From Daejeonella sp. JGW-45 (GTDB lineage Bacteria; Bacteroidota; Bacteroidia; Sphingobacteriales; Sphingobacteriaceae), in contig NZ_JARKNC010000010.1 in NCBI RefSeq assembly GCF_029360805.1, positions 361,287 through 425,286 of the forward strand: DNA of 64,000 nucleotides. Reading direction: 5' to 3'. Both the position numbers and the translations under genes were made by a program. Under the pieces are notes generated by a model that had not been told where the DNA came from, did no database searches, and saw only the letters and a program-made list of their open reading frames with translations. Numbering within the stretch: position 1 is the stretch's first letter; each line of letters starts with the position of its first letter. Positions 1 to 64,000 of the stretch are shown one piece after another.

Positions 1-949
1 CCGGGAAGTTGATCACATCCTGGTCCTGAAGGCGGATGTTCCCCTCAAGAACGCCCTGCTGAAGGAACGTATAAAAATCGACCGTCCGGTATATTTTGTT
101 ATTACGGATGATCTCGATATTACGGAGCGTACCGTTAGGCGCCGGGCCTCCCGAAAGGTATAGGGCATTGAATAAAGTGGATAACGAGGAGATGGTATAC
201 GAGCCCGGGGTTTTCACTTCACCTACCAGCGTTACCTTAATGCTGCGCGTATTCCCTAAATTGACAGTGAGCTGGCTCTGGCCGCTGCCAAGCGCGGGGT
301 AAATTCTCGCCATTTTATTCCGGATCAGCGAGGTTGCCTGTTCTATCGTGAACCCGTTCACGTATACAATCCCGGCATAAGGGATCTGAAGGTTACCCTC
401 AGGGCTGACTCTGGACCGGACAGTACTTTCATTTAAGCCGGTCAACAAGATAATCAGCTCGTCACCGGGGCCAAGGACATATCCTTTTGGTGTGGCAACA
501 TTAAAGTCGGGATCAAATTTTATCGTGGTTTGGTTAAAAAACTCTGAGCCATAAATAGTCAGTGGGACTTCAGGGTTAACCTTATCAGGGGCTTTTGCAG
601 CAGGTTTTTCTACCACGACGACGGTATCCCTTCTAAAGTCTATATCTTCTTTTTTAGCTGTTGCTGAAACTTTATTTCCGCCCTTGTTTAATCCCAGTAA
701 ATTTACCCTTTGCTTAAAAAGATTGACCTCTATGGGATCCATGCCCTTTTGCTCCATGAGCTTATAGGCGTCCTGCTCGGTTATACCCATATCCTGCATT
801 TTTTTCCAGGCTTCCATGATCTGCGCGTCGGAAAGCTGGCTGACTTTAACATTCCGGATCTGGTCCAGGGAGAAGCTTTGGGCTGAAGCAGCCTGACCGG
901 ATAGAATCAGTGCGGCCAGAAGTATATATAGAACAAATTTGATGCGCAT
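1..949 (-). CDS. Polysaccharide export protein, Wza-like (Poly_export/SLBB), 3'-truncated by window edge
   Basis: Reading from the ATG at 949, the first 316 residues are present and the C-terminus lies beyond the left edge. Residues 1-24 form a signal peptide ending ASA-Q. Residues ~25-75 are a short helical region (KKMQDMGITEQDAYKLME) common before the export domain in Bacteroidota. From ~115 there is a Poly_export motif (GYVLGPGDELIILLTG) followed by SLBB-type beta-grasp segments (VTLVGEVKTPGSYTI; GGPAPNGTLRNIEI). The family forms the outer-membrane/periplasmic channel for capsule or exopolysaccharide. It lies immediately downstream of the Wzi-like gene on the same strand but has its own -7 element at 979-986. 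Function is clear; the exact polymer is unknown. Confidence 0.88.
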   Translation of the reverse strand, partial: MRIKFVLYILLAALILSGQAASAQSFSLDQIRNVKVSQLSDAQIMEAWKKMQDMGITEQDAYKLMEQKGMDPIEVNLFKQRVNLLGLNKGGNKVSATAKKEDIDFRRDTVVVVEKPAAKAPDKVNPEVPLTIYGSEFFNQTTIKFDPDFNVATPKGYVLGPGDELIILLTGLNESTVRSRVSPEGNLQIPYAGIVYVNGFTIEQATSLIRNKMARIYPALGSGQSQLTVNLGNTRSIKVTLVGEVKTPGSYTISSLSTLFNALYLSGGPAPNGTLRNIEIIRNNKIYRTVDFYTFLQQGVLEGNIRLQDQDVINFP

Positions 950-978
950 GAAAGCTATTCTAAGATAAGTGATAAATG

Positions 979-986
979 CAAATATA
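979..986 (-). promoter_or_regulatory. Putative Bacteroidota -7 element before the Wza-like gene
   Basis: The minus strand reads TATATTTG, an exact match to TAnnTTTG, 30 bases before the ATG at 949. No clear TTTG was found about 20 bases further upstream, so only the -7 half is supported. Confidence 0.45.
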
Positions 987-995
987 AAGATTAAA

Positions 996-1030
996 AGGAT
1001 ATGAGAAATGAGATGTGAGAGATGAGATAT
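996..1030. repeat. Degenerate heptad array (five 7-bp units, GAGATAT type)
   Basis: Five consecutive 7-bp units, such as GAGAAAT, GAGATGT and GAGATAT, keep exact phase between the Wzi-like stop and the promoter of the Wza-like gene. It belongs to the window-wide set of 7-bp-period patches described in the findings. Confidence 0.75.
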
Positions 1031-1072
1031 GTTGTACTTATATGATGAAGATTAGCCTCTGCTTGCATTCCA

Positions 1073-2734
1073 CTAAAACCCGTATGAGACTCCGATCCTG
1101 AATTCATTGGCGACTGCTTTCGGCTGAAGCGCCGGGCGGATTATGCCTGCTTGTTTCAGGTAAGATCCGGCTACCCGCAGCTGGTTGATAATTTCATATT
1201 TGACCTCGACAAGCATTTGCTTTTGGGTAGTTACACCGCCGTCGAGGAATGCGGGCTGGGGTTCGGCATAATATTGGTCTTCCAGGCTTCCGTCTTTGCC
1301 TTTCCGTGTGTAATTAAGCTGTATGCCTGTGCTTAAACGCGGTGCGGGATTGTAACGTATCCAGGCAGTCAGCCGGTCGGCGTTCTGGCCTATCCAGTCG
1401 CCAAGCGTATAGGTTTGATTTGTATAATTCTGTGCCGGGATCAGGTTCTGGTAAACAAAAGGATTTAGCCGGGTATATTCCAGTCCGAGGGTCAGGTAGG
1501 GGACGAAAACATCCGTAACCGATGCACCGAGGTTAAACCCGACCTGGTTGCGGCTCTTCGCCTTGTTAAAGACCTCCGACAAACGGATCTCGTCGATAAA
1601 AAGACTGCCATAAAGATGCGTGCGCGGAATATGGTTGCGTGAGCTTGCCTGTAAAAAGAACTGCCCGTTGGACCCGGAGTTTATTTTATACCTGCTGGCA
1701 TACTGGTCGTACGCTTTGAAGAACATAACGGGAATAAGATAACCTACATCCAGTTCGTCGCTGTAGATCATTGATTCACCTATGCTCAGTGCCAGGCCCT
1801 TAACGGGAAAGAAATTAAAGCTGTGGGTGGCCATGAACTTCGGGATATAAATTTCGCGCTGATCGCCATATATGGTATTGCCTTTCGGATAAGTTGCAGC
1901 GGAGTCGATAATTGCGGACTGCAGCCAGGAATGTGCATAATGAAAGCGGAACCACTTTAAAGGCTGGTAGTCGAGGCGTATAAAGGGGTAAGCAGGGGAC
2001 TTATCGGAGAGAATGATCCGGCCATTTTCACCATATCCCAATAGCAGCTGGTCATTGCCGAGGGTTACTGCTCCATTCCCCCAGTTATAGGCCACACTTC
2101 CCCTGAGGTCAGTATAATTAAGCGTTTTGGCATTTGCTTTTACGTTGGCTGTTCTTACGATCCCTGTCTCGTTACTGAACTGGCGTATTGTATCTATCCC
2201 GCTTCCTGACTCAGTGATATCGGAAAAGGATGCCTGGAAAGAGAATCGTTTCCCTACATGGCCCCAGAACCTGATGCCCGCCCTATTTTTCAGTATGCTC
2301 TTGTCTTTGCCCTGGATGGTTTCAAGACCGATAATTGGGTCACCCCTGACCAGGAAATCGGGATTGTCCACAGCCAGGAACCTCAGGCGCCCGGACTGGT
2401 CTTTTTTCAGAAAGGTGGTAGAGTCAACTAACTGCCCGTTAAACTCGGCGTATTCTTTCAGGTAAAACTGAAGTTCCTTTTGCTCGGTCACAGACAGCCG
2501 GTGAAGGGAGTCGTTCAGGATAGTAAGGTCCCGGGCTATTTCCTTGCGGCTTAGCGGAAGGATAAAATCGGTGATCTCAATATTGCCCTTTTGAGCCTGC
2601 CTGCTTAAAAATTGGTGAATTGAGTTCTTCGGATCTTCCCACACCACCTGGGCCTGGGATGCGGAGCTTAAAAGTTGAAATAGTCCGGTACAAACGCAAA
2701 GTATAAGTAGTTTACAGTTGTTCTTAATAAGCAT
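1073..2734 (-). CDS. Capsule assembly protein of the Wzi family
   Basis: 553 residues with a signal peptide (residues 1-28, ending ASQAQ). The rest is rich in alternating aromatic/polar beta-strands, consistent with an outer-membrane barrel, and the protein ends in an aromatic residue (IGVSYGF), as barrels do. The pattern (RGDPIIGLETIQG, RAGIRFWGHVGKRFSFQASFSD, GRIILSDKSPAYPFIRLDYQP) is that of Wzi/CapA-like capsule assembly proteins. In enterobacteria Wzi is a lectin-like barrel that anchors capsule to the surface; anchoring the polymer made by this cluster is the inferred role. Its start overlaps the end of the upstream phosphotransferase gene by 11 bases, so the two are co-transcribed. Confidence 0.85.
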   Translation of the reverse strand: MLIKNNCKLLILCVCTGLFQLLSSASQAQVVWEDPKNSIHQFLSRQAQKGNIEITDFILPLSRKEIARDLTILNDSLHRLSVTEQKELQFYLKEYAEFNGQLVDSTTFLKKDQSGRLRFLAVDNPDFLVRGDPIIGLETIQGKDKSILKNRAGIRFWGHVGKRFSFQASFSDITESGSGIDTIRQFSNETGIVRTANVKANAKTLNYTDLRGSVAYNWGNGAVTLGNDQLLLGYGENGRIILSDKSPAYPFIRLDYQPLKWFRFHYAHSWLQSAIIDSAATYPKGNTIYGDQREIYIPKFMATHSFNFFPVKGLALSIGESMIYSDELDVGYLIPVMFFKAYDQYASRYKINSGSNGQFFLQASSRNHIPRTHLYGSLFIDEIRLSEVFNKAKSRNQVGFNLGASVTDVFVPYLTLGLEYTRLNPFVYQNLIPAQNYTNQTYTLGDWIGQNADRLTAWIRYNPAPRLSTGIQLNYTRKGKDGSLEDQYYAEPQPAFLDGGVTTQKQMLVEVKYEIINQLRVAGSYLKQAGIIRPALQPKAVANEFRIGVSYGF

Positions 2735-4130
2735 TCGGATTTCCTTTGATAATATTAATAACTGTTTGAAGGATTATCTGGCAATCCAGGCGAAATGTCC
2801 AGTTATGTATATAATATAGATCATGATTGACTCGTTTCTGCATGTCGTTCGCGGTGAGCGTTTCGCCCCGGGCGCCGTTAACCTGTGCCCAGCCTGTAAT
2901 TCCCGGCTTGACAAGGTGGCGCAGCATATACCGGTCCACCTTATGCATGGAGGAAAGATTCAGGGGCGTCACGTGCGGCCTTGGCCCTACAACCGACATA
3001 TTTCCCAGTAATACGTTCCAGAACTGCGGTGTTTCGTCGAAATTCCATTTTCTGAGAAATTTGCCGATCGGTGTAACCCGTGTATCGTTTGGAGATGCTT
3101 GTATAAATTTACCATTAGTGTCTGTTTCAGGACTGTCGTGGTACATGCTTCTGAACTTATAGCAAACGATAAGCTTATTGTTAAGGCCCCAGCGTTCCTG
3201 TTTAAAGAAAACAGGGCCTTTGGAGCTCATCTTGATAAGCAGCGCAATAAGCGGGAACAGCCACCAGCCTGCTAAAAGAAAAAAGCATGCCGAAAATATA
3301 ATATCGAAGCCCCGCTTAATGATCTTGTTCGCTTCACGGTCCTGGGGAAGCGAACGCAGGTTGATAACCGGCAGCATGCCAATATTATTGATCTGGATAT
3401 TACTGGAGGCATAGGTATACAGATCGGGAATGATACGTACCCTTCGCCCGTACAGGTCGCAGGCTTCCATACATAGCCGCAGCTCCTGGTGCTTTGAATT
3501 AGGAAGGGCAATAATTACCTCGTCTACTGTATTCTCTTCCAGCACCTTATTAATGTCGTTTATTTCACCAAGGTAAGGGCAGCCATTCAGCTTGGTTACC
3601 TCGTTATCAAGGAAGCCAATACATTTATAACCGTAGTAGAAGTGGATATTGATCGTATCATAGAAATCCTTCGCGGCCTGTGTTGCCCCGATGAGCAGGA
3701 TATTATCATTCAGCCTGCCGGTATATAGTATCTTGTGAAGGTGTTTCCTTAATATATACTTGTTAAAAATGACAAGCGAAGTCAGAACGGTAAAATACAG
3801 CAGCAGGAACTTATCCCTGATATAAAGCTGCTCCCTTAACATGAAGAGAAAGAAGCTTAAAAGGATGACGAACAGGAAAACGGTGAACAGGATATAAATG
3901 ATCTCTTCCGAGAACTTCTTGGACCTGAGATCGGCATATACACCTGAAAATTGCGCTGCGATATACCAGGCAACCACGGAGAACAGGAAAACGATCGAAA
4001 TGAAGGGCCTGCCGGGATAGATGAATTCCGGTTGGGGAAAATAATGATAGGCGATGTAGAGCGCGGCCAGGATGACGGGTACCTCGATCAGGCAGCGGAC
4101 TACCCTGTATTTTAAATGTCTCTGATTCAT
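2724..4130 (-). CDS. Undecaprenyl-phosphate sugar phosphotransferase (WcaJ/exopolysaccharide initiating enzyme)
   Basis: 468 residues. Four N-terminal membrane segments (about residues 10-30, 43-62, 77-103, 108-127), a CoA-binding/Rossmann-like middle domain (ILLIGATQAAKDFYDTI, FLDNEV), a fifth membrane segment after KRGFDIIFS (about 272-297), and a C-terminal bacterial sugar transferase domain with FFKQERWG, YKFRSM and VVGPRPH. These are the marks of polyisoprenyl-phosphate hexose-1-phosphate transferases, which load the first sugar onto the lipid carrier at the inner membrane. The gene overlaps its neighbours on both sides (4 bases upstream, 11 downstream), so this is a tight operon. Sugar specificity (glucose or galactose) cannot be read from the sequence. 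Confidence 0.92.
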   Translation of the reverse strand: MNQRHLKYRVVRCLIEVPVILAALYIAYHYFPQPEFIYPGRPFISIVFLFSVVAWYIAAQFSGVYADLRSKKFSEEIIYILFTVFLFVILLSFFLFMLREQLYIRDKFLLLYFTVLTSLVIFNKYILRKHLHKILYTGRLNDNILLIGATQAAKDFYDTINIHFYYGYKCIGFLDNEVTKLNGCPYLGEINDINKVLEENTVDEVIIALPNSKHQELRLCMEACDLYGRRVRIIPDLYTYASSNIQINNIGMLPVINLRSLPQDREANKIIKRGFDIIFSACFFLLAGWWLFPLIALLIKMSSKGPVFFKQERWGLNNKLIVCYKFRSMYHDSPETDTNGKFIQASPNDTRVTPIGKFLRKWNFDETPQFWNVLLGNMSVVGPRPHVTPLNLSSMHKVDRYMLRHLVKPGITGWAQVNGARGETLTANDMQKRVNHDLYYIHNWTFRLDCQIILQTVINIIKGNPNAY

Positions 4131-5236
4131 TTATCTGGCGTCATTAACCTGGCAAATTCAGAAATATATTGCCCGGTAATACTATCCCAGTTATATTTCT
4201 GGCCCAGACCTGTCTGCACTTTTTGTCTTAGATCATTCAATTGGTCGGGCGCTTCCTCTATATCGTCAATCTTTTTAGCAAGGGATGCGCTGCTTTGTTC
4301 GAAAAACATCCCAAATTCTCCATCATTCAGCATTTCACGGTTAAAGGAAGTGTCAAGTGCAAGTATAGCACATTGATTTGACATCGCCTTCAACATTGCC
4401 GGGTTTGTGCCGCCGAACTGGTGGCCGTGCAAATATATGAAGCAGTGCTGGTATAGCGACATCAGGACTGTCTGGTCCCTGACGTACCCCGTAAATATGA
4501 GTCGCTCGCTGCCGAGGTTCTTCAGATTTTGCGCATAACTATCCTGGTAAGGTACATCGCCGACAATTACGAGTTTCCGGGCCGATGAGGAAGCCAGGAA
4601 GCCCCGGATCAGCAGGTCGGCATTATTGTCGGGTACAAGTCTTCCGATGATAAGGTAATAAGCGCCCTTTTCCAGGCCGAGATCTTTTAAGAGGTCCGGG
4701 CTAACCGGATTAAACGGCGGTGCGCCGTAGGCAATCACCGTGGATGGGGCATTAAACTCCTTTATATAGACCTTTTGCATCTCATCCGCGTCGGTTATGA
4801 TCTTATCGTATAATTTTGTTGCGCACCATGCGCCGAAATAGAAATATTTTGCCCCCAGGCCTTTCCATTTTGGCCGGAGCCACTCCATACCATCGGTATT
4901 GATCATGGTTTTTTTGCCGGAGAGTTTCGGGATCCAGCCCATCGGGCCGGCGGCAAGGTTAAGCACGAGGACGATATCAGCCGCTGAAACGGCGACATGA
5001 AACAGTGACAGCAAACAATGAACGATCTGATTTAAGGACTTTCCCGGTAAGGTTGGAATGTAATGAAGATGGATGCCGTTTACCATGGCAGGCCTGTCTT
5101 TGAACAGGTTTCTCTGGCAGTAAACATGAACCTCCACATCCCGTTTTACAAGCCGCTCGCTAAGCTCCCTTACAAAGGTTTCGAACCCGCCATATACATA
5201 CGGATAACCTCTTGTACCAATTATGGCTACTTTCAT
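4127..5236 (-). CDS. Glycosyltransferase with DUF1972 N-terminal domain (rhamnosyltransferase-like, GT-B fold)
   Basis: 369 residues. It opens with MKVAIIGTRGYPYVYGGFET, the signature of the DUF1972 family, whose members are often annotated as rhamnosyl- or galactosyltransferases of cell-surface polysaccharides. The C-terminal half has the GT4-like nucleotide-sugar region (YYLIIGRLVPDNNADLLIRG, RLIFTGYVRD, HGHQFGGTNPAMLKAM). Cytoplasmic; probably adds an early sugar to the lipid-linked unit. It overlaps the initiating transferase gene by four bases (ATGA). A -7 element TACTTTTG lies at 5364-5371, so this gene probably heads the unit running down to the Wzi-like gene. Confidence 0.85.
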   Translation of the reverse strand: MKVAIIGTRGYPYVYGGFETFVRELSERLVKRDVEVHVYCQRNLFKDRPAMVNGIHLHYIPTLPGKSLNQIVHCLLSLFHVAVSAADIVLVLNLAAGPMGWIPKLSGKKTMINTDGMEWLRPKWKGLGAKYFYFGAWCATKLYDKIITDADEMQKVYIKEFNAPSTVIAYGAPPFNPVSPDLLKDLGLEKGAYYLIIGRLVPDNNADLLIRGFLASSSARKLVIVGDVPYQDSYAQNLKNLGSERLIFTGYVRDQTVLMSLYQHCFIYLHGHQFGGTNPAMLKAMSNQCAILALDTSFNREMLNDGEFGMFFEQSSASLAKKIDDIEEAPDQLNDLRQKVQTGLGQKYNWDSITGQYISEFARLMTPDK

Positions 5237-5363
5237 TGAATTGGGAGGGATCTGTTATTAACTATCAGGTGCGGCTTTGCAGATATCGGAAAGATGATGT
5301 ACGGGGAAGTAAGCATTCAATTGTTTTGCTGATCCTGAAAGCCCGGTTTAGCTTTATTGCTGA

Positions 5364-5371
5364 CAAAAGTA
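5364..5371 (-). promoter_or_regulatory. Putative -7 promoter element for the initiating-transferase operon
   Basis: The minus strand reads TACTTTTG, an exact TAnnTTTG match, 128 bases before the ATG at 5236. No TTTG was found at the expected distance upstream. If used, the promoter lies between the gene and the inverted-repeat element at 5409-5607. Confidence 0.45.
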
Positions 5372-5408
5372 TTTAAATAATTCATAATAAAGGAATGTTT
5401 GGTGTGCA

Positions 5409-5607
5409 CTCTTCCCCGACTGGATCGGGGATCTCGTCAATGACACGCGGCTCCAGCCGCTGGTGTCGACGGGGACTAGTCGTCTGTTATAGATCCTGCA
5501 ACCAAACTACAGCTCCGCCGGAGGCTCGAACCCGGTTGATTCGAAATTTCCAGAGGACGCGAGCTGCGCCGCGTCTGCAAGAGATCCCCGATCCAGTCGG
5601 GGAAGAG
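5409..5607. mobile_element. Compact inverted-repeat element (REPIN/MITE-like), copy 1
   Basis: A 199-bp non-coding element bounded by perfect 27-bp inverted repeats (5409-5435 and 5581-5607). Each end is itself a hairpin, CCCCGA-n5-TCGGGG. Inside are a GCGGCT/AGCCGC hairpin braced by GACAC/GTGTC (5442-5467), a CTCCG/CGGAG hairpin (5513-5523) and a GACGCG/CGCGTC hairpin (5556-5575). A second copy with nearly the same ends is at 17254-17449. No protein is encoded. The element fills most of the 390-base gap between two glycosyltransferase genes and could also act as a transcription barrier. Confidence 0.8.
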
Positions 5608-5626
5608 CCGGGCCGCTTATCTTAAT

Positions 5627-6775
5627 TCAAAGAGACTTATACAATTCCAAAATCTTCCCCTCATGCAATTGCAAACTAAATAAATTCTCCATTCTTTCGG
5701 TTGACCGTCTTCCGAATTCCTTAAGCTTCTGAGGATCATCAAATAAAAGCTCAATCTTTGCGGCTAAGTCTATTGGATTTTTATTCTCGAATAAGTATCC
5801 ATTCCATCCATCTTCAACCTGCTCGGGGGTACCTCCTAAGCTTGATCCTATGACGGGCAAGCCCATGCTCATAGCTTCCATCACAACACCGCCAAAGGGT
5901 TCAGGTTCGCCGGAGGGCAGTACAAATGCATCAAACAGGGAGTAGTAGGGTAAAGGATCATTCAGGTGACCCAGAAAATGAACCCTTTGTTCAAGCTTAT
6001 ATTTCTTAATAAGGCCCTCCAAAACTTCCTTCTGATACTCATACCCAGGCACATAATCACCTATTAAGACCAGATGTATCTTTTTTCCTGTTTGCTCAGT
6101 CAGCATCCCGATGGCTTCGATCAGGTATTCCTGCCCTTTTCTGACCAGCCTGATCCTCGAGGTACAGCCCAGTACGAGATCAGCCCCATCCAGGGTTTTT
6201 TGCAGCTCCCCGACAGCCGGCGGTATATCTCCGATTTCCGGGATGGGAAATCCATTGTAAATGGCAATTACATTCTTTTTATCACTGAACTGGGACGCCA
6301 TTGTTTCAGATACACAGATGACCCTGTCCGAAAGGCTTGTCATGTAGCTTGAATAGTATGGCCAGAACTTTTTAAAGTCGCCGAACCATTCCCTGATATG
6401 CCACAGATGCTTTTTCCCGGTAAGCCTGGCTGCGAGCGCCCCCGCGGGGATCACTCCCGAATTGGTATGGACGATATCGATCTGCTCCTTCCGGATAATT
6501 CTCGTTATCGACCGTATATTCTTCAGGAACTGAAATAGGGTGCTAAACAGGTAGCGCAGCTTGAACGATCTTCTTGTGAAGATATACAGGTCCGGGTTCA
6601 ATATTATCCTGCCCTGCGGGATAATCCCCTTTAATACATCGTAAAGCAAGCCCTCAGCGGGCAGCATTACGTATACCAGGTGATCTTTGTCCAGTATCCG
6701 GACTAACTTACTAAGGGAACGGCTGGCACCGTACATATCAGCACTGTGACCGATCAATAGGATACGTTTGCTCAT
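5627..6775 (-). CDS. Glycosyltransferase family 4 protein
   Basis: 382 residues, GT-B fold. The N-terminal acceptor domain opens MSKRILLIGHSADMYGASRSL; the C-terminal nucleotide-sugar domain shows LVLGCTSRIRLVRKGQEYLIEA, RVHFLGHLND and the GT4 motif EPEPFGGVVMEAMSMGLPVIGS (E-x7-E). Cytoplasmic or peripheral on the inner membrane; sugar and linkage unknown. Its ATG overlaps the end of the asnB-like gene by four bases (6772-6775), so the two are co-translated, and it ends 20 bases before the inverted-repeat element. Confidence 0.88.
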   Translation of the reverse strand: MSKRILLIGHSADMYGASRSLSKLVRILDKDHLVYVMLPAEGLLYDVLKGIIPQGRIILNPDLYIFTRRSFKLRYLFSTLFQFLKNIRSITRIIRKEQIDIVHTNSGVIPAGALAARLTGKKHLWHIREWFGDFKKFWPYYSSYMTSLSDRVICVSETMASQFSDKKNVIAIYNGFPIPEIGDIPPAVGELQKTLDGADLVLGCTSRIRLVRKGQEYLIEAIGMLTEQTGKKIHLVLIGDYVPGYEYQKEVLEGLIKKYKLEQRVHFLGHLNDPLPYYSLFDAFVLPSGEPEPFGGVVMEAMSMGLPVIGSSLGGTPEQVEDGWNGYLFENKNPIDLAAKIELLFDDPQKLKEFGRRSTERMENLFSLQLHEGKILELYKSL

Positions 6776-8679
6776 GGTTTCAGGCCAAAATGATTGTTAT
6801 GCTGCCTGTACCATTCCAGGAAACAGAAAATGTTCCATATAAGCCGGTTGTTCACCCCGGGTTTCTGTTTCCTGAAATCGTGCCATAGTCCAGCCACTTT
6901 TATATTATCAAGGCAGGGATTCTGCCGGAGATTCTCCTCTGAGAAAAGGAGCGAGGATAATTCCGACAGGTTAGTATTGAGCCATTTTACTTTAGGCGTT
7001 TCAAACCCCTGTTTGGGACGTCCCGCTATCGTCTCTGAAACTGAGGCGGGTAATTTCCTTTTTAAGAGCTGACGAAGATAATTTTTAGATTGAAACAGGT
7101 GCTTGTTAAAACTTCCGGATGACATCAGCACTTTCTCTACCAGTTTATGGTCAAGAAATGGGGTTCTTGCTTCAACACTGCAGGCCATCATCATCCTGTC
7201 GGTTTTTACAAGCAAATCGTCAGGAAGCCAGGTAAGCAGGTCCAGCATCAGGCTGGACTCTAATTTTCCCGCGTTTTTGCGGAACCCGGTAAGGTATCTA
7301 TGAAATTGCTGCTCGTATGATTCCGCCGGCCTTTTGGCCCTGTGCATAAAGTCCCTGCTCAGTGCGGGACTTAAAATGGAGGTCCACCTGGATACGCCGG
7401 TATCTCTCTCAAAGGAGTTGATGCTCCGGAGCTTTTTCTTAACTTTTTCGAGCTTATTTATCCCGGCTTCCGGTACCATATCAAGCAGGCGCCCGGCGCT
7501 TTCGAAGGATATCTTTCCCAGCCCGTAGTAGTATTTTTCATAATTATAGTGGTCGTAACCATGGAACAGCTCGTCTGCTCCCTCTCCCGACAGGACAACC
7601 TTAACATGCTGCTTAATGGATTTGGCGATCAGGTAGGTCGGAATGATAGCCGAGTCGCCGAGGGGCTGGTCGGCATGGTAAACTGATTCGATGAAGTTGT
7701 CCGGACTTATTTCCTCTACGTTTAAAGTGACCAGGTCAAGCCCCAGTGATTCAGCAACCTGTTTCGCGTAGGCCGACTCATCCAGGGATCTGTCTGAAAA
7801 ACCGACATTGAAAGCTTTTACCTGTTTCCCCGCTACCTCGTGCATGTATGCAGCCAGCAGGGACGAGTCTATCCCCCCGCTTAACAGCAGGCCGATATCA
7901 ACGTTTGCAACAAGCCGGTATTTGATACTTTGTGTAAGCAGCTCGTCTATCTCCTCAATTTCAGGCATTCTTTGGTCCCTGCCAACATGATCGAGCATAT
8001 TCCAGTAAAGGCTGCTTGTGCTTTTTTTGCTGTTAAGGTCGTGAATTAACAGTTCCGCGGGCTGCAGCTGCCGTATCTGATGATAGATCGTTGCAGGTCC
8101 GGGAATGTACTGAAGCGAGAGAAAATTGAGGACACTTTCCTCATTGATCTCCAGGGGAATATTAAATGCGTGAAAAAATTTAATCTCGGATGAGAAGATT
8201 ATCACCTCGTCATTTTCAAAAATGAACAGCGGCTTTTTACCCAGTCTGTCACGGCTAAATACGATCAGGTTTTCTTTCCGGTCGAATATAACCACGGCGA
8301 ACATGCCTCTTAGCCTGTTGCAAAAATCGCTGCCATATTCACAGTAAGCGGCTATGATAACTTCAGTATCGCTCTCTGTCCTGAATACATGGCCAAGTCT
8401 GACGAGGTCCGATCTTAACTCTTCAAAGTTGTAGATCTCTCCATTGAAAACAATAACATACCGCTCGTCCGCAGACTTGAAGGGCTGGTTCCCGTCGGGC
8501 GACAGATCAATTATTGACAGCCGCCTGTGACCCAGGCATATCCCGTTTTCACACCATACACCCCGGTTATCCGGGCCACGGTATTCCATCCGGTCTAAAG
8601 CGTATTTCAGCGGATCAAGGTAACTTGCTTCGAAATTCAGCTGCTCTTTTTTTGAAATGACACCGATCAGGCCGCACAT
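6772..8679 (-). CDS. asnB: Asparagine synthase (glutamine-hydrolysing), AsnB type
   Basis: 635 residues. The class II glutamine amidotransferase domain comes first, with the nucleophile Cys2 (MCGLIGV) and RLSIIDLSPDGNQP. The synthetase domain carries the PP-loop LLLSGGIDSSLLAAYM (~residue 265) and GEGADELFHGY. Family members make asparagine from aspartate, glutamine and ATP. Homologues inside polysaccharide loci are often thought to amidate sugar acids or to be recruited for surface-glycan modification; position in the EPS operon makes that plausible here, but the sequence does not separate the two roles. It shares a four-base overlap with the downstream glycosyltransferase gene. Confidence 0.9.
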   Translation of the reverse strand: MCGLIGVISKKEQLNFEASYLDPLKYALDRMEYRGPDNRGVWCENGICLGHRRLSIIDLSPDGNQPFKSADERYVIVFNGEIYNFEELRSDLVRLGHVFRTESDTEVIIAAYCEYGSDFCNRLRGMFAVVIFDRKENLIVFSRDRLGKKPLFIFENDEVIIFSSEIKFFHAFNIPLEINEESVLNFLSLQYIPGPATIYHQIRQLQPAELLIHDLNSKKSTSSLYWNMLDHVGRDQRMPEIEEIDELLTQSIKYRLVANVDIGLLLSGGIDSSLLAAYMHEVAGKQVKAFNVGFSDRSLDESAYAKQVAESLGLDLVTLNVEEISPDNFIESVYHADQPLGDSAIIPTYLIAKSIKQHVKVVLSGEGADELFHGYDHYNYEKYYYGLGKISFESAGRLLDMVPEAGINKLEKVKKKLRSINSFERDTGVSRWTSILSPALSRDFMHRAKRPAESYEQQFHRYLTGFRKNAGKLESSLMLDLLTWLPDDLLVKTDRMMMACSVEARTPFLDHKLVEKVLMSSGSFNKHLFQSKNYLRQLLKRKLPASVSETIAGRPKQGFETPKVKWLNTNLSELSSLLFSEENLRQNPCLDNIKVAGLWHDFRKQKPGVNNRLIWNIFCFLEWYRQHNNHFGLKP

Positions 8680-8702
8680 GGTGAGTTAAATTATGAAATT
8701 AC

Positions 8703-8730
8703 AGGGAGTAAGGAGCAAAGAACAAGGACC
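8703..8730. repeat. Degenerate heptad array, AAGGAGC type
   Basis: Four in-phase 7-bp units of the type AAGGAGC. The 26 bp at 8710-8735 are 25/26 identical to 47423-47448, just after sprA. Confidence 0.7.
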
Positions 8731-8761
8731 TGACCGCAAATGCTTTCCCTTACATATATCG

Positions 8762-8852
8762 TTTCCCATTTCCCATTTCCCATTTCCCATTTCCCACTTT
8801 TCGCTTCCCGCCTCTCGTTTCTCGCATCTCGTTTCTCGCATCTCGTCTCCCT
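8762..8852. repeat. Long heptad array (13 in-phase units, TTTCCCA then TTTCTCG type)
   Basis: Thirteen 7-bp units in unbroken phase: five identical TTTCCCA units, then units such as CTTCCCG, TTTCTCG and CATCTCG. The array runs into the stop codon of the acyltransferase gene (stop at 8851-8853) and, with the array at 8703, makes up most of the gap to asnB. Confidence 0.85.
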
Positions 8853-9546
8853 ATTTCCTACTCTTTATCACTTTTGCCGGAACCCCACCCACAATACTAT
8901 AGGGCGGAACATCCTTAGTTACCACGCTTCCCGCAGCGATCACTGATCCTCGTCCTATAGTTACGCCGGCGAGGATTATTGTATTAGCTGCGATCCAGCA
9001 GTCGTCTTCTATCTTAACGAACTCTCTTTTGACACCCTGTTCCTTGATGCTGAGGTTGGGATCGTCAAACAAATGATTCTCTGCATAAATACTTACCCTG
9101 GGAGACATCATTACATTGTCGCCAATTTCTATATATCCCGAGCATCCAATATATGAATAAGGGCCGATGCTGGAGTTGTTCCCTATTTTCAGGCCCTCGC
9201 CGATCGCCGACCCGTAAATATTTGTAGGCCTTATTATGGCATGTTTTCCTATGGTTACGCGGTCGCCCACAACGATGCCGCGGTAGGTCATGCAGTTTAC
9301 CTCGGCGTAGTCTTCGACGATAAAATCCCTGCCGGCGCTCAGATGCCGGGCGTAACGGATGGATGCGCCTTTGCCGACCAGTACCCAGCCGCTGGATCTT
9401 TTAAAGAATAACCGCTGAAACATACCGCGCAGGTAAAAGAAAGAAAGGCGGTAAAGTGTTGCCAGGATGTCCCGGCTTTTCCATTCACCGGGAAAGCGGT
9501 CAACGATAAATTTATAACTGTGTAAAAAGGAAGTGTCAGACCTCAT
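8851..9546 (-). CDS. Acyltransferase with left-handed beta-helix (hexapeptide repeats)
   Basis: 231 residues. After an N-terminal helix-rich stretch, from about residue 70 there are repeated [LIV]-G-x4 hexapeptides ([54 protein letters not shown]) and the end VGGVPAKVI, typical of the maltose/galactoside O-acetyltransferase group. It probably O-acetylates a sugar of the polymer. Start ATG 9546 follows a TAGTTTTG -7 element at 9556-9563 by only about ten bases, so the transcript would be nearly leaderless. Confidence 0.85.
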
Positions 9547-9555
9547 AGATTATTT

Positions 9556-9563
9556 CAAAACTA
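9556..9563 (-). promoter_or_regulatory. Putative -7 element for the acyltransferase gene
   Basis: The minus strand reads TAGTTTTG (TAnnTTTG), ending 9 bases before the ATG. No matching -33 box was seen. Confidence 0.4.
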
Positions 9564-9620
9564 TGATATTTTTTTATTGTGCGAAGATATTTCTGCACAG
9601 GAAAGCGCAGGAACTGTATG

Positions 9621-10757
9621 CTAGCGGCGGAAACTTCCCTTGCCGGCAGCAAGATGAAATACTTTTACCAGCTCTTCAGCATTTTTTTGCCAGGAAAACA
9701 TTTTCAGGCGCTCAGTACCTTTTTTTACCAGTGCTTCAGCAAGGCCGGGATCTTCAACTACCTTCCTGATCTTGTCGCAGATGTCATGGCTGTCAAAGGG
9801 GTCGAAGCACAGTACGGCATCACCGCCGATTTCCGGCAGGCAAGTATTGCCGGCCACGAGTACAGGCAGCTTGTAATGAAATGCTTCGAGCACCGGGAGG
9901 CCGAAGCCTTCGTTCAGTGAAGGAAATACATACAGGGAAGCAGTCCTGTAAAGCTGCGACAGTTCCTCATCGCTCGCATATCCATACATCATAACGAAAT
10001 CCTCCAGGTTTTCCCTCTTAATGGCGGCCTTTAATTCTGCAGACCCGTCGAGCTCATCTTTTGAGCTTGATTGCCCGACGATTACCAGGGAATACCCGGT
10101 ATGCCCGGCCTGGTGCAAAGCCTTAACAGCCTCGACGAGCTTTACCAGGTTTTTTCTTTTTTCAAGCACCCCGACATGTAAAATAAATTTAGAAGTAGGT
10201 GTGGTGATGACGGGGCCAGGCTCATCAGGGGGTCTGGCCGGAGACTTTTTAACGCCGTTGTATATAGAAATGATTTTCTGCGGCTGGATGCCGGTGAAAT
10301 GGGCAAGCCTGGTTTTGGAGTATTCGGATATGGTCACCAGGTAAGGCGCCCTTTTTGCTGCGCTTACCCCGAGAGTACGGAACATTTTTAGCCACAGGGG
10401 GTTAACTTGTTCAGGATATTCGTAAAAGAAGGCATCGTGGAACAGCGGTATAGGCTGATAGCCCAGGTGTATATATGGAACAAAATAATCCGGGCAGAAA
10501 AGAACGTCACAGTTATTAAGGTAAGCCTTTACAGGCAATACTGCCTGTTTCCAAAAAAAAAAGCGAACATGCTCTGCTAGTTTCAGAACTTTATTCCTGC
10601 CCCCGTACACGGGGAAGGGAGAGTCGAAGAACTTTATTTCGCAGCCGTGATCATTATTTTTAAACTCCCTGAGTATTTCTTCCAGGTAAGTCCTGGCGCC
10701 GGTTTTCGCCACCCTTAGATCCCTTATGTCTATACCGACTACCAGTTTGTTTGCCAT
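9621..10757 (-). CDS. Glycosyltransferase family 4 protein (mannosyltransferase-like)
   Basis: 378 residues from the ATG at 10757. An in-frame TTG at 10766 is rejected because it lies inside a TATATTTG -7 element (10764-10771). GT-B fold: MANKLVVGIDIRDLRVAKTG..YLEEILREF at the N-terminus; YLVTISEYSKTRLAHF, FILHVGVLEKRKNLVKLVEA and FPSLNEGFGLPVLEAF (E-x7-E) in the C-terminal half. This set resembles GT4 enzymes that use GDP-mannose. Cytoplasmic role in repeat-unit assembly. It diverges from the methyltransferase gene at 10979. Confidence 0.88.
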   Translation of the reverse strand: MANKLVVGIDIRDLRVAKTGARTYLEEILREFKNNDHGCEIKFFDSPFPVYGGRNKVLKLAEHVRFFFWKQAVLPVKAYLNNCDVLFCPDYFVPYIHLGYQPIPLFHDAFFYEYPEQVNPLWLKMFRTLGVSAAKRAPYLVTISEYSKTRLAHFTGIQPQKIISIYNGVKKSPARPPDEPGPVITTPTSKFILHVGVLEKRKNLVKLVEAVKALHQAGHTGYSLVIVGQSSSKDELDGSAELKAAIKRENLEDFVMMYGYASDEELSQLYRTASLYVFPSLNEGFGLPVLEAFHYKLPVLVAGNTCLPEIGGDAVLCFDPFDSHDICDKIRKVVEDPGLAEALVKKGTERLKMFSWQKNAEELVKVFHLAAGKGSFRR

Positions 10758-10763
10758 AGCATG

Positions 10764-10771
10764 CAAATATA
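10764..10771 (-). promoter_or_regulatory. Putative -7 element overlapping an alternative start
   Basis: The minus strand reads TATATTTG. It ends 6 bases before the ATG at 10757, placing the expected transcription start at or next to the start codon. Confidence 0.5.
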
Positions 10772-10830
10772 ATAAATGCCGAACCGGCGACGGGGATTAT
10801 AGATTAATTATCGCTGCAGGCTTTCGCTGG

Positions 10831-10848
10831 ATCCGATAGCTATCGGAT
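10831..10848. repeat. 18-bp perfect palindrome in a divergent intergenic region
   Basis: The palindrome ATCCGATAGCTATCGGAT lies between divergent genes starting at 10757 and 10979. It is followed by GATGACA, and an inverted TGTCATC occurs about 45 bases further on, so it looks like part of a small repeat element; an operator is the alternative. Confidence 0.55.
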
Positions 10849-10936
10849 GACAGAGCTTTTTTGGGAATGGGGAATTCCAGCCATAGTGTTGTCATCTGAA
10901 AAACAAATCTTTTTCCCGGACACTATTGATTAATTA

Positions 10937-10944
10937 TATCTTTG
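10937..10944 (+). promoter_or_regulatory. Putative -7 element for the methyltransferase gene
   Basis: TATCTTTG matches TAnnTTTG exactly, 35 bases before the ATG at 10979. The -33 region is T-rich (TTTT at 10911) but not a clean TTTG. Confidence 0.5.
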
Positions 10945-10978
10945 CGGCTTTAGTATTTGCCTCAATAGCGGACCTCCA

Positions 10979-11635
10979 ATGTCTATAAACGATATATTTG
11001 ATTCTTCCGATAAGCCGCAATCCTGGGGCAACAGGTTCAGAAACAGGAGATTCGGTTTTTTGAAAGAAAAACTAGACAGGTTACCCAAGCCTGTACGGAT
11101 CCTGGATATCGGCGGACTTGAGTCGTTCTGGACCAACCGGGGCTTCGGAGAGGATCCGGATTACCAGATCACTATCCTAAATCTTGAAAAAGCGAAGACC
11201 GGCTGTTCAAATTTCAGCAGTTTAGCGGGTGATGCTACTGATCTTGGTGCGATAGGCGATAAGGAGTACGATGTCGCTTTTTCAAATTCGGTGATCGAAC
11301 ACCTCTATACTTTTGAGAATCAAATGCTCATGGCCCGCGAGGTTCAGCGTGTCGGGAAATATCACTTTATCCAGACGCCGAACAAGTACTTTCCAGTAGA
11401 GCCTCACTATGTGCTTCCCTTTTTTGATCTGTTACCGGCATCATCGAAGTATGGCATACTGACTAAAACCAAACTCAGCAGGCTGAAAAAATGGAGTCAC
11501 CAGGATGCCCGGCAGTATGTTGATGAGATCCGGCTGATATCTTATTCGGAGTTTAAGCGCCTTTTTCCTCAAAGCCGGATGTATAAGGAAATGTTCATGG
11601 GGCTGGTAAAATCATTTACGGCTCATAATTTCTAA
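10979..11635 (+). CDS. Class I SAM-dependent methyltransferase (putative)
   Basis: 218 residues. Motif I is VRILDIGGLESFW; a conserved acidic strand end follows (ITILNLEKAK), then DATDLGAIGDKEYDVAFSNSVIEHL, the motif II/post-II region typical of small-molecule and glycan methyltransferases. The C-terminal third has no motif I recognise. It is on the opposite strand to most of the polysaccharide locus and ends tail-to-tail with the polymerase gene with a 20-base overlap (11616-11635). It may methylate a sugar; the substrate is unknown. Confidence 0.78.
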   Translation: MSINDIFDSSDKPQSWGNRFRNRRFGFLKEKLDRLPKPVRILDIGGLESFWTNRGFGEDPDYQITILNLEKAKTGCSNFSSLAGDATDLGAIGDKEYDVAFSNSVIEHLYTFENQMLMAREVQRVGKYHFIQTPNKYFPVEPHYVLPFFDLLPASSKYGILTKTKLSRLKKWSHQDARQYVDEIRLISYSEFKRLFPQSRMYKEMFMGLVKSFTAHNF

Positions 11636-13004
11636 CAGGGGCATCGTCGCCCGGCGGTTGCTTATGCATGATCATATTGACAAGCACGCCGGTCAGGAAC
11701 CAATTGATATAAGTGATGTAGGAGTATGAGTCTAAGTTTGCGGTGAACAAAGGCAGAGAGATCCCGATCTTTAGCAGGAATACGGTCAGCGCTACCATCC
11801 GCTCCTTACCTTCAAGATGAGGGAACCACTTATAGGCATATATTATTGTCGTCAGATGGATGAAAATATACAGCATGACGCCAATTATGCCTATCTGGAC
11901 ACCCAAAATAATAAACTGGTTCTCTCCGCCGATACTGGTGCCGAGGCTGCCTGAGACTCTTCCTGAAGCTCCGAGGCCAAGTCCCAGCGGGTTGCTTACC
12001 ATTGCTTCCAACCCAGCTAACCATGCCACCACGTGGCCCAGTCCCGATGCATCCTGTAGAGTCAGCGTTGACAGGATATATTCGTACAGGCCTTTATCAG
12101 CTACGACATATCCCAAATAGATAAAGCCGGCGGCAATAAGTATATGGCATCCGTGCAGGATGTATTTTTTATCGGTGATAAAAGCATAAACATAGATCAC
12201 CAGGAAATAGCTTGCCATGGATGAACGCGAGATGGAGAACATTACCGACGTAAGTGAAGCCATAATAGCAAGCATTCCCAGCTTACTCGGGTTGAACAGG
12301 TTATTTTTCTGTGTAAATAATCCCGCGATCACAGAGATAGAAAGCAGGGCTGCGGAAGCATGCTCCAAAGGATCGGAGAAAAAACTTGCAAAGCGCTTAA
12401 GTCCGCTTTCCGCGCGTTCAAAGGTCCACGTGAGGCCATAGTTTCCCTCGGGCTCCTGGCCAAAGAAGTCGTAGATATAGTCTGAATAGCCGGTCAGCGA
12501 TTGAAAGTGTGTATCGATAACGCTTTCGTAGAGTACGAGGATCGCTGCCGCAATAGCCAGAACGAGAATAAAATGAAAGTATTTCTTTATTTCTAAGGTC
12601 CGGATGTCTATAAGCCGGCCTGCACAATAGATAAGCGCGAAAAAAGAGGTGCTTTTGAAAGCAAGAAGGCGTGCGGAGAATCCAAATTCACCGATCGGAA
12701 GCAGAACATACAACCCGGTATAGACCAGGTATGCCACCACCGCGTAGTCGATCACATGAGGCCGGATCCTTTCCTTCAGATGCCAGACCATCGTACCGAG
12801 CATGGCCAGAATGATGATCTCCTTAAAGGGCTGAAACAGGAATATAAACGACCGGTAGCCCGCCTGGTACAGGATTGATAATGTGGTATTATAAATTGAT
12901 AATCCAAAGATCAGGAAGATGAACCCTCCCTGCGGGTTTTTATTGAAAATATCTTTTAATGCAGACAGGAAAGCAGAAATATAAAGCAGCGGAAAGATCA
13001 ACAT
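11616..13004 (-). CDS. O-antigen ligase/polymerase family membrane protein (Wzy-like)
   Basis: 462 residues with about 10-12 hydrophobic helices throughout. A large periplasmic-type loop (GYSDYIYDFFGQEPEGNYGLTWTFERAESG..) precedes FASFFSDPLEHASAALLSI and MFSISRSSMASY, and NPLGLGLGASGRVSG lies further on. Topology and SRS/GLG motifs match the Wzy_C/O-antigen ligase superfamily, which polymerises or ligates lipid-linked repeat units on the periplasmic face. As the only such protein in the locus, the polymerase role is most likely. The last residues are polar (KQPPGDDAPVRNYEP) and overlap the methyltransferase gene on the other strand. Confidence 0.82.
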   Translation of the reverse strand: MLIFPLLYISAFLSALKDIFNKNPQGGFIFLIFGLSIYNTTLSILYQAGYRSFIFLFQPFKEIIILAMLGTMVWHLKERIRPHVIDYAVVAYLVYTGLYVLLPIGEFGFSARLLAFKSTSFFALIYCAGRLIDIRTLEIKKYFHFILVLAIAAAILVLYESVIDTHFQSLTGYSDYIYDFFGQEPEGNYGLTWTFERAESGLKRFASFFSDPLEHASAALLSISVIAGLFTQKNNLFNPSKLGMLAIMASLTSVMFSISRSSMASYFLVIYVYAFITDKKYILHGCHILIAAGFIYLGYVVADKGLYEYILSTLTLQDASGLGHVVAWLAGLEAMVSNPLGLGLGASGRVSGSLGTSIGGENQFIILGVQIGIIGVMLYIFIHLTTIIYAYKWFPHLEGKERMVALTVFLLKIGISLPLFTANLDSYSYITYINWFLTGVLVNMIMHKQPPGDDAPVRNYEP

Positions 13005-13095
13005 ACCGGTACATCATAAATGATCCCTGCACGGTGGAGTAGGAAAGGGACTGGGGGTAAATAATGCATATGCTTCTCAAAGGTAATTATTCTTC

Positions 13096-13103
13096 TATTT
13101 TTG
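13096..13103 (+). promoter_or_regulatory. Putative -7 element upstream of the GT-like gene
   Basis: TATTTTTG matches TAnnTTTG; about 117 bases before the ATG at 13220. No clear -33 element. Confidence 0.35.
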
Positions 13104-13219
13104 CAGGGATATATGAATGCAATTTATACAACCTTCCCAATAAAACATTTCCTGTGCGAATTTTTCCCGGTGAACTTACAGAAGGCCCTTAATTGCAGGG
13201 AATTACAAATCAGGGTCGG

Positions 13220-14104
13220 ATGATAGATAAGAATATAATAATTGCGGCTCTTGCGAGGGATTGCGAAGATTCTTTGAGGAATAATATCCCGGTGATCGAG
13301 GATCTGAGGAGCCGGTTCTTATGGTCGCAGGTTGTGGTTGTTGAGAACGATAGTAAAGACGGAACCAAGGGTTTGCTAGATCATTGGAAGGCAAATTCGA
13401 CTAACGTTACTATTGTTTCCAACGATTTCGGGACAAAGACAATTCCGGATAAAAGTGACCTGATAGCAGACCCCTGGACGTGTTACCAGCGAATTGATAA
13501 GATGGTTGCCTACAGGAATATTTACCTGGATTATATCAGCGAGGTCGACCACCCGATCGACCTGGTGATCGTGATCGATATCGATGTGGTAGAAATTTCT
13601 TTAAGCGGTTTACTTAATGTAGTGAACTCTTTTGATAATAAGACCGGGGCAATTTTTTCAAATGGGGTAAGTATAAAGAAAACCCTTTTTGGCTTATCGG
13701 AAATTTATTATGACACGTTCGCTGTGTGGGAATACCCTTTGCTGGATGAATTCAGCCATTCGCCTGACTCCCTGGCAAGAACATTTAAATCCATTAATAA
13801 AAATGTTAGAAAATCACCCCTTTATAAGGTTATTTCTGCTTTTGGCGGGGTGGGTGTATACAATTATCAGGCAATTAAGGGCCTGCGATACCGAACTGTC
13901 TTGAATCCTTTAAATCAGCGGGAAGCTATTTGTGAGCACATCCCCTTTCATCAGGAAATGATTAACCGCGGATTCGACAATTATATAGCCCGGGATTTCC
14001 AGGTTGTCTACCAGAAACATAATTGGATCCTGATATTAAAACTGGTGCTGCCTGTAAAGGTTTTTAACATTCTGCACCCTCTTCTTCTGAAAATTAAAAA
14101 GTAA
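13220..14104 (+). CDS. Glycosyltransferase-like protein (GT-A type, resembling CAP59/GT69 proteins)
   Basis: 294 residues from ATG 13220 (MIDKNIIIAALARDCEDSL); a TTG at 13193 could extend it by nine residues. The N-terminal half has a GT-A layout: VVVVENDSKDGTKGLLDHW (nucleotide-binding acidic region), then LVIVIDIDVVEISL, a DxD-like metal-binding motif. The middle (FSNGVSIKK..YYDTFAVWEYP) and REAICEHIPFHQEM recall the cryptococcal CAP59/CMT1 mannosyltransferase group. No membrane segment. It lies on the plus strand between minus-strand cluster genes, tail-to-tail with the methyltransferase at 14108 (3 bases apart). Family placement is from memory and tentative. Confidence 0.65.
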   Translation: MIDKNIIIAALARDCEDSLRNNIPVIEDLRSRFLWSQVVVVENDSKDGTKGLLDHWKANSTNVTIVSNDFGTKTIPDKSDLIADPWTCYQRIDKMVAYRNIYLDYISEVDHPIDLVIVIDIDVVEISLSGLLNVVNSFDNKTGAIFSNGVSIKKTLFGLSEIYYDTFAVWEYPLLDEFSHSPDSLARTFKSINKNVRKSPLYKVISAFGGVGVYNYQAIKGLRYRTVLNPLNQREAICEHIPFHQEMINRGFDNYIARDFQVVYQKHNWILILKLVLPVKVFNILHPLLLKIKK

Positions 14105-14107
14105 ATA

Positions 14108-15079
14108 TCACTCTTCTGCCGAATACCTGAAACCCCGATAGGAGGCAAGCAGCTCCTTATCACTCAACAGGTAGCCTTTCTCCTTTCTGCCCAAGAAATA
14201 AAATCCGCTGGCCGCATCAATACTGCCCCTGGTTTTATTCAGGATAAGATCAAAGTATTTCACCCAGAAGAACAGGAAGGTTCCCCCATAGCTTAAAACA
14301 CGATCTACTTTCTTGCTATTTGCGAAGCTGGTTAGGAAATATTTTAACGACCATACCAAAGCAGATCCCGCTCCGGCAATCACGCCGCTGTTAATTTCAT
14401 TGAAGTTACGGAACATGCGCCGGTGACCGAGATGGGTAAATCTCATAAAATCATACTTTCCCCCGTGTACCTGCTGCATGAAAGGAGTTTCGGCGTAGAT
14501 GAGGCCATTTTCCTTAAGAACACGGTTCATCTCGCGGACGCATAAGAAGGGGTCTAACACGTGCTCCAGTACAGCCTGGGCTATCACCAGGTCGAAGCTC
14601 TCATCAGCAAACGGAATTTCATGAGCGTCACATATTACGGTCGTATTGGGGCCGTATGAAACATCGGTTTCTACGAGGAGGTCCTCTTCCTTGAGAATGT
14701 TCTTCAAATGTGTAATACCAACGCCATCAACACTGCCGCCCAGTACCAGGATACGGATAGGCTTTTCTCCCTTTAGCAGGGAAGCAATATCTGCGTAGTT
14801 TCTCTCGCTGACATTATTATAAGTAATGTCAGGCTGAATGCGTTTCAGAAAGCGTATCCCGGGGTTAGAGTAAGTCTTAAAAAATATATCTCCCTCGGTT
14901 TCAAAATCCTTCTGTTCGAAAAGATCATTGTGAGGATTTATCAGGATCGGTATCCCGTTAAATACGGGATAAGTAGAATTACATCCTTCACTTGTGCATT
15001 TATAATGGCCTCCATCTTTTGTCAGCTTGTTTTTGCAGCATGGGCAAACTATGATTTGCTCTAAGGAGGAAAGATTCAT
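14108..15079 (-). CDS. SAM-dependent methyltransferase with Trm112-like zinc ribbon
   Basis: 323 residues. The N-terminus is a Trm112-type zinc ribbon (CPCC..K-C..C-STYPVFNGIPIL, four cysteines in residues 12-35). The methyltransferase core follows: IRILVLGGSVDGVG (motif I), VICDAHEIPFADESFDLVIAQAVLEHVLDP (motif II and post-II) and LKENGLIYAETPFMQQVH. This arrangement is common in methyltransferases of polysaccharide and natural-product clusters. It is the last recognisable gene of the polysaccharide locus; dxs follows on the same strand 80 bases upstream. Substrate unknown. Confidence 0.82.
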   Translation of the reverse strand: MNLSSLEQIIVCPCCKNKLTKDGGHYKCTSEGCNSTYPVFNGIPILINPHNDLFEQKDFETEGDIFFKTYSNPGIRFLKRIQPDITYNNVSERNYADIASLLKGEKPIRILVLGGSVDGVGITHLKNILKEEDLLVETDVSYGPNTTVICDAHEIPFADESFDLVIAQAVLEHVLDPFLCVREMNRVLKENGLIYAETPFMQQVHGGKYDFMRFTHLGHRRMFRNFNEINSGVIAGAGSALVWSLKYFLTSFANSKKVDRVLSYGGTFLFFWVKYFDLILNKTRGSIDAASGFYFLGRKEKGYLLSDKELLASYRGFRYSAEE

Positions 15080-15157
15080 TGTAAACTTATAAGGGTGATT
15101 TAAGATACGCCTGTTGAAAAGGTTGTCGGGGAAAAAATAACGCTGTGAAGCAAGAGA

Positions 15158-17086
15158 TCAGGATGCTATAGTTTTGGTTGCCCGGGGTACAGCTAGTTTT
15201 TCCACAGCTTTAGCTATCCCCTTTGCATCGTACCCGCATTCAGCCCATAGCTCGGGCTGTTCGCCATGTTCAATTATCTTATCGGGGATCCCAAGCCGGG
15301 TGACATTACAGGCGTAATTATTATCGGCCATAAATTCGAGTACGGCGCTTCCCATTCCGCCCTGGATGCAGCCATCCTCGACAGTTATCACATATTTGAA
15401 CTTTCTAAACACCTGGTGGAGAACCGCCTCGTCCAGAGGTTTGGCAAAACGCATATCATAATGTGCCGGATGGATACCTTCGGCATTCAATTCCATGCAT
15501 GCTTTAACAGCTTCGTTTCCAATGTGCCCGATACTTAAAATGGCCACGTCTTCACCATCGCAGATCATCCGGGCTTTTCCGACTTCAATTGCTTTCATGG
15601 GCCGGCGCCAATCGGTCATGACACCATTCCCCCGCGGATAGCGGATACTGAAAGGGCCCATATTCTCCTGCTGGGCAGTGAACATCAGGTTCCTGAGCTC
15701 CTCTTCATTCATCGGCGCTGAGACGATCATGTTTGGAATACAGCGCATGTAGGCAAGGTCGTAAGCTCCATGATGAGTGGCGCCATCTGACCCGGCGAAG
15801 CCTGCGCGGTCAAGGCAGAAAACTACGTTCAGCTTCTGAATAGCAACATCGTGTATAACCTGATCATAAGCCCTCTGCATAAAGGTGGAGTAGATATTGC
15901 AAAAAGGTATCATGCCCTGTGTGGCAAGGCCCGCGGAGAAGGTAACCGCATGCTGCTCGGCAATTCCGACGTCAAACGCACGGTCGGGCATTGCTTTCAT
16001 CATAATATTTAAAGAAGATCCCGAGGGCATTGCCGGGGTAACTCCCATGATCTTCGAATTTTGCTCTGCAAGCTCGACAATGGTGTTCCCGAAGACGTCC
16101 TGGTATTTCGGCGCCAGGGGCTTGTCGGTAACAGTTTTCTTTATTTCGCCGGTAATTTTATCAAAAAGGCCTGGTGAGTGCCATTTTGTTTGATCTTTTT
16201 CGGCCAGCGCATATCCTTTGCCTTTAACGGTAACGCAATGCAGCAGCTTCGGGCCGGGAATATCCTTCAGGTCGTTGAGTACCTTCACCAGGTGTTTCAC
16301 ATCATGGCCGTCGATAGGTCCGAAATACCTGAACTTCAAAGCTTCGAAGAAATTACTGCGTTTCAGCAACCCGCCTTTGATGGTCTTCTCAACCTTCTTA
16401 ATTATTTCATGGGCGTTAGGGCCAAGCTCGGAGATCTTGCTTAATACATGGGAGATATCATCCCGGAAACGGTTATAAGGTTTGGAGGTTGTAATGTCTG
16501 TGAGGTATTCTTTTAAGGCGCCTACATTGGGGTCTATCGACATGCAGTTATCATTCAGGATGACCAGGATGTTGGAGTTTTCAATTCCGGCATGGTTCAG
16601 AGCTTCGAAGGCCATTCCTCCTGTCATCGCCCCGTCGCCGATAACTGCGACGTGCTGGCGGTCTTTTTCTCCCTTATAATTAGAGGCTACGGCCATACCT
16701 AATGCTGCAGAGATCGAGGTCGATGAGTGGCCTACGCCAAACGTATCATATTCACTTTCAGCCCTTTTTGGAAATCCGCTGATGCCTTTGTAGATCCGGT
16801 TGGTATGAAAGGAATGTCTTCTTCCGGTGAGTATCTTATGGCCGTAAGCCTGGTGGCCCACATCCCATACCAGCTGGTCGTAGGGCGCATTAAGTACATA
16901 GTGAAGGGCGACGGTGAGCTCTACCACGCCGAGGCTTGATCCAAAGTGACCTCCGTTAACGGAAACAGTATCAACAATGAATTGTCTCAGTTCATCACAG
17001 ATCTGAACCAGATCGGTGTCTTTGAATTGTTTCAGATCAGCAGGATAGTTTATCTGCTCCAGAAATTCGCCCGCCTTAACTTCCAT
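15158..17086 (-). CDS. dxs: 1-deoxy-D-xylulose-5-phosphate synthase
   Basis: Condenses pyruvate and glyceraldehyde 3-phosphate with thiamine diphosphate to DXP, the first step of the MEP isoprenoid pathway; cytosolic homodimer. 642 residues from ATG 17086 (MEVKAGEFLEQI), close to the family's usual 620-650. Seen: VWDVGHQAYGHKILTGRR, the TPP-binding motif VIGDGAMTGGMAFEALNHAG..LNDN, FRYFGPIDGHDVKHL, the pyrimidine domain with GIAEQHAVTFSAGLA and RAGFAGSDGATHHGAYDLAY, and a C-terminal transketolase domain. An in-frame ATG at 17110 is less likely because the -7 element TATTTTTG ends two bases before it (17112-17119). Monocistronic in appearance. Confidence 0.97.
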   Translation of the reverse strand: MEVKAGEFLEQINYPADLKQFKDTDLVQICDELRQFIVDTVSVNGGHFGSSLGVVELTVALHYVLNAPYDQLVWDVGHQAYGHKILTGRRHSFHTNRIYKGISGFPKRAESEYDTFGVGHSSTSISAALGMAVASNYKGEKDRQHVAVIGDGAMTGGMAFEALNHAGIENSNILVILNDNCMSIDPNVGALKEYLTDITTSKPYNRFRDDISHVLSKISELGPNAHEIIKKVEKTIKGGLLKRSNFFEALKFRYFGPIDGHDVKHLVKVLNDLKDIPGPKLLHCVTVKGKGYALAEKDQTKWHSPGLFDKITGEIKKTVTDKPLAPKYQDVFGNTIVELAEQNSKIMGVTPAMPSGSSLNIMMKAMPDRAFDVGIAEQHAVTFSAGLATQGMIPFCNIYSTFMQRAYDQVIHDVAIQKLNVVFCLDRAGFAGSDGATHHGAYDLAYMRCIPNMIVSAPMNEEELRNLMFTAQQENMGPFSIRYPRGNGVMTDWRRPMKAIEVGKARMICDGEDVAILSIGHIGNEAVKACMELNAEGIHPAHYDMRFAKPLDEAVLHQVFRKFKYVITVEDGCIQGGMGSAVLEFMADNNYACNVTRLGIPDKIIEHGEQPELWAECGYDAKGIAKAVEKLAVPRATKTIAS

Positions 17087-17111
17087 GTAGGGTTTGTGAT
17101 AAATGATCATG

Positions 17112-17119
17112 CAAAAATA
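17112..17119 (-). promoter_or_regulatory. Putative -7 element for dxs
   Basis: The minus strand reads TATTTTTG. Its closeness to the ATG at 17110 argues for translation from 17086, with a leader of about 20 bases. Confidence 0.5.
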
Positions 17120-17190
17120 ACTTATTTATGAAACTTTTGGTTAATGATTTACGAAATTGAGGTTTGAAGTCGAGGTCGGGGGCGGACGTC

Positions 17191-17239
17191 AGAGGTCGGA
17201 GATCAGAGGTCGGATGTCTGAAGTCGGAGATCAGAAGTC
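17191..17239. repeat. Degenerate heptad array (seven units, AGAGGTC/GGAGATC type)
   Basis: Seven in-phase 7-bp units alternating AGAGGTC, GGAGATC, GGATGTC and TGAAGTC, with less regular units upstream (17165-17190). It lies in the divergent gap between dxs and scpA, directly before the inverted-repeat element. Confidence 0.75.
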
Positions 17240-17253
17240 GTGGGTATGAGCTG

Positions 17254-17449
17254 GGCGGAGAGACTCTTCCCCGATTTAGTCGGGGATCTCGTCAAACGGC
17301 ACGCGGCTATAGCCGCATGTGGCGCCAGTTTCCTATCGTCTTCACGGCAATTAACATCTATGCACGCTGAATGTCCCGGTAATACCTGCGGCGGAAGCCG
17401 CGGTATCATAACGAGATCCCCGATCCAGTCGGGGAAGAGTCTCTCCGCC
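17254..17449. mobile_element. Compact inverted-repeat element (REPIN/MITE-like), copy 2
   Basis: A 196-bp element with 39-bp inverted ends (17254-17292 and 17411-17449), 35/39 complementary, with the differences confined to the hairpin loop. Each end folds as CCCCGA-n5-TCGGGG. Internal hairpins GCGGCTATAGCCGC (17303-17316) and GCGGC-GGAA-GCCGC (17388-17401) match the plan of copy 1 at 5409-5607, while the centre differs. It lies between the divergent genes dxs and scpA and encodes no protein. Confidence 0.8.
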
Positions 17450-17519
17450 AAGCACCCGGTTATGATCGAAATACCTCATACCTCCAATTACCGAAATTCC
17501 CGTAACTTTACTTCACATC

Positions 17520-18278
17520 ATGTTATCAACCGACAATTTCGAAATCCGCCTTCCGCAGTTTGAAGGCCCCTTCGACCTGCTTTTATTTTTCATCGAGCGG
17601 GATGAGCTCGACATACAGGATGTTCCTATAGCCAGGATAACGGATGATTTCCTGGATTATCTCCATCATTTGAATTCCCTGAACATAGAAGTTGCCAGTG
17701 AGTTTATTTTTGTAGCGGCCACCCTGATGCGGATCAAGGCTAAGATGCTTTTGCCGCGGCCCGACCTTGATGAAGAGGGGAACGAGGTTGATCTTAAACG
17801 GGACCTCATCCGGAAACTGATCGAGTACAAGAAGATAAAAGAAGTAACGGAAGAGTTCAAGTTACTTGAACACGAGCGCTTTCAGTTGGAGAAGCGGGGC
17901 AATATCAGTTTCGATATGCAACAGATCGCTCTTACGTCGGAGCCCGGGGAAGAACTTGAGTCGTTCGATCTGTATAAATTAATGATGACCTATGCCAGGG
18001 TCATTAAAAGGAGTCAGCAGCGCGACGATAAACAGGAACATATTGTTGAGAAGTATCCTTATAATATAGAAGATCAGAAGACTGTGATCCGGCAGCTTCT
18101 TGAAATAAATAAAAGGCTGGACTTTAAGGGTTTGTTATCGACCTCCGATAATAAGGTCCATTTTGTTTACAATTTCCTGGCCTTGCTTGAGATGCTTCAG
18201 CAGGACCTGGTCACTATTCAGACCGGCCTTGGATTTAATAATTTTTGGATTGAAAGTAAAGTGCTGAGGGAAGCTTAA
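17520..18278 (+). CDS. scpA: Segregation and condensation protein A
   Basis: Kleisin subunit that bridges the SMC heads in the SMC-ScpAB condensin, needed for chromosome compaction and segregation. 252 residues, typical length. The N-terminal SMC-neck binding helix region contains FEIRLPQFEGPFDLLLFFIERDELDIQDVPIARITDDFLDYL and AATLMRIKAKMLLPRP, the family hallmark; the C-terminal winged-helix contains VHFVYNFLALLEMLQQDL. scpB is not in the window. The stop codon lies in the first unit of a 24-bp tandem repeat (18271-18336). Confidence 0.95.
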   Translation: MLSTDNFEIRLPQFEGPFDLLLFFIERDELDIQDVPIARITDDFLDYLHHLNSLNIEVASEFIFVAATLMRIKAKMLLPRPDLDEEGNEVDLKRDLIRKLIEYKKIKEVTEEFKLLEHERFQLEKRGNISFDMQQIALTSEPGEELESFDLYKLMMTYARVIKRSQQRDDKQEHIVEKYPYNIEDQKTVIRQLLEINKRLDFKGLLSTSDNKVHFVYNFLALLEMLQQDLVTIQTGLGFNNFWIESKVLREA

Positions 18279-18336
18279 ACGCAGAATGTTGAAGGAAGCT
18301 TAAACGCAGAGTGCGAAGGAAACTTAAACGCAGAGG
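18271..18336. repeat. About 24-bp tandem repeat (three units) overlapping the scpA stop
   Basis: Three units with core AAGCTTAAACGCAGA start at 18271, 18296 and 18320 (third AAACTTAAACGCAGA). The first unit contains the scpA stop codon TAA (18276-18278); the third merges into the GCAAAG-type element. Confidence 0.75.
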
Positions 18337-18528
18337 ACGCAAAGTACAACGCAGAGTTCGCAAAGGTTTGCGCCCGCTGGCCGCAAATCCCCCCCCCCCC
18401 CACCACAGACACTAAAATATCGTTGTCATCCCACGAAAGTGGGGACCTACCATTTATTCTTTGAGATCGCAAATGCTTTTGTCGAAACTTTGCGTCCTTT
18501 GCGCGCACTTTGTGTTCTTTGCGTTTAA
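18324..18528. repeat. GCAAAG-type palindromic repeat element, copy A, with 13-C tract
   Basis: Inverted ends TTAAACGCA (18324-18332) and TGCGTTTAA (18520-18528) enclose multiple CGCArAG units (left arm spaced 9, 12, 9) and their complements in the right arm. The left arm (18324-18371) is repeated in inverse orientation at 23394-23468. Inside are a run of 13 C (18389-18401) and a CCCAC-GAAA-GTGGG hairpin (18430-18443). No gene; it fills most of the 338-base gap between scpA and glyA. Confidence 0.75.
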
Positions 18529-18566
18529 CCCCTGCGTAGGTAGTATACCATACGGATCTTAATTTG

Positions 18567-18574
18567 TATTTTTG
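18567..18574 (+). promoter_or_regulatory. Putative -7 element for glyA
   Basis: TATTTTTG matches TAnnTTTG and lies 43 bases before the glyA ATG. No clear -33 box. Confidence 0.45.
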
Positions 18575-18616
18575 TCTGCAACATTTTTAATTTACATCCA
18601 AACACCCTAATAATTC

Positions 18617-19891
18617 ATGAAGAGAGATAAACTTATATTCAACCTGATCGATGAGGAACAAGAACGTCAGGAAACCGGCCTGGAGTTAATTGCGTCAGAA
18701 AATTTTGTAAGCAGGCAGGTAATGGAAGCTGCAGGTTCAGTGCTGACCAACAAATACGCAGAGGGTTTGCCGGGGAAGAGATATTATGGCGGGTGTGAGG
18801 TTGTTGATGAAGTTGAAAATATTGCTATTGAGCGTGCCAAGGAGTTATTTAATGCCGTGTGGGTTAATGTTCAGCCGCACTCCGGGGCACAGGCGAATGC
18901 TGCGGTGCTGCTGGCGGTGTTAAATGCGGGGGATAAAATATTAGGTTTCGATCTTTCGCACGGCGGGCACCTGACCCATGGCTCACCTGTAAACTTTTCG
19001 GGTAAGTTATACCAGCCTTTCTTTTATGGGGTGGATCGTGAAACAGGACTTATAGATTATAAGAAACTTGAGAAGGTAGCTTTAAAAGAGAAACCGAAGC
19101 TGATCATTTGCGGGGCGTCGGCCTATTCAAGGGATTGGGATTATAAATTTATCCGTTCGGTTGCTGATAAGATCGGCGCCCTGGTAATGGCTGATATTTC
19201 ACATCCTGCGGGCCTTATTGCCCGTGGCTTGCTGAATGACCCGCTTCCGCATTGTCATGTTGTTACAACAACCACTCATAAAACCCTCAGGGGCCCGCGC
19301 GGCGGGATGATCATGATGGGCCAGGATTTTGAGAACCCTATGGGCCACAAGACTCCTAAGGGCGAGATCAGGATGATGTCGTCGGTACTGGATATGGCCG
19401 TATTCCCGGGCACCCAGGGCGGACCCCTGGAGCATATCATTGCCGCGAAGGCGATCGCTTTCGGCGAAGCTCTTAGTGAAAGCTACATGAAGTATATTAT
19501 CCAGGTAAAGAAAAATGCAGAGGCTATGGCAGAAGCATTTGTAGCCCGCGGATACCAGCTTATTTCGGGCGGAACGGATAATCATATGATGCTTATCGAC
19601 CTTCGTAATAAAAATATCACCGGAAAAGATGCCGAGAACGCATTGGGTGAAGCATCGATCACCGTAAATAAGAACATGGTGCCTTTTGACGATAAATCTC
19701 CGTTCGTGACATCCGGGATACGTGTAGGAACAGCTGCTGTAACTACCAGGGGTCTCAAGGAGAAACAAATGGTAAAAATTGTTGAGCTGATCGATGAAGT
19801 GATCTCTAAACCAGGTAACTCTGCACACTTTAAAAAGGTGAGCAAAAAGGTGAACGAGATGATGGAAAAGTTCCCGCTCTATGCAAAATAG
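18617..19891 (+). CDS. glyA: Serine hydroxymethyltransferase
   Basis: Interconverts serine plus tetrahydrofolate with glycine plus 5,10-methylene-THF, the main source of one-carbon units; cytosolic PLP enzyme. 424 residues, usual length. The sequence shows [28 protein letters not shown] near the N-terminus, [16 protein letters not shown], and the PLP-binding motif [14 protein letters not shown] with the Schiff-base lysine at Lys222. The short C-terminus is normal. Probably transcribed from the -7 element at 18567; the histidine-kinase gene follows after 16 bases and may be co-transcribed. Confidence 0.97.
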
Positions 19892-19907
19892 GTTCCTGAT
19901 CTAAACA

Positions 19908-22292
19908 ATGTCTGAAACACTGGCTGGGGAGATAGAAAATGCCCGGTTGCTCGCCCTTAAGAGTTACCGGATCGTAGATTCTTTGCCAGAGGCTGAGTAC
20001 GACCGTATTACGCGGCTGGCTGCATATATCTTTAAGAAGCCGGTCGCGCTGATCTCTTTTGTTGATCGCGATAATGTATTCATTAAGTCACAATACGGTA
20101 TTCAGGTAGAACATACCCTCAGAGAAGAGTCGATATGCAAGTTGATCGTTGAGGAAAGCAGCTTAATTATAATTGAAGATACAACCCGGGATACCCGCAC
20201 GGCAAGTCTGTCCAATGTGTTGGGAGGCGCAAAAATACGGTTCTATGCAGGCACTCCCCTGATATCTCCGGATGGAAAAGTCCTGGGGTCACTGAGTGTG
20301 ATGGATTTTGTGCCGGGCACGCTTAACGAGGAGGAGAAGCAGGCTTTAGAAGATCTCGCTTTTGAAGTAGTTGCCCACCTGGAGGTAAGGAAGAAAAACC
20401 TGGAGCTGAAAGACCTTATTACCAAGCACGAGGAGATCAGTACGATGTTTAATAACTCTGCTGAGCTCCAGTGCATTACGGACAGGAATGGGATTATCCT
20501 CGTCGTAAACAAAGCTGTTGAGAATTTGCTGGGTTACACTCCCCAGGAAGGTGAAGGCCGGCCTATATGGGACTTTTTTCCTGAAGAGGATAAAATGAGC
20601 CTGCTCCCGGTATTTTCCCAGGGGCTCTCGGCGGGTAAAAAGAATTTCGAGGTTGAAGTTCGCATCAGGTCAAAAGATGGTACCCTGAAATGGATGGGCT
20701 GGTCGCTCGCTGTTAAGAACAACAAGTGGTATGCGAACGGGAGGGATATTACCGAGAGAAAGGCTGCCGAGGAGCAGTTGCTGCTTGTTTCGCTTGTAGC
20801 CAGCAAAACGATTAACGGGGTTGCTATCAGTAACAGTGAAGGCAAGATCAAATGGGTAAATGATGCGCTGGAAAACCTGACGGGCTACACACTCGAGGAT
20901 TTTAAGAATACACGCCCGGGAGATCTGCTGGCAGGCGAAGGGACTGACAAGGTTCTTCTCGAAGCCGCGCGGCGCCAGGCTTCCGAATGCAAACCTTCCA
21001 ATATTGAATTATTAAGTTATAAGAAAGACGGCTCCCCGATCTGGCTCTCGATCTCGAACACACCAACCTTTAATAAAGATGGCAGCCTGGATCAGCAGGT
21101 TGAGATCATCAACGACATTTCTGAGCGTAAGCTTGCCGAAGCCGAGCTGATTAAGACCCGTGAGGAAGCGCTTCAGTTAAGCAAGGCAAAAGAAACCTTT
21201 CTTTCAGTAATGAGCCACGAGATCCGGACGCCCTTAAATGCGGTAATAGGAATGTCGCATATCCTGATGGATGATAATCCCACAGAATCGCAGAAAGAGA
21301 ATTTGAAGATCCTTGGATTTTCTGCTCAAAACTTGCTGAAACTGATCAATGATATACTGGATTTTACCAAGATCGAGACCGGGCATATGGTGCTTGAAAG
21401 TGCCAATGTGAATCTGAAAGAACTGGTTTCTCAAACTCTTAATTCTCTTCAGTTTAAAACGGCAGACCGGCCGGTGGCATTGAGATCGGAGATAGATCAC
21501 CGGATCCCCACCTTTGTTAAAGGGGATAATATCCGTTTATACCAGATATTAATGAACCTTTTGGGTAATGCTGTAAAATTTACCGAAGAGGGGGAAGTGA
21601 AGTTGAAGCTGGACCTCCTGCAGGAAACAAAGCAATCGGTAAAAGTGAGGTTCGAGGTTTCGGATACGGGGATAGGCATTGAGCCTGAAAAAATAGATTA
21701 CATCTTTGACTCTTATACACAGGCGAACTCGGATACGACGAGAAAATATGGCGGAACCGGTTTGGGACTTGCCATCACCAAGAGCCTGGTTTCCCTTCAC
21801 AACTCTGATATGGTAGTGGAAAGCGAAATTGGAAAGGGATCTAAATTCAGCTTTATTATTGATTTTGCGCTCTCGGAGGGGTCTTCTGCTGCGGTCGAAA
21901 ACAAAACAATGGAACAATTGTCAGCATCGATCCTTATAGTTGACGATAATGAGATCAACAGGATACTTGCCAGCAAAGTGCTCTCCAAATGGGGAGTCAA
22001 GGTAGATTTCGCTGAGAATGGTAAGGTAGCGGTGGATAAGGTGCAGCAATCGGTATTTGATCTTGTGCTGATGGACCTGCATATGCCCGTGATGAACGGA
22101 ATGGAGGCAACAAGAACTATCCGCAGCTTAGGAAGGGAATATAGCAAGCTTCCTATTGTCGCGCTCACGGCATCTCTTTTTGCGCATGAACTGGAAACGA
22201 TAAATGAGTGTGGGATGGATGGCTATGTAATGAAACCCTTTATACCGGGTGAGCTTTACGCCAAGATAAAGAGCCTTCTGACTAATCGCTAA
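19908..22292 (+). CDS. Hybrid sensor histidine kinase (GAF-PAS-PAS-HisKA-HATPase-REC)
   Basis: 794 residues without signal peptide or membrane segment, so a cytoplasmic sensor. Order: GAF-like domain (about 20-165; VALISFVDRDNVFIKSQYG, YAGTPLISPDGKVLGSLSV), PAS 1 (about 180-290, ending WYANGRDITERK), PAS 2 (about 300-415, ending QVEIINDISERK), HisKA with phospho-acceptor His437 (SVMSHEIRTPLNAVIG), HATPase_c (FTEEGEVKLKL, DTGIGIEPEKIDYIF, GGTGLGLAITKSLV) and a C-terminal receiver (ILIVDDNEINRILA) with phospho-acceptor Asp723 (LVLMDLHMPVMNGMEA) and a conserved lysine in YVMKPF. Signal unknown. No dedicated response regulator or HPt protein is adjacent, so phosphate output is unresolved. Confidence 0.93.
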   Translation: MSETLAGEIENARLLALKSYRIVDSLPEAEYDRITRLAAYIFKKPVALISFVDRDNVFIKSQYGIQVEHTLREESICKLIVEESSLIIIEDTTRDTRTASLSNVLGGAKIRFYAGTPLISPDGKVLGSLSVMDFVPGTLNEEEKQALEDLAFEVVAHLEVRKKNLELKDLITKHEEISTMFNNSAELQCITDRNGIILVVNKAVENLLGYTPQEGEGRPIWDFFPEEDKMSLLPVFSQGLSAGKKNFEVEVRIRSKDGTLKWMGWSLAVKNNKWYANGRDITERKAAEEQLLLVSLVASKTINGVAISNSEGKIKWVNDALENLTGYTLEDFKNTRPGDLLAGEGTDKVLLEAARRQASECKPSNIELLSYKKDGSPIWLSISNTPTFNKDGSLDQQVEIINDISERKLAEAELIKTREEALQLSKAKETFLSVMSHEIRTPLNAVIGMSHILMDDNPTESQKENLKILGFSAQNLLKLINDILDFTKIETGHMVLESANVNLKELVSQTLNSLQFKTADRPVALRSEIDHRIPTFVKGDNIRLYQILMNLLGNAVKFTEEGEVKLKLDLLQETKQSVKVRFEVSDTGIGIEPEKIDYIFDSYTQANSDTTRKYGGTGLGLAITKSLVSLHNSDMVVESEIGKGSKFSFIIDFALSEGSSAAVENKTMEQLSASILIVDDNEINRILASKVLSKWGVKVDFAENGKVAVDKVQQSVFDLVLMDLHMPVMNGMEATRTIRSLGREYSKLPIVALTASLFAHELETINECGMDGYVMKPFIPGELYAKIKSLLTNR

Positions 22293-22304
22293 TTATAAAG
22301 AAGA

Positions 22305-22339
22305 AAAAGCCGGCACCCGGGAGGGTGTCCAGCTCTTTC
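22305..22339 (+). terminator. Possible terminator after the histidine kinase
   Basis: An imperfect GC-rich stem (GGCACCC-GGGA-GGGTGTC) followed by CTCTTTCT lies 13 bases after the stop codon. The T-tract is weak. Confidence 0.4.
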
Positions 22340-22461
22340 TATCTAAATTAACGCTCTCGATATATTATACGCCTAAAACGCAATTATGTTTCATCCGGCG
22401 TGAATTATATTTTCAATTAATCTTAAAATTCTGAGTGTCACTATATTAATTTTCGCAGTTA

Positions 22462-23160
22462 TTATTCTGTGAAGGCTAAAGTGATGATGCTTATGCTTAG
22501 GCCATCGATCCCGGCTAATGCCAAACAGCAGGATTCAAGGGTTGCGCCGGTTGTCATGACATCATCTACGATCAGGACATGTTTGTTTACAAGTGGTTTT
22601 TTATCGGGACAGGAGAAGGCATCGCGGAGGTTTTCATACCGTCCGAATCTTGATCTTTTTGTTTGAGTTTGCGTGTTTTCTGTCCGCACCAGGCTGCCGG
22701 GCGCAACCGGAACCTGAAGAACAGAAGCCAGTCCTTCAGCAATCCGCTCGCTCTGGTTATACCCTCTTTGCCTTAGCCTTGAGGGGTGAAGGGGCACCGG
22801 AATTATAAGATCGGGTTTCTGCCAGGTTTCGCTGTTGTTTAATGCGATGGCGTATAATTCCCCCATTCTGAAACCGGCTTTAGGGCGTTTATTGTACTTG
22901 AGCTGGTGTATTATATTCTGAACCCTGCCGCCTTTTCTGAAAAACACGAAGGACGAAGCCTGCTTGAAATTGAAACGCCCCCAAAGCTGTTTGGCAAGTT
23001 CATTAGAAGGGTCTTTATGGAAATTAGTTACCGGGAGATGATAGATGCAGCTGGTGCAGATCTCACGTTCATTTGAAAACAGGCTGGCTCCGCAGCCGGC
23101 GCACAGTTCGGGGAAGAAGAGGGAGAGGAGGTCTTGGAGGAGGTTTGCCAGGGATTTCAT
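22462..23160 (-). CDS. ComF family protein (phosphoribosyltransferase fold)
   Basis: 232 residues from ATG 23160 (MKSLANLLQDLLSLFFPELC). Upstream in-frame codons are encoded by repeat sequence and are not credible. Cys20, Cys23, Cys35 and Cys38 form the N-terminal zinc finger typical of ComF; the C-terminal half is a type I PRTase domain with PVPLHPSRLRQRGYNQSE and the PRPP motif VLIVDDVMTTGATLE. ComF is needed for natural DNA uptake in some bacteria; in others the role is unclear. No competence genes are nearby. Confidence 0.9.
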   Translation of the reverse strand: MKSLANLLQDLLSLFFPELCAGCGASLFSNEREICTSCIYHLPVTNFHKDPSNELAKQLWGRFNFKQASSFVFFRKGGRVQNIIHQLKYNKRPKAGFRMGELYAIALNNSETWQKPDLIIPVPLHPSRLRQRGYNQSERIAEGLASVLQVPVAPGSLVRTENTQTQTKRSRFGRYENLRDAFSCPDKKPLVNKHVLIVDDVMTTGATLESCCLALAGIDGLSISIITLAFTE

Positions 23161-23168
23161 GTCGGTAT

Positions 23169-23253
23169 TTTTTAAACGCAGAGGGCGCAAAGTGCGTCGC
23201 AAAGGTCGCTGAGTGTAAAGCGTGTTACCATGCGCTTTATCTATTTTTAAACG
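23169..23253. repeat. GCAAAG-type repeat, likely remnant of a GxxExxY cassette end
   Basis: 23187-23253 is about 80% identical to 23511-23577, which covers the 3' flank and last codons of the GxxExxY gene. Bases upstream of comF thus look like the scar of a second cassette: read on the minus strand they give a C-terminus-like NTLYT equivalent to NRLYT of the intact protein. Confidence 0.6.
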
Positions 23254-23311
23254 CAAAGTAGGAAATAGGGCAGTCCTATGTTGTATACTTTAAGAACTGG
23301 CCAGGCGCCTG

Positions 23312-23470
23312 TTTTTAACGCAAAGGCCGCAAAGTTCCGCGCAAAGGACGCGGAATATGGCTTAAAACGAAGTTTCAGGGCGAGCGCATTTTTGCAAACC
23401 TTTGCGAACTCTGCCTGTCCGAACGATTCAGCCGGGCGGGCGTTGTACTTTGCATCCTCTGCGTTTAAAC
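23312..23470. repeat. GCAAAG-type palindromic repeat element, copy C
   Basis: The left end TTTTTAACGCAAAG and right end CTCTGCGTTTAAAC are inverted. The right arm (23394-23414 plus 23441-23468) is the reverse complement of 18324-18371 with one mismatch, but is split by about 26 extra bases (23415-23440). It fills most of the gap between comF and the GxxExxY gene; no protein is evident. Confidence 0.75.
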
Positions 23471-23507
23471 TTCGGTTGATACGTAAAATGAGTTCAATAG
23501 TATGCGC

Positions 23508-23960
23508 AACGCAAAGTGCCTCGCCAAGGTCGCTAAGTGTAAAGTCTGTTAACTACGCGTTTTATCCCATTTTTTAAATGGAGTTCATTAAAGTTGATAA
23601 GCAAACCGAGCCTGTAATTGCCCAACTTTAAATAGGTAAGGGTTTGAGCGAAATAGATATCGTTCATTTCTAAAACGCTTTTGATTTCAACAACTACTTT
23701 ATTTTCTACTAATAAATCAATTCTATATCCACATTCCAGTCTAACGTCCTCGAATATCAAGGGCATAGCTTTCTGCTTTTCGACAATAATACCTTCTTTA
23801 CATAATTTATAGTGTAAGCATTCCTCGTAGGAACGTTCCAATAAACCCGGCCCCAAAGCACTATGTACTTCAATTGCCAGCCCTATAATTACATGGGATA
23901 ATTCATTTTCTTTTAGCATTGCTTTGCGTCCTTCGCGCGGTTCTTTGCGCACTTTGCGTT
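23508..23960. mobile_element. Candidate cassette: GxxExxY gene within inverted GCAAAG-type ends
   Basis: A perfect 12-bp inverted repeat, AACGCAAAGTGC (23508-23519) and GCACTTTGCGTT (23949-23960), brackets a single gene (23533-23919). Further CTTTGCG units sit inside the right end. The layout resembles a small non-autonomous cassette. No target duplication was identified. Confidence 0.5.
23533..23919 (-). CDS. GxxExxY family protein (PD-(D/E)XK-like fold)
   Basis: 128 residues from ATG 23919 (MLKENELSHVIIGLAIEVHS). A GTG further upstream (23952) would add residues encoded by repeat sequence and is rejected. The family signature GLLERSY is at residues 25-31, and a nuclease-like core follows (GYRIDLLV..VVVEIKSV: Asp68, Glu78, Lys80), matching the PD-(D/E)XK arrangement to which this family has been assigned. 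Its biological role is not known. The last codons lie in a repeat shared with 23187-23253. Confidence 0.85.
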   Translation of the reverse strand: MLKENELSHVIIGLAIEVHSALGPGLLERSYEECLHYKLCKEGIIVEKQKAMPLIFEDVRLECGYRIDLLVENKVVVEIKSVLEMNDIYFAQTLTYLKLGNYRLGLLINFNELHLKNGIKRVVNRLYT

Positions 23961-24047
23961 AAGTCAGCCGCTAGAGATAAGTTGCTAAAGTATTTGAAAT
24001 CTTACTAGTTAATGTAAGACGGACGAGATTTTCGAGGTAACGGTAAT

Positions 24048-25088
24048 CTAATTCTTAACCGCCAGTTGCCCGCAGGCTGCGTCAATGTCTTTTCCCCTGC
24101 TTCTTCTGATATTGGTATTAATGCCTTTTCTCCTCAGATACTCTGCGAATGCGTCGATGCGGTCGGTTCCGGCGTTCTGGAAATCAGCGAAACTGATCGG
24201 GTTGTACTCAATGATATTTACCTTGCATGGAATATGCCGGCAAAATTTTGCAAGTTGCTCGGCATCGCGCAATGAGTCGTTGAAATCGTTAAAAACGATG
24301 TATTCGTAAGTAACCGGGTTCCTGGTCTTAGAATAATAATACTTGAGTGCGTCAGCCAATGCTTCTAATGAGTTTTGCTCATTTATCGGCATTATGGTAT
24401 TGCGCTTTTCATCATCTGCAGCATGCAGTGAGAGTGCGAGATTGAAGCGGACTTCATCATCGCCCAGCTTGCGGATCATTTTTGCTATGCCCGCAGTGGA
24501 TACGGTAATGCGCTTTGCCGCCATATTCAGGCCGTCTTTCGCGGTTATGCGCTCTATGGATTTCAGGACATTAGCATAATTAAGCAAAGGTTCGCCCATG
24601 CCCATGTACACGATATTAGTTAGGGGGGCCTGGTAGTTCTGCTTTGCCTGGCGGTCAATTAATACCACCTGGTCGTAGATCTCATCCGGGTTGAGGTTCC
24701 GTTTCCTTTCCATATAACCGGTTGCGCAAAACTTACAGGTCAGGCTGCAGCCTACCTGCGAACTGACGCACGCTGTCATACGATCGGCAGCGGGTATAAG
24801 AACTCCTTCAATAATATTGCTGTCGTATAACTTGAAGGTGCTTTTTATTGTTTTATCAGCGCTGAACTGCGATTGGTGAACATTCAGGTTATTTATTACA
24901 AAGAGCTCCTTCAGTTTCTCCCGCAATGGTTTGGAAAGATTGCTCATCTCGTCAAAATCGGTACAGGATTTCTCCCATAGCCACTCATATACCTGCTTGG
25001 CGCGGAATGCAGGCTCTTTAAGTAGGGCGAACTGCTCTTTAAGCTTATCAACCGACAAGCTCCTGATATCTATTCTGGTATGTTCCAT
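24048..25088 (-). CDS. rlmN: Dual-specificity 23S rRNA/tRNA adenine-C2 methyltransferase RlmN
   Basis: A radical-SAM enzyme that methylates C2 of A2503 in 23S rRNA and A37 of some tRNAs. 346 residues from ATG 25088 (MEHTRIDIRSLSVDKL). The radical-SAM cysteines are Cys114, Cys118 and Cys121 (GCSLTCKFCATGY); the C-terminal catalytic cysteine is Cys339 (DAACGQLA). MGMGEPLLNYANVL and RITVSTAGI are family motifs. An ATG at 25109 is less likely: the -7 element TAACTTTG (25098-25105) lies between the two, so translation from 25088 on a nearly leaderless message is favoured. Confidence 0.97.
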   Translation of the reverse strand: MEHTRIDIRSLSVDKLKEQFALLKEPAFRAKQVYEWLWEKSCTDFDEMSNLSKPLREKLKELFVINNLNVHQSQFSADKTIKSTFKLYDSNIIEGVLIPAADRMTACVSSQVGCSLTCKFCATGYMERKRNLNPDEIYDQVVLIDRQAKQNYQAPLTNIVYMGMGEPLLNYANVLKSIERITAKDGLNMAAKRITVSTAGIAKMIRKLGDDEVRFNLALSLHAADDEKRNTIMPINEQNSLEALADALKYYYSKTRNPVTYEYIVFNDFNDSLRDAEQLAKFCRHIPCKVNIIEYNPISFADFQNAGTDRIDAFAEYLRRKGINTNIRRSRGKDIDAACGQLAVKN

Positions 25089-25097
25089 TGCAATCCG

Positions 25098-25105
25098 CAA
25101 AGTTA
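25098..25105 (-). promoter_or_regulatory. Putative -7 element for rlmN
   Basis: The minus strand reads TAACTTTG (TAnnTTTG). A TTTG lies upstream (25120-25123) but only 14 bases away, shorter than usual. Confidence 0.5.
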
Positions 25106-25228
25106 CCATTTCAGAAGCTCAAATAAGTATTAACCTTTTTACAATGATTTTCGTATGACGTTAAAGTAATCTTAAGTTATATTTATTACCTAATAAGCTA
25201 TGATAATGCTAATTTCTGAATATGGGGT

Positions 25229-26401
25229 ATGATCAGACACATTAGCGCTGACTTCATCGTTCCCATTCATGGTGAGCCTGTAAAAAATGGGGTGGTTTCC
25301 TTTAATGAACAGGGTGAGATAGTTGACCTGTCTGATAAAAGCAGCGCCCGTGTTGATGGATCTGTTGAAAGTCTGAAAGGTATAATTGTTCCGGGTTTTG
25401 TAAACTCTCACTGCCATCTTGAGCTATCGCACATGCTGGGGAAGATACCGGGTGGCGAAGGGCTTATTCCATTTATCAGCAAAATAATCGGAAGACGCCA
25501 TGCGGATGAAAGCCTCGTTGCGGACGCGATGCAGGAGGCCGACAAACGGATGCTTGAAAACGGTATAGTTGCCGTGGGGGATATTTCGAACAATATACTT
25601 TCCAGGGAAGTGAAGTTGAACAGTGCTTTATACTATCACACTTTCGTGGAATTTATGGGCTTTGACCCACAGAAAGCCGCGGCTATTTACCGTAAAGCCC
25701 TTGAACTTTTAGAAGATTTTTCGCCTTTGCCGGCATCGCTTGCCCCGCATGCCCCATATTCTGTTTCGAAGGAGCTTTTGAAGCTTTTTCAGAAAAATAA
25801 GGCTGGCAAGTATGGGATCACATCTATTCACAACCAGGAAAGTGATAATGAGAATGAGTTTTACAGGTATAAAACCGGCAGATTTGTGGATTTCTACAAG
25901 CAGATGGGCATTGCCATCGATTTCTTTAAACCCCAGGCGCGTAATTCAATTCAGTCTGTCGTTCCGTTATTTTCGCCGGGGCAACGTGTATTACTGGTTC
26001 ATAATACCTATACAAGTCTAAAGGACGTCTATTTTGCAAACCGCTTTAACAGGGATATTCATTGGTGTTTTTGTCCGAAGGCCAACCTGTATATAGAAGG
26101 CAGGCTCCCAAAAATCGACATGTTTCAATCCCACGATTTTAACATTACTGTGGGCACCGACAGCCTGGCCTCAAATGATAAGCTTTGTATACTCGAGGAG
26201 TTAAAAACCATTAAAGCGCATTTTCCGCTGTTGCCCCTTGTTAAGACGATACGGTGGGCAACCATAAACGGCGCGAAGTTTTTAGGTATCGACAATAGGT
26301 ACGGTTCAATTGAAGTCGGGAAGTTTCCGGGCTTAAACCTGATCACTAATACGGATGGGCTGGAGTTGACTCCGGCATCGGAAGTAAGGAAGATTGTTTG
26401 A
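25229..26401 (+). CDS. Amidohydrolase family protein (cytosine deaminase/aminodeoxyfutalosine deaminase-like)
   Basis: 390 residues with a TIM-barrel metal-dependent hydrolase pattern. The metal-binding HxH is His61/His63 (GFVNSHCHLELSH); further histidines occur in SIHNQESDNE and VLLVHNTYTS, and the metal/catalytic aspartate in VGTDSLASND. The C-terminus (GIDNRYGSIEVGKFPGLNLI) is the composite beta-sandwich closing motif of COG0402-type deaminases. Members remove amino groups from nucleobases, S-adenosylhomocysteine or aminodeoxyfutalosine (menaquinone synthesis); the substrate here cannot be assigned, and no menaquinone gene is adjacent. Confidence 0.85.
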   Translation: MIRHISADFIVPIHGEPVKNGVVSFNEQGEIVDLSDKSSARVDGSVESLKGIIVPGFVNSHCHLELSHMLGKIPGGEGLIPFISKIIGRRHADESLVADAMQEADKRMLENGIVAVGDISNNILSREVKLNSALYYHTFVEFMGFDPQKAAAIYRKALELLEDFSPLPASLAPHAPYSVSKELLKLFQKNKAGKYGITSIHNQESDNENEFYRYKTGRFVDFYKQMGIAIDFFKPQARNSIQSVVPLFSPGQRVLLVHNTYTSLKDVYFANRFNRDIHWCFCPKANLYIEGRLPKIDMFQSHDFNITVGTDSLASNDKLCILEELKTIKAHFPLLPLVKTIRWATINGAKFLGIDNRYGSIEVGKFPGLNLITNTDGLELTPASEVRKIV

Positions 26402-26412
26402 GTAACGAGCCT

Positions 26413-26453
26413 GACCCCGAAGGTGTCCGCCCGGATGAACACCCTTCGGGGTC
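26413..26453 (+). terminator. Probable terminator after the amidohydrolase gene
   Basis: GACCCCGAAGG..CCTTCGGGGTC forms a strong stem (one bulged base), 11 bases after the stop codon, followed by GTTTTGT. A related short hairpin with CCTTCGGGGTCG follows at 26487-26504, so the block may also be a repeat. Confidence 0.55.
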
Positions 26454-26628
26454 GTTTTGTCGGAAATATCGATTACTATAAACGTGCGACCGCCTTCGGG
26501 GTCGAAACGCAAAATCTCCTAACCGGAACCAGTGGTTACAGGATTGTCGCCATACTTATTTTCAACGGTCCACTTTGCACTGTCCTCCACATTTGTGGTT
26601 ATGACCTTAAAACTCCAACTTTACGCGG

Positions 26629-27573
26629 ATGAACGCTATAAAAAAGCTTTTCGATATCGAATTTCCTATTATTCAGGCGGGTATGGTATGGTGCAGCGGC
26701 TGGCGTTTAGCTTCCGCGGTTTCCAATGCCGGGGGACTGGGATTAATCGGTGCCGGTTCTATGTATCCCGATGTTTTAAGGGAACATATTAAAAAGTGCA
26801 GGCTGGCAACGTCAAAGCCTTTTGGCGTTAATGTGCCGCTGTTGTATCCGGATATCGATCAGGTCTTTGAAATCCTCGCAGAAGAAAGGATTCAGATCGT
26901 TTTCACTTCAGCAGGTGACCCGTCAAAATGGACTCCTTCGCTGAAGGAAAATAAAATGAAAGTTGTACATGTTATTGCAAACAAAAAATTCGCGTTGAAG
27001 GCTGAGCAAAGTGGGGTGGACGCCATTGTTGCGGAAGGGTTTGAAGCAGGCGGTCACAATGGCCGTGAGGAAACGACAACGCTCTGCTTGGTTCCTGAGA
27101 TCTGCGAAACGGTGGGTATACCGGTAATTGCGGCCGGCGGGATAGGAAGCGGCAAGGCTATGCTGGCAGCTATGGCCCTTGGTGCGGAAGGTGTTCAGGT
27201 TGGATCGGCTTTTGCGGCATCTGTAGAGTCATCGGCACATGAAAATTTCAAAAAGGCGATCTTAAATTCGGGAGAGGGTGATACCAAATTAAGTATGAAG
27301 ACATTGATCCCGGTAAGGCTGATGAAGAATGATTTTTTTCACCGGGTAGAGAAGGCCGAGGCCGGGGGCGCCACACGGGCAGAGCTGCTGGAATTATTGG
27401 GGCGCGGCCGGGCAAAAAAGGGTATGTTTGAAGGCGACCTGAGCGAAGGCGAGCTGGAGATCGGCCAGGTTGCCTCGGGCATACGCGAGATAAAGCCTGC
27501 CGCTATTATTTTACAGGGAATGTGGCAGGAGTTTATTGCGGAGAAGGAACGGATCAGTAATTTATCTTTTTAA
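26629..27573 (+). CDS. Nitronate monooxygenase / FabK-like FMN-dependent enzyme
   Basis: 314 residues with a TIM-barrel FMN-binding pattern: PIIQAGMVWCSGWRLASAVSNAGGLGLIG at the N-terminus, AEGFEAGGHNG with the conserved His143, IPVIAAGGIGSGKAMLAAMALGAEGVQVGSAF as the phosphate-binding end. The family includes nitronate monooxygenases and enoyl-ACP reductase II (FabK), and the AGGHxG motif does not separate them. No other fatty-acid gene is next to it. acyP begins eight bases after its stop, so co-transcription is likely. Confidence 0.85.
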   Translation: MNAIKKLFDIEFPIIQAGMVWCSGWRLASAVSNAGGLGLIGAGSMYPDVLREHIKKCRLATSKPFGVNVPLLYPDIDQVFEILAEERIQIVFTSAGDPSKWTPSLKENKMKVVHVIANKKFALKAEQSGVDAIVAEGFEAGGHNGREETTTLCLVPEICETVGIPVIAAGGIGSGKAMLAAMALGAEGVQVGSAFAASVESSAHENFKKAILNSGEGDTKLSMKTLIPVRLMKNDFFHRVEKAEAGGATRAELLELLGRGRAKKGMFEGDLSEGELEIGQVASGIREIKPAAIILQGMWQEFIAEKERISNLSF

Positions 27574-27580
27574 GATCAAT

Positions 27581-27853
27581 ATGAAGCATTTAGATATTAT
27601 AATAAGCGGAAGGGTCCAGGGGGTGTTTTTCAGGGCTACAAGCAAAGCTGTAGCCGACCAGCTTGGAGTGAAAGGAACGGCGCGAAACCTGGCAGACGGC
27701 ACTGTATTCATCGAAGCCGAGGGGGATGATTTTTCACTTGACCTGTTTCTGGAATTTTGTCACAAGGGTTCAGACCGGTCTGCCGTGGAAAAAGTGGAGG
27801 TTAGCGAAGGTGAACTGAAAAACTATCGTAATTTTGAGGTCGTAAAGAAATAA
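27581..27853 (+). CDS. acyP: Acylphosphatase
   Basis: 90 residues from ATG 27581, the usual length of this small cytosolic enzyme, which hydrolyses carboxyl-phosphate bonds in acyl phosphates. The catalytic residues are present: Arg18 in GRVQGVFFRAT and Asn36 in GTARNLADGTV. It lies between the nitronate monooxygenase family gene and the flippase gene on the same strand. Confidence 0.95.
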   Translation: MKHLDIIISGRVQGVFFRATSKAVADQLGVKGTARNLADGTVFIEAEGDDFSLDLFLEFCHKGSDRSAVEKVEVSEGELKNYRNFEVVKK

Positions 27854-27871
27854 CGTTAATCACGTACCTCA

Positions 27872-29413
27872 TTGTCAGCACTTAAGAAATTTGCAGGCCA
27901 GACGGCTATCTATGGTATAAGCACCGTTATTTCCAGGTTTCTCGGATTCATCTTAACGCCTTTTTATATCCGGATCTATTCTGCCAAGGTGTACGGGATT
28001 TTTACGGTTATGTTCAGCTGGGCATCGATGCTCAACGCTGTCCTTTCCTTTGGGATGGAAACCACGTTCTTCAGGTATCTCAGTAAATATGAGAACGACA
28101 AGCAAAAGGTATACGACAATACCTTTCTGACGATCTTTGCATTATCTGCTGTATTTCTGACCTTCTCTAGTCTTTTTGCAGGTGATATTGCAGCATGGAT
28201 GCAGGAGGGCAAAAGATATAATGAAAATTATGCCACTTATATCCGGTACTTTACCTGGATCATCGTTGCCGATGCGCTCGCTGTTATTCCTTTCGCCAAA
28301 CTGCGTGCTGACGGCAAGCCTATCCGCTACAGCGTTATCAAATTCGCCAATATTTTAATGTTCATCGGCCTTAATTTCTTTTTCATACTTGTAGTTCCCG
28401 CGATCATTACAAACCAGCTGCCCGGCGAAAGCCTGGTTTCAGGGTGGTACCGTGAAAATTGGGTCGGTTATGTCTTTTTTTCTAACCTTATAGCCAGCCT
28501 GTTAACGCTGGTCTTGCTAATTCCTGAGCTGTTGCAGGTGAGGCTTAAATATGACGGAAAGCTTTTAAAGGAAATGTTCTATTACAGCCTTCCCGTTCTC
28601 GTTGCCAACATGTCTTTTATAATTAACGAAAATTTAGATAAGGTGTTTCTTGGAAAGCTGCTGCCGCCGGATATTTCAGAAACCCATGTTGGTATTTACG
28701 GCGCCTGCGCGAAATTAGCCGTCTTCCTGAGCATTTTCATCCAGGCATTTCGATTAGGCGCCGAACCCTTCTTCTTCAGTTATTCGAAAAATAAAAATTC
28801 GGGTGAAACTTATGCCCGGATAATGAACTATTTTGTGATTGCCGTCTGCCTGATCTTTGTGATGCTGGTAGCCAATATCGAGCTCCTTAAGCATTTTATC
28901 AAGGCAGGCGACGATATCCAGCGGACACTTTACTGGTCCGGTTTAAAAGTTGTGCCTGTTTTACTGTTTGGCTATGTCAGCCTGGGGATTTACGTTAATT
29001 TATCCATTTGGTATAAATTATCAGATCAGACACGCTATGGATTATATATTTCCGGGATCGGGGCATTACTAACCATTGTACTGAATCTTATTTTCATTCC
29101 TGAATACAGTTATATGGCTTCTGCATGGATCTCATTAACTGTGTATAGCATTATGATGGTGTTTTCTTATGTCTGGGGGCAAAAGAATTATCCGATACCG
29201 TATAATCTGAAAAAGAATATCTCCTATCTTCTTGCTTCCGCTGCTATCGTATTTGTATCATTTGTAGTATTTAACCGTAATTTGATCATTGGAAATACCC
29301 TGTTTATTATATTTACGTTAGTAACTCTTTATATAGAACGCAAAGAAATAATCGCCTTGCTTGGATCCCAAAGCTCAAAGCCCCAAGCCCAAAGCCCCGA
29401 CGATGAACATTAA
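27872..29413 (+). CDS. Oligosaccharide flippase family protein (Wzx/MOP superfamily)
   Basis: 513 residues with about 12-14 membrane helices, e.g. [26 protein letters not shown] at the start and [20 protein letters not shown] in the second half. Start TTG 27872; no ATG is near and the coding frame is clear from the start. Members flip lipid-linked saccharides across the inner membrane. It is the only flippase seen, yet it lies 13 kb from the polysaccharide locus, so it may serve that locus or another glycan. The last ~15 residues ([15 protein letters not shown]) are encoded by a 7-bp repeat array (29368-29395), and the end overlaps dut by 11 bases. Confidence 0.88.
29368..29395. repeat. Heptad array (CCAAAGC type) inside the flippase 3' end
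   Basis: Four in-phase 7-bp units (CCAAAGC, TCAAAGC, CCCAAGC, CCAAAGC) encode the polar tail of the flippase and end just before the dut start. Confidence 0.75.
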
Positions 29414-29834
29414 AATAATAAACAGATCTCCTCATGCACTGCCGGCCTATGAAACCGAAGCCTCAGCTGGGATGGACCTTCGTGCCCACCTTTCCGCACC
29501 GGTAATAATTGCGCCGATGCAGCGTATGTTAATTCCGACGGGGCTTTTTATTGAGCTGCCGGTTGGCTTTGAGGCACAAATAAGGCCAAGAAGCGGGCTG
29601 GCCTTAAAATATGGGATCAGCATACTGAATTCGCCGGGAACGATCGATGCGGACTACCGGGGGGAGTTGAAAATTTTGCTTATTAACTTCTCTGATGTCA
29701 ATTTCGAGGTTGCTGACGGCGATCGCATTGCGCAAATGATCATATCGCGGCATGAACAGGTACGTTGGGATGAGGTTGATATTCTGACAGAAACTATTCG
29801 TGGTGAAGGCGGATACGGGCACACAGGACTATAA
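29403..29834 (+). CDS. dut: dUTP diphosphatase
   Basis: Hydrolyses dUTP to dUMP and pyrophosphate, keeping uracil out of DNA and feeding dTMP synthesis. 143 residues from ATG 29403, typical for the trimeric enzyme. All five motifs are visible: [64 protein letters not shown]. Upstream in-frame codons fall in repeat sequence. It overlaps the flippase gene by 11 bases; the TPR gene starts one base after its stop. Confidence 0.97.
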
Positions 29835-29835
29835 T

Positions 29836-31563
29836 ATGATTAAAAAACTGGCTTTGACATTCATCCTGGCGATTTCATCTATGATCGCTAATGCTCAGAA
29901 AAACCAGGGGCCGGTTATAGTGGTGGGCAAGGTTTTAAGCCAGCGCGACAGCCTGCAGGTCAGGGAGATCTATTTCGAAGGGCTGCATCAAAAGCTTATG
30001 GAGAATTATCCCCAGGCGGCTTTGTCTTTTCAAAAAGTGCTCGAGATCGATGCTGCCAATGACGCGGCGATGTATGAGCTTGCCAATATGAGCTTTGCCC
30101 AAAATAAACAGACGGAAGCTGAGCAGCTGATAAGAAATGCGGTCACTGTTAATCCGGATAATGAGTGGTACTGGTCTTTTCTTGCGGGGGTCTATAAGAA
30201 GACCAATAATATTTCTGAATTGGTTCTTGTTCTCGACGAACTTATCCGGCTCGCACCCGAAAAAGAGGAATACTACTACGACCGGGCAAATTCCTTTATG
30301 ATCCTTAAAAAAACTGACCTGGCTATCAGCGCCTATGATGAAATTGAGGCCAGGTTCGGGCCGTCGGAAGACCTGTCATCGGCAAAGCAACGCATTTTGA
30401 TGCGACAGGGCAAATCAGACATTGTTGAACAGGAGCTGGAAAAGCAGATCAAAGATAAGCCGGATGATATTCGTAATTATCTGTACCTCAGCGAGGTTTA
30501 TGCCAAATCTGGCGACAGGGATAAAGCAGTCGGGATACTCAATAAGGCAAAGGCGGTGGAACCGGCAAATGCCCTGATCCGCCTCGCCCTGGCAGATAAT
30601 TATAAAGCTTTAAAACGCTTCGATGATTCTTTTATTGAGCTGAAGGTCGCTTTTGCCGATCCCAACCTTAACGTGGACGAGAAGGTGAGAATAGTCCTTT
30701 CCTTTTTCCCGATGTTTGCGGATTTTAAAGCGAGGGCCTACGCCAGTGAGCTGGCTTCGATCATGACGAAGACGCATCCTGATGAAGCAAAAGCGTTTGC
30801 TATATATGGCGATGTCTTGTTCCAGGAGAAAAAATATAAGGAGGCGCGTGATTCCTATAAGACCGCCCTGAAGCTGAATGACCAGATCTATCAGATCTGG
30901 GAGCAATTGCTGCGGATTGAAGTTAGCCAGGGCGATTTTCAGCAGGCTATCGTTGATGGAGAGGAGAGCCTTACAGTTTTCCCGAATCAGGCCGAACTTT
31001 ATCTGTACACAGGTATTGCATATTCGCAAACAAGAAAACATGATAAAGCGGTGTCTTACCTGAAAAGCGCTTTAGACCTGGAAACTGAAGATGAAGAGGT
31101 TCGGGCTCAAATATTTTCAACGCTTGGCGATTCATATAATGCCCTGAAGAGATTTAAGGAATCCGACCAGTCTTACGAGAAGGCCCTTGAGATCAATCCG
31201 GATAATAGTTATGTGCTGAACAATTATGCTTATTATTTATCCCTGAGAGGAGAAAACCTTGATAAGGCGGAAAAAATGTCTAAACGGGCTGTTCAGCTAA
31301 ATCCGGATAATTCTGCCTCGGAGGATACTTATGCCTGGGTTCTGTTTAAACTTAAAAAGTATCCGGAAGCGCGTACCTGGATTGAAAGAGCTTTGCGAAA
31401 CGGTGCAACGAATAGTTCTACGCAGGTGGAGCACTATGGCGATATTCTCTTTTTATTAGGGGAAAAAGACCTGGCTTTGCAGCAGTGGTTAAAAGCCAGG
31501 GAGCTGGGAACAGGTTCAGAAAACTTGAACAAAAAAATTGATGAGAAGAAATATGTGGAATAG
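29836..31563 (+). CDS. Tetratricopeptide-repeat protein, exported
   Basis: 575 residues from ATG 29836 (MIKKLALTFILAISSMIANAQ), with a signal peptide cut after about residue 20. The rest is a chain of about 14-15 TPR motifs; clear ones are DAAMYELANMSFAQNKQTEA, EAKAFAIYGDVLFQEKKYKEA and NSYVLNNYAYYLSLRGENL. It is a protein-interaction scaffold, probably periplasmic or outer-membrane associated. It overlaps the DUF4292 lipoprotein gene by 11 bases and precedes the EnvC-like gene, suggesting a shared envelope function. Precise partner unknown. Confidence 0.9.
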   Translation: MIKKLALTFILAISSMIANAQKNQGPVIVVGKVLSQRDSLQVREIYFEGLHQKLMENYPQAALSFQKVLEIDAANDAAMYELANMSFAQNKQTEAEQLIRNAVTVNPDNEWYWSFLAGVYKKTNNISELVLVLDELIRLAPEKEEYYYDRANSFMILKKTDLAISAYDEIEARFGPSEDLSSAKQRILMRQGKSDIVEQELEKQIKDKPDDIRNYLYLSEVYAKSGDRDKAVGILNKAKAVEPANALIRLALADNYKALKRFDDSFIELKVAFADPNLNVDEKVRIVLSFFPMFADFKARAYASELASIMTKTHPDEAKAFAIYGDVLFQEKKYKEARDSYKTALKLNDQIYQIWEQLLRIEVSQGDFQQAIVDGEESLTVFPNQAELYLYTGIAYSQTRKHDKAVSYLKSALDLETEDEEVRAQIFSTLGDSYNALKRFKESDQSYEKALEINPDNSYVLNNYAYYLSLRGENLDKAEKMSKRAVQLNPDNSASEDTYAWVLFKLKKYPEARTWIERALRNGATNSSTQVEHYGDILFLLGEKDLALQQWLKARELGTGSENLNKKIDEKKYVE

Positions 31564-32362
31564 GGCTGTTTATATAGTGATGATAGCCGGAATTTTAGGA
31601 GGATGTAAGGCTAAGAAGGCAGTTGTGACCCCATCCCCTGCGGCTTCGGTGGCAGATACGACGCCGGGCACTCCGTCTGTGGACGTTTTGAATGCTGCGA
31701 GAGTTGCTAAAATCGAGGCTTTAAATGCAAAGCGGGCAAATTTCAGTACCTTATCCGGAAAGGCAAAAGCCTCTCTTGTTATAGGAACGAATTCCAATGA
31801 TGTCACAATGAATATCCGGATAAAAAACAATGAGGTTATTTGGGTATCTGTAACAGCCCTGGCGGGCCTGGAGGTTGCGCGGGCGTTAATAACACCAGAC
31901 AGCGTTAAAGTGATCAACCGTCTTGAGAATGAATATATACGGAAGCCATTTAGTTATCTTCACGAATTTACGAACGACCAGGTGAATTTTGGAACGCTGC
32001 AATCGGTGTTGCTGGGTAATGCAATCCCGGAATTTATGTCGGGCTCAACTGAACTGAATATTAAAGGTACCCAGACTGAATTAAGCAGTGCTGTCGGGTC
32101 TTTGCTCTACAGGCTGCTCTCAAATGACCGGGATAAAGTTATTCAGACGGACCTTAGTGATGAATCTGCAGGCCGTTCGCTGATAGTTGCTTATGATGAA
32201 TTTCAAACGATCGCTGGCCAGGAGGTTCCGCACTCGGTTGTGCTGCGTTCGCGTGTAAAGAATAAGAACATCAGCCTTGATCTTAAGTTTGCAAAGATCG
32301 AGTTAGATATGCCGGTAGATATACCATTTAGGGTTCCGGATCGTTTTACCATCAAAAATTAG
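31553..32362 (+). CDS. DUF4292 domain lipoprotein
   Basis: 269 residues from ATG 31553. The lipoprotein signal MWNRAVYIVMIAGILGGC has a lipobox with acceptor Cys18. The remaining beta-rich domain (FSTLSGKAKASLVIGTNSNDVTMNIRIKNNEVIWVSVTALAGLEVARALITPDSVKVINR) is that of DUF4292, a Bacteroidota family that looks like LolA/LolB-type lipoprotein carriers. A role in lipoprotein handling at the outer membrane is therefore possible but unproven. Co-transcribed with the TPR and EnvC-like genes. Confidence 0.85.
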   Translation: MWNRAVYIVMIAGILGGCKAKKAVVTPSPAASVADTTPGTPSVDVLNAARVAKIEALNAKRANFSTLSGKAKASLVIGTNSNDVTMNIRIKNNEVIWVSVTALAGLEVARALITPDSVKVINRLENEYIRKPFSYLHEFTNDQVNFGTLQSVLLGNAIPEFMSGSTELNIKGTQTELSSAVGSLLYRLLSNDRDKVIQTDLSDESAGRSLIVAYDEFQTIAGQEVPHSVVLRSRVKNKNISLDLKFAKIELDMPVDIPFRVPDRFTIKN

Positions 32363-32376
32363 ATAGATTTGTTTAA

Positions 32377-33642
32377 ATGAAGTTATTACGGTATTTCCTG
32401 GTCATTTCAGTGCTGCTCTTTAGTCCCGCAGTCTTCGGGCAAAGCAGTTCTGAGCTGAAAAGACGTAAAGAGGCGCTCACCCGCGAGATAGAATCACTTA
32501 ATAAAAGCTTGAATCGAACTTCTTCTAATAAGAATCTCTCCCTCAAACAGATCCGGGCACTTAACGCACAAATTCGCCTTCGCGAGGAAAAGATCAGTAC
32601 CATAAATTCTGAAGTACGGTTACTTGATAACCAGATCTCTGATAATACTAACACCGTCCGCTCGCTGCAGTCTCAGTTGAATAAACTTAAAAAGGAATAC
32701 GCCGGTATGGTCCTTTTTGCATTCAGGAACCAGAGCTCGTATAGTAAGCTGATGTTCATTTTTGCTTCCCAGAATTTTAACCAGGCTTACAAGCGATTAA
32801 AGTACCTGCAGCAGTTTAGTGAATACCGGAAGAAGCAGGCTAAGTACATTGAAGGTACATCCAGGGACCTTAATATAAAGATCGGGGAACTGGATCGTAA
32901 CAAGCAGGAAAAAAATCACCTGTTAAGTGACCAGGAAAAGGAGAAGCGTACACTGGGGGTGCAAAAAAGCAGCAAATCAAAAGTTCTGACGGGGCTTAAC
33001 CGTGAGGAGAAGAAATTAAAACAAGAACTTTCAAAGAAGCAGCGGGAATCCGCGACCCTGAACCGGGCAATTGCAAATGCGATTAACAGGGAAATTGAGG
33101 AGGCGCGGAGAAGAGCTGAGGCGGAGGCCAGGGCAGCGGCCGCGAAGGCGAAAGCTGAAAATAAGGAAGCTCCTGACGCCAAGCCGATCTCCAGGGGCTC
33201 GAGTATCCTTGCCGCCACACCAGAATCGGCAAAGCTGTCCTCAGATTTCCTGGGCAGCAGGGGTAGCCTTCCATGGCCGGTGACGAACGGGATCATTATT
33301 GAAGGTTTTGGGAACCATACATACGGCCGTAACGTTACGACAGAAAATAATGGCGTGGATATAAAGACTGCGCAAGGTTCGGCTGTACGGGCTGTGTTCG
33401 GAGGCGAAGTGGCGGCAGTTCAGAACTTTGCAGGTTCCTATGCAGTTTTGATCCGTCATGGTGAATATTTCACAGTTTATTCAAATTTGCGGACGGTTAG
33501 TGTATCAAGAGGCCAGAAAGTAACGTTAAAGCAGAATATAGGTACTGTTATTACAGATCCGGTAGATGGTACGACGGAGGTCCATTTTGAAGTAAGGAAA
33601 GGCGCTGAGCCTATGAATCCTGCCGGCTGGCTTGCAAATTAA
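32377..33642 (+). CDS. Murein hydrolase activator, EnvC-like (coiled coil + degenerate LytM/M23)
   Basis: 421 residues. Signal peptide 1-21; a long coiled coil from about 22-250 (many ELKRR, REEKIS, EKEKRTLG heptads, then an Ala/Glu-rich stretch); and a C-terminal M23/LytM domain (about 295-421). The catalytic zinc ligands are partly missing: the place of HxGxD reads NNGVDI and the place of HxH reads EVHFEVR, so first histidines are Asn and Glu. As in E. coli EnvC, the domain is likely an activator of amidases rather than an enzyme. Peptidoglycan splitting at division is the inferred role. Confidence 0.85.
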   Translation: MKLLRYFLVISVLLFSPAVFGQSSSELKRRKEALTREIESLNKSLNRTSSNKNLSLKQIRALNAQIRLREEKISTINSEVRLLDNQISDNTNTVRSLQSQLNKLKKEYAGMVLFAFRNQSSYSKLMFIFASQNFNQAYKRLKYLQQFSEYRKKQAKYIEGTSRDLNIKIGELDRNKQEKNHLLSDQEKEKRTLGVQKSSKSKVLTGLNREEKKLKQELSKKQRESATLNRAIANAINREIEEARRRAEAEARAAAAKAKAENKEAPDAKPISRGSSILAATPESAKLSSDFLGSRGSLPWPVTNGIIIEGFGNHTYGRNVTTENNGVDIKTAQGSAVRAVFGGEVAAVQNFAGSYAVLIRHGEYFTVYSNLRTVSVSRGQKVTLKQNIGTVITDPVDGTTEVHFEVRKGAEPMNPAGWLAN

Positions 33643-33670
33643 TTTTAGTTAATTAGGTTGTTTAATTGCC

Positions 33671-33678
33671 TATATTTG
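33671..33678 (+). promoter_or_regulatory. Putative -7 element for the tatA pair
   Basis: TATATTTG matches TAnnTTTG, 21 bases before the ATG at 33699. The upstream sequence is AT-rich without a clean TTTG at the right distance. Confidence 0.4.
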
Positions 33679-33698
33679 TATATTGATTTTTTTAAGAA

Positions 33699-34079
33699 AT
33701 GTATAGTTCAATCTTGTTGTTTATGAATATCGGGGGGCCGGAGATGATCCTGATATTTCTTGTGGTTCTGCTGCTGTTTGGCGGAAAGAAGCTTCCTGAG
33801 CTTGCCCGTGGCTTAGGGAAAGGCCTAAGAGAGTTTAAAGATGCTTCTGACGGTATTAAAAGGGAGATCCATAATAATATTAATACTGTAACTGAGGCTA
33901 CTGCCGACATGGACAAGGATATAGCTCAAGCCACATATAATGTGGATCCCGAGTCTCCTGATTATGCACATGGAACTGAACCGGAAGGAAGTTTTAAGGT
34001 CGATCCGGAGGCGCCGGCTGTAACTGAATCCGGGCTTTCTGACAAGGTTAGCGGTGAAGAAACTAAAATTGCACACTAA
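33699..34079 (+). CDS. tatA: Sec-independent translocase protein TatA/E-like (longer paralogue)
   Basis: 126 residues. One N-terminal membrane helix ([24 protein letters not shown]), the hinge FGGKKLPE and an amphipathic helix ([20 protein letters not shown]), followed by an acidic, probably disordered tail of about 75 residues. TatA forms the pore for folded proteins that carry a twin-arginine signal. The long tail recalls TatB, but the hinge is TatA-like. A shorter paralogue follows 10 bases later; tatC lies 24 kb away at 57919-58794. Confidence 0.92.
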
Positions 34080-34089
34080 ATAAGATATT

Positions 34090-34293
34090 ATGTTAAATTC
34101 AACTTTGTTGGTAGCAGGACTTGGAGCTACTGAGATCATTCTGATTGTTGTGGTCGTCCTGTTATTATTTGGAGGTAAGAAGATCCCGGAACTTATGCGC
34201 GGACTTGGAAGAGGAATCAAAGAATTTAAGACCGCACAAAACGGGGAAGGCGATTCAGCTTCGCCGGCATCCAAAGATCAGGATAACAAATAA
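34090..34293 (+). CDS. tatA: Sec-independent translocase protein TatA (short paralogue)
   Basis: 67 residues: membrane helix [25 protein letters not shown], amphipathic helix [15 protein letters not shown] and a short charged tail. Its length matches typical TatA. It is probably the main pore subunit, with the upstream paralogue in a TatB-like or accessory role; that split of roles is inference. Confidence 0.93.
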
Positions 34294-34304
34294 TTACTAT
34301 CTGG

Positions 34305-34348
34305 AATGATCCTGTATACCCCATTTATATGGAGGTATAGGGATCATT
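34305..34348 (+). terminator. Terminator-like hairpin after the tatA pair
   Basis: AATGATCC..TATACC pairs with GGTATA..GGATCATT across a 13-base loop, 12 bases after the stop; a T-rich stretch (TTATATTTTG) follows. Confidence 0.6.
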
Positions 34349-34467
34349 TTATATTTTGTCCGGCGGAACTTCTTTAGAGACGATGAAGAACCTACTCCCC
34401 GGACAGGCAGCCCTTAGCTCTGATGAGTTAGTCTTAGCTGTTTAATCAATAATACCTCATTCCATTT

Positions 34468-35916
34468 ATGGAAGGTTTTCCATCTCTCAAACAAATTCAA
34501 ACCTTGTTGACCGGCCGGGAAATGTACCTGCCGGATGTAGTCGCTGATTATTTACAGCGTATTGAAGAACGAAAGGAGCTGAATGCTTTTCTGGAAGTGT
34601 TTTCGGACGAGGCCCGGTCAGCTGCTTTACGTATCCAGGACAAGATCGATAGGGGTACGGCAGGGAGGCTTGCGGGGATGGTTATTGGTATCAAAGATAA
34701 CATCTGCTACGCCGGCCATAAGGTGTCCGCATCTTCAAAAATACTTGATAATTATACTTCCCCATTTTCGGCGACTGTGGTCGACCGGCTTTTGGAGGAG
34801 GATGCCATAATCATAGGGAGGCTGAATTGCGACGAATTTGCCATGGGTGCTTCAAATGAGTCTTCTTATTATGGCCCTGTTCGTAACGATGCTGATGTCA
34901 CCAAAGTATCCGGAGGATCATCTGGCGGGGCTGCTGTAGCGGTTCAGGCGAGGCTTTGCCACGCCGCCCTGGGTACAGATACGGGAGGTTCCGTTCGTCA
35001 GCCGGCGTCTTTCTGTGGAGTAGTGGGCTTGAAACCAACGTATGCACGTGTGTCAAGACATGGGATCATTTCTTATGCATCTTCTTTTGACCAGGTTGGA
35101 CCGATCACAGGTTCTGTACAGGATGCTGCCTTATTGCTCGAAGTGATTGCCGGGCCTGACAAATATGACAGTACCGTTTCCAGCCATGCAGTCCCAGCTT
35201 ATTCTGATTTCCAGCATGCAAAAGGACCCAAAAAAATAGCGTATTTATCTGAAGCCCTCCACTCCGAGGGCCTGGATCCTGAGGTTAAAGCTATGTTCGA
35301 AAGGAATATCCTTAACCTGAAGGCAGCAGGTCATCTTGTCGAGCCGGTTTCGTTTGATTTGCTTGAGTATGTAGTCCCGGCATACTACATACTGACAATG
35401 GCGGAAGCTTCATCTAATCTTGCCAGGTACGACGGCGTTCATTACGGATACCGCAGCGCAGAGGCTACGGATCTTGAAACAACTTATAAGCGATCGCGCT
35501 CCGAGGGTTTTGGTTCAGAGGTGAAACGGCGGATAGTATTGGGGACTTTTGTTTTAAGTGCAGGGTATTATGACGCTTATTATGCAAAGGCACAGAAAGT
35601 CAGGCGACTGATCCGGGACAAGACTGACGAGATCTTAGCGGAGTATGATTTCATTATGACGCCCACAGCACCGGCGCCGGCATTTACCATTGGTGAAGCA
35701 AGTGATGACCCCGTTGTGAATTACCTGGCCGATATCTTTACGGTTCAGGCATCTCTTGCCGGGATACCAGCAATATCTTTACCCTCGGGCAATAACACAG
35801 CCGGACTCCCGTTAGGTATTCAGTTTTTGGGGAAACGTTTCGAAGAGGGTGAGCTGTTGTCTTTTTCAAAAAATATAGAGGAACTACTGAGAGGTAATTT
35901 AAATAACGTTGTTTAA
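34468..35916 (+). CDS. gatA: Aspartyl/glutamyl-tRNA amidotransferase subunit A
   Basis: Glutaminase subunit of GatCAB, which converts misacylated Glu-tRNAGln or Asp-tRNAAsn to the correct form. 482 residues, normal length. The amidase-signature triad is Lys76 (GIKDN), Ser151 (SGGSSGGAAVAV) and Ser175 (GTDTGGSVRQPASF), with the spacing known from GatA. gatB and gatC are not in the window. It is possible that it shares a transcript with the lytic transglycosylase gene 32 bases downstream. Confidence 0.95.
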   Translation: MEGFPSLKQIQTLLTGREMYLPDVVADYLQRIEERKELNAFLEVFSDEARSAALRIQDKIDRGTAGRLAGMVIGIKDNICYAGHKVSASSKILDNYTSPFSATVVDRLLEEDAIIIGRLNCDEFAMGASNESSYYGPVRNDADVTKVSGGSSGGAAVAVQARLCHAALGTDTGGSVRQPASFCGVVGLKPTYARVSRHGIISYASSFDQVGPITGSVQDAALLLEVIAGPDKYDSTVSSHAVPAYSDFQHAKGPKKIAYLSEALHSEGLDPEVKAMFERNILNLKAAGHLVEPVSFDLLEYVVPAYYILTMAEASSNLARYDGVHYGYRSAEATDLETTYKRSRSEGFGSEVKRRIVLGTFVLSAGYYDAYYAKAQKVRRLIRDKTDEILAEYDFIMTPTAPAPAFTIGEASDDPVVNYLADIFTVQASLAGIPAISLPSGNNTAGLPLGIQFLGKRFEEGELLSFSKNIEELLRGNLNNVV

Positions 35917-35948
35917 CTGACGGTCGCGGCCGTACTTAATTAACTCGT

Positions 35949-37328
35949 ATGATAAGAACTTTTACTTTTGTCACGGTTATATTATTATGTTCGGCTGTAG
36001 TCCAGGCTAAGGCAACTGTGACCTTCGTCGCATCTTCGATCGAAGATATTAATAGCAAACTAGGCTCAAACTTTCCAAATGATACTCTGGCTGATCCTTC
36101 TGAGGATAAGCTTCTCGCTTTTCAGGGTTCGATGTACGAAGGCAGGCTCGACTCGCTGGAAAGAACGGTACCTTTAAATTACAATGAGTTTGTACAGCAT
36201 TATATCGACATCTATGTTCAAAGAAAAGAACAGATCGGCAAAATGCTGGGTTTATCCAAATATTATTTCCCCATTTTCGAAAAGGCTCTGATGGAAGCCG
36301 GCTTACCAGACGAACTGAAGTTTATTACTGTAATAGAATCGGCTTTAAACCCTCATGCCGTTTCACGGTCGGGAGCTGTTGGCCCCTGGCAGTTCATGTA
36401 TACCACGGCAAAAGGTTATGGCCTGGTTATGGATAACTATGTGGATGAACGTAAGGATCCGGTTAAATCAAGCTATGCGGCGACTCACTATTTTCTCGAT
36501 GCGTATAAGCGGATAGGCGACTGGCTGCTTACGATCGCTGCTTTTAATTGCGGTACCGGAGCAGTAACAAGAGCTATTGAACGTTCGGGCGGGATAGCCG
36601 ACTTCTGGAAAGTACGAGCTTTCCTGCCGAAGGAAACTCAGAACTATGTGCCGGCGTTTATTGCCACCGTCTATGCGATGAACCATTACCGCGATCATGA
36701 TATCAAAGTGAGGCCTGCGGATTTTGGTGTGGTAACAAATGTAATCCCGGTTGACAAAAGGGTCTCGATCGGCAATGTGGCTAAAGCCGCAAACCTGGAC
36801 ATTAAAGAGCTCTTAATTCTGAATCCTTCATATAAAAGGCAAATCATAAATGGGTCTCCCGGAAATCCCAGGGCGCTGGTAATTCCGGATGTCGATAATA
36901 GGATGTATGCTTCGCTTTATGAAGTATTGAACAGCGAGGCGGGCAGGTCACAGTTAATTCTTGCATCCGTTAAAAAGCCGGAAACAGAAAATGACCCTGC
37001 TCCTCAGTATCATAAAGTCAAGGCAGGCCAGAATCTGAGTTCGATAGCTCAGATGTATGACATGACCGTTCAGGATCTTAAAGTATGGAATAACCTGAAG
37101 GTATCAACCATAGTTCCGGGTCAAAATATTCGCCTCTCACCACCTGCCAAAAGTTCGTCTGAATCTACCGTACGGGGATATATGAACTACATAGTAAAAG
37201 CGGGCGACACGCTTTCGGGAATTGCTGAGAAGTTCAACGGAATGACCGTGTCAAAGCTCAAAGCACTCAATGGGCTGAACGGATCGGCCATTGTTCCTGG
37301 TATGAGGTTAATTATAAATCAATTGTAG
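35949..37328 (+). CDS. Membrane-bound lytic transglycosylase with two LysM domains (MltD-like)
   Basis: 459 residues. Signal peptide 1-22; GH23 lytic transglycosylase domain (about 95-240) with catalytic Glu130 in VIESALNPHAVSRSGAVGPWQFM; FNCGTGAVTRAIER and ETQNYVPAFIAT complete it. Two LysM peptidoglycan-binding modules follow (about 355-400: YHKVKAGQNLSSIAQMYDMTV; 412-457: YIVKAGDTLSGIAEKFNGMTV). It cleaves glycan strands with anhydro-MurNAc ends. Between ~270 and 345 is a further LysM-like spacer (VSIGNVAKAANLDIKELLILN). Confidence 0.93.
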   Translation: MIRTFTFVTVILLCSAVVQAKATVTFVASSIEDINSKLGSNFPNDTLADPSEDKLLAFQGSMYEGRLDSLERTVPLNYNEFVQHYIDIYVQRKEQIGKMLGLSKYYFPIFEKALMEAGLPDELKFITVIESALNPHAVSRSGAVGPWQFMYTTAKGYGLVMDNYVDERKDPVKSSYAATHYFLDAYKRIGDWLLTIAAFNCGTGAVTRAIERSGGIADFWKVRAFLPKETQNYVPAFIATVYAMNHYRDHDIKVRPADFGVVTNVIPVDKRVSIGNVAKAANLDIKELLILNPSYKRQIINGSPGNPRALVIPDVDNRMYASLYEVLNSEAGRSQLILASVKKPETENDPAPQYHKVKAGQNLSSIAQMYDMTVQDLKVWNNLKVSTIVPGQNIRLSPPAKSSSESTVRGYMNYIVKAGDTLSGIAEKFNGMTVSKLKALNGLNGSAIVPGMRLIINQL

Positions 37329-37373
37329 TTTCGGAAACAGTTTTTTCAGAACCATTACAGGCTTTTTAAAAGT

Positions 37374-37401
37374 TGTATAAGAGAAAAGAATTGTAATTTT
37401 A
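37374..37401 (+). promoter_or_regulatory. Probable promoter of maeB (ruvA, sprA)
   Basis: TTG (37374-37376), 17-base spacer, TAATTTTA (37394-37401), which differs from TAnnTTTG in the last base. The ATG of maeB follows 25 bases later. Confidence 0.5.
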
Positions 37402-37425
37402 GCGGCACTAACCAAAACTACTTTA

Positions 37426-39753
37426 ATGGCTAAGATTAATCGCAAACAAGACGCACTGGACTACCATTCTCAGGGTCGCCCCGGAAAGATCCAGGTAGTT
37501 CCAACCAAACCCACCAATTCTCAACGTGACCTGTCACTGGCCTATTCGCCCGGCGTGGCAGAGCCATGTCTGAAAATTGCAGATAACAAAGATGATGTTT
37601 ATAAATATACAGCAAAGGGCAATCTTGTTGCCGTCATCAGCAACGGCTCAGCAGTCCTCGGACTTGGAGATATAGGCCCTGAGGCGGGAAAGCCGGTTAT
37701 GGAGGGCAAGGGCCTGCTTTTTAAGATCTTTGCCGACATTGACGTATTCGACCTGGAGCTTGACACCAAAAACATTGATGAGTTTGTTACTATAGTCAAA
37801 GCTTTGGAGCCGACTTTCGGCGGAGTTAATCTGGAAGATATCAAGGCACCCGAGTGTTTTGAAATCGAAAGAAGGCTGAAAGAGGCTATGTCCATCCCGG
37901 TAATGCACGATGACCAGCATGGCACAGCGATTATTTCTGCGGCAGCGCTTATCAATGCTTGTGAAATACAAAAGAAAAAAATTGAGAAGGTAAAGATCGT
38001 GGTGAACGGAGCCGGTGCCGCGGCGATATCGTGTACCCGCCTGTATGTAAGCCTGGGAGCGAAAAAGGAAAATATTGTCATGCTCGACCGGTCGGGTGTC
38101 ATCCGCTCAGACCGTGATAAGCTGGAAGGTACCAAGGCAGAATTTGCAACGTCCAGAAAGATCAGTACCCTTGAGGAAGCGGTTAAGGATTCGGACGTAT
38201 TTATTGGCCTGTCCTCACCTGATGTACTTACAGCGGACATGCTGAAGACGATGGCTAAGAATCCAATCGTTTTCGCAATGGCTAACCCCAACCCGGAAAT
38301 TGCCTACGAGCTGGCAATTCAAACGCGAAAAGATATTATCATGGCGACGGGCCGCTCAGATTACCCCAACCAGGTAAATAATGTTCTGGGCTTCCCATAT
38401 ATCTTCCGGGGGGCACTGGATGTAAGAGCAACGGCGATAAACGAAGAGATGAAGAAGGCGGCGGTTCTCGCTATCGCTGACCTGGCAAAGAAGTCGGTGC
38501 CCGAAGCCGTAAATCTTGCCTATAATTCCAGGAATCTGAAATTTGGCAAGGACTATATTATTCCCAAGCCCATAGACTTCAGATTGATCACGTCGGTATC
38601 ACCGGCTGTAGCGAAGGCTGCTATCGATTCAGGCGTTGCGCGTAAGATCATTACCGACTGGGAGGCGTATAATGATGAGCTGAAAAATCGTCTGGGCATG
38701 GACGATAAGTTGATGAGAGCCATTACTAATAAGGCAAAATCATCGCCTAAGCGCGTCGTATTTGCAGAGGCCGACAATTACAAAATTCTGAAATCAGCGC
38801 AGATCGTTAAAGATGAAGGTATCGCTATCCCGATCTTATTAGGCAATAAAGAAAGGATTAAGCAAATCATCGCCGATCATGAACTTGAGCTTGAGGGGGT
38901 AGAGATCATTAATCCCCTGGAAGAAAAAAATATCTGCGCACAATATGCCGACTTCCTTTATAAGAAACGCCAGCGTAGGGGTATAACTGTTTATGAGGCT
39001 AAGAAGCTCATGCGCGACCGCAATTATTACGGTGCAACAATGGTTCAATTTGGCCAGGCGGATGCACTTATATCAGGCCTTACTAAAGATTACGCCACAA
39101 CCATCAAACCTGCGCTCCAGGTAATTGGGATAGAGGATGATGTTAACCGCGTTGCCGGGATGTACATGATGCTTACCAAGAAAGGGCCGGTATTTTTTGG
39201 CGATACAACGGTTAACGAAAACCCGTCTGTAGAGGAGTTGGTCGATATTACAATTCTTATTGACCGGTCGGTGAAGAAATTCAATATTCAACCCAGAATT
39301 GCGATGCTGTCTTATTCTAATTTTGGATCTAATGACGGACTCGTTCCGGAGAAAGTACGCCAGGCGGTTAAAATATTGCACCAGAAGCATCCGGAGATTG
39401 TAGTTGACGGCGAAATGCAGGCTAATTTTGCGATGAACCCTGATCTGTTGAAAGATAATTATCCATTTAGTACCCTGGTTGGCGCTGCGGCAAACGTATT
39501 GATGTTTCCGAACCTCGAATCGGGGAATATTGCGTATAAATTACTACAGGAGCTGGGCGGGGCTGAAGCGGTAGGGCCTATCCTTCTGGGACTTAGAAAA
39601 CCGGTGCATGTATTGCAGCTGGATAGTTCGGTCAGGGAAATTGTGAATATGGTCACTATAGCCGTGCTGGACGCCCAGACCAAGGAGGAGCAGAAGGAAT
39701 CTGCTTCCCGCAGGAAAAGCATATTTAGTCGTGTTTCAAAAGCACAGAAGTAA
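37426..39753 (+). CDS. maeB: NADP-dependent malic enzyme with phosphotransacetylase-like domain
   Basis: 775 residues, the size of the MaeB fusion type. The N-terminal malic enzyme (about 1-430) decarboxylates malate to pyruvate with NADP: PTNSQRDLSLAYSPGVAEPC, GSAVLGLGDIGPEAGKPVMEGKG, FGGVNLEDIKAPECF, VMHDDQHGTAI and the Rossmann motif VKIVVNGAGAAAIS. The C-terminal part (about 440-775) is PTA-like (KRVVFAEADNYKILKSAQI, MAVFGD-type FFGDTTVNENPSVEEL); in the enterobacterial enzyme it binds acetyl-CoA and regulates rather than transferring phosphate. ruvA follows after six bases. Confidence 0.95.
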   Translation: MAKINRKQDALDYHSQGRPGKIQVVPTKPTNSQRDLSLAYSPGVAEPCLKIADNKDDVYKYTAKGNLVAVISNGSAVLGLGDIGPEAGKPVMEGKGLLFKIFADIDVFDLELDTKNIDEFVTIVKALEPTFGGVNLEDIKAPECFEIERRLKEAMSIPVMHDDQHGTAIISAAALINACEIQKKKIEKVKIVVNGAGAAAISCTRLYVSLGAKKENIVMLDRSGVIRSDRDKLEGTKAEFATSRKISTLEEAVKDSDVFIGLSSPDVLTADMLKTMAKNPIVFAMANPNPEIAYELAIQTRKDIIMATGRSDYPNQVNNVLGFPYIFRGALDVRATAINEEMKKAAVLAIADLAKKSVPEAVNLAYNSRNLKFGKDYIIPKPIDFRLITSVSPAVAKAAIDSGVARKIITDWEAYNDELKNRLGMDDKLMRAITNKAKSSPKRVVFAEADNYKILKSAQIVKDEGIAIPILLGNKERIKQIIADHELELEGVEIINPLEEKNICAQYADFLYKKRQRRGITVYEAKKLMRDRNYYGATMVQFGQADALISGLTKDYATTIKPALQVIGIEDDVNRVAGMYMMLTKKGPVFFGDTTVNENPSVEELVDITILIDRSVKKFNIQPRIAMLSYSNFGSNDGLVPEKVRQAVKILHQKHPEIVVDGEMQANFAMNPDLLKDNYPFSTLVGAAANVLMFPNLESGNIAYKLLQELGGAEAVGPILLGLRKPVHVLQLDSSVREIVNMVTIAVLDAQTKEEQKESASRRKSIFSRVSKAQK

Positions 39754-39759
39754 AAAAGA

Positions 39760-40344
39760 ATGTACGCTTACATTGATGGTAAACTTGTTTTTAAGTGTCC
39801 TACGTATGTAGTAATAGACGCCGGTGGTGTAGGGTATCATATTAATATCTCCCTGAATACCTACGGGGCTTTAAATGATTCGGAGAGATGTAAGCTTTTC
39901 ACCTGGCTTCACGTTAAGGAGGACGCGCATACCCTGTATGGTTTTTTGGATGAGGGGGAAAGAAGGTTGTTCCTGCATCTCATTTCGGTATCGGGAATAG
40001 GACCGAATACCGGAAGGATGATATTATCTTCTATTACACCCGCGGAAATACAGACAGCTATTGTTAAGGGGGATGTTCCCCTGATCCAGAGAATTAAAGG
40101 AATCGGACCCAAGTCTGCGCAGCGGATGATCCTGGAGCTGCAGGACAAGCTGAAAAAGGAAGGGCCGGATTCATTGATTTCTATGCCGGATAATGTTACG
40201 GCTAAAGACGAGGCGCTGTCTGCATTGGTTATGCTTGGTTTTAATAAAAGCACTGCTGACAAGGCTTTAGATGCTGTTATAAGATCGGAAGGAGAAAGTT
40301 TGACAGTGGAGCAATTGATAAAAATTGCGCTTAAAAGCTTATAA
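39760..40344 (+). CDS. ruvA: Holliday junction branch migration DNA helicase RuvA
   Basis: 194 residues, usual length. Domain I is an OB-fold (MYAYIDGKLVFKCPTYVVIDAGGVGYHINIS), domain II has two helix-hairpin-helix motifs (FLHLISVSGIGPNTGRMIL, IQRIKGIGPKSAQRMILEL) and domain III is the mobile RuvB-binding domain (EALSALVMLGFNKSTADKAL). RuvA holds the four-way junction while RuvB pumps DNA. It sits between maeB and sprA, a neighbourhood seen in related genomes; its end overlaps the longest possible sprA frame. Confidence 0.96.
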   Translation: MYAYIDGKLVFKCPTYVVIDAGGVGYHINISLNTYGALNDSERCKLFTWLHVKEDAHTLYGFLDEGERRLFLHLISVSGIGPNTGRMILSSITPAEIQTAIVKGDVPLIQRIKGIGPKSAQRMILELQDKLKKEGPDSLISMPDNVTAKDEALSALVMLGFNKSTADKALDAVIRSEGESLTVEQLIKIALKSL

Positions 40345-40366
40345 TTACTATCAATATCAAAGGAAA

Positions 40367-43300
40367 TTGAAAAGTGTTGCTTTTTATATAAGTGGGATTT
40401 GCTTTTTCTTCTTAGTCCTCCTAGGCAGCCATGCTATCGCACAAAATCCAGCCGCCGGGAAAGACACTTCAAAGCTCACTTATCCCTTTGAGGATTCGAA
40501 ATATATCCAGCTAAAACGTACTCCGGGTATAACACTGCCAAACCCGTCAAACATCCGGCGTAGTGTTGAATTCGATCCTGTTTCAAAGCGATATATTATC
40601 CGTGAAAAGATCGGTGACCGTTTTTATCGTACTCCTCAGTACCTGAGCATCGAGGAGTATCAGAAGTATGAAAATGAGTTGATAAAAAAGAACTACTGGA
40701 AGGAACTTGCCGACCTGCCCCTTGCTGAAGCGAGGGAGCCGGGCTTTATTCCACCTGTAAAGATCAACAGCAAGTCTTTCGAAAAGATATTTGGTGGGTC
40801 GACCATAGATATCCGCCCCCAGGGTTCAGCTGATCTGACGCTTTCCGGACGGTTCAACCGGAATGAAAATCCCCTGTTTAACGAACGTCAGCGCAGCCAG
40901 GGCAACTTTGATTTTGAGCAGCGGATCCAGATGAATGTTGTCGGCCAGATAGGGGAGAAGCTCAGGATTACAACAAACTATAATACTGAAGCACAGTTTG
41001 ATTTTGAGAACCAGGTAAAGCTTGATTATACCGGCAAAGATGACGAGATCATCAGGAAGATCGAAGCTGGTAACGTGAGTCTCCCCCTGAGCTCTACGTT
41101 AATATCAGGCAGTCAGGCTCTTTTTGGCCTGAAAACGCAGCTCCAGTTTGGGCGTCTAAACGTAACTACGGTATTTTCCCAGCAGAAATCGCAGCAACGG
41201 GAGATAACTATCACCAACGGATCCCAGCAAAATGAGTTCAGTATCTCTGCCGACAATTATGAGCCGAATAAACATTACTTCCTGGCGCAGTATTTCCGGA
41301 ATAATTATAACAGGGCCCTTGAGAATATACCGGTTATTAACTCAAACGTTAACATCACGAAGATCGAAGTCTGGATAACAAACCGTTCAAACAGTACGGT
41401 CAATTCCAGGGATGTGCTTGGTCTCATCGACCTGGGTGAAAATAACGTTTACAACAGAGCCCAGATACAGGGCGGCGCTGGTTTTTCAGCTTTGCCTGCA
41501 GGGTTTAACGGTCCGGGCTTTACCCAGCAATCAAATAACCTTCTACAGGTTTTGCCTCCCGGTGCAAGGCTGACAAACAGCAATGACGCTAATGCTTTCT
41601 TCCAGGCAAACGGGGCCACAGACAATTTCGCAAAACTGACTTTCGCACGGAGCCTGACCGATAAGGAATACACTCTGAATCCCAGATTGGGATATATCTC
41701 ACTTAACACATCATTAAATGCAGATGAGGTACTTGCTGTTGCCTTCCGGTATACGCTTAATGGTGTGGAGTACCAGGTAGGGGAGTTCTCTACAGACGTA
41801 GCTGTCAACAATACTACACCTGAGGTTCTATTCGTAAAGCTTTTAAAGAATGAAACCTTAAAGACCAGCCTTCCAACCTGGGACCTGATGATGAAAAATA
41901 TCTATTCGTTGGGAGCTTACCAGGTAAGCAGGACCGATTTCAGGCTGAATATTTTCAGGCTTGGTGAGGATACCGGTGTTGAAACCCCGCAGATAACAGA
42001 AGGGCAAAATACCAATGGTAAACTGTGGCTGCAGTTAACTAATCTGGATAATTTAAATCAGCAAAATGACAGGAGGCCTGATGGATTCTTTGACTTTATT
42101 GAAGGGATAACCATAGATCCCCAGAACGGACGGATAACCTTCCCGCTGATAGAGCCATTCGGCTCAGACCTGGCCCGGCGGTTTGACCCCATTGCCGAAA
42201 GGAACCTGATCGATAAATATGTCTACCAGCCCCTGTATGATTCGACGAAGGTTTTAGCGCAGCAGTTATTCCAGCGACTCAACAGGTACCAGATAAGAGG
42301 AACCTATCAGTCGCAGTCGAGTTCTGAATTTCAGTTAAATGCCATTAACATACCCCAGGGGTCTGTCCAGGTAGTTGCGGGTACACTGCCCCTGCAGGAA
42401 GGGGTTGACTTTACTGTCGATTATAACGGTGGTATGGTCCGCATCCTGAACCAGGCTTTGTTGAACTCGGGCCAACCGATACGGATCAAGATGGAGAACA
42501 ATGAGCTGTTCGGCTTGCAGCAGCGCTCCCTCACGGGTTCCAGATTTGATTACCGGGTGAACGACAAGCTGAACCTTGGGGGTACTTTTATGAATCTTAC
42601 CGAGAAGCCTCTTACGGAGAAAGTTAATATCGGGGAGGAGTCTATTTCAAATACGATCTGGGGCCTCGATGCGAACTATAGTTCGGGCTCGCGATGGCTT
42701 ACCAGGATGGTAGATAAGATCCCATTTATAAATACCAAAGAAGCATCATCTATAACGTTTAGCGGCGAGTATGCAAATCTTATCCCGGGTCATCCCAGGG
42801 CATTAAATTTTGCCGGAAGCCGCAATGGGGCGAGTTATCTGGATGACTTTGAAGCAAGCAGGTCACTGATAGATATCAAAAGCGCTATTGCGTGGCAGAT
42901 ATCCGGAACCCCCCAGATGTTTCCTGAGTCGCGGCTTAATAATGATCTCTCGTATGGCTATAACCGTGCGCGGCTCGCCTTTTACAATATTGACCCGATA
43001 TTCTTTGTGAACGGGAATTCACTTACTCCCGACAATATAAAGAAAGATAAGAATGAACTGTCCAACCATTATGTGAGGCAGGTCTTTGAAAGGGAGGTTT
43101 TCCCATTTAAAGAATCTCCGACCGGACAGGCTATTATATTGCCAACATTTGATCTGGCTTATTACCCGCGGATCCGGGGGCCATATAACTTTTCGTCAAC
43201 TGGCTTGAATCCGGATGGAAGCCTGACCAATCCCAGAAGCCGGTGGGGAGGGATCTTCAGGAAGTTGGAGACAAATGACTTTGAAGCGCTCAATATTGAG

Positions 43301-46300
43301 TTCATTGAAATGTGGATGCTCGATCCTTTTATTTACAATAGAACAAGTCCGGGCGGCGATATATACTTCAATCTCGGAAATATTACCGAAGACATCCTGA
43401 AAGATGGAAGGAAAAGTCTCGAGAACGGCTTGCCTATTGACGGCAATCCTGCAAAAACTGATGCAACAGCCTGGGGGCGTGTTCCCAAGCTCCAGCCGGT
43501 TATCCAGGCATTTGATAATAATCCGGATGCACGGGCTTTTCAGGATGTTGGGATCGATGGACTTGGAAGCTCTGACGAAAGGCAGCAGTTCGCGACATTT
43601 TTAAACCAGGCTAAAGCGTCATTGAGTCCTCAGGCTGGTATCGCACTCGAGGAAGATCCGGCATCAGATGATTATCAATATTACCGGGGTTCAAATCTTG
43701 ATCAGCAGAATGCCGGTATTCTGAAACGTTATGAGAGGTATAATAATCCTGAGGGCAATTCCAAAACCCCTCAGCAGTCGTTAGCTGAGACCGGTATTGA
43801 AAATTCTGCAGCGACTTCTTTACCTGATGGAGAGGATATTAACCGTGATAATAATTCAACCCAGGCAGATGAATACTATCAATATAAGGTTTCGATCCGT
43901 CCGCAGGATCTGGCAACTGTAGGATCTAACTACATTACAGATATAGTTCCTGCTACCGTAAAGCTTGTAAATGGCAGGACGGAAACTGTACGGTGGATAC
44001 AGTTTAAGATCCCGGTAAATGACTACATTCAGAAAGTAGGGAACATTGAGGATTTCAAATCGATTCGGTTTATACGGATGTTCATGACCGATTTCGCTGA
44101 TACAACTGTGATGCGGTTTGCCAAGCTGCAACTGGTGCGCGGGGAATGGAGAAGATACAATGCTGAGAATAATCCAGCCAAGGTGCTTGTTGACCCGGGG
44201 CTGATAAATCCAGGGCTTGACAATTCGTCAATTGATGTGTCAACGGTAAATATTGAAGAAAACGGGCGGCGTACTCCCATTCCATATGTGTTGCCACCGG
44301 GGATCAAACGTGAACAGGATATTACAAATTTTCGCGGGCAGTCGCAGCAAAACGAGCAATCGCTGGCACTGACTGTGAAGGATCTTCGTGACGGTTATGC
44401 CCGGGCTTCTTTCAGGACCGCGTACAATGATTTTCGCTCTTACAAAAGGATGGAAATGTTTATTCATGCAGAAGGGAATCAATTAAGGGATAATGATTTG
44501 AGTGCGTTTCTTAGAGTGGGAACGGACAACCAGGATAACTACTACGATTATAATATTCCACTTAAGATAACAAACCCCGGTTCGAGCGACCCCGCGGCTA
44601 TCTGGCCTGAACAGAATAAGCTTGACGTACAGCTGAGCTTGTTTCAGGCTGCAAAAACCGCACGGAATAATGCGATCTTTAATGGACAGCCCTGGCCAAT
44701 TAATCGCCCGTTCGTTTACCAGGATGGTGCAAATACCATTACGGTTAAAGGTCAGCCGGATTTAAGCAAGGTGAGGGTTTATATGCTAGGAGTAAGAAAC
44801 CCGCTTAGAAACCCGGCAAGCCCGGCCGGCGATGATGGCCTGGATAAATCGGCTCAGGTGTGGTTCAACGAACTTCGTCTGACTGATTTCGATGAGCGGG
44901 GCGGCTGGGCTGCGACGGCAAGGCTGAACGCCAAGTTAGCTGATTTTGCCGACATCACCGTCTCGGGAAGCAGGAGTACAATAGGCTTCGGGTCTATTGA
45001 CAAAAGGGTCAGTGAGCGTAATCGTGAGGATGATATATTATTTGACATTTCGGGAAGCATGGAACTTGGAAAGTTCTTCCCTGAACGGGCGGGGATTAAG
45101 GTCCCCATGTACGTTAATTTTTCATCCCAGATAGGTAGCCCGCAATATGACCCGCGTAACCAGGATACCGAGTTTAAAACGGTCTTAAAAAATTCACCGC
45201 GGGCAATAAGAGATTCGCTCAGGTTTATTACTGAAGATTACAGCTCCCGGAAAAGCATCAACTTCACGAATGTCCGCAAAGTTAAAACCAACCCGGAAAG
45301 CAAGGTTCATTTATGGGATATTGAAAATATCAGCGCAACGTACGCATTCAACGAGTTTAATCACCGGGATTATATTAATGAAAGTACGATCCAAAGGACT
45401 TATCGGGCCGGCCTCCAGTACAATTACGCAAAGCAAGCAAAATCGATAACACCTTTTGAAAAGCTTATTAAATCGAAAGCTCTTTCACTGGTGCGTGATT
45501 TTAACTTCACATTGCTGCCGTCTGTCATTAATTTTAACATAAATGTCGATCGGCTGTATTCTGAAAACACGCTGAGAGATAACGATCCGAATAATTTCCT
45601 GCCGATAAACACGAACTTCAATAAGAACTTTCAGATGTCGCGGCTTTATGGGATAAGCTGGAACTTAACGCGTTCCTTACAGCTGGACTTTAATGCGACT
45701 AATTTCTCTGTCATAGATGAGCCGGACGGACGGATAAATGGTTTGAAGCGCGATACCTTATGGCAGAACCTTAAGAAATTGGGGCGGACGACGGACTACG
45801 GACATACGATGAACCTGACTTACAACGTACCGATAAATAAAATTCCGGGACTCGATTTCATCACTCTCGGTACGCAGTACCAGGCAGGTTTTAACTGGCA
45901 GACTGAACCGTTGATAACTCTGCGGGATCCATTGATTAACGTCGGAAACACGATCCAGAATTCACGGGCGGTTAAAGTTAACCCGGCACTTAACCTGATA
46001 CAGTTATATAATAAGTTTGGTTTTGTGCGTAGTGCATCGCAAGAGGCAAAAGGGGCGGGGCGATTCTTTGTTAATTTGCTGACCAGTGTAAAGACTGTTG
46101 GAGCGGCTTATTCAAGGACTCAGGGTACTTTCCTTCCGGGTTACCTTCCGTCAACAGACTTTATCGGTCAGGACCTGGATGCCAAAGCTCCCGGTTATGA
46201 TTTTCTGCTCGGAAGCCAAAGGGACATCCGCGGGCGGGCTCTCAGCAACGGCTGGATCACGCGGGACTCATTGCTGAACCAATTGTATATTAATACTGAC

Positions 46301-47410
46301 CGCGAGGATATGAATTTCCGTGCAAGGGTTGAACCTTTTCCGGAGATGATCATTGACCTTACGGCCTTGAAGAGTCAGAACTTCAATTACTCAACTAATT
46401 TTAAATACCTCCCTTCTTCGGGTAATTTTGAAAATCTTAGCCCGGTTACAACCGGGGATTACCTGATTTCATATATTTCATTGAGGACTGCTTTTAAAAA
46501 GGAGAACGGGAATAATAATTCCTCAAGCCTTTTTGAACGGTTTGAAGAAAACCGTGCAATTATTTCGAGGCGCCTGGGGGCTAATAATCCAAATTCTGCA
46601 GGAACAAGCGGCGGTTTTGCCGATGGATACAATAAGAGTTCACAGGATGTTCTGATCGCTTCTTTCATTGCAGCTTATACCGGGAAGGATGCCAGCAAGA
46701 TATCGTTAAACCGGTTCCCTAAGATCCCTATCCCTAACTGGAGGGTAAATTATAATGGCCTGAGTAAGTTCAGTTTTTTCAATGATATATTTACTTCGAT
46801 CTCCCTTAATCATGGGTACCGGTCATCATACGCAGTTAATGGATTCAATTCGCTTGTGCGGTACCAGGAAGCTAACGGAGCGGTAAATATCAGGGACGCC
46901 AATAATAACTTTCTCCCGTTCTACCAGTTCTCGCAGGTAACGATGTTCGAGCAGTTTCAGCCGCTTCTGGGCGTGGATGTCAGGCTGAAGAATAACCTGA
47001 CAATCAATATGGAGTACCGTAAATCACGTGAACTCAGATTCAGCCTTTCGAACAGCCAGCTGGGGCAGCAAAAACAAGATAATGCCGTATTTGGTTTAGG
47101 GTACCGAACAAATCAGTTCCGCTTCCCATTCGGATTATTCAAGGGGCTCAAAATGGATAATGATATGTCGTTCAAGCTTGATTTTGCTCTGAGTGATACC
47201 AAGACGGTGATCTATAGGGCAGATGTTGTAGACGCAGAGGTTTCTTCAGGCGCTAAAGACATTACCATACGGCCTAATATCGATTACGTGCTCGATCAGC
47301 GGTTCACGCTTCGTTTATTCTACAATGGTAAGATCACAAAGCCTTACACATCGCAAACATTTAATACTTCATTTAATGATTTTGGAGTGAATTTGAGGTT
47401 TACGTTGTAA
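40367..47410 (+). CDS. sprA: Gliding motility / type IX secretion outer-membrane protein SprA (Sov)
   Basis: Giant outer-membrane beta-barrel that forms the type IX secretion translocon in gliding and non-gliding Bacteroidota. About 2347 residues. No ATG exists near the start: TTG 40367 gives a clean signal peptide (KSVAFYISGICFFFLVLLGSHAIAQ), whereas TTG 40325 would add 14 residues and overlap ruvA. Family features seen: DLTLSGRFNRNENPLFNERQRSQGNFDFEQRIQMN and IGEKLRITTNYNTEAQFDFENQVKLDYTG near the N-terminus, a central part with GASYLDDFEASRSLIDIKS, and many aromatic beta-strands through to the C-terminal GVNLRFTL, a barrel end. No T9SS cargo with a C-terminal sorting domain was seen in the window. 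Confidence 0.95.
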   Translation: MKSVAFYISGICFFFLVLLGSHAIAQNPAAGKDTSKLTYPFEDSKYIQLKRTPGITLPNPSNIRRSVEFDPVSKRYIIREKIGDRFYRTPQYLSIEEYQKYENELIKKNYWKELADLPLAEAREPGFIPPVKINSKSFEKIFGGSTIDIRPQGSADLTLSGRFNRNENPLFNERQRSQGNFDFEQRIQMNVVGQIGEKLRITTNYNTEAQFDFENQVKLDYTGKDDEIIRKIEAGNVSLPLSSTLISGSQALFGLKTQLQFGRLNVTTVFSQQKSQQREITITNGSQQNEFSISADNYEPNKHYFLAQYFRNNYNRALENIPVINSNVNITKIEVWITNRSNSTVNSRDVLGLIDLGENNVYNRAQIQGGAGFSALPAGFNGPGFTQQSNNLLQVLPPGARLTNSNDANAFFQANGATDNFAKLTFARSLTDKEYTLNPRLGYISLNTSLNADEVLAVAFRYTLNGVEYQVGEFSTDVAVNNTTPEVLFVKLLKNETLKTSLPTWDLMMKNIYSLGAYQVSRTDFRLNIFRLGEDTGVETPQITEGQNTNGKLWLQLTNLDNLNQQNDRRPDGFFDFIEGITIDPQNGRITFPLIEPFGSDLARRFDPIAERNLIDKYVYQPLYDSTKVLAQQLFQRLNRYQIRGTYQSQSSSEFQLNAINIPQGSVQVVAGTLPLQEGVDFTVDYNGGMVRILNQALLNSGQPIRIKMENNELFGLQQRSLTGSRFDYRVNDKLNLGGTFMNLTEKPLTEKVNIGEESISNTIWGLDANYSSGSRWLTRMVDKIPFINTKEASSITFSGEYANLIPGHPRALNFAGSRNGASYLDDFEASRSLIDIKSAIAWQISGTPQMFPESRLNNDLSYGYNRARLAFYNIDPIFFVNGNSLTPDNIKKDKNELSNHYVRQVFEREVFPFKESPTGQAIILPTFDLAYYPRIRGPYNFSSTGLNPDGSLTNPRSRWGGIFRKLETNDFEALNIEFIEMWMLDPFIYNRTSPGGDIYFNLGNITEDILKDGRKSLENGLPIDGNPAKTDATAWGRVPKLQPVIQAFDNNPDARAFQDVGIDGLGSSDERQQFATFLNQAKASLSPQAGIALEEDPASDDYQYYRGSNLDQQNAGILKRYERYNNPEGNSKTPQQSLAETGIENSAATSLPDGEDINRDNNSTQADEYYQYKVSIRPQDLATVGSNYITDIVPATVKLVNGRTETVRWIQFKIPVNDYIQKVGNIEDFKSIRFIRMFMTDFADTTVMRFAKLQLVRGEWRRYNAENNPAKVLVDPGLINPGLDNSSIDVSTVNIEENGRRTPIPYVLPPGIKREQDITNFRGQSQQNEQSLALTVKDLRDGYARASFRTAYNDFRSYKRMEMFIHAEGNQLRDNDLSAFLRVGTDNQDNYYDYNIPLKITNPGSSDPAAIWPEQNKLDVQLSLFQAAKTARNNAIFNGQPWPINRPFVYQDGANTITVKGQPDLSKVRVYMLGVRNPLRNPASPAGDDGLDKSAQVWFNELRLTDFDERGGWAATARLNAKLADFADITVSGSRSTIGFGSIDKRVSERNREDDILFDISGSMELGKFFPERAGIKVPMYVNFSSQIGSPQYDPRNQDTEFKTVLKNSPRAIRDSLRFITEDYSSRKSINFTNVRKVKTNPESKVHLWDIENISATYAFNEFNHRDYINESTIQRTYRAGLQYNYAKQAKSITPFEKLIKSKALSLVRDFNFTLLPSVINFNINVDRLYSENTLRDNDPNNFLPINTNFNKNFQMSRLYGISWNLTRSLQLDFNATNFSVIDEPDGRINGLKRDTLWQNLKKLGRTTDYGHTMNLTYNVPINKIPGLDFITLGTQYQAGFNWQTEPLITLRDPLINVGNTIQNSRAVKVNPALNLIQLYNKFGFVRSASQEAKGAGRFFVNLLTSVKTVGAAYSRTQGTFLPGYLPSTDFIGQDLDAKAPGYDFLLGSQRDIRGRALSNGWITRDSLLNQLYINTDREDMNFRARVEPFPEMIIDLTALKSQNFNYSTNFKYLPSSGNFENLSPVTTGDYLISYISLRTAFKKENGNNNSSSLFERFEENRAIISRRLGANNPNSAGTSGGFADGYNKSSQDVLIASFIAAYTGKDASKISLNRFPKIPIPNWRVNYNGLSKFSFFNDIFTSISLNHGYRSSYAVNGFNSLVRYQEANGAVNIRDANNNFLPFYQFSQVTMFEQFQPLLGVDVRLKNNLTINMEYRKSRELRFSLSNSQLGQQKQDNAVFGLGYRTNQFRFPFGLFKGLKMDNDMSFKLDFALSDTKTVIYRADVVDAEVSSGAKDITIRPNIDYVLDQRFTLRLFYNGKITKPYTSQTFNTSFNDFGVNLRFTL

Positions 47411-47531
47411 GGAATAAGGAGCAAGGAGCAAAGAACAAGGATCTGACCCCGGGGATATTGATTAAAGTACCCCACTCCTGGTGAACAGCGATATATCTTT
47501 ATTCTTTGCTCCTTGTTCCTTAATCCTCCTT
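47409..47531. repeat. Inverted pair of heptad arrays after sprA (possible terminator)
   Basis: Left arm 47409-47443 has five in-phase 7-bp units of AAGGAGC type, starting inside the sprA stop codon; right arm 47494-47531 has complementary units (GCTCCTT, GTTCCTT). Together they can fold into a long imperfect hairpin. 47423-47448 is 25/26 identical to 8710-8735. Confidence 0.75.
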
Positions 47532-47560
47532 GCAAGTCTGCCGTACTTAAGCTACTTTTG
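47530..47560 (+). promoter_or_regulatory. Probable promoter of gcvH
   Basis: TTG (47530-47532), 20-base spacer, TACTTTTG (47553-47560), 22 bases before the gcvH ATG. Both halves match the Bacteroidota consensus; the -33 box lies at the edge of the heptad array. Confidence 0.65.
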
Positions 47561-47581
47561 AAATATTTAAAACCAGACAAA

Positions 47582-47962
47582 ATGAATTTTCCAGAAGAAT
47601 TGAAATATACAAGTGATCACGAATGGATCCGGGTTGAAGGCAACGTTGCTTATGTCGGCATCACAGACTTTGCTCAGCACGAGCTGGGCGACATTGTTTA
47701 TATCGAAATAGACACCCTTGGTAAAGAGGTGGCGCAGGAAAGTCAGTTCGGTACTGTAGAAGCTGTAAAAACGGTTTCAGATCTGCTGATGCCCGTTTCA
47801 GGCAAGATTTCGGAATTAAACAAAAAGCTCGATGCAAATCCGGAGCTGGTGAACAATGATCCTTATGGAGACGGCTGGATGGTAAAAATCGAGATCTCAG
47901 ACGAGTCCCAGCTTAGTAAGCTATTATCGGCTTCAGAATATAAGAACCTGGTAGGCGCCTAG
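47582..47962 (+). CDS. gcvH: Glycine cleavage system H protein
   Basis: Lipoyl carrier that shuttles the aminomethyl group between P, T and L proteins of glycine cleavage. 126 residues from ATG 47582 ([20 protein letters not shown]), normal length. The lipoylated lysine is Lys63 in [19 protein letters not shown]. The longer frame upstream is in repeat sequence and is not used. No gcvT or gcvP in the window. The VanZ-like gene starts two bases after the stop. Confidence 0.96.
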
Positions 47963-47963
47963 A

Positions 47964-48365
47964 ATGCTGACAGCGTTGCGATATCAATATTTGTCCATTC
48001 TGTGGGCAATATTTGTTGTTGTAATTTGCGATATGCCTCTGTCTGATACCTCAGCCTTAGGCGTCAGTTTTTTCGAGGGCTTTGATAAACTCGCTCATAC
48101 AGGTTTCTTTTTCGTACTTACAGTACTGCTATTCCACGGAAAAATTAAGCAGCAGGCCAGTTATTCGTACAGGGGAATGACCTTGCTGAAAATATTGCTG
48201 ATAACAACATGCCTGGGAGGTTTAATTGAACTTCTCCAGCTTTACGTTTTTACTTACCGGTCGGCAGACTGGTGGGATTTTTTTGCAGACATGACCGGTG
48301 TGGGAATGGGCATTTTTAGCTATATATTTTTACATAGGACGAGGTTCAATGAAAAGCTATTATAA
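47964..48365 (+). CDS. VanZ-like family membrane protein
   Basis: 133 residues with four predicted membrane helices (about 7-25, 45-60, 75-92, 105-125). Features of the VanZ-like family are FFEGFDKLAHTGFFFVLTVLLF (the conserved DK-x2-H) and SADWWDFFADMTGVGMGIF, where the motif resembles R-x2-DxxDxxxNxxG. VanZ confers low-level teicoplanin resistance in enterococci; the function of most homologues is unknown. Co-transcribed with gcvH; the small lipoprotein gene overlaps its end by 17 bases. Confidence 0.82.
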   Translation: MLTALRYQYLSILWAIFVVVICDMPLSDTSALGVSFFEGFDKLAHTGFFFVLTVLLFHGKIKQQASYSYRGMTLLKILLITTCLGGLIELLQLYVFTYRSADWWDFFADMTGVGMGIFSYIFLHRTRFNEKLL

Positions 48366-48477
48366 AATATTCGCGGTTTTGATCATGTTAAGTTTAGGGT
48401 CTTGCAGCATCTTTAAAAAGGGCTGCAAGTGTCCGAAAATTAGTAAGCATCAATCTGTCTCGCTCCGGGGAAATTAG
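48349..48477 (+). CDS. Small cysteine-containing lipoprotein (42 residues)
   Basis: ATG 48349 overlaps the end of the VanZ-like gene in another frame. The product begins MKSYYKIFAVLIMLSLGSC, a clean lipoprotein signal with acceptor Cys19, and the mature part has only 24 residues with a GCKCPK motif (Cys26 and Cys28) and a basic tail. It is too small for any known domain. Translational coupling with the VanZ-like gene suggests a shared role in the envelope. I do not recognise the family; the lipobox and operon position are what support it as real. Confidence 0.65.
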   Translation: MKSYYKIFAVLIMLSLGSCSIFKKGCKCPKISKHQSVSLRGN

Positions 48478-48545
48478 AGTCCTCCCTGCGTTATGGCATT
48501 GTGAAAGAAATGTGACCGAACCCTGTTCAATTAGATCTTTCGTTA

Positions 48546-48577
48546 TTTGGAATTAATTCAAATAAGGTCTACTTTTG
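48546..48577 (+). promoter_or_regulatory. Promoter of feoAB
   Basis: TTTG (48546-48549), 20-base spacer, TACTTTTG (48570-48577): a full match to the Bacteroidota consensus. The feoA ATG follows 16 bases later, so the leader is about ten bases. No Fur box was recognised with confidence. Confidence 0.75.
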
Positions 48578-48593
48578 TTTAGATTTAATAACT

Positions 48594-48809
48594 ATGAAGC
48601 TTTCACAACTAGAGCCGGGTCAAACAGGGATAATTAAAGAATTTACTGATTTGGAAATGTCTATCAAGCTGATGGAAATGGGTTGTTTGCCGGGCGAATC
48701 CATACTTGTCGAACGTATAGCCCCCCTTGGCGATCCAATCGCAATCACTGTGTCAGGCTATTCGCTAAGCCTGCGTAAAAGGGAAGCTTCAACAATCATA
48801 ATGCAATAG
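48594..48809 (+). CDS. feoA: Ferrous iron transport protein A
   Basis: 71 residues, SH3-like fold: MKLSQLEPGQTGIIKEF, LMEMGCLPGESILVERIAPLGDPIAI and YSLSLRKREASTI are the family motifs. FeoA is a small cytosolic partner needed for FeoB activity, thought to bind its cytosolic domain. The stop codon is directly followed by the GTG start of feoB. Confidence 0.95.
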   Translation: MKLSQLEPGQTGIIKEFTDLEMSIKLMEMGCLPGESILVERIAPLGDPIAITVSGYSLSLRKREASTIIMQ

Positions 48810-50924
48810 GTGATTAAGGAGTTAAAGGTTGCGCTGGTTGGAAATCCCAACTCTGGAAAATCTACGCTTTTTAACGTACTCACAGGTTTAAGCCAAAAGA
48901 TCGGGAATTTTCCCGGGGTAACCGTTGAGAAGAAAGAGGGTTTTTCAAAACTTCCTGATAGCCGTATCGCGCGAATCATTGATCTTCCGGGCACTTATAG
49001 TTTTTATCCTAAAAGCAGGGACGAGCGTATCGTTATGGACGCGCTTGCCGATAAGAGCAACCCGGTACATCCTGACCTTATCGTATTTGTTGCAGATGCT
49101 TCGAATCTAAAAAGAAACCTCCTGCTTTTCTCGCAGGTGGCTGATCTCCGCATTCCCATTATTATTGCATTGAACATGATGGATCTGGCAGGCCAGGCCG
49201 GTATTGAGATTGCAGTTGATGAGCTTGCTTTAAAGCTGGGCGTTCAGATAGTTCCAATTTCCGCCAGGAAAGGCGAAGGCATAGAACAATTGAAGACTGC
49301 GATCAGCCAGAGCAGCTCTATACCTACACAATTCTCGTCGATAGATGTGCGTGCTTTAGCACCGGATCTGATACATGCAATAAGCAGAGACCTGAACATT
49401 AGCCACCCATATGTTGCTCTTCAGCTTGCACACCAGCACGAACAGCTTTCGTTTCTGTCGGATGAGCAGAATACGAGGATCGAAGAGATAAAAAAGGAGT
49501 TTTCTTTTCACTCCCAAAAATCCCAGGCGACCGAAACTATAGGGCGATACAATTTTATTAACGATGTTCTTTTTGATACCGTTAAACTGAATTCAGACCC
49601 TGGTAAGGAAACCATGAGCAACAGGATAGACAATATACTGACTCATCGCGTTTTTGGTTTCATTATATTCTTTGCTATCCTGTTCCTGATCTTTCAGTCA
49701 ATATTCGCATGGTCAGAATATCCGATGTCGCTTATCGAAGGCCTGTTTATCGCCATGGCCAACCTCGGACATCAGTATTTACCTCCGGGAGTTTTTTCGG
49801 ACCTGCTGATCGATGGTGTGCTCGCCGGCCTAAGCGGTGTCCTGATATTTATACCTCAAATAGCCATTCTGTTTGCATTTATATCCATTCTTGAAGATAC
49901 AGGGTACATGTCGAGAGTGACTTTCATGATGGACAAGATCATGCGTAAGGTTGGGCTCAGCGGTAAATCGATAGTCCCAATGATTGGGGGATTTGCCTGC
50001 GCGGTACCGTCGATTATGAGTACCAGGAATATTGAAAACTGGAAAGACCGGATGATAACGATTATGGTCACTCCGTTAATCGCTTGTTCGGCCCGTTTGC
50101 CTGTCTATACTCTTCTGATATCTATGGTTGTGCCTGATCAGAGGGTTTGGGGCTTTATTAATATGCAGGGTATAGCTTTAATGGCTTTATATATTTTAAG
50201 TATTATCAGTGCGATCGTCGTTGCCTGGGCGATGAAGATGATTATCAAATCGCGCGAAAGGGGATACTTTATCATGGAGCTTCCTGTATACCGGATGCCG
50301 CGGTGGAACAATGTACTCCTCACCATGTATAAGAGTGTGAAGGCCTTTGTGCTTGAAGCCGGGAAGATCATAATTGCAGTGTCAGTTGTTTTGTGGGTGC
50401 TCTCATCCTACGGACCCTCAGGCCGGTTTGATGCTATCGAGGCAAAGTATGAAGCGGTGACATATGCAGAGAGATACCCACCACAGGAGATCGACCGGAT
50501 GGTATCGTCGGAGAAACTGGAAAGTTCATACGCGGGTATTTTGGGTAAATCTATAGAGCCCGTTATCAAACCGCTGGGTTTTGACTGGAAGATAGGAATT
50601 GCCCTGATCACCTCTTTCGCCGCCCGGGAGGTGTTTGTCGGAACGATGGCCACCATCTATAGTGTCGAGGCCGACGACTCCAATATGGCTTCGGTCCGGG
50701 ATAAAATGCTGTCTGCTGAAAATCCTGAAACAGGCTTACCTGTCTTTACTGTTGCCGTCGCCTTCTCCCTGATGGTTTTCTACGCCTTTGCAATGCAGTG
50801 TATAAGCACAATAGCGATCGTGTACAGGGAAACAAAAAGCTGGACCTGGCCCGCCATCCAATTTGCTTACATGACATCTCTGGCTTATATTGCGAGCTTC
50901 ATAGTATACCAGCTATTAAAGTAA
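48810..50924 (+). CDS. feoB: Ferrous iron transport protein B (GTPase-coupled Fe2+ permease)
   Basis: 704 residues, start GTG. The N-terminal G domain has G1 GNPNSGKST (residues 10-18), the G3 motif DLPGTYSF with PKSRDERIV, and G4 NMMD (near residue 117); a helical GDI-like linker follows. The membrane part has about eight to ten helices with two gate motifs (GGFACAVPSIMSTRNIENWKDR; SFAAREVFVGTMATIY). Imports Fe2+ under reducing conditions. The last bases lead directly into the SprT-like gene. Confidence 0.96.
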   Translation: MIKELKVALVGNPNSGKSTLFNVLTGLSQKIGNFPGVTVEKKEGFSKLPDSRIARIIDLPGTYSFYPKSRDERIVMDALADKSNPVHPDLIVFVADASNLKRNLLLFSQVADLRIPIIIALNMMDLAGQAGIEIAVDELALKLGVQIVPISARKGEGIEQLKTAISQSSSIPTQFSSIDVRALAPDLIHAISRDLNISHPYVALQLAHQHEQLSFLSDEQNTRIEEIKKEFSFHSQKSQATETIGRYNFINDVLFDTVKLNSDPGKETMSNRIDNILTHRVFGFIIFFAILFLIFQSIFAWSEYPMSLIEGLFIAMANLGHQYLPPGVFSDLLIDGVLAGLSGVLIFIPQIAILFAFISILEDTGYMSRVTFMMDKIMRKVGLSGKSIVPMIGGFACAVPSIMSTRNIENWKDRMITIMVTPLIACSARLPVYTLLISMVVPDQRVWGFINMQGIALMALYILSIISAIVVAWAMKMIIKSRERGYFIMELPVYRMPRWNNVLLTMYKSVKAFVLEAGKIIIAVSVVLWVLSSYGPSGRFDAIEAKYEAVTYAERYPPQEIDRMVSSEKLESSYAGILGKSIEPVIKPLGFDWKIGIALITSFAAREVFVGTMATIYSVEADDSNMASVRDKMLSAENPETGLPVFTVAVAFSLMVFYAFAMQCISTIAIVYRETKSWTWPAIQFAYMTSLAYIASFIVYQLLK

Positions 50925-50926
50925 GA

Positions 50927-51553
50927 TTGGATAAGGTTAATGTACTTCGTAATTATCTGCCGGAAGGTGCTGCGCCGGTCATAGCCAGGTGGATCGATTA
51001 TTTTAAATGTGAATTCAAAATATCAAGGGGGCGGAGTACAAAATATGGCGACTACCGGCATCCTTTTAAAGACGAAGGACATCGGATCTCAGTTAACTAC
51101 AATCTTAATCCGTATGCTTTCCTGATCACTACAGTCCACGAGTTCGCTCACTTACTGACCTGGAATGAATATAAGCGCAGAGCGAAGCCTCACGGAATGG
51201 AGTGGAAAAACAACTTTAAGCGAATGATGAAGCCATTCTTTGAACAGGCAATATTTCCGGCTGATGTGAAACAGGCAATTATAAGTTACCTGGAAAATCC
51301 ATCCGCTTCAAGCTGTACAGACCTTAATTTGTTCCGGGTGCTGAACCGTTACGACAAAAAGCCCGAAGGTGTAGTGCATGTTGAAAAGCTTCCTTTCAAT
51401 AGTCTTTTCGTTATAAAAAATAACCGTGTTTTCCGGAAAGGCGAACTGATTAGAAAACGGTACAAGTGCGTTGAAGTGAAGACAGGAGCTGTATATTTAT
51501 TTAACCCGCTTTCTGAAGTGACCTTAGTGCCTCAGTCTGCCGGAAACATATAG
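50927..51553 (+). CDS. SprT-like zinc metalloprotease domain protein
   Basis: 208 residues from TTG 50927, two bases after the feoB stop; no ATG fits and longer frames run inside feoB. The zinc motif HExxH is in TTVHEFAHLLTW, with a third histidine in AKPHGMEWKNNFKRM. This arrangement matches SprT/Spartan-like proteins. In eukaryotes Spartan digests DNA-protein crosslinks; the bacterial role is poorly known. The C-terminal half lacks an obvious zinc ribbon. It may be translationally coupled to feoB, and its end overlaps the minus-strand lipoprotein gene by 30 bases. Confidence 0.8.
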   Translation: MDKVNVLRNYLPEGAAPVIARWIDYFKCEFKISRGRSTKYGDYRHPFKDEGHRISVNYNLNPYAFLITTVHEFAHLLTWNEYKRRAKPHGMEWKNNFKRMMKPFFEQAIFPADVKQAIISYLENPSASSCTDLNLFRVLNRYDKKPEGVVHVEKLPFNSLFVIKNNRVFRKGELIRKRYKCVEVKTGAVYLFNPLSEVTLVPQSAGNI

Positions 51554-52288
51554 AGCCTGATTTTTTTCCTCAAGCTTCCAATCCAGATCAACCTTCCTTC
51601 CTCTATACTTTTCAGGATCGGCGATAACTGATTTTATCAGGGCATCCTCTTTTTTAATAAGCAAGGCGGCACGGTAGGAATTGACTTTATTGCTGCTTAG
51701 GATGAGGTATTTAGCTCCGGGGTACTGTGTAATTCCCTCCAATGACAAGTTGAAAGCGCCACGCTGGTAAACGGCCTCATTTAGCGTCCTTATATCAGTA
51801 TTTCTATCAGTTCGTCTTGCGATACGACGTACAAATGCTGTTGAATCGAGTTCATCAGCGGTTTTTGCAGTCTTATGATCTGAAAGCAGCAACTCGCCGG
51901 CGTCGTAAAATTCACGCACCAATTTATAGGGGACGAGGCTCTGCGGATTGTTTACGTGGTGTGAATACAATACCACCTTGCCATTTTTAAGGTAGTATCT
52001 GTTTTCGACCCGCCCCGAGCTGGCACTGTAACCGTGCTCTATATAAAGCGATACGTCTGAACCCCTGACGTATCTGGTTACATGAAACGAGTAATCATTG
52101 ATGGTATAGATCAGGCTCTCCTGTTCAATGCTGCCTTTTACCAGCGTATTTATGCTGTCGGAAAATGCGATGATCTGCTCCTTGATTACTGCTATTTTCT
52201 CCCGCCCAGGATATGTTTGCGCTTCGTCTGTATTTTTAGTACAGGAAGCGGCTATGAGTAAGATCAATATGAGACCGTGCCTGATCAT
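51524..52288 (-). CDS. Hypothetical lipoprotein
   Basis: 254 residues from ATG 52288. MIRHGLILILLIAASCTKN is a lipoprotein signal with acceptor Cys16. The mature part is a mixed alpha/beta protein (SFHVTRYVRGSDVSLYIEHGYSASSGRVENRYYLKNGKVVLYSHHV, GAKYLILSSNKVNSYRAALLIKKEDALIKS). I recognise no family or catalytic motif. It is the last gene on the minus strand before the SprT-like gene, tail-to-tail with it, and lies 41 bases downstream of the E1 dehydrogenase gene, with which it may share a transcript. Confidence 0.75.
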   Translation of the reverse strand: MIRHGLILILLIAASCTKNTDEAQTYPGREKIAVIKEQIIAFSDSINTLVKGSIEQESLIYTINDYSFHVTRYVRGSDVSLYIEHGYSASSGRVENRYYLKNGKVVLYSHHVNNPQSLVPYKLVREFYDAGELLLSDHKTAKTADELDSTAFVRRIARRTDRNTDIRTLNEAVYQRGAFNLSLEGITQYPGAKYLILSSNKVNSYRAALLIKKEDALIKSVIADPEKYRGRKVDLDWKLEEKNQALYVSGRLRH

Positions 52289-52329
52289 GGATAAATCTAT
52301 TGTTCTACACAATAGAAAATTCCATGCCA

Positions 52330-54309
52330 TTAATATTTGAGGAGACTGTCGACCTGCGCGTGCAACCTGGATTTAGCAAGAAAATTATCTTCGAGCGCTT
52401 TGTTCATTGGTATTGCTGTGTCAAGACTCGCGCAGCGTTTTATTGGGGCGTCCAGAAATTCAAAACAATGTTCGGCGATATGGGCGCTTATTTCGCCGCC
52501 GAATCCGCTTGTTAAAGTATCTTCGTGTAAGATGAGAACTCTCCCGGTCTTTTTCACGGAATTTTCTACAGATTCCTTATCCCAGGGTTGCAAGGTTCTG
52601 AGGTCTATGAGATCGGCCGATATCTGAGGATGCGCATTCAAGTATTCAAGTGCCCAATGAACTCCAAGGCCATAGGTGACTATGCTTATTTGCCCGCCCG
52701 TGCGTACAAGTCTTGCTTTTCCGATCCCGCAGGTGTAGTAATCATCGTGAACAGGTTCAGCAATGGCGCGGTAAAGATATTTGTGCTCAAAATAGATGAC
52801 CGGGTTAGGATCGTCGATCGCTGCTGCTAAAAGTCCTTTAGCATCGGATGGAAAGGCGGGATATACGATCTTAAGCCCCGGGGTTTTAGTGAACCAGGCT
52901 TCGTTGCTTTGAGAGTGAAAGGGCCCCGCACCAGTCCCTGCGCCTGTGGGCATACGGATCACAACATCGGCCTTCTCCGCCCACCGGTAATGTGTCTTCG
53001 CCAGGTTATTTATGATCTGGTTAAACCCGCAGGTTACAAAATCTGCAAACTGCATCTCTACAATTGCTTTATACCCATTGATCGATAAACCCAGCGCTGT
53101 ACCTACGATGGCTGATTCGCAGATTGGCGTGTTGCGTACCCTGCCTTTACCGAATTCTTCCACAAAACCCTGCGTAATTTTGAATGCGCCACCATATTCG
53201 GCGATATCCTGGCCCATTATAACAAGCTTTGGATATTTCTGCATGGATTGTCTTAACCCATCGGTAATGGCGTCTATATAACGCCTCTCGCTTTTTAAAG
53301 AGCTTACAACCTCCACCGGCTCCGCCGTAGAAGGAGCATACATATCTCCGACTTCGATAGCGGTGTTCACGGGGACTTCATCGTCGGCAAATGCCAGCTC
53401 AATTTCAGCCTCGATCTCGATTTTAAATTCATCCCTTATTTCAGCAATCAGTTCTTCATTCAGGATCTTCTCGTCGCGCAGGTACTGTTCGAAATTGTTA
53501 AGCGGGTCTTTCTTCTCCCATTCGGTAAAGAGCTCCTGCCGGATATATTTAGTGCCCGAAGCTTCTTCGTGCCCGCGCATACGAAAGGTCATACACTCGA
53601 CCAATACCGGCCGAGGTTTTTGCCTGATATTTTCGGCAATATCACTGATCGTATTGTAAACTTCCAGGATATTATTTCCGTCTATCTGGTAACCTTCCAT
53701 ACCGTATCCAATTGCCCGGTCGACAAGATTTTTACACCGGTATTGTTCGTTTACAGGAGTTGAGAGGCCGTAGGCATTATTTTCAATAATAAATATAACC
53801 GGGAGGTCCCAGACGGCGGCCACGTTAAGAGCTTCATGAAAATCACCCTCGCTGGTAGCGCCCTCACCTGTAAATACCAGTGTGGCATTTTGTTTATTTT
53901 CCAGGAGATCAGCTAAGGCAATGCCATCAGCTAAGGCAAGCTGCGGGCCCAAATGGGAGATCATCCCAACAATGTTAAACTGCTTTGTGCCAAAGTGAAA
54001 CGAGCGGTCACGGCCCTTGGTAAAACCGGAGCTCTTTCCCTGCCATTGAGCCATAAGCCGGGATAAAGGGATGCCCCGGCTGGTAAAGACGCCCAGGTTC
54101 CTGTGCATGGGGAGGATAAATTCATGAGGCCGCATGGCGAGGGTCGTGCCAACGGCAATAGCCTCCTGGCCGATGCCGGAAAACCATTTGCCAATCTTTC
54201 CCTGCCGTAAAAGGATCAGCATTTTTTCCTCTATCATCCTGGGTTTAAGGAGATGCTTATAGAACTTTAAGAGGCTGCTATCGGAAAGATCTTTACGGTC
54301 GAATTTCAT
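52330..54309 (-). CDS. 2-oxoacid dehydrogenase E1, fused alpha and beta subunits (branched-chain type)
   Basis: 659 residues. The alpha part (about 1-320) has the TPP motif FTGEGATSEGDFHEALNVAAVWDLPVIFIIENN and RGHEEASGTKYI; the beta part (about 330-659) has MGQDIAEYGGAFKITQGF, TPICESAIVGTALGLSINGYKAIVEMQFADF and a C-terminal transketolase fold. In most bacteria these are two chains; the fusion is common in Bacteroidota. It decarboxylates branched-chain 2-oxoacids (or pyruvate/acetoin-like substrates) and passes acyl groups to E2. No E2 or E3 gene is in the window, so the complex is split. Confidence 0.9.
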   Translation of the reverse strand: MKFDRKDLSDSSLLKFYKHLLKPRMIEEKMLILLRQGKIGKWFSGIGQEAIAVGTTLAMRPHEFILPMHRNLGVFTSRGIPLSRLMAQWQGKSSGFTKGRDRSFHFGTKQFNIVGMISHLGPQLALADGIALADLLENKQNATLVFTGEGATSEGDFHEALNVAAVWDLPVIFIIENNAYGLSTPVNEQYRCKNLVDRAIGYGMEGYQIDGNNILEVYNTISDIAENIRQKPRPVLVECMTFRMRGHEEASGTKYIRQELFTEWEKKDPLNNFEQYLRDEKILNEELIAEIRDEFKIEIEAEIELAFADDEVPVNTAIEVGDMYAPSTAEPVEVVSSLKSERRYIDAITDGLRQSMQKYPKLVIMGQDIAEYGGAFKITQGFVEEFGKGRVRNTPICESAIVGTALGLSINGYKAIVEMQFADFVTCGFNQIINNLAKTHYRWAEKADVVIRMPTGAGTGAGPFHSQSNEAWFTKTPGLKIVYPAFPSDAKGLLAAAIDDPNPVIYFEHKYLYRAIAEPVHDDYYTCGIGKARLVRTGGQISIVTYGLGVHWALEYLNAHPQISADLIDLRTLQPWDKESVENSVKKTGRVLILHEDTLTSGFGGEISAHIAEHCFEFLDAPIKRCASLDTAIPMNKALEDNFLAKSRLHAQVDSLLKY

Positions 54310-54316
54310 TGTGTCT

Positions 54317-54344
54317 GTGAGCTACGGGCTATGAGATATGAGCC
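54317..54344. repeat. Short heptad array (ATGAGCT type) upstream of the E1 gene
   Basis: Four in-phase units (GTGAGCT, ACGGGCT, ATGAGAT, ATGAGCC) eight bases upstream of the E1 start. The unit resembles the array at 60917-60993. Confidence 0.6.
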
Positions 54345-54408
54345 TGAAGTATCTTTTTAAACAATATATTTTATTCAACTCTGATTACTGTTTACCGGCC
54401 ACCGATCA

Positions 54409-55800
54409 CTAATTACTCGTCCCCTTACCAATCTTTCCAGCCCACTGCTTACTAAATGACTCTTTAGAAACTTCCGGAAGACCGCGGTTCTCCCCCCAGT
54501 TCTTCTTGAAAAACGTCTTTAGCAAGACGTTTTTCCATCTGCCGTTAAGCAGGTCCATCATTTTGCGTTTCATCATGCCTAGTTTCCAGGCTTTCCAACC
54601 CAAGCTTTCAGGGCCTGAATTTAATCCTTCTTTCACGGCATCCCTGCGGTTCAGCAGGAGCATTTTGTGGATATCAATTTTCACGGGGCAAACTTCTGAG
54701 CATTTTCCACAAAGGCTGGAAGCGTAGCTCAGATGCTTGAATTCCTTCATCCCGGCCATATGCGGGGTAATAATCGAACCTATGGGGCCGCTGTAAGTAG
54801 TCTCATAGGTGTGTCCGCCGATATTTTTGTAGACGGGACATGCGTTAAGGCAGGCACCGCAGCGGATGCAGTAAAGTCCCTGCCGTTGATCTTTTTGCGC
54901 CAGAAGATTGGTTCTGCCGTTGTCGAGCAAGATAACATACATTTCCTCAGGTCCGTCAGTTTCCTCAGCCTGCCGGGGTCCGCCCAGGATAGTATTGTAA
55001 ACTGTTAAGTTTTGTCCCGTTCCGTGTGTCGCAAGCAGGGGCCAGAAAAGATCAAGGTCCTGCATGGTCGGAATTACTTTTTCTATACCAACGATAGCAA
55101 TATGGATCTTTGGAAATGTTGTTGTAAGCCTGGCATTTCCCTCGTTCTCCGTAAGCGCGATGCTGCCTGTATCTGCTATCAGGAAATTGCCCCCGGTAAT
55201 TCCAATATCTGCAGTGGTATACTTTTCCCGCAGCAGTTCCCGGGCTTTTAATGTTAATTGTTCGGGTGTAGCGTCTATAGGAGTACCGAATTTCTCATTA
55301 AATAACCTGGCGATATCTTCTTTGCTGAGGTGCATTGCCGGGGTAACTATATGATAAGGTCTTTGGCCTAACAACTGAACGATATATTCCCCAAGATCAC
55401 TTTCCACCGTGCTGATGTTATTATTTTCCAGAAATTCATTTAAATGAATTTCTTCAGTCACCATAGATTTTGATTTTATAACGCTCCGGGCATTGGCTTT
55501 CTGGATTATGCTAAGGATTTCCCTGTTAGCCTCCGCTGCATCATTCGCCCAGATTACTTTGCCGCCTTTACGCTGGAAATTAGATTCAAACTCTGGTAAG
55601 AGCTTATCCAGGTTTTCCATCACCTTCCACTTGATCGTATGAGCTTTTCGCTTGGAATTTTCGAGATTGGCAAACTTCGAGAGTCCACGTGCTACTGCTG
55701 TATCATACTTCCCGATGTTGTTGTTGATGATCCGCCGGTGGTCCGGGTCAAAAGCCTTTTTGGCAGAAGTGGAGACAAATTCTGATGCGAGTGTACTCAT
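54409..55800 (-). CDS. lutB: LutB/LldF family iron-sulfur protein (lactate utilisation)
   Basis: 463 residues. N-terminal LUD domain (about 60-300; TADIGITGGNFLIADTGSIALTENEGNARLT is the hallmark) followed by two 4Fe-4S motifs (CIRCGACLNACPVY; CGKCSEVCPVKI) and a C-terminal helical tail. In Bacillus, LutABC oxidises L-lactate to pyruvate. Here lutA and lutC are not adjacent: the upstream gene is a peptidase and the downstream one E1. Whether the others lie elsewhere cannot be seen. Confidence 0.92.
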   Translation of the reverse strand: MSTLASEFVSTSAKKAFDPDHRRIINNNIGKYDTAVARGLSKFANLENSKRKAHTIKWKVMENLDKLLPEFESNFQRKGGKVIWANDAAEANREILSIIQKANARSVIKSKSMVTEEIHLNEFLENNNISTVESDLGEYIVQLLGQRPYHIVTPAMHLSKEDIARLFNEKFGTPIDATPEQLTLKARELLREKYTTADIGITGGNFLIADTGSIALTENEGNARLTTTFPKIHIAIVGIEKVIPTMQDLDLFWPLLATHGTGQNLTVYNTILGGPRQAEETDGPEEMYVILLDNGRTNLLAQKDQRQGLYCIRCGACLNACPVYKNIGGHTYETTYSGPIGSIITPHMAGMKEFKHLSYASSLCGKCSEVCPVKIDIHKMLLLNRRDAVKEGLNSGPESLGWKAWKLGMMKRKMMDLLNGRWKNVLLKTFFKKNWGENRGLPEVSKESFSKQWAGKIGKGTSN

Positions 55801-55819
55801 TATGCGAATTTAGCTATTC

Positions 55820-57418
55820 TTATCTCGAATTGGGCATATCATTAGTCACATCAACAACTGGCCTCTTATCCCTGTTTGCCAGGTCCCAGCCGGTATAAAA
55901 CACCAGATGAGCCCGTTTGGTCAGCACGTCAAAATTGATCTTCCTGAACTCATCACTGGGTTTATGATAATCTTCGTGCACACCATTGAAATAGAATACG
56001 ATCGGCACGCCGTGTTTCGCGAAGTTATAATGATCTGAACGATAGTAGATACGCTCGGGGTCGTTCGGGTCATTGTATTTATAGTCTATCTTCATTTTAG
56101 TGTAAACGGCATTTGCATTTTCGCTGATCTTGTGAAGGTCCGTACTAAGCTTATCAGAACCAATCAGGTAGCAATAGTTTGCCGAGTCCGGGGAAGTCTT
56201 GTATTCTTCGCCGGTTCTCCCAATCATATCGATATTCAGGTTTGTGATGGTATTAGCCATAGGGAACACCGGGTTTAATGAATACCATTCTGAACCCAGC
56301 AATCCTTTTTCTTCTGCTGTTACAAACAGGAACAGTATACTTCTGCGCGGCCCTTTGCCCTCTTTTTTCGCTTTGGCATAAGCCCTGGCGATCTCAAGAA
56401 CTCCTGTTGTGCCCGAGCCATCATCATCAGCCCCGTTATTCACTTTATCTTTTCCACCATCTTTGGTTAGACCGATATGGTCGTAGTGTGCAGAAAAAAC
56501 CAGTACCTCATCTTTCAGATCGGAGCCTTCAAGGTAACCCATGACATTCATGGAGCGTACATCCTTTTTTACCGGACCGTATGTAACTGCCAATGTCGAG
56601 TTTATGGATTGAGTCTGCGGTGTGCCGCTGATATCCACTGAAGATTTTAATGCTGAATATGTTTTTCCGGAATTCCTGAGCATGAGATCGGCTACTTCAG
56701 GTGCAATAGTTATTATCGCACCCGAACCCCCACGGGGTGCGGGTGCAGCTGCGTTCTCTTTTTTAAGGCTAAGCCTTCCGGATGCGGGAACGTATTGTTT
56801 CAATGCTTTGCTTACCTCCGGATTAACTACAATGATCAATGCCGGGCCCCGACTTGCGACATTCTGCAAGCGTTTCATATACTGATATGGCTCGCTCGAT
56901 TTAGTAATTGCGGATAAGCCGTTATTCATTGGTTCGTTCGTACCGATCAGCATGACCACTTTTCCGGTCAGGTCTGTTCCTTTGAGGTCGTCGTAAGTTT
57001 CTGAACTTATTCCGTAACCAGCAAAAATAATTTCATCTGCGTTTATCGATCTGCCAGCGCCGCCACCCTGAACAAGTAAAAAATCTTTTCCCTGATTCAG
57101 AGAATTGCCATTGGCTGTGAAAGTAGCGAATTCAAATACTGTTTCTGTCAGAGGTACTTCCTGGAAATACGAGCCGTTTACCGGGGCAGTTAAACCGAGC
57201 TTTTTCAATTCGGCTGCAATATAATTAGCTGCCTTTTCCGCGCCCGGTTTTCCCGTTTCCCGGCCTTCAAATTTATCCGATGACAGGACCTTCAGATGCT
57301 TTCTTGCCAGTTTAGGAGTGATCTGTTCGGCATATTTCTGTGCTACCGGGTCCTGAGCAAATGCGTGTACGGAAATTCCTACAACAAGCAGTGCCCATAG
57401 TGCCTTTGTTTTCATCAT
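55820..57418 (-). CDS. M28 family metallopeptidase with PA domain, secreted
   Basis: 532 residues. Signal peptide (MMKTKALWALLVVGISVHAFAQ); a PA domain inserted at about 120-290 (DEIIFAGYGISSETYDDLKGTDLTGKVVMLIGTNEP); and the M28 core with zinc ligands visible in VFSAHYDHIG, NNGADDDGSGTTGVLEIAR, VTAEEKGLLGSEWY, NLNIDMIGR and YYRSDHYNFAKHGVPIVFY. Acts in the periplasm or outside as an aminopeptidase or glutamine-cyclase-like enzyme. It is monocistronic in appearance. Confidence 0.92.
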   Translation of the reverse strand: MMKTKALWALLVVGISVHAFAQDPVAQKYAEQITPKLARKHLKVLSSDKFEGRETGKPGAEKAANYIAAELKKLGLTAPVNGSYFQEVPLTETVFEFATFTANGNSLNQGKDFLLVQGGGAGRSINADEIIFAGYGISSETYDDLKGTDLTGKVVMLIGTNEPMNNGLSAITKSSEPYQYMKRLQNVASRGPALIIVVNPEVSKALKQYVPASGRLSLKKENAAAPAPRGGSGAIITIAPEVADLMLRNSGKTYSALKSSVDISGTPQTQSINSTLAVTYGPVKKDVRSMNVMGYLEGSDLKDEVLVFSAHYDHIGLTKDGGKDKVNNGADDDGSGTTGVLEIARAYAKAKKEGKGPRRSILFLFVTAEEKGLLGSEWYSLNPVFPMANTITNLNIDMIGRTGEEYKTSPDSANYCYLIGSDKLSTDLHKISENANAVYTKMKIDYKYNDPNDPERIYYRSDHYNFAKHGVPIVFYFNGVHEDYHKPSDEFRKINFDVLTKRAHLVFYTGWDLANRDKRPVVDVTNDMPNSR

Positions 57419-57441
57419 TTTTATAAGGTTAGTTTAAAAAA

Positions 57442-57876
57442 TTAACAGGACATTTTATTTACCCTGTTGGCATGACGTCCGCCCTCGAACGTTGAATTTA
57501 AGAATTTAAATGTAATTTCTTTCGCCAGTTCAATAGAGACAAACCGGGCAGGAATGCAAAGTACGTTTGCATCATTATGGCCCCTGGCGAGTTCAGCAAG
57601 TTCGCCATTCCAGCATATTGCGGCGCGAATTCCCTGGTGTTTATTAGCTGTGATGGCAACTCCATTGGCACTTCCGCAGATCAGGATGCCAAGTTTAAAC
57701 TCACCACTCTCTACCGCACTTGCAACCGGATGCGCGAAATCAGGATAATCAACAGAATCGGTACCATAGGTTCCGAAATCTTTGATCTGATATTCCTTAA
57801 GAAAGTCGATAAGAACTTTTTTATATTCAAAACCGGCGTGGTCTCCGCCGATAGCGATGCTGATAGAGTTGTTCAT
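57442..57876 (-). CDS. rpiB: Ribose 5-phosphate isomerase B
   Basis: Interconverts ribose 5-phosphate and ribulose 5-phosphate (pentose phosphate pathway), cytosolic. 144 residues, normal length. IAIGGDHAGFEYKKVLIDFL, DSVDYPDFAHPVA and ICGSANGVAITANKHQGIRAA (the active-site Cys region) are visible. A consensus promoter at 57881-57912 places transcription start at about the ATG, so the message should be leaderless or nearly so. Confidence 0.95.
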   Translation of the reverse strand: MNNSISIAIGGDHAGFEYKKVLIDFLKEYQIKDFGTYGTDSVDYPDFAHPVASAVESGEFKLGILICGSANGVAITANKHQGIRAAICWNGELAELARGHNDANVLCIPARFVSIELAKEITFKFLNSTFEGGRHANRVNKMSC

Positions 57877-57880
57877 GAGA

Positions 57881-57912
57881 CAAAATTAATTTTTTAATAA
57901 AACAGGATCAAA
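57881..57912 (-). promoter_or_regulatory. Promoter of rpiB
   Basis: On the minus strand, TTTG (57909-57912), a 20-base spacer and TAATTTTG (57881-57888): a full consensus match. The -7 box ends four bases before the ATG at 57876. Confidence 0.7.
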
Positions 57913-57918
57913 GGTTCA

Positions 57919-58794
57919 TTAGTCTTTATAAAATTCAATTTCGGCCTTTTTCTTCCGCTGTTCGACTATTGCCGAAACATATATACTCGCTTCATATAGC
58001 AGGAATAAAGGTAAGCTTACCGTGAACATGGTGATCAGGTCTGGCGTAGGAGTTACAACGGCAGCTATGATCAGGATAAGCACTGTGGCGTATCTTCTGG
58101 ACGACCGCATAAACTTAGGCGTCATTATTCCCAGTTTTGACAGGATATAGATAATTATTGGAAGTTCAAATATTATACCCGCGCCGATACTTAATGTAGC
58201 CAGGATCGAGAAATATGAGTCGATCTCGATATTGTTGTTGATGATGGAACTTACCTCGTAATTAGAGAGGAAATTTATTGACAGGGGAGATATAATGTAA
58301 TACCCGAAAAGAACTCCCACGATGAACAGCAATGATGCCCAGAAAACAAAGCCTGTAGCCGAATTGCGCTCATTTTCATGGAGTGCCGGCTTAACAAAAC
58401 GCCATATTTCAAATAGCAGGTAAGGAAAGCCCAGAACTATCCCAATCATCAGAGATGAGTTTAACTGCAATGTGAACTGTCCTCCAAGCTGGGTATTGAT
58501 AATAATAAAATTCAGCTTGGTAACACAGAATTCAGCTCCAAGGTTAAATTTCTCGGTGGCGGCGCACATCATCCTGTAAGTCCAGAAATTAGTCCTGCCG
58601 GGAGCCATGATTATCTTTTCAAAGATGAAATCGTAGAAGCTGAACGCGAGAATTGTAAATACAACTATTGCAATTGCAGCTCTTATCAGATGGCCGCGAA
58701 GCACATCCAGATGGTCAAAAAATGACATCTCGGCTTCTATCGTTTTGCCTTTTTCCTTGATGGCCTTAACAAGGTCGGTACGTTCTTCGCTCAT
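57919..58794 (-). CDS. tatC: Sec-independent protein translocase protein TatC
   Basis: Multi-spanning receptor of the Tat pathway that binds twin-arginine signals. 291 residues with six membrane helices. SFFDHLDVLRGHLIRA is the family N-terminal motif; FGLAFELP appears as GAGIIFELPIIIYIL; the C-terminal TPDLITMFTVSLPLFLLYE closes it. It is on the minus strand 24 kb from the two tatA genes. A terminator-like hairpin (58809-58840) separates it from accC. Confidence 0.95.
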   Translation of the reverse strand: MSEERTDLVKAIKEKGKTIEAEMSFFDHLDVLRGHLIRAAIAIVVFTILAFSFYDFIFEKIIMAPGRTNFWTYRMMCAATEKFNLGAEFCVTKLNFIIINTQLGGQFTLQLNSSLMIGIVLGFPYLLFEIWRFVKPALHENERNSATGFVFWASLLFIVGVLFGYYIISPLSINFLSNYEVSSIINNNIEIDSYFSILATLSIGAGIIFELPIIIYILSKLGIMTPKFMRSSRRYATVLILIIAAVVTPTPDLITMFTVSLPLFLLYEASIYVSAIVEQRKKKAEIEFYKD

Positions 58795-58808
58795 ATTTCA
58801 AAAACAAA

Positions 58809-58840
58809 AATACCATTCTGTTTGACTTGAGAATGGTATT
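58809..58840 (-). terminator. Terminator after accC (T-tract overlapping a -7-like box of tatC)
   Basis: AATACCATTCT and AGAATGGTATT form a perfect 11-bp stem with a 10-base loop; the minus strand then reads TTTTTGTTTTTG. The same T-tract contains TATTTTTG (58805-58812), a -7-like match 11 bases before the tatC start. Confidence 0.7.
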
Positions 58841-58937
58841 CTGTTGATATTTAATAATAATCAATTTATTTGTGACATTTAAAGCAGTACACATATTGTA
58901 TTCGCTGCTTTTGACAGCCAATTAGTTTTAATTCAGG

Positions 58938-60278
58938 CTATTCTGTCAAATCGAAGCTCTCCATAAATTTGGTCGTGAAATTACCTGCACGGAAGTTTGG
59001 ATCTCTCATTAAACGCAAATGAAAAGGGATAGTTGTCTTCACACCCTCAATTACAAATTCGCTCAGTGATCTTTCCATGGTGCTTATAGCTTCTTCCCTG
59101 GTTTGGGCAACACAGATCAGCTTGGCGATCATGGAGTCATAGTTAGGAGGGATCTGGTATCCGGCATACACGTGAGTATCCACACGCACACCGTGCCCGC
59201 CCGGCGAATGAAAGTGAGTAATTAGACCAGGAGATGGCCTGAAGTTGTTGAACGGATCTTCCGCATTGATCCGGCATTCGATAGCATGCATCTCAGGAAT
59301 ATAGTTTTTACCTGAGATAGGGATGCCGGCAGCAACCTTTATTTGTTCCTTGATGAGGTCAAAATTGATGACCTCCTCTGTTACCGGGTGCTCCACTTGT
59401 ATGCGGGTGTTCATTTCCATGAAATAAAAGTTGCGGTGCTTGTCGACAAGAAACTCAACAGTTCCGGCTCCTTCATAATTTACAGCCTGGGCTCCTTTGA
59501 TGGCAGCTTCACCCATTTTTTCCCTTAGTTCGGGAGTCATGAATGGAGAGGGAGATTCCTCTACCAGTTTTTGGTGACGCCGCTGGATAGAGCAATCTCT
59601 TTCAGACAGATGACAAACTTTGCCGTATTGATCGCCAATTACCTGGATCTCTATATGACGCGGGTCTTCTACATATTTTTCAAGATAAAGACCATCATTG
59701 CCAAATGCGGCAGATGATTCCTGGCGTGCAGAGTCCCATGCGGGCTCAAACTCGTTATCATTCCACACAATTCGCATTCCGCGGCCGCCACCACCTGCTG
59801 TTGCTTTAAGTATGACAGGGTATCCGATTTCGTTTGAGATCTTGAGGCCTTCCTTAACATCGGTAAGCAAGCCTTCAGAACCGGGTATGGTTGGTACGCC
59901 TGCAAGCTTCATTGTCTCCTTCGCAGAGGCTTTGTCGCCCATGCCGTTAATCTGTTCGGCGGTTGCGCCTATAAATTTGATCCCGTAGTCATGACATATT
60001 GCCGAAAATTTAGCATTTTCCGATAGAAAGCCATAACCCGGATGGATTGCATCGGCGTTGGTAACTTCAGCTGCAGAAATGATATTGGGAATGCTCAGGT
60101 ATGAATCTTTACTTGGAGGAGGCCCGATACAGACCGCCTCATCGGCGAAACGGACGTGCAGGCTGTCGCGATCTGCGGTAGAGTATACAGCTACGGTTTT
60201 TACGCCCATTTCCTTACAGGTACGGATGATTCGTAAAGCTATCTCACCACGATTAGCAATCAGTATTTTTTTAAACAT
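58938..60278 (-). CDS. accC: Acetyl-CoA carboxylase, biotin carboxylase subunit
   Basis: Carboxylates biotin on BCCP with ATP and bicarbonate, the first half-reaction of malonyl-CoA synthesis. 446 residues, normal. [62 protein letters not shown] (ATP-grasp glycine loop), [19 protein letters not shown] and [16 protein letters not shown] (catalytic region) are all present. Downstream of accB; ends before the terminator at 58809-58840. Confidence 0.97.
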
Positions 60279-60345
60279 AGGTTTCTTTGTCGATATGAAT
60301 TTACTTCAAAAGCCGGGTACTTCTCATTTGTCTCTCGTTGCCCCG

Positions 60346-60366
60346 CTTCCCGTTTCTCGTCTCCTT
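60346..60366. repeat. Short heptad array between accC and accB
   Basis: Three in-phase units (CTTCCCG, TTTCTCG, TCTCCTT), the same unit types as the 8762-8852 array, ending at the accB stop codon (60365-60367); irregular related units extend back to 60320. Confidence 0.55.
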
Positions 60367-60850
60367 ACACTGGTTCAACCAAGAATAAAGGCTGATCGTA
60401 CTCAACCGGGCTGGCATTATCTACCAATACTTTCACGATACGGCCACTTACTTCAGATTCGATCTCATTGAAGAGCTTCATGGCTTCGATAATGCAAACA
60501 ACCTGTCCGGCCTTAATCTCATCGCCAACATTTACAAATAACGGTTTATCAGGGCCGGATGAACGGTAAAATGTACCGATCATGGGTGATTTAACAGTGA
60601 TGTAATTGGACGTTTCATCCTTATCTGCCGCTTTGGCTTCGGTTGCCGGCGCAGCCGGACTTGCCGGTGCGGCGGGGGGTACGACTGCTGAAATAGTGTG
60701 TTGCTGAACGGGGGCCGGTGCTCCTGTTATATAGGTTGGCGCCTGGTTAGTCTTTATGGTAATTTTAAACTCTTTCTGCTCAATTGACACTTCATTTACT
60801 CCAGATCTGGAAACGAACTTAATGAGTTCCTGAATTTGTTTAATATCCAT
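60365..60850 (-). CDS. accB: Acetyl-CoA carboxylase, biotin carboxyl carrier protein
   Basis: 161 residues. The N-terminal part (about 1-40) has the usual docking helix and strand ([20 protein letters not shown]), a Pro/Ala-rich linker follows (about 42-75), then the biotinyl domain (about 83-161) with the biotinylated lysine Lys125 in [13 protein letters not shown]. It carries the carboxylated biotin from AccC to the carboxyltransferase, which is not in the window. Part of the minus-strand lipid operon. Confidence 0.96.
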
Positions 60851-60916
60851 TGTTTATAGTTTAGTTTTCGGTTAATCTAAATTTATAATAAAATTTTAAG
60901 TTACGAACGATTATCT

Positions 60917-60993
60917 ATCAGTTATCGGCTATGAGCTATCAGCTATCAGCTGTCAGCTATGAGCTTTCAGTTATCAGCTTTCAGCTATTAGGT
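60917..60993. repeat. Long heptad array (11 in-phase units, ATCAGCT type) between accB and fabH
   Basis: Eleven 7-bp units in unbroken phase, variants of ATCAGCT (ATGAGCT, GTCAGCT, TTCAGCT, ATCGGCT). It occupies half of the 153-base gap between accB and fabH and stops ten bases before the fabH stop codon. Confidence 0.85.
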
Positions 60994-61003
60994 GTTAACT
61001 CCC

Positions 61004-61990
61004 TCAATAAGCCCACTTCAAATAAACAGAGCCCCAGGTAAATCCGCCTCCAAAAGCTGCGAGGATAAGATTATCGCCCTTTTTTAGCTTACTTTCCCAT
61101 TCCCATAAACACAGGGGGATAGTACCGTTGGTCGTATTACCGTATTTTTCGATGTTAATCATCACCTTTTCAGGATCGATACCGCAACGGCTGCTGGTAG
61201 CGTCGATTATTCTCTTGTTGGCCTGGTGCGGAACTAACCAGGCAACGTCTTCCGCTAAAAGATTGTTTCGCTCCATCACATCAGCAGCCACGTCGGCCAT
61301 ATTGGTTACCGCGAATTTAAACACTGCCTGTCCTTCCTGGAACAGGAAATGCTCATCATTATCCACAGTCTCATGGCTGGCCGGCCTTAAAGATCCACCA
61401 GCTTTCTGGTGAAGGTAGGGGCCTCCGGATCCATCGCTTTTCAGGATAGAATCGATAACTCCGCAGCCTTCTGTATTTGGTTCAAGCAAGACAGCACCGC
61501 AACCATCCCCAAAAATAATGCAGCTTTTACGGTCTTTATAATTTATAATAGACGACATTTTATCTCCGCCTACAACTAATACTTTCTTGTGTTTGCCCGC
61601 TTCGATGAACTGAGCGCCGGTAGCTAAACCGAAAAGGAACCCCGAGCAAGCGGCGTTCAGGTCATATCCCCAGGCATTGTCAGCGCCTATCTTATGCGCA
61701 AGGACATTGGCCGTTGCCGGGAAAACCATGTCAGGCGTAGTTGTACAGAAAATAATCAGGTCAATTTCTGCTGCAGAGATGCCTCGTTTCTTTAATAATC
61801 CGTTCACTGCTATAACGGCCATGTCAGAGGTGCCCAGATTTCCCTTCAGGATGCGGCGTTCCCGGATACCAGTCCGGGTGGTTATCCACTCATCATTGGT
61901 CTCTACCATGCCCTCCAGTTCCTTATTAGTTAGAATATAATCTGGTACGTAGCCATCAACGGCTGTTATTGCAGCATGGACTTTTGACAT
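61004..61990 (-). CDS. fabH: Beta-ketoacyl-ACP synthase III
   Basis: Condenses acetyl-CoA (or branched acyl-CoA) with malonyl-ACP to start fatty-acid synthesis. 328 residues, normal. The active-site Cys115 is in LNAACSGFLFG; the catalytic histidine is in VPHQANKRIID and the asparagine in YGNTTNGTIPL. TTRTGIRERRI and FGDGCGAVLLEP are family motifs. Branched-chain primers, common in this phylum, would fit the phylum but are not proven by the sequence. Between plsX and accB. Confidence 0.97.
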   Translation of the reverse strand: MSKVHAAITAVDGYVPDYILTNKELEGMVETNDEWITTRTGIRERRILKGNLGTSDMAVIAVNGLLKKRGISAAEIDLIIFCTTTPDMVFPATANVLAHKIGADNAWGYDLNAACSGFLFGLATGAQFIEAGKHKKVLVVGGDKMSSIINYKDRKSCIIFGDGCGAVLLEPNTEGCGVIDSILKSDGSGGPYLHQKAGGSLRPASHETVDNDEHFLFQEGQAVFKFAVTNMADVAADVMERNNLLAEDVAWLVPHQANKRIIDATSSRCGIDPEKVMINIEKYGNTTNGTIPLCLWEWESKLKKGDNLILAAFGGGFTWGSVYLKWAY

Positions 61991-62005
61991 AATATTTTAG
62001 AATGT

Positions 62006-62941
62006 TTATTTAAAAGCTTCTTTGATTTTATCAACAAATTGAGCTTCTATCATCGTTCGACAAAGGAGGACCATATTTTTGATTGCTTCGGGACTGGAAA
62101 TTCCGTGTCCAATTAATACAGGGGCATTAACACCCAGGATTGGGCTCCCGCCGTACTGTTCGTAGTTGAACCTGTCGAAGAACTCATCCTTGAATCCTTT
62201 TTTCAGTGTCAGGATATAAAAAGTTTCGGCCAGTTTAAGCATTACATTCCCGGTAAATCCGTCGCAAACAATAACATCTGCCTTATCATTGAACAGATCG
62301 CGGCCTTCAATGTTTCCTACAAAATTGACGTTGGTTTTTTGTAGCAGGGGGAAAGTTGCCTGAGTAAGTACGTTGCCTTTTTCTTCTTCCTCACCGATGT
62401 TCATCAAAGCAACTTTAGGGTCTTTTACGTGGTAAACGTGTTCAGCATAAATGCTTCCCATGATACCAAACTGAGCCAGGACATCTGGTTTGCAATCAGC
62501 ATTGGCGCCCACATCCAGCATGATGCCGAAGCCGGATTTTAATTTAGGAACGTTTGTAGCAATAGCCGGACGTATTACTCCCGGTACCGGTTTTACGCTG
62601 AACATTGCTCCAACGAGCATTGCTCCTGTATTGCCGGCAGACGAAAAGGCGTCTATCTGCCCCTCCTTAAGATATTGGAAGCCCAGGCTTATGCTTGAAT
62701 TCGGCTTTTGCAGAACAGCTTTTGCCGCATGCTCGCCCATGCCGATAACCTCGGTGGTATGAATATAGTCGAAAATTTCAGGGTCAACCCCTTCTTGGGA
62801 GATCAGGGGTAAGGCTTGGTCTTTATCGCCAAAAAGAACTATCTTTTGATCTGGCAATAAGGCTTTTTGGGCTTCTATAGCTCCCAAAACTGTTGCTTTG
62901 GGAGCGAAGTCTCCGCCCATAATATCTAAGCCAATCTTCAT
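62006..62941 (-). CDS. plsX: Phosphate acyltransferase PlsX
   Basis: Makes acyl-phosphate from acyl-ACP for glycerolipid synthesis with PlsY. 311 residues. KIGLDIMGGDFAPKATVLGAIEAQK, SAGNTGAMLVGAM and IEGRDLFNDKADVIVCDGFTGNVMLKLAETF are the family motifs. It follows rpmF after 12 bases, the classic rpmF-plsX-fabH order. Confidence 0.96.
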   Translation of the reverse strand: MKIGLDIMGGDFAPKATVLGAIEAQKALLPDQKIVLFGDKDQALPLISQEGVDPEIFDYIHTTEVIGMGEHAAKAVLQKPNSSISLGFQYLKEGQIDAFSSAGNTGAMLVGAMFSVKPVPGVIRPAIATNVPKLKSGFGIMLDVGANADCKPDVLAQFGIMGSIYAEHVYHVKDPKVALMNIGEEEEKGNVLTQATFPLLQKTNVNFVGNIEGRDLFNDKADVIVCDGFTGNVMLKLAETFYILTLKKGFKDEFFDRFNYEQYGGSPILGVNAPVLIGHGISSPEAIKNMVLLCRTMIEAQFVDKIKEAFK

Positions 62942-62953
62942 TTCTGAAAGCTA

Positions 62954-63145
62954 TTAGGCTACAGAAGTGTTCTCGATAACCATTTTACCGTTGTAATACA
63001 AGTTGCCATCAACTGTATATGCACGGTGAGGTAAATGTACTGCACCTGTAGTCTGACAAGTGGTTAAACCTGGAGCCACAGCTTTATAATGCGTTCTTCT
63101 TTTATCTCTTCTTGATTTCGAGATTTTCCGTTTTGGATGTGCCAT
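62954..63145 (-). CDS. rpmF: 50S ribosomal protein L32
   Basis: 63 residues: [20 protein letters not shown] and [18 protein letters not shown] are characteristic. Only one cysteine is present (Cys30), so it lacks the four-Cys zinc ribbon found in some L32 proteins. Co-transcribed with the DUF177 gene upstream and plsX downstream. Confidence 0.96.
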
Positions 63146-63163
63146 TTTTTCCTATGTATTTAT

Positions 63164-63697
63164 TTACTTTTTAATATTTTTCAATGCCTCCCACCGGGGG
63201 TCACCGCTTTCATTTTCTTCTTTTGTTCCGCCGGACAGCTGCCTTAATTTCTCGATCATTTCCTGATCACACCATTTTGTATTGCCTTCATCAGCACAAC
63301 GGTTGATATAGGGTACCGCCAGGTTAATATACTCATAGATCAATGGTGCTACATTGATCTCGCTTTCGTTTTTTGTCAAAACGATGATCTCTTCAGTATC
63401 CTCTTCAAGATTGGCATTGCCTGTAAACTTGGCTATCTGCCGCTCCTCAATTTCTACCTGATAGGGATAATCGGCTAAACAAACATCGCATCCTAACATC
63501 ATTTCGCCGGAGATATAAAAATTCAGGATCATCATTGTTTCCTGTTTTTCTAAATCCAGCTTTACTTTCAGCTTCCCGCTTTTCACCAGCGAATACTCAA
63601 ATTTGCTGAAAAACTCGTCAGTTACTTCAAATTCAAAATCATGAACTCCAAGTTTTAATCCGGTGTACGGAATGCTGTATTGCTGTAACGATTTCAA
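63164..63697 (-). CDS. DUF177 domain protein (YceD-like)
   Basis: 177 residues. The C-D-V-C-L-A-D-Y-P pattern (CDVCLADYPYQVEI), VPLIYEYINLAVP-like segment (APLIYEYINLAVPYI) and CDQEMIEKLRQLSGG match the DUF177/YceD family, almost always encoded just upstream of rpmF. In some bacteria and plastids a homologue is linked to 23S rRNA accumulation. Head of the lipid operon after pdxA; a -7 element lies at 63717-63724. Confidence 0.88.
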   Translation of the reverse strand: MKSLQQYSIPYTGLKLGVHDFEFEVTDEFFSKFEYSLVKSGKLKVKLDLEKQETMMILNFYISGEMMLGCDVCLADYPYQVEIEERQIAKFTGNANLEEDTEEIIVLTKNESEINVAPLIYEYINLAVPYINRCADEGNTKWCDQEMIEKLRQLSGGTKEENESGDPRWEALKNIKK

Positions 63698-63716
63698 TGC
63701 ACGCCAATTGAGCCTG

Positions 63717-63724
63717 CAAATTTA
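63717..63724 (-). promoter_or_regulatory. Putative -7 element for the DUF177-rpmF-plsX-fabH unit
   Basis: The minus strand reads TAAATTTG (TAnnTTTG), 20 bases before the DUF177 ATG. No clean -33 box. Confidence 0.45.
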
Positions 63725-63783
63725 CGAAAATTTATTTAGTTGGGAACAGTTTTTTCAAAATCGGGAAATGAGCCTTGAGCCCT

Positions 63784-64000
63784 TTAATCCCGGTCTTTTG
63801 AAAATTTGCTAAGTTTTAAAGGATTTGCGGTAAGTTCCTTGCTTTCCCTGCGGCGTTCCACGATATTTATTGCAGTAAAGAGTGCTTCACGGAAGGAGTT
63901 CTCCGACGCCAGGTTCTTCCCCGCTATATCATAACCAGTACCATGATCTGGCGAGGTGCGAACAACAGGTAAGCCGGCGGTAAAGTTTACCCCATTATGA
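63784..64000 (-). CDS. pdxA: 4-hydroxythreonine-4-phosphate dehydrogenase, C-terminal part (cut by window edge)
   Basis: Only the last 72 residues are in the window; the start lies beyond the right edge. [20 protein letters not shown] followed by TGYDIAGKN is the conserved C-terminal active-site segment of PdxA, with a metal-ligand histidine in SPDHGT. PdxA oxidises 4-phosphohydroxy-threonine in pyridoxal phosphate synthesis. It lies 87 bases upstream of the DUF177 gene on the same strand. Confidence 0.9.

Follow-up and report, generated by a model that had tools for sequence, protein, structure and literature searches.

Can a row of short DNA units keep its period while its letters change from one gene junction to the next? 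The question is raised by a window of 64,000 nucleotides (the whole stretch of Daejeonella sp. JGW-45 DNA that was analysed), for which the first-pass annotation listed ten sites with a strict 7-bp period and differing unit sequences. Heptanucleotide repeats are found in cyanobacteria, where they are called STRR. Heptanucleotide long simple sequence repeats (SSRs), with a period-7 excess in bacteria, were reportedly described by Mrazek et al. in 2007, with polymerase slippage as the proposed origin. We know of no inverted-arm structure for either heptanucleotide SSRs or STRR.

Period-7 arrays in the window and the genome

Autocorrelation of the non-coding DNA of the window (27 stretches, each 30 bp or longer and together 5,705 bp, compared with 200 dinucleotide-preserving shuffles) gave z = 5.2 for lag 7, 6.0 for lag 14 and 5.8 for lag 21, and no z above 2.9 at the other lags from 2 to 30. 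Coding DNA of the window displayed only the lag-3 rhythm. Under a common score cut for lags 4–15, only lag 7 (6 arrays) and lag 14 (5 arrays) passed in the window. For sampled intergenic DNA, the lag-7 autocorrelation reached z = 21.8 in this Daejeonella-like genome of the Sphingobacteriaceae (G000) and 18.9 in its nearest relative (G018), which shares about 77% of its gene letters; lags other than multiples of 7 reached at most 7.2 and 3.6, respectively. A 1.044 Mb sample of G000 (contiguous stretches, about one quarter of the genome, picked after a first pattern search) contained 69 lag-7 arrays with a score of at least 14, and 0–3 at every one of the other lags in the range 4–13; 220 kb of G018 contained 36 such arrays, versus 0–1 at each of those lags. 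As in heptanucleotide SSRs and STRR, 7-bp tandem units exceed other periods. The constant period put forward in the first-pass annotation is borne out by this clear lag-7 excess, and period-7 arrays between genes are confirmed as real and genome-wide.

The lag-7 identity of each site was compared separately with 2,000 letter shuffles. Nine of the ten sites (996, 8703, 8762, 17191, 29368, 47409, 47494, 54317, and 60917) were supported singly at p ≤ 0.0015, values that are optimistic because the sites were picked by eye; 60346 was not supported. TRF reported period-7 rows at 998-1031, 8762-8796, 8797-8845, 29367-29397, 47416-47441, and 60915-60988, and listed 17189-17240 with a period of 14/28; the weak arrays at 8703 and 54317 are absent from its list. 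At 45785 and 61535, TRF also reported short rows of period 7 that the first-pass list had not included. The features are as follows:

998..1031, plus strand: solitary 7-bp array of GATATGA type, 42 bp past the stop of a Wzi-like ORF (1073-2734, minus strand); TRF; lag-7 p = 0.0005; without inverted partner
8703..8734, plus strand: weak AAGGAGC-type array at the asnB-like/hexapeptide-transferase junction; lag-7 p = 0.0015
8762..8849, plus strand: TTTCCCA/TTTCTCG array in contact with the stop of ORF 8851-9546 (minus strand); TRF; lag-7 p = 0.0005; without inverted partner
17180..17240, plus strand: GAAGTCG-type array upstream of a DXP-synthase ORF (15158-17110, minus strand); TRF 14/28 bp; lag-7 p = 0.0005; without inverted partner
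29367..29398, plus strand: AAAGCCC-type array where ORF 27872-29413 (MatE/Polysacc_synt) overlaps ORF 29361-29834 (dUTPase); TRF; lag-7 p = 0.0005; Pfam
47408..47443, plus strand: left arm of AAGGAGC units, beginning on the stop codon of sprA (ORF 40325-47410; SprA_N)
47494..47530, minus strand: right arm of reverse-complement AAGGAGC units, extending into the opening codons of an ORF called as gcvH (47513-47962)
54317..54346, plus strand: weak array of ATGAGCT units next to the start of ORF 52330-54309 (minus strand); lag-7 p = 0.0015
60346..60366, plus strand: claimed array, unsupported; lag-7 p = 0.12; absent from TRF
60915..60997, plus strand: AGCTATC-type array of 10-11 units, lying between the minus-strand fabH stop (61004), which it follows directly, and accB; TRF

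Placement and unit repertoire

With genes taken throughout as ORF calls from a crude script rather than annotation, 78 of 87 arrays (score at least 12) are mostly non-coding, as had been claimed, and the site at 29368 lies in an ORF overlap. The reported contact with stop codons is also borne out statistically: 42 of 121 stop sides lie within 10 nt of an array versus 18.8 expected, and the highest count in 2,000 random placements was 34. Start sides within 10 nt number 7 of 97 (12.1 expected). Arrays are rarer between divergent genes (12 of 121 arrays versus 134 of 641 gaps; p between 0.004 and 0.018, depending on how the table is set up), and their orientation relative to tandem genes (47 versus 34) has no clear bias.

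The 121 arrays reduce to 53 cyclic heptamers, whereas letter-shuffled units give 109.5. A single cyclic profile fits the arrays with 4.47 bits (mean 2.93 and maximum 3.04 in 20 position permutations), and unit-network connectivity did not separate real from shuffled units. Many unit sequences do share one period without being a single shared repeat, as first proposed, but the units are not independent of one another. Three G or C in a row occur in the consensus unit of 7 of the 121 arrays, and TAACTGA is the unit of none.

Plain polymerase slippage, in which no structure is kept and chance seeds survive in dispensable DNA after stops, would account for units that are block-wise homogeneous within arrays and for the scarcity of arrays between divergent genes, and has been proposed by others for heptamer repeats (as cited in PMC4692102 and PMC4679880). 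Chance seeds would not, however, yield just 53 unit types, and as a full account we consider slippage unlikely, given also the pairing of arms described below.

Inverted pairing and hairpin geometry

An inverted partner within 300 bp (score at least 16) was found for 52 of the 121 arrays, compared with 12 direct, 3 reversed, and 8 complement matches in controls, indicating that many arrays form the arms of imperfect hairpins. The first-pass annotation had missed that what is present is frequently a hairpin and not an isolated array. The 52:12:3 imbalance of inverted, direct, and reversed matches is not predicted by plain slippage, although 62 of 121 arrays lack an inverted match of at least 14, a solitary state that slippage accommodates. 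Eight of the ten window sites are solitary, and the sole inverted pair is 47409/47494, whose arms between sprA and gcvH match with a score of 25 (p = 0.005, the floor of 200 shuffles); G018 carries an orthologous hairpin at this junction. A phage search using the sprA gene returned no match.

Among 37 of 40 hairpin elements, with equal arm lengths, the arms match at 87% in register (the best one, chosen as such), 69-71% one unit off, and 21-29% at out-of-phase shifts. Unit order is hardly matched (0.874 versus 0.846 after unit shuffling, with no single element below p = 0.14), which argues against recent copying of whole arms. In the largest (ACGT) family orientation is fixed, the left arm being of GTTNTAC type in 15 of 15 elements, and in the other 25 elements the purine-richer arm is always on the left. 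A polarity common to all families was suggested by the all-array profile (32 of 40 one way) and was dropped because a profile trained on the 61 solitary arrays only splits the elements 21 to 19.

The loop core AGCACAGCGTTTAG is present in 6 of 40 loops, and its 6 exact copies genome-wide in G000 all have one polarity of arms. Palindromic repeats of the REP and MITE type are intergenic inverted repeats with many copies, and the recurring core would suit dispersed non-autonomous elements of this kind, in which hairpins spread whole and the heptamer arms slip afterwards. So would the distribution of ACGT-type arrays, which are abundant in G000 (146 + 144), G018 (90 + 84), G003 (27 + 42), and G006 (10 + 10) and number 0–6 in the other 15 genomes. 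However, 34 of the 40 loops are without the core, the core accompanies three different arm types, and inspection of a few inserts by eye revealed no target-site duplication. The arms here, unlike REP/MITE elements, are tandem heptamers with changing units. Matches to Y1_Tnp, the REP transposase family, do not track the arrays: the array-rich G018 has 0, and the most (6) are found in G006 despite its few ACGT arrays, so that REP elements with a RAYT were rejected. Dispersal is quite unlikely as a general explanation and fits the ACGT family better than the other arrays.

The loop core resembles the end of an integron attC site; this identity was also rejected, as the TIGR02249 integrase exceeded the cut-off in none of 21 genomes, a set without G018. 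No enzyme tracking the arrays was found with these two models (TIGR02249 in 21 genomes; Y1_Tnp), and no Rfam family reached its gathering score in the window or in seven array loci. The loop CTGGGCGG(A/T)TAGCACAGCGTTTAG has an apparent resemblance to the 5' half of a tRNA.

Hairpins close to stops could also be transcription terminators or mRNA 3'-end stabilisers, selected as RNA. The predicted RNA stems are very stable (median -39 kcal/mol, a value lacking a shuffle control, among the 36 of 40 elements that are no longer than 180 nt), and at junction 26401 an apparent standard terminator in G000 stands in place of a heptamer element in G018. Nevertheless, a T-rich tract follows the hairpin in only 4 of 40 elements, for which reason intrinsic terminators were rejected; standard terminators occur in 4 of 85 array gaps versus 35 of 356 array-free gaps, with no clear difference; and gaps between divergent genes, which are without any stop codon, hold 4 of 40 elements. 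Selection as a terminator or stabiliser is accordingly the least probable of the explanations weighed here, and we consider it very unlikely.

The era-der junction and change among relatives

At the era-der junction of 18 genomes, the two arms of one genome score 13.1 against each other and 9.46 against the arms of other species, a difference reached in 0 of 20,000 permutations (p = 5e-5, which is optimistic because the species, being related, do not count as independent); the controls (direct, reversed, and complement) score 8.2-8.6. The own-arm score is at least 13 in 9 of 18 genomes, 11-12 in three, and 4-9 in six, such that a clear hairpin is present in only about half of them. When 13 of the 18 genomes were sorted into unit classes by eye, the diagonal scores were 15.4, 10.5, 14.1, and 17.2 and the off-diagonal scores 7.9-10.8; the CAAGAGC class is weak, its 10.5 standing beside one off-diagonal value of 10.8. 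These alignments suggest that both arms tend to have changed their repeated word together, with the shape kept while the letters were replaced. Matched era-der arms, like the fixed orientation of the ACGT family, are not predicted by plain slippage, and a hairpin that stays in place across species while its unit changes is not the product of insertion, contrary to MITE-like dispersal.

On the side of dispersal, the same junction occurs with and without an insert among genomes. Across 64 junctions compared between G000 and G018, arrays were present in neither genome at 49, in G000 only at 5, in G018 only at 7, and in both at 3, a count that misses weak arms; on reading, the sequences of both genomes also contain arms or arrays at sprA-gcvH, era-der, and 54309. 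Arrays are gained and lost between species, with gain seen at two junctions of the window. The fabH-accB gap is about 66-83 bp without an array in 16 of 18 same-genus relatives, carries an AGTTGAA/AACTGTC-type array at the same place in G018, and is longer, without an array, in G005. The asnB-like junction gap measures 171 bp here, 508 in G018 (with AAAGAGC units on the same side as the 8703 array), and 34-59 bp in the remaining 11 genomes that were recovered. The GATATGA-type array at 998..1031 is absent from the orthologous G018 junction at the threshold used, and at the place corresponding to 54317 the G018 array, of the same type, is stronger.

These observations are, on balance, somewhat better explained than not if the arrays are intergenic heptamers that lengthen and shorten by 7 bp at a time and drift among a limited number of connected units, with roughly four of every ten sampled arrays being arms of imperfect hairpins that lie beside stops and whose arms tend to change together. 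The geometry (the 7-bp period, two opposite-orientation arms of the same unit, and the place beside a stop) would persist, while the unit itself would be replaced over time, tending to change in both arms together. Most probably, replication slippage in 7-nt steps would add and homogenise units within an arm, and the match between the arms would be maintained either because one arm is copied from the other by fold-back at replication or because a paired stem, of RNA or DNA, is selected.

The first-pass statement that no described equivalent exists here was too strong, as heptamer arrays have been described in cyanobacteria, Xanthomonas, and a few Bacteroidetes (TAACTGA). According to Rehm et al. 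(2015, PMC4692102), the GGGAATC arrays of Xanthomonas are degenerate, intergenic 7-bp arrays that lie near the stop of the upstream ORF and seldom between divergent ORFs, with 70 and 75 inverted pairs of convergent orientation in two species, and differing in length and sequence between relatives. The arrays described here share the inverted pairs and the stop-near, non-divergent placement. The Xanthomonas unit is single and G-rich (GGGANTN) and was interpreted there as G-quadruplex-forming; here, in contrast, there are 53 unit types, few with a G or C triplet and without such a quadruplex-capable G-rich unit, and at one site the unit differs from relative to relative. TAACTGA direct repeats, as described by MacGregor (2015, PMC4679880), occur in Beggiatoaceae, cyanobacteria, and five Bacteroidetes; they are intergenic, with mixed heptamers and 7-nt indels between close strains, and most precede start codons in the main species. 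The present arrays are likewise intergenic heptamers, but lie near stops and do not use that unit. Relative to these accounts, many interchangeable units replaced jointly in both arms appear to be new.

If this holds, a wider rule of period and inverted arms would take in, as special cases, both the interpretation of the Xanthomonas arrays as G-quadruplexes and that of TAACTGA as a regulatory site, and species with a common junction but a different unit would offer a direct route to what sets the 7-bp step and how arms stay matched. More tentatively, the hairpin might be inherited as a shape rather than a sequence, its arms templating each other by sevens in replication fold-back and taking up a new unit together, with lineages differing in unit set and some, such as Mucilaginibacter, in step. 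Inverted arrays with an 8-bp step were seen in Mucilaginibacter. In the survey of other species, several stretches (Mucilaginibacter L228-L232, G014, and G012) had been picked around hits already known and give counts rather than densities.

A seven-nucleotide period and its position beside genes

The window corresponds to C2:361287-425286 of G000, a probably Daejeonella-like genome of 4,095,353 bp in 10 contigs whose FabH finds its best named match in Daejeonella sp. H1SJ63 (92%). Within the window, autocorrelation lags 7, 14, and 21 alone stand out. The 7-bp period proposed in the first-pass annotation is borne out by intergenic autocorrelation against a null of dinucleotide blocks shuffled 100 times: in 106 kb of G000, z reaches 21.8, 14.0, and 13.2 at lags 7, 14, and 21, respectively, vs. 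at most 7.2 at lags not divisible by 7, and in 25 kb of its nearest relative, G018, the corresponding values are 18.9, 10.8, 8.6, and 3.6. When the ten sites listed in that annotation are tested singly, nine hold and the one at 60346 does not. The window also contains a tandem repeat of 25 bp (18260-18335, 3.1 copies) at the end of an scpA-like ORF.

A set of 121 arrays (score at least 13) was drawn from G000 (1.044 Mb sampled) and G018 (220 kb). Several arrays had been described as touching stop codons and indeed 42/121 stop sides have an array within 10 nt of the stop, where 18.8 are expected and the maximum of 2,000 random placements is 34, with 109 arrays having room to lie elsewhere. Only 7/97 start sides have an array within 10 nt of the start (expected 12.1), and arrays are rarer between divergent gene pairs (12/121). 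One AGCTATC-type array of G018 opens a coding sequence (L181 16623-16667, contig C3) and, since its unit is 7 bp, successive units would fall in each of the three reading frames; the orthologous sequence in G000 (window 2690-2780) has no array.

Unit sequences and inverted pairs

The units are not unrelated between sites, as the 121 arrays use 53 cyclic heptamers vs. 109.5 when the letters of each unit are shuffled. AAAGTTG, AACGTAT, AACGTAC, AATCAGT, AAAACGT, ACCTGAT, and AGCTATC are frequent, and a single cyclic profile fits all arrays better than permuted units. The units likely drift stepwise, because intermediates (e.g., AAGAATC, AAGTATC, and AAGAACC) adjoin within single arrays of G018. 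The longest array in the G018 sample consists of AGGTATT/AGGTATC (L178, G018:C7:140001-160000, at 1026-1149; 124 bp, score 74.5).

A reverse-complement partner lies within 300 bp at a score of at least 16 for 52/121 arrays, vs. 12/121 (same strand), 3/121 (reversed), and 8/121 (complement) in controls. At a partner score of at least 14, 59 arrays build 40 separate elements, whose spacers range from 3 to 263 nt; 6/40 loops contain a loop core, which is combined with three arm types. Rehm (2015; PMC4692102) reports inverted pairs of a G-rich Xanthomonas heptamer, placed near stops and rare between divergent ORFs. A literature search with little coverage of subscription journals found no paper describing heptamer hairpins of this type in Sphingobacteriaceae or a joint change of unit in both arms.

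The ACGT-type subfamily looks like a spreading element: its arrays number 146+144 in G000, 90+84 in G018, and nearly none in most of the genus. Among paired arrays the left arm reads GTTNTAC in 15/15, and among neighboring ACGT arrays in the sample 23 pairs converge and 1 diverges. At G000:C9:660015-660260 (L034 15-260), an ACGT-armed hairpin is repeated in tandem copies of ~99 bp with three loop cores; its loop, CTGGGCGGCTAGCACAGCGTTTAG, has a possible likeness to a tRNA 5' half. A block around GCGTTTAGAAAC (six copies, separated by heptamer runs) occupies G018:C7:119377-119611.

Gain, loss, and change across relatives

The fabH-accB gap is about 66-83 bp without an array in 16/18 relatives and about 126 bp, also without one, in G005. 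It is 153 bp in G000, with AGCTATC units immediately past the stop, and 168 bp in G018, with a different unit in the same place. The asnB-like junction measures 171 bp in G000, 508 bp in G018, and 34-59 bp in 11 others. The only inverted pair of the window (47409/47494) lies at the sprA-gcvH junction, where G018 carries a hairpin whose arms are of the same unit type and whose loop, by eye, measures 4 nt; no hairpin of this kind was seen by eye in the 15 other genomes recovered (2/19 were not recovered, and anchors overlapped in two).

The era-der junction was recovered in 18/19 genomes, with genes named from Pfam domains. Its left-arm units differ by species (AARGARC, CAAGAGC, AGTATTT, or AAGTATC), and arms fit their own partners at 13.1 vs. 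9.46 for foreign ones, a result reached by 0/20,000 permutations (18 genomes). Among the 13 genomes classable by eye, the fit is 15.4, 10.5, 14.1, and 17.2 within unit classes and 7.9-10.8 between them. The hairpin is not universal, because own-arm scores are at least 13 in just 9/18 genomes (11-12 in three and 4-9 in six).

Other periods and other genera

No array of period 7 or 8 was found in 80 kb of Pedobacter polysacchareus or in 60 kb of G015, another genome compared; 80 kb of Sphingobacterium mizutaii yielded nine arrays of period 7. Across 816 kb around fabH in 80 named Bacteroidota records (L061-L140), period 8 is foremost (19 arrays), followed by periods 7 (five), 6 (four), and 9 (three). 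The period-8 arrays of Mucilaginibacter have TGCA-cored units and inverted TGCANATN arms; those of Pedobacter have TAATTAGC units. In this region, period-8 arrays take the place of period 7 at the same operon junctions.

Examples of period-8 arrays in the fabH region of named Bacteroidota
L107 6003-6207, period-8 array
L118 6061-6773, period-8 array
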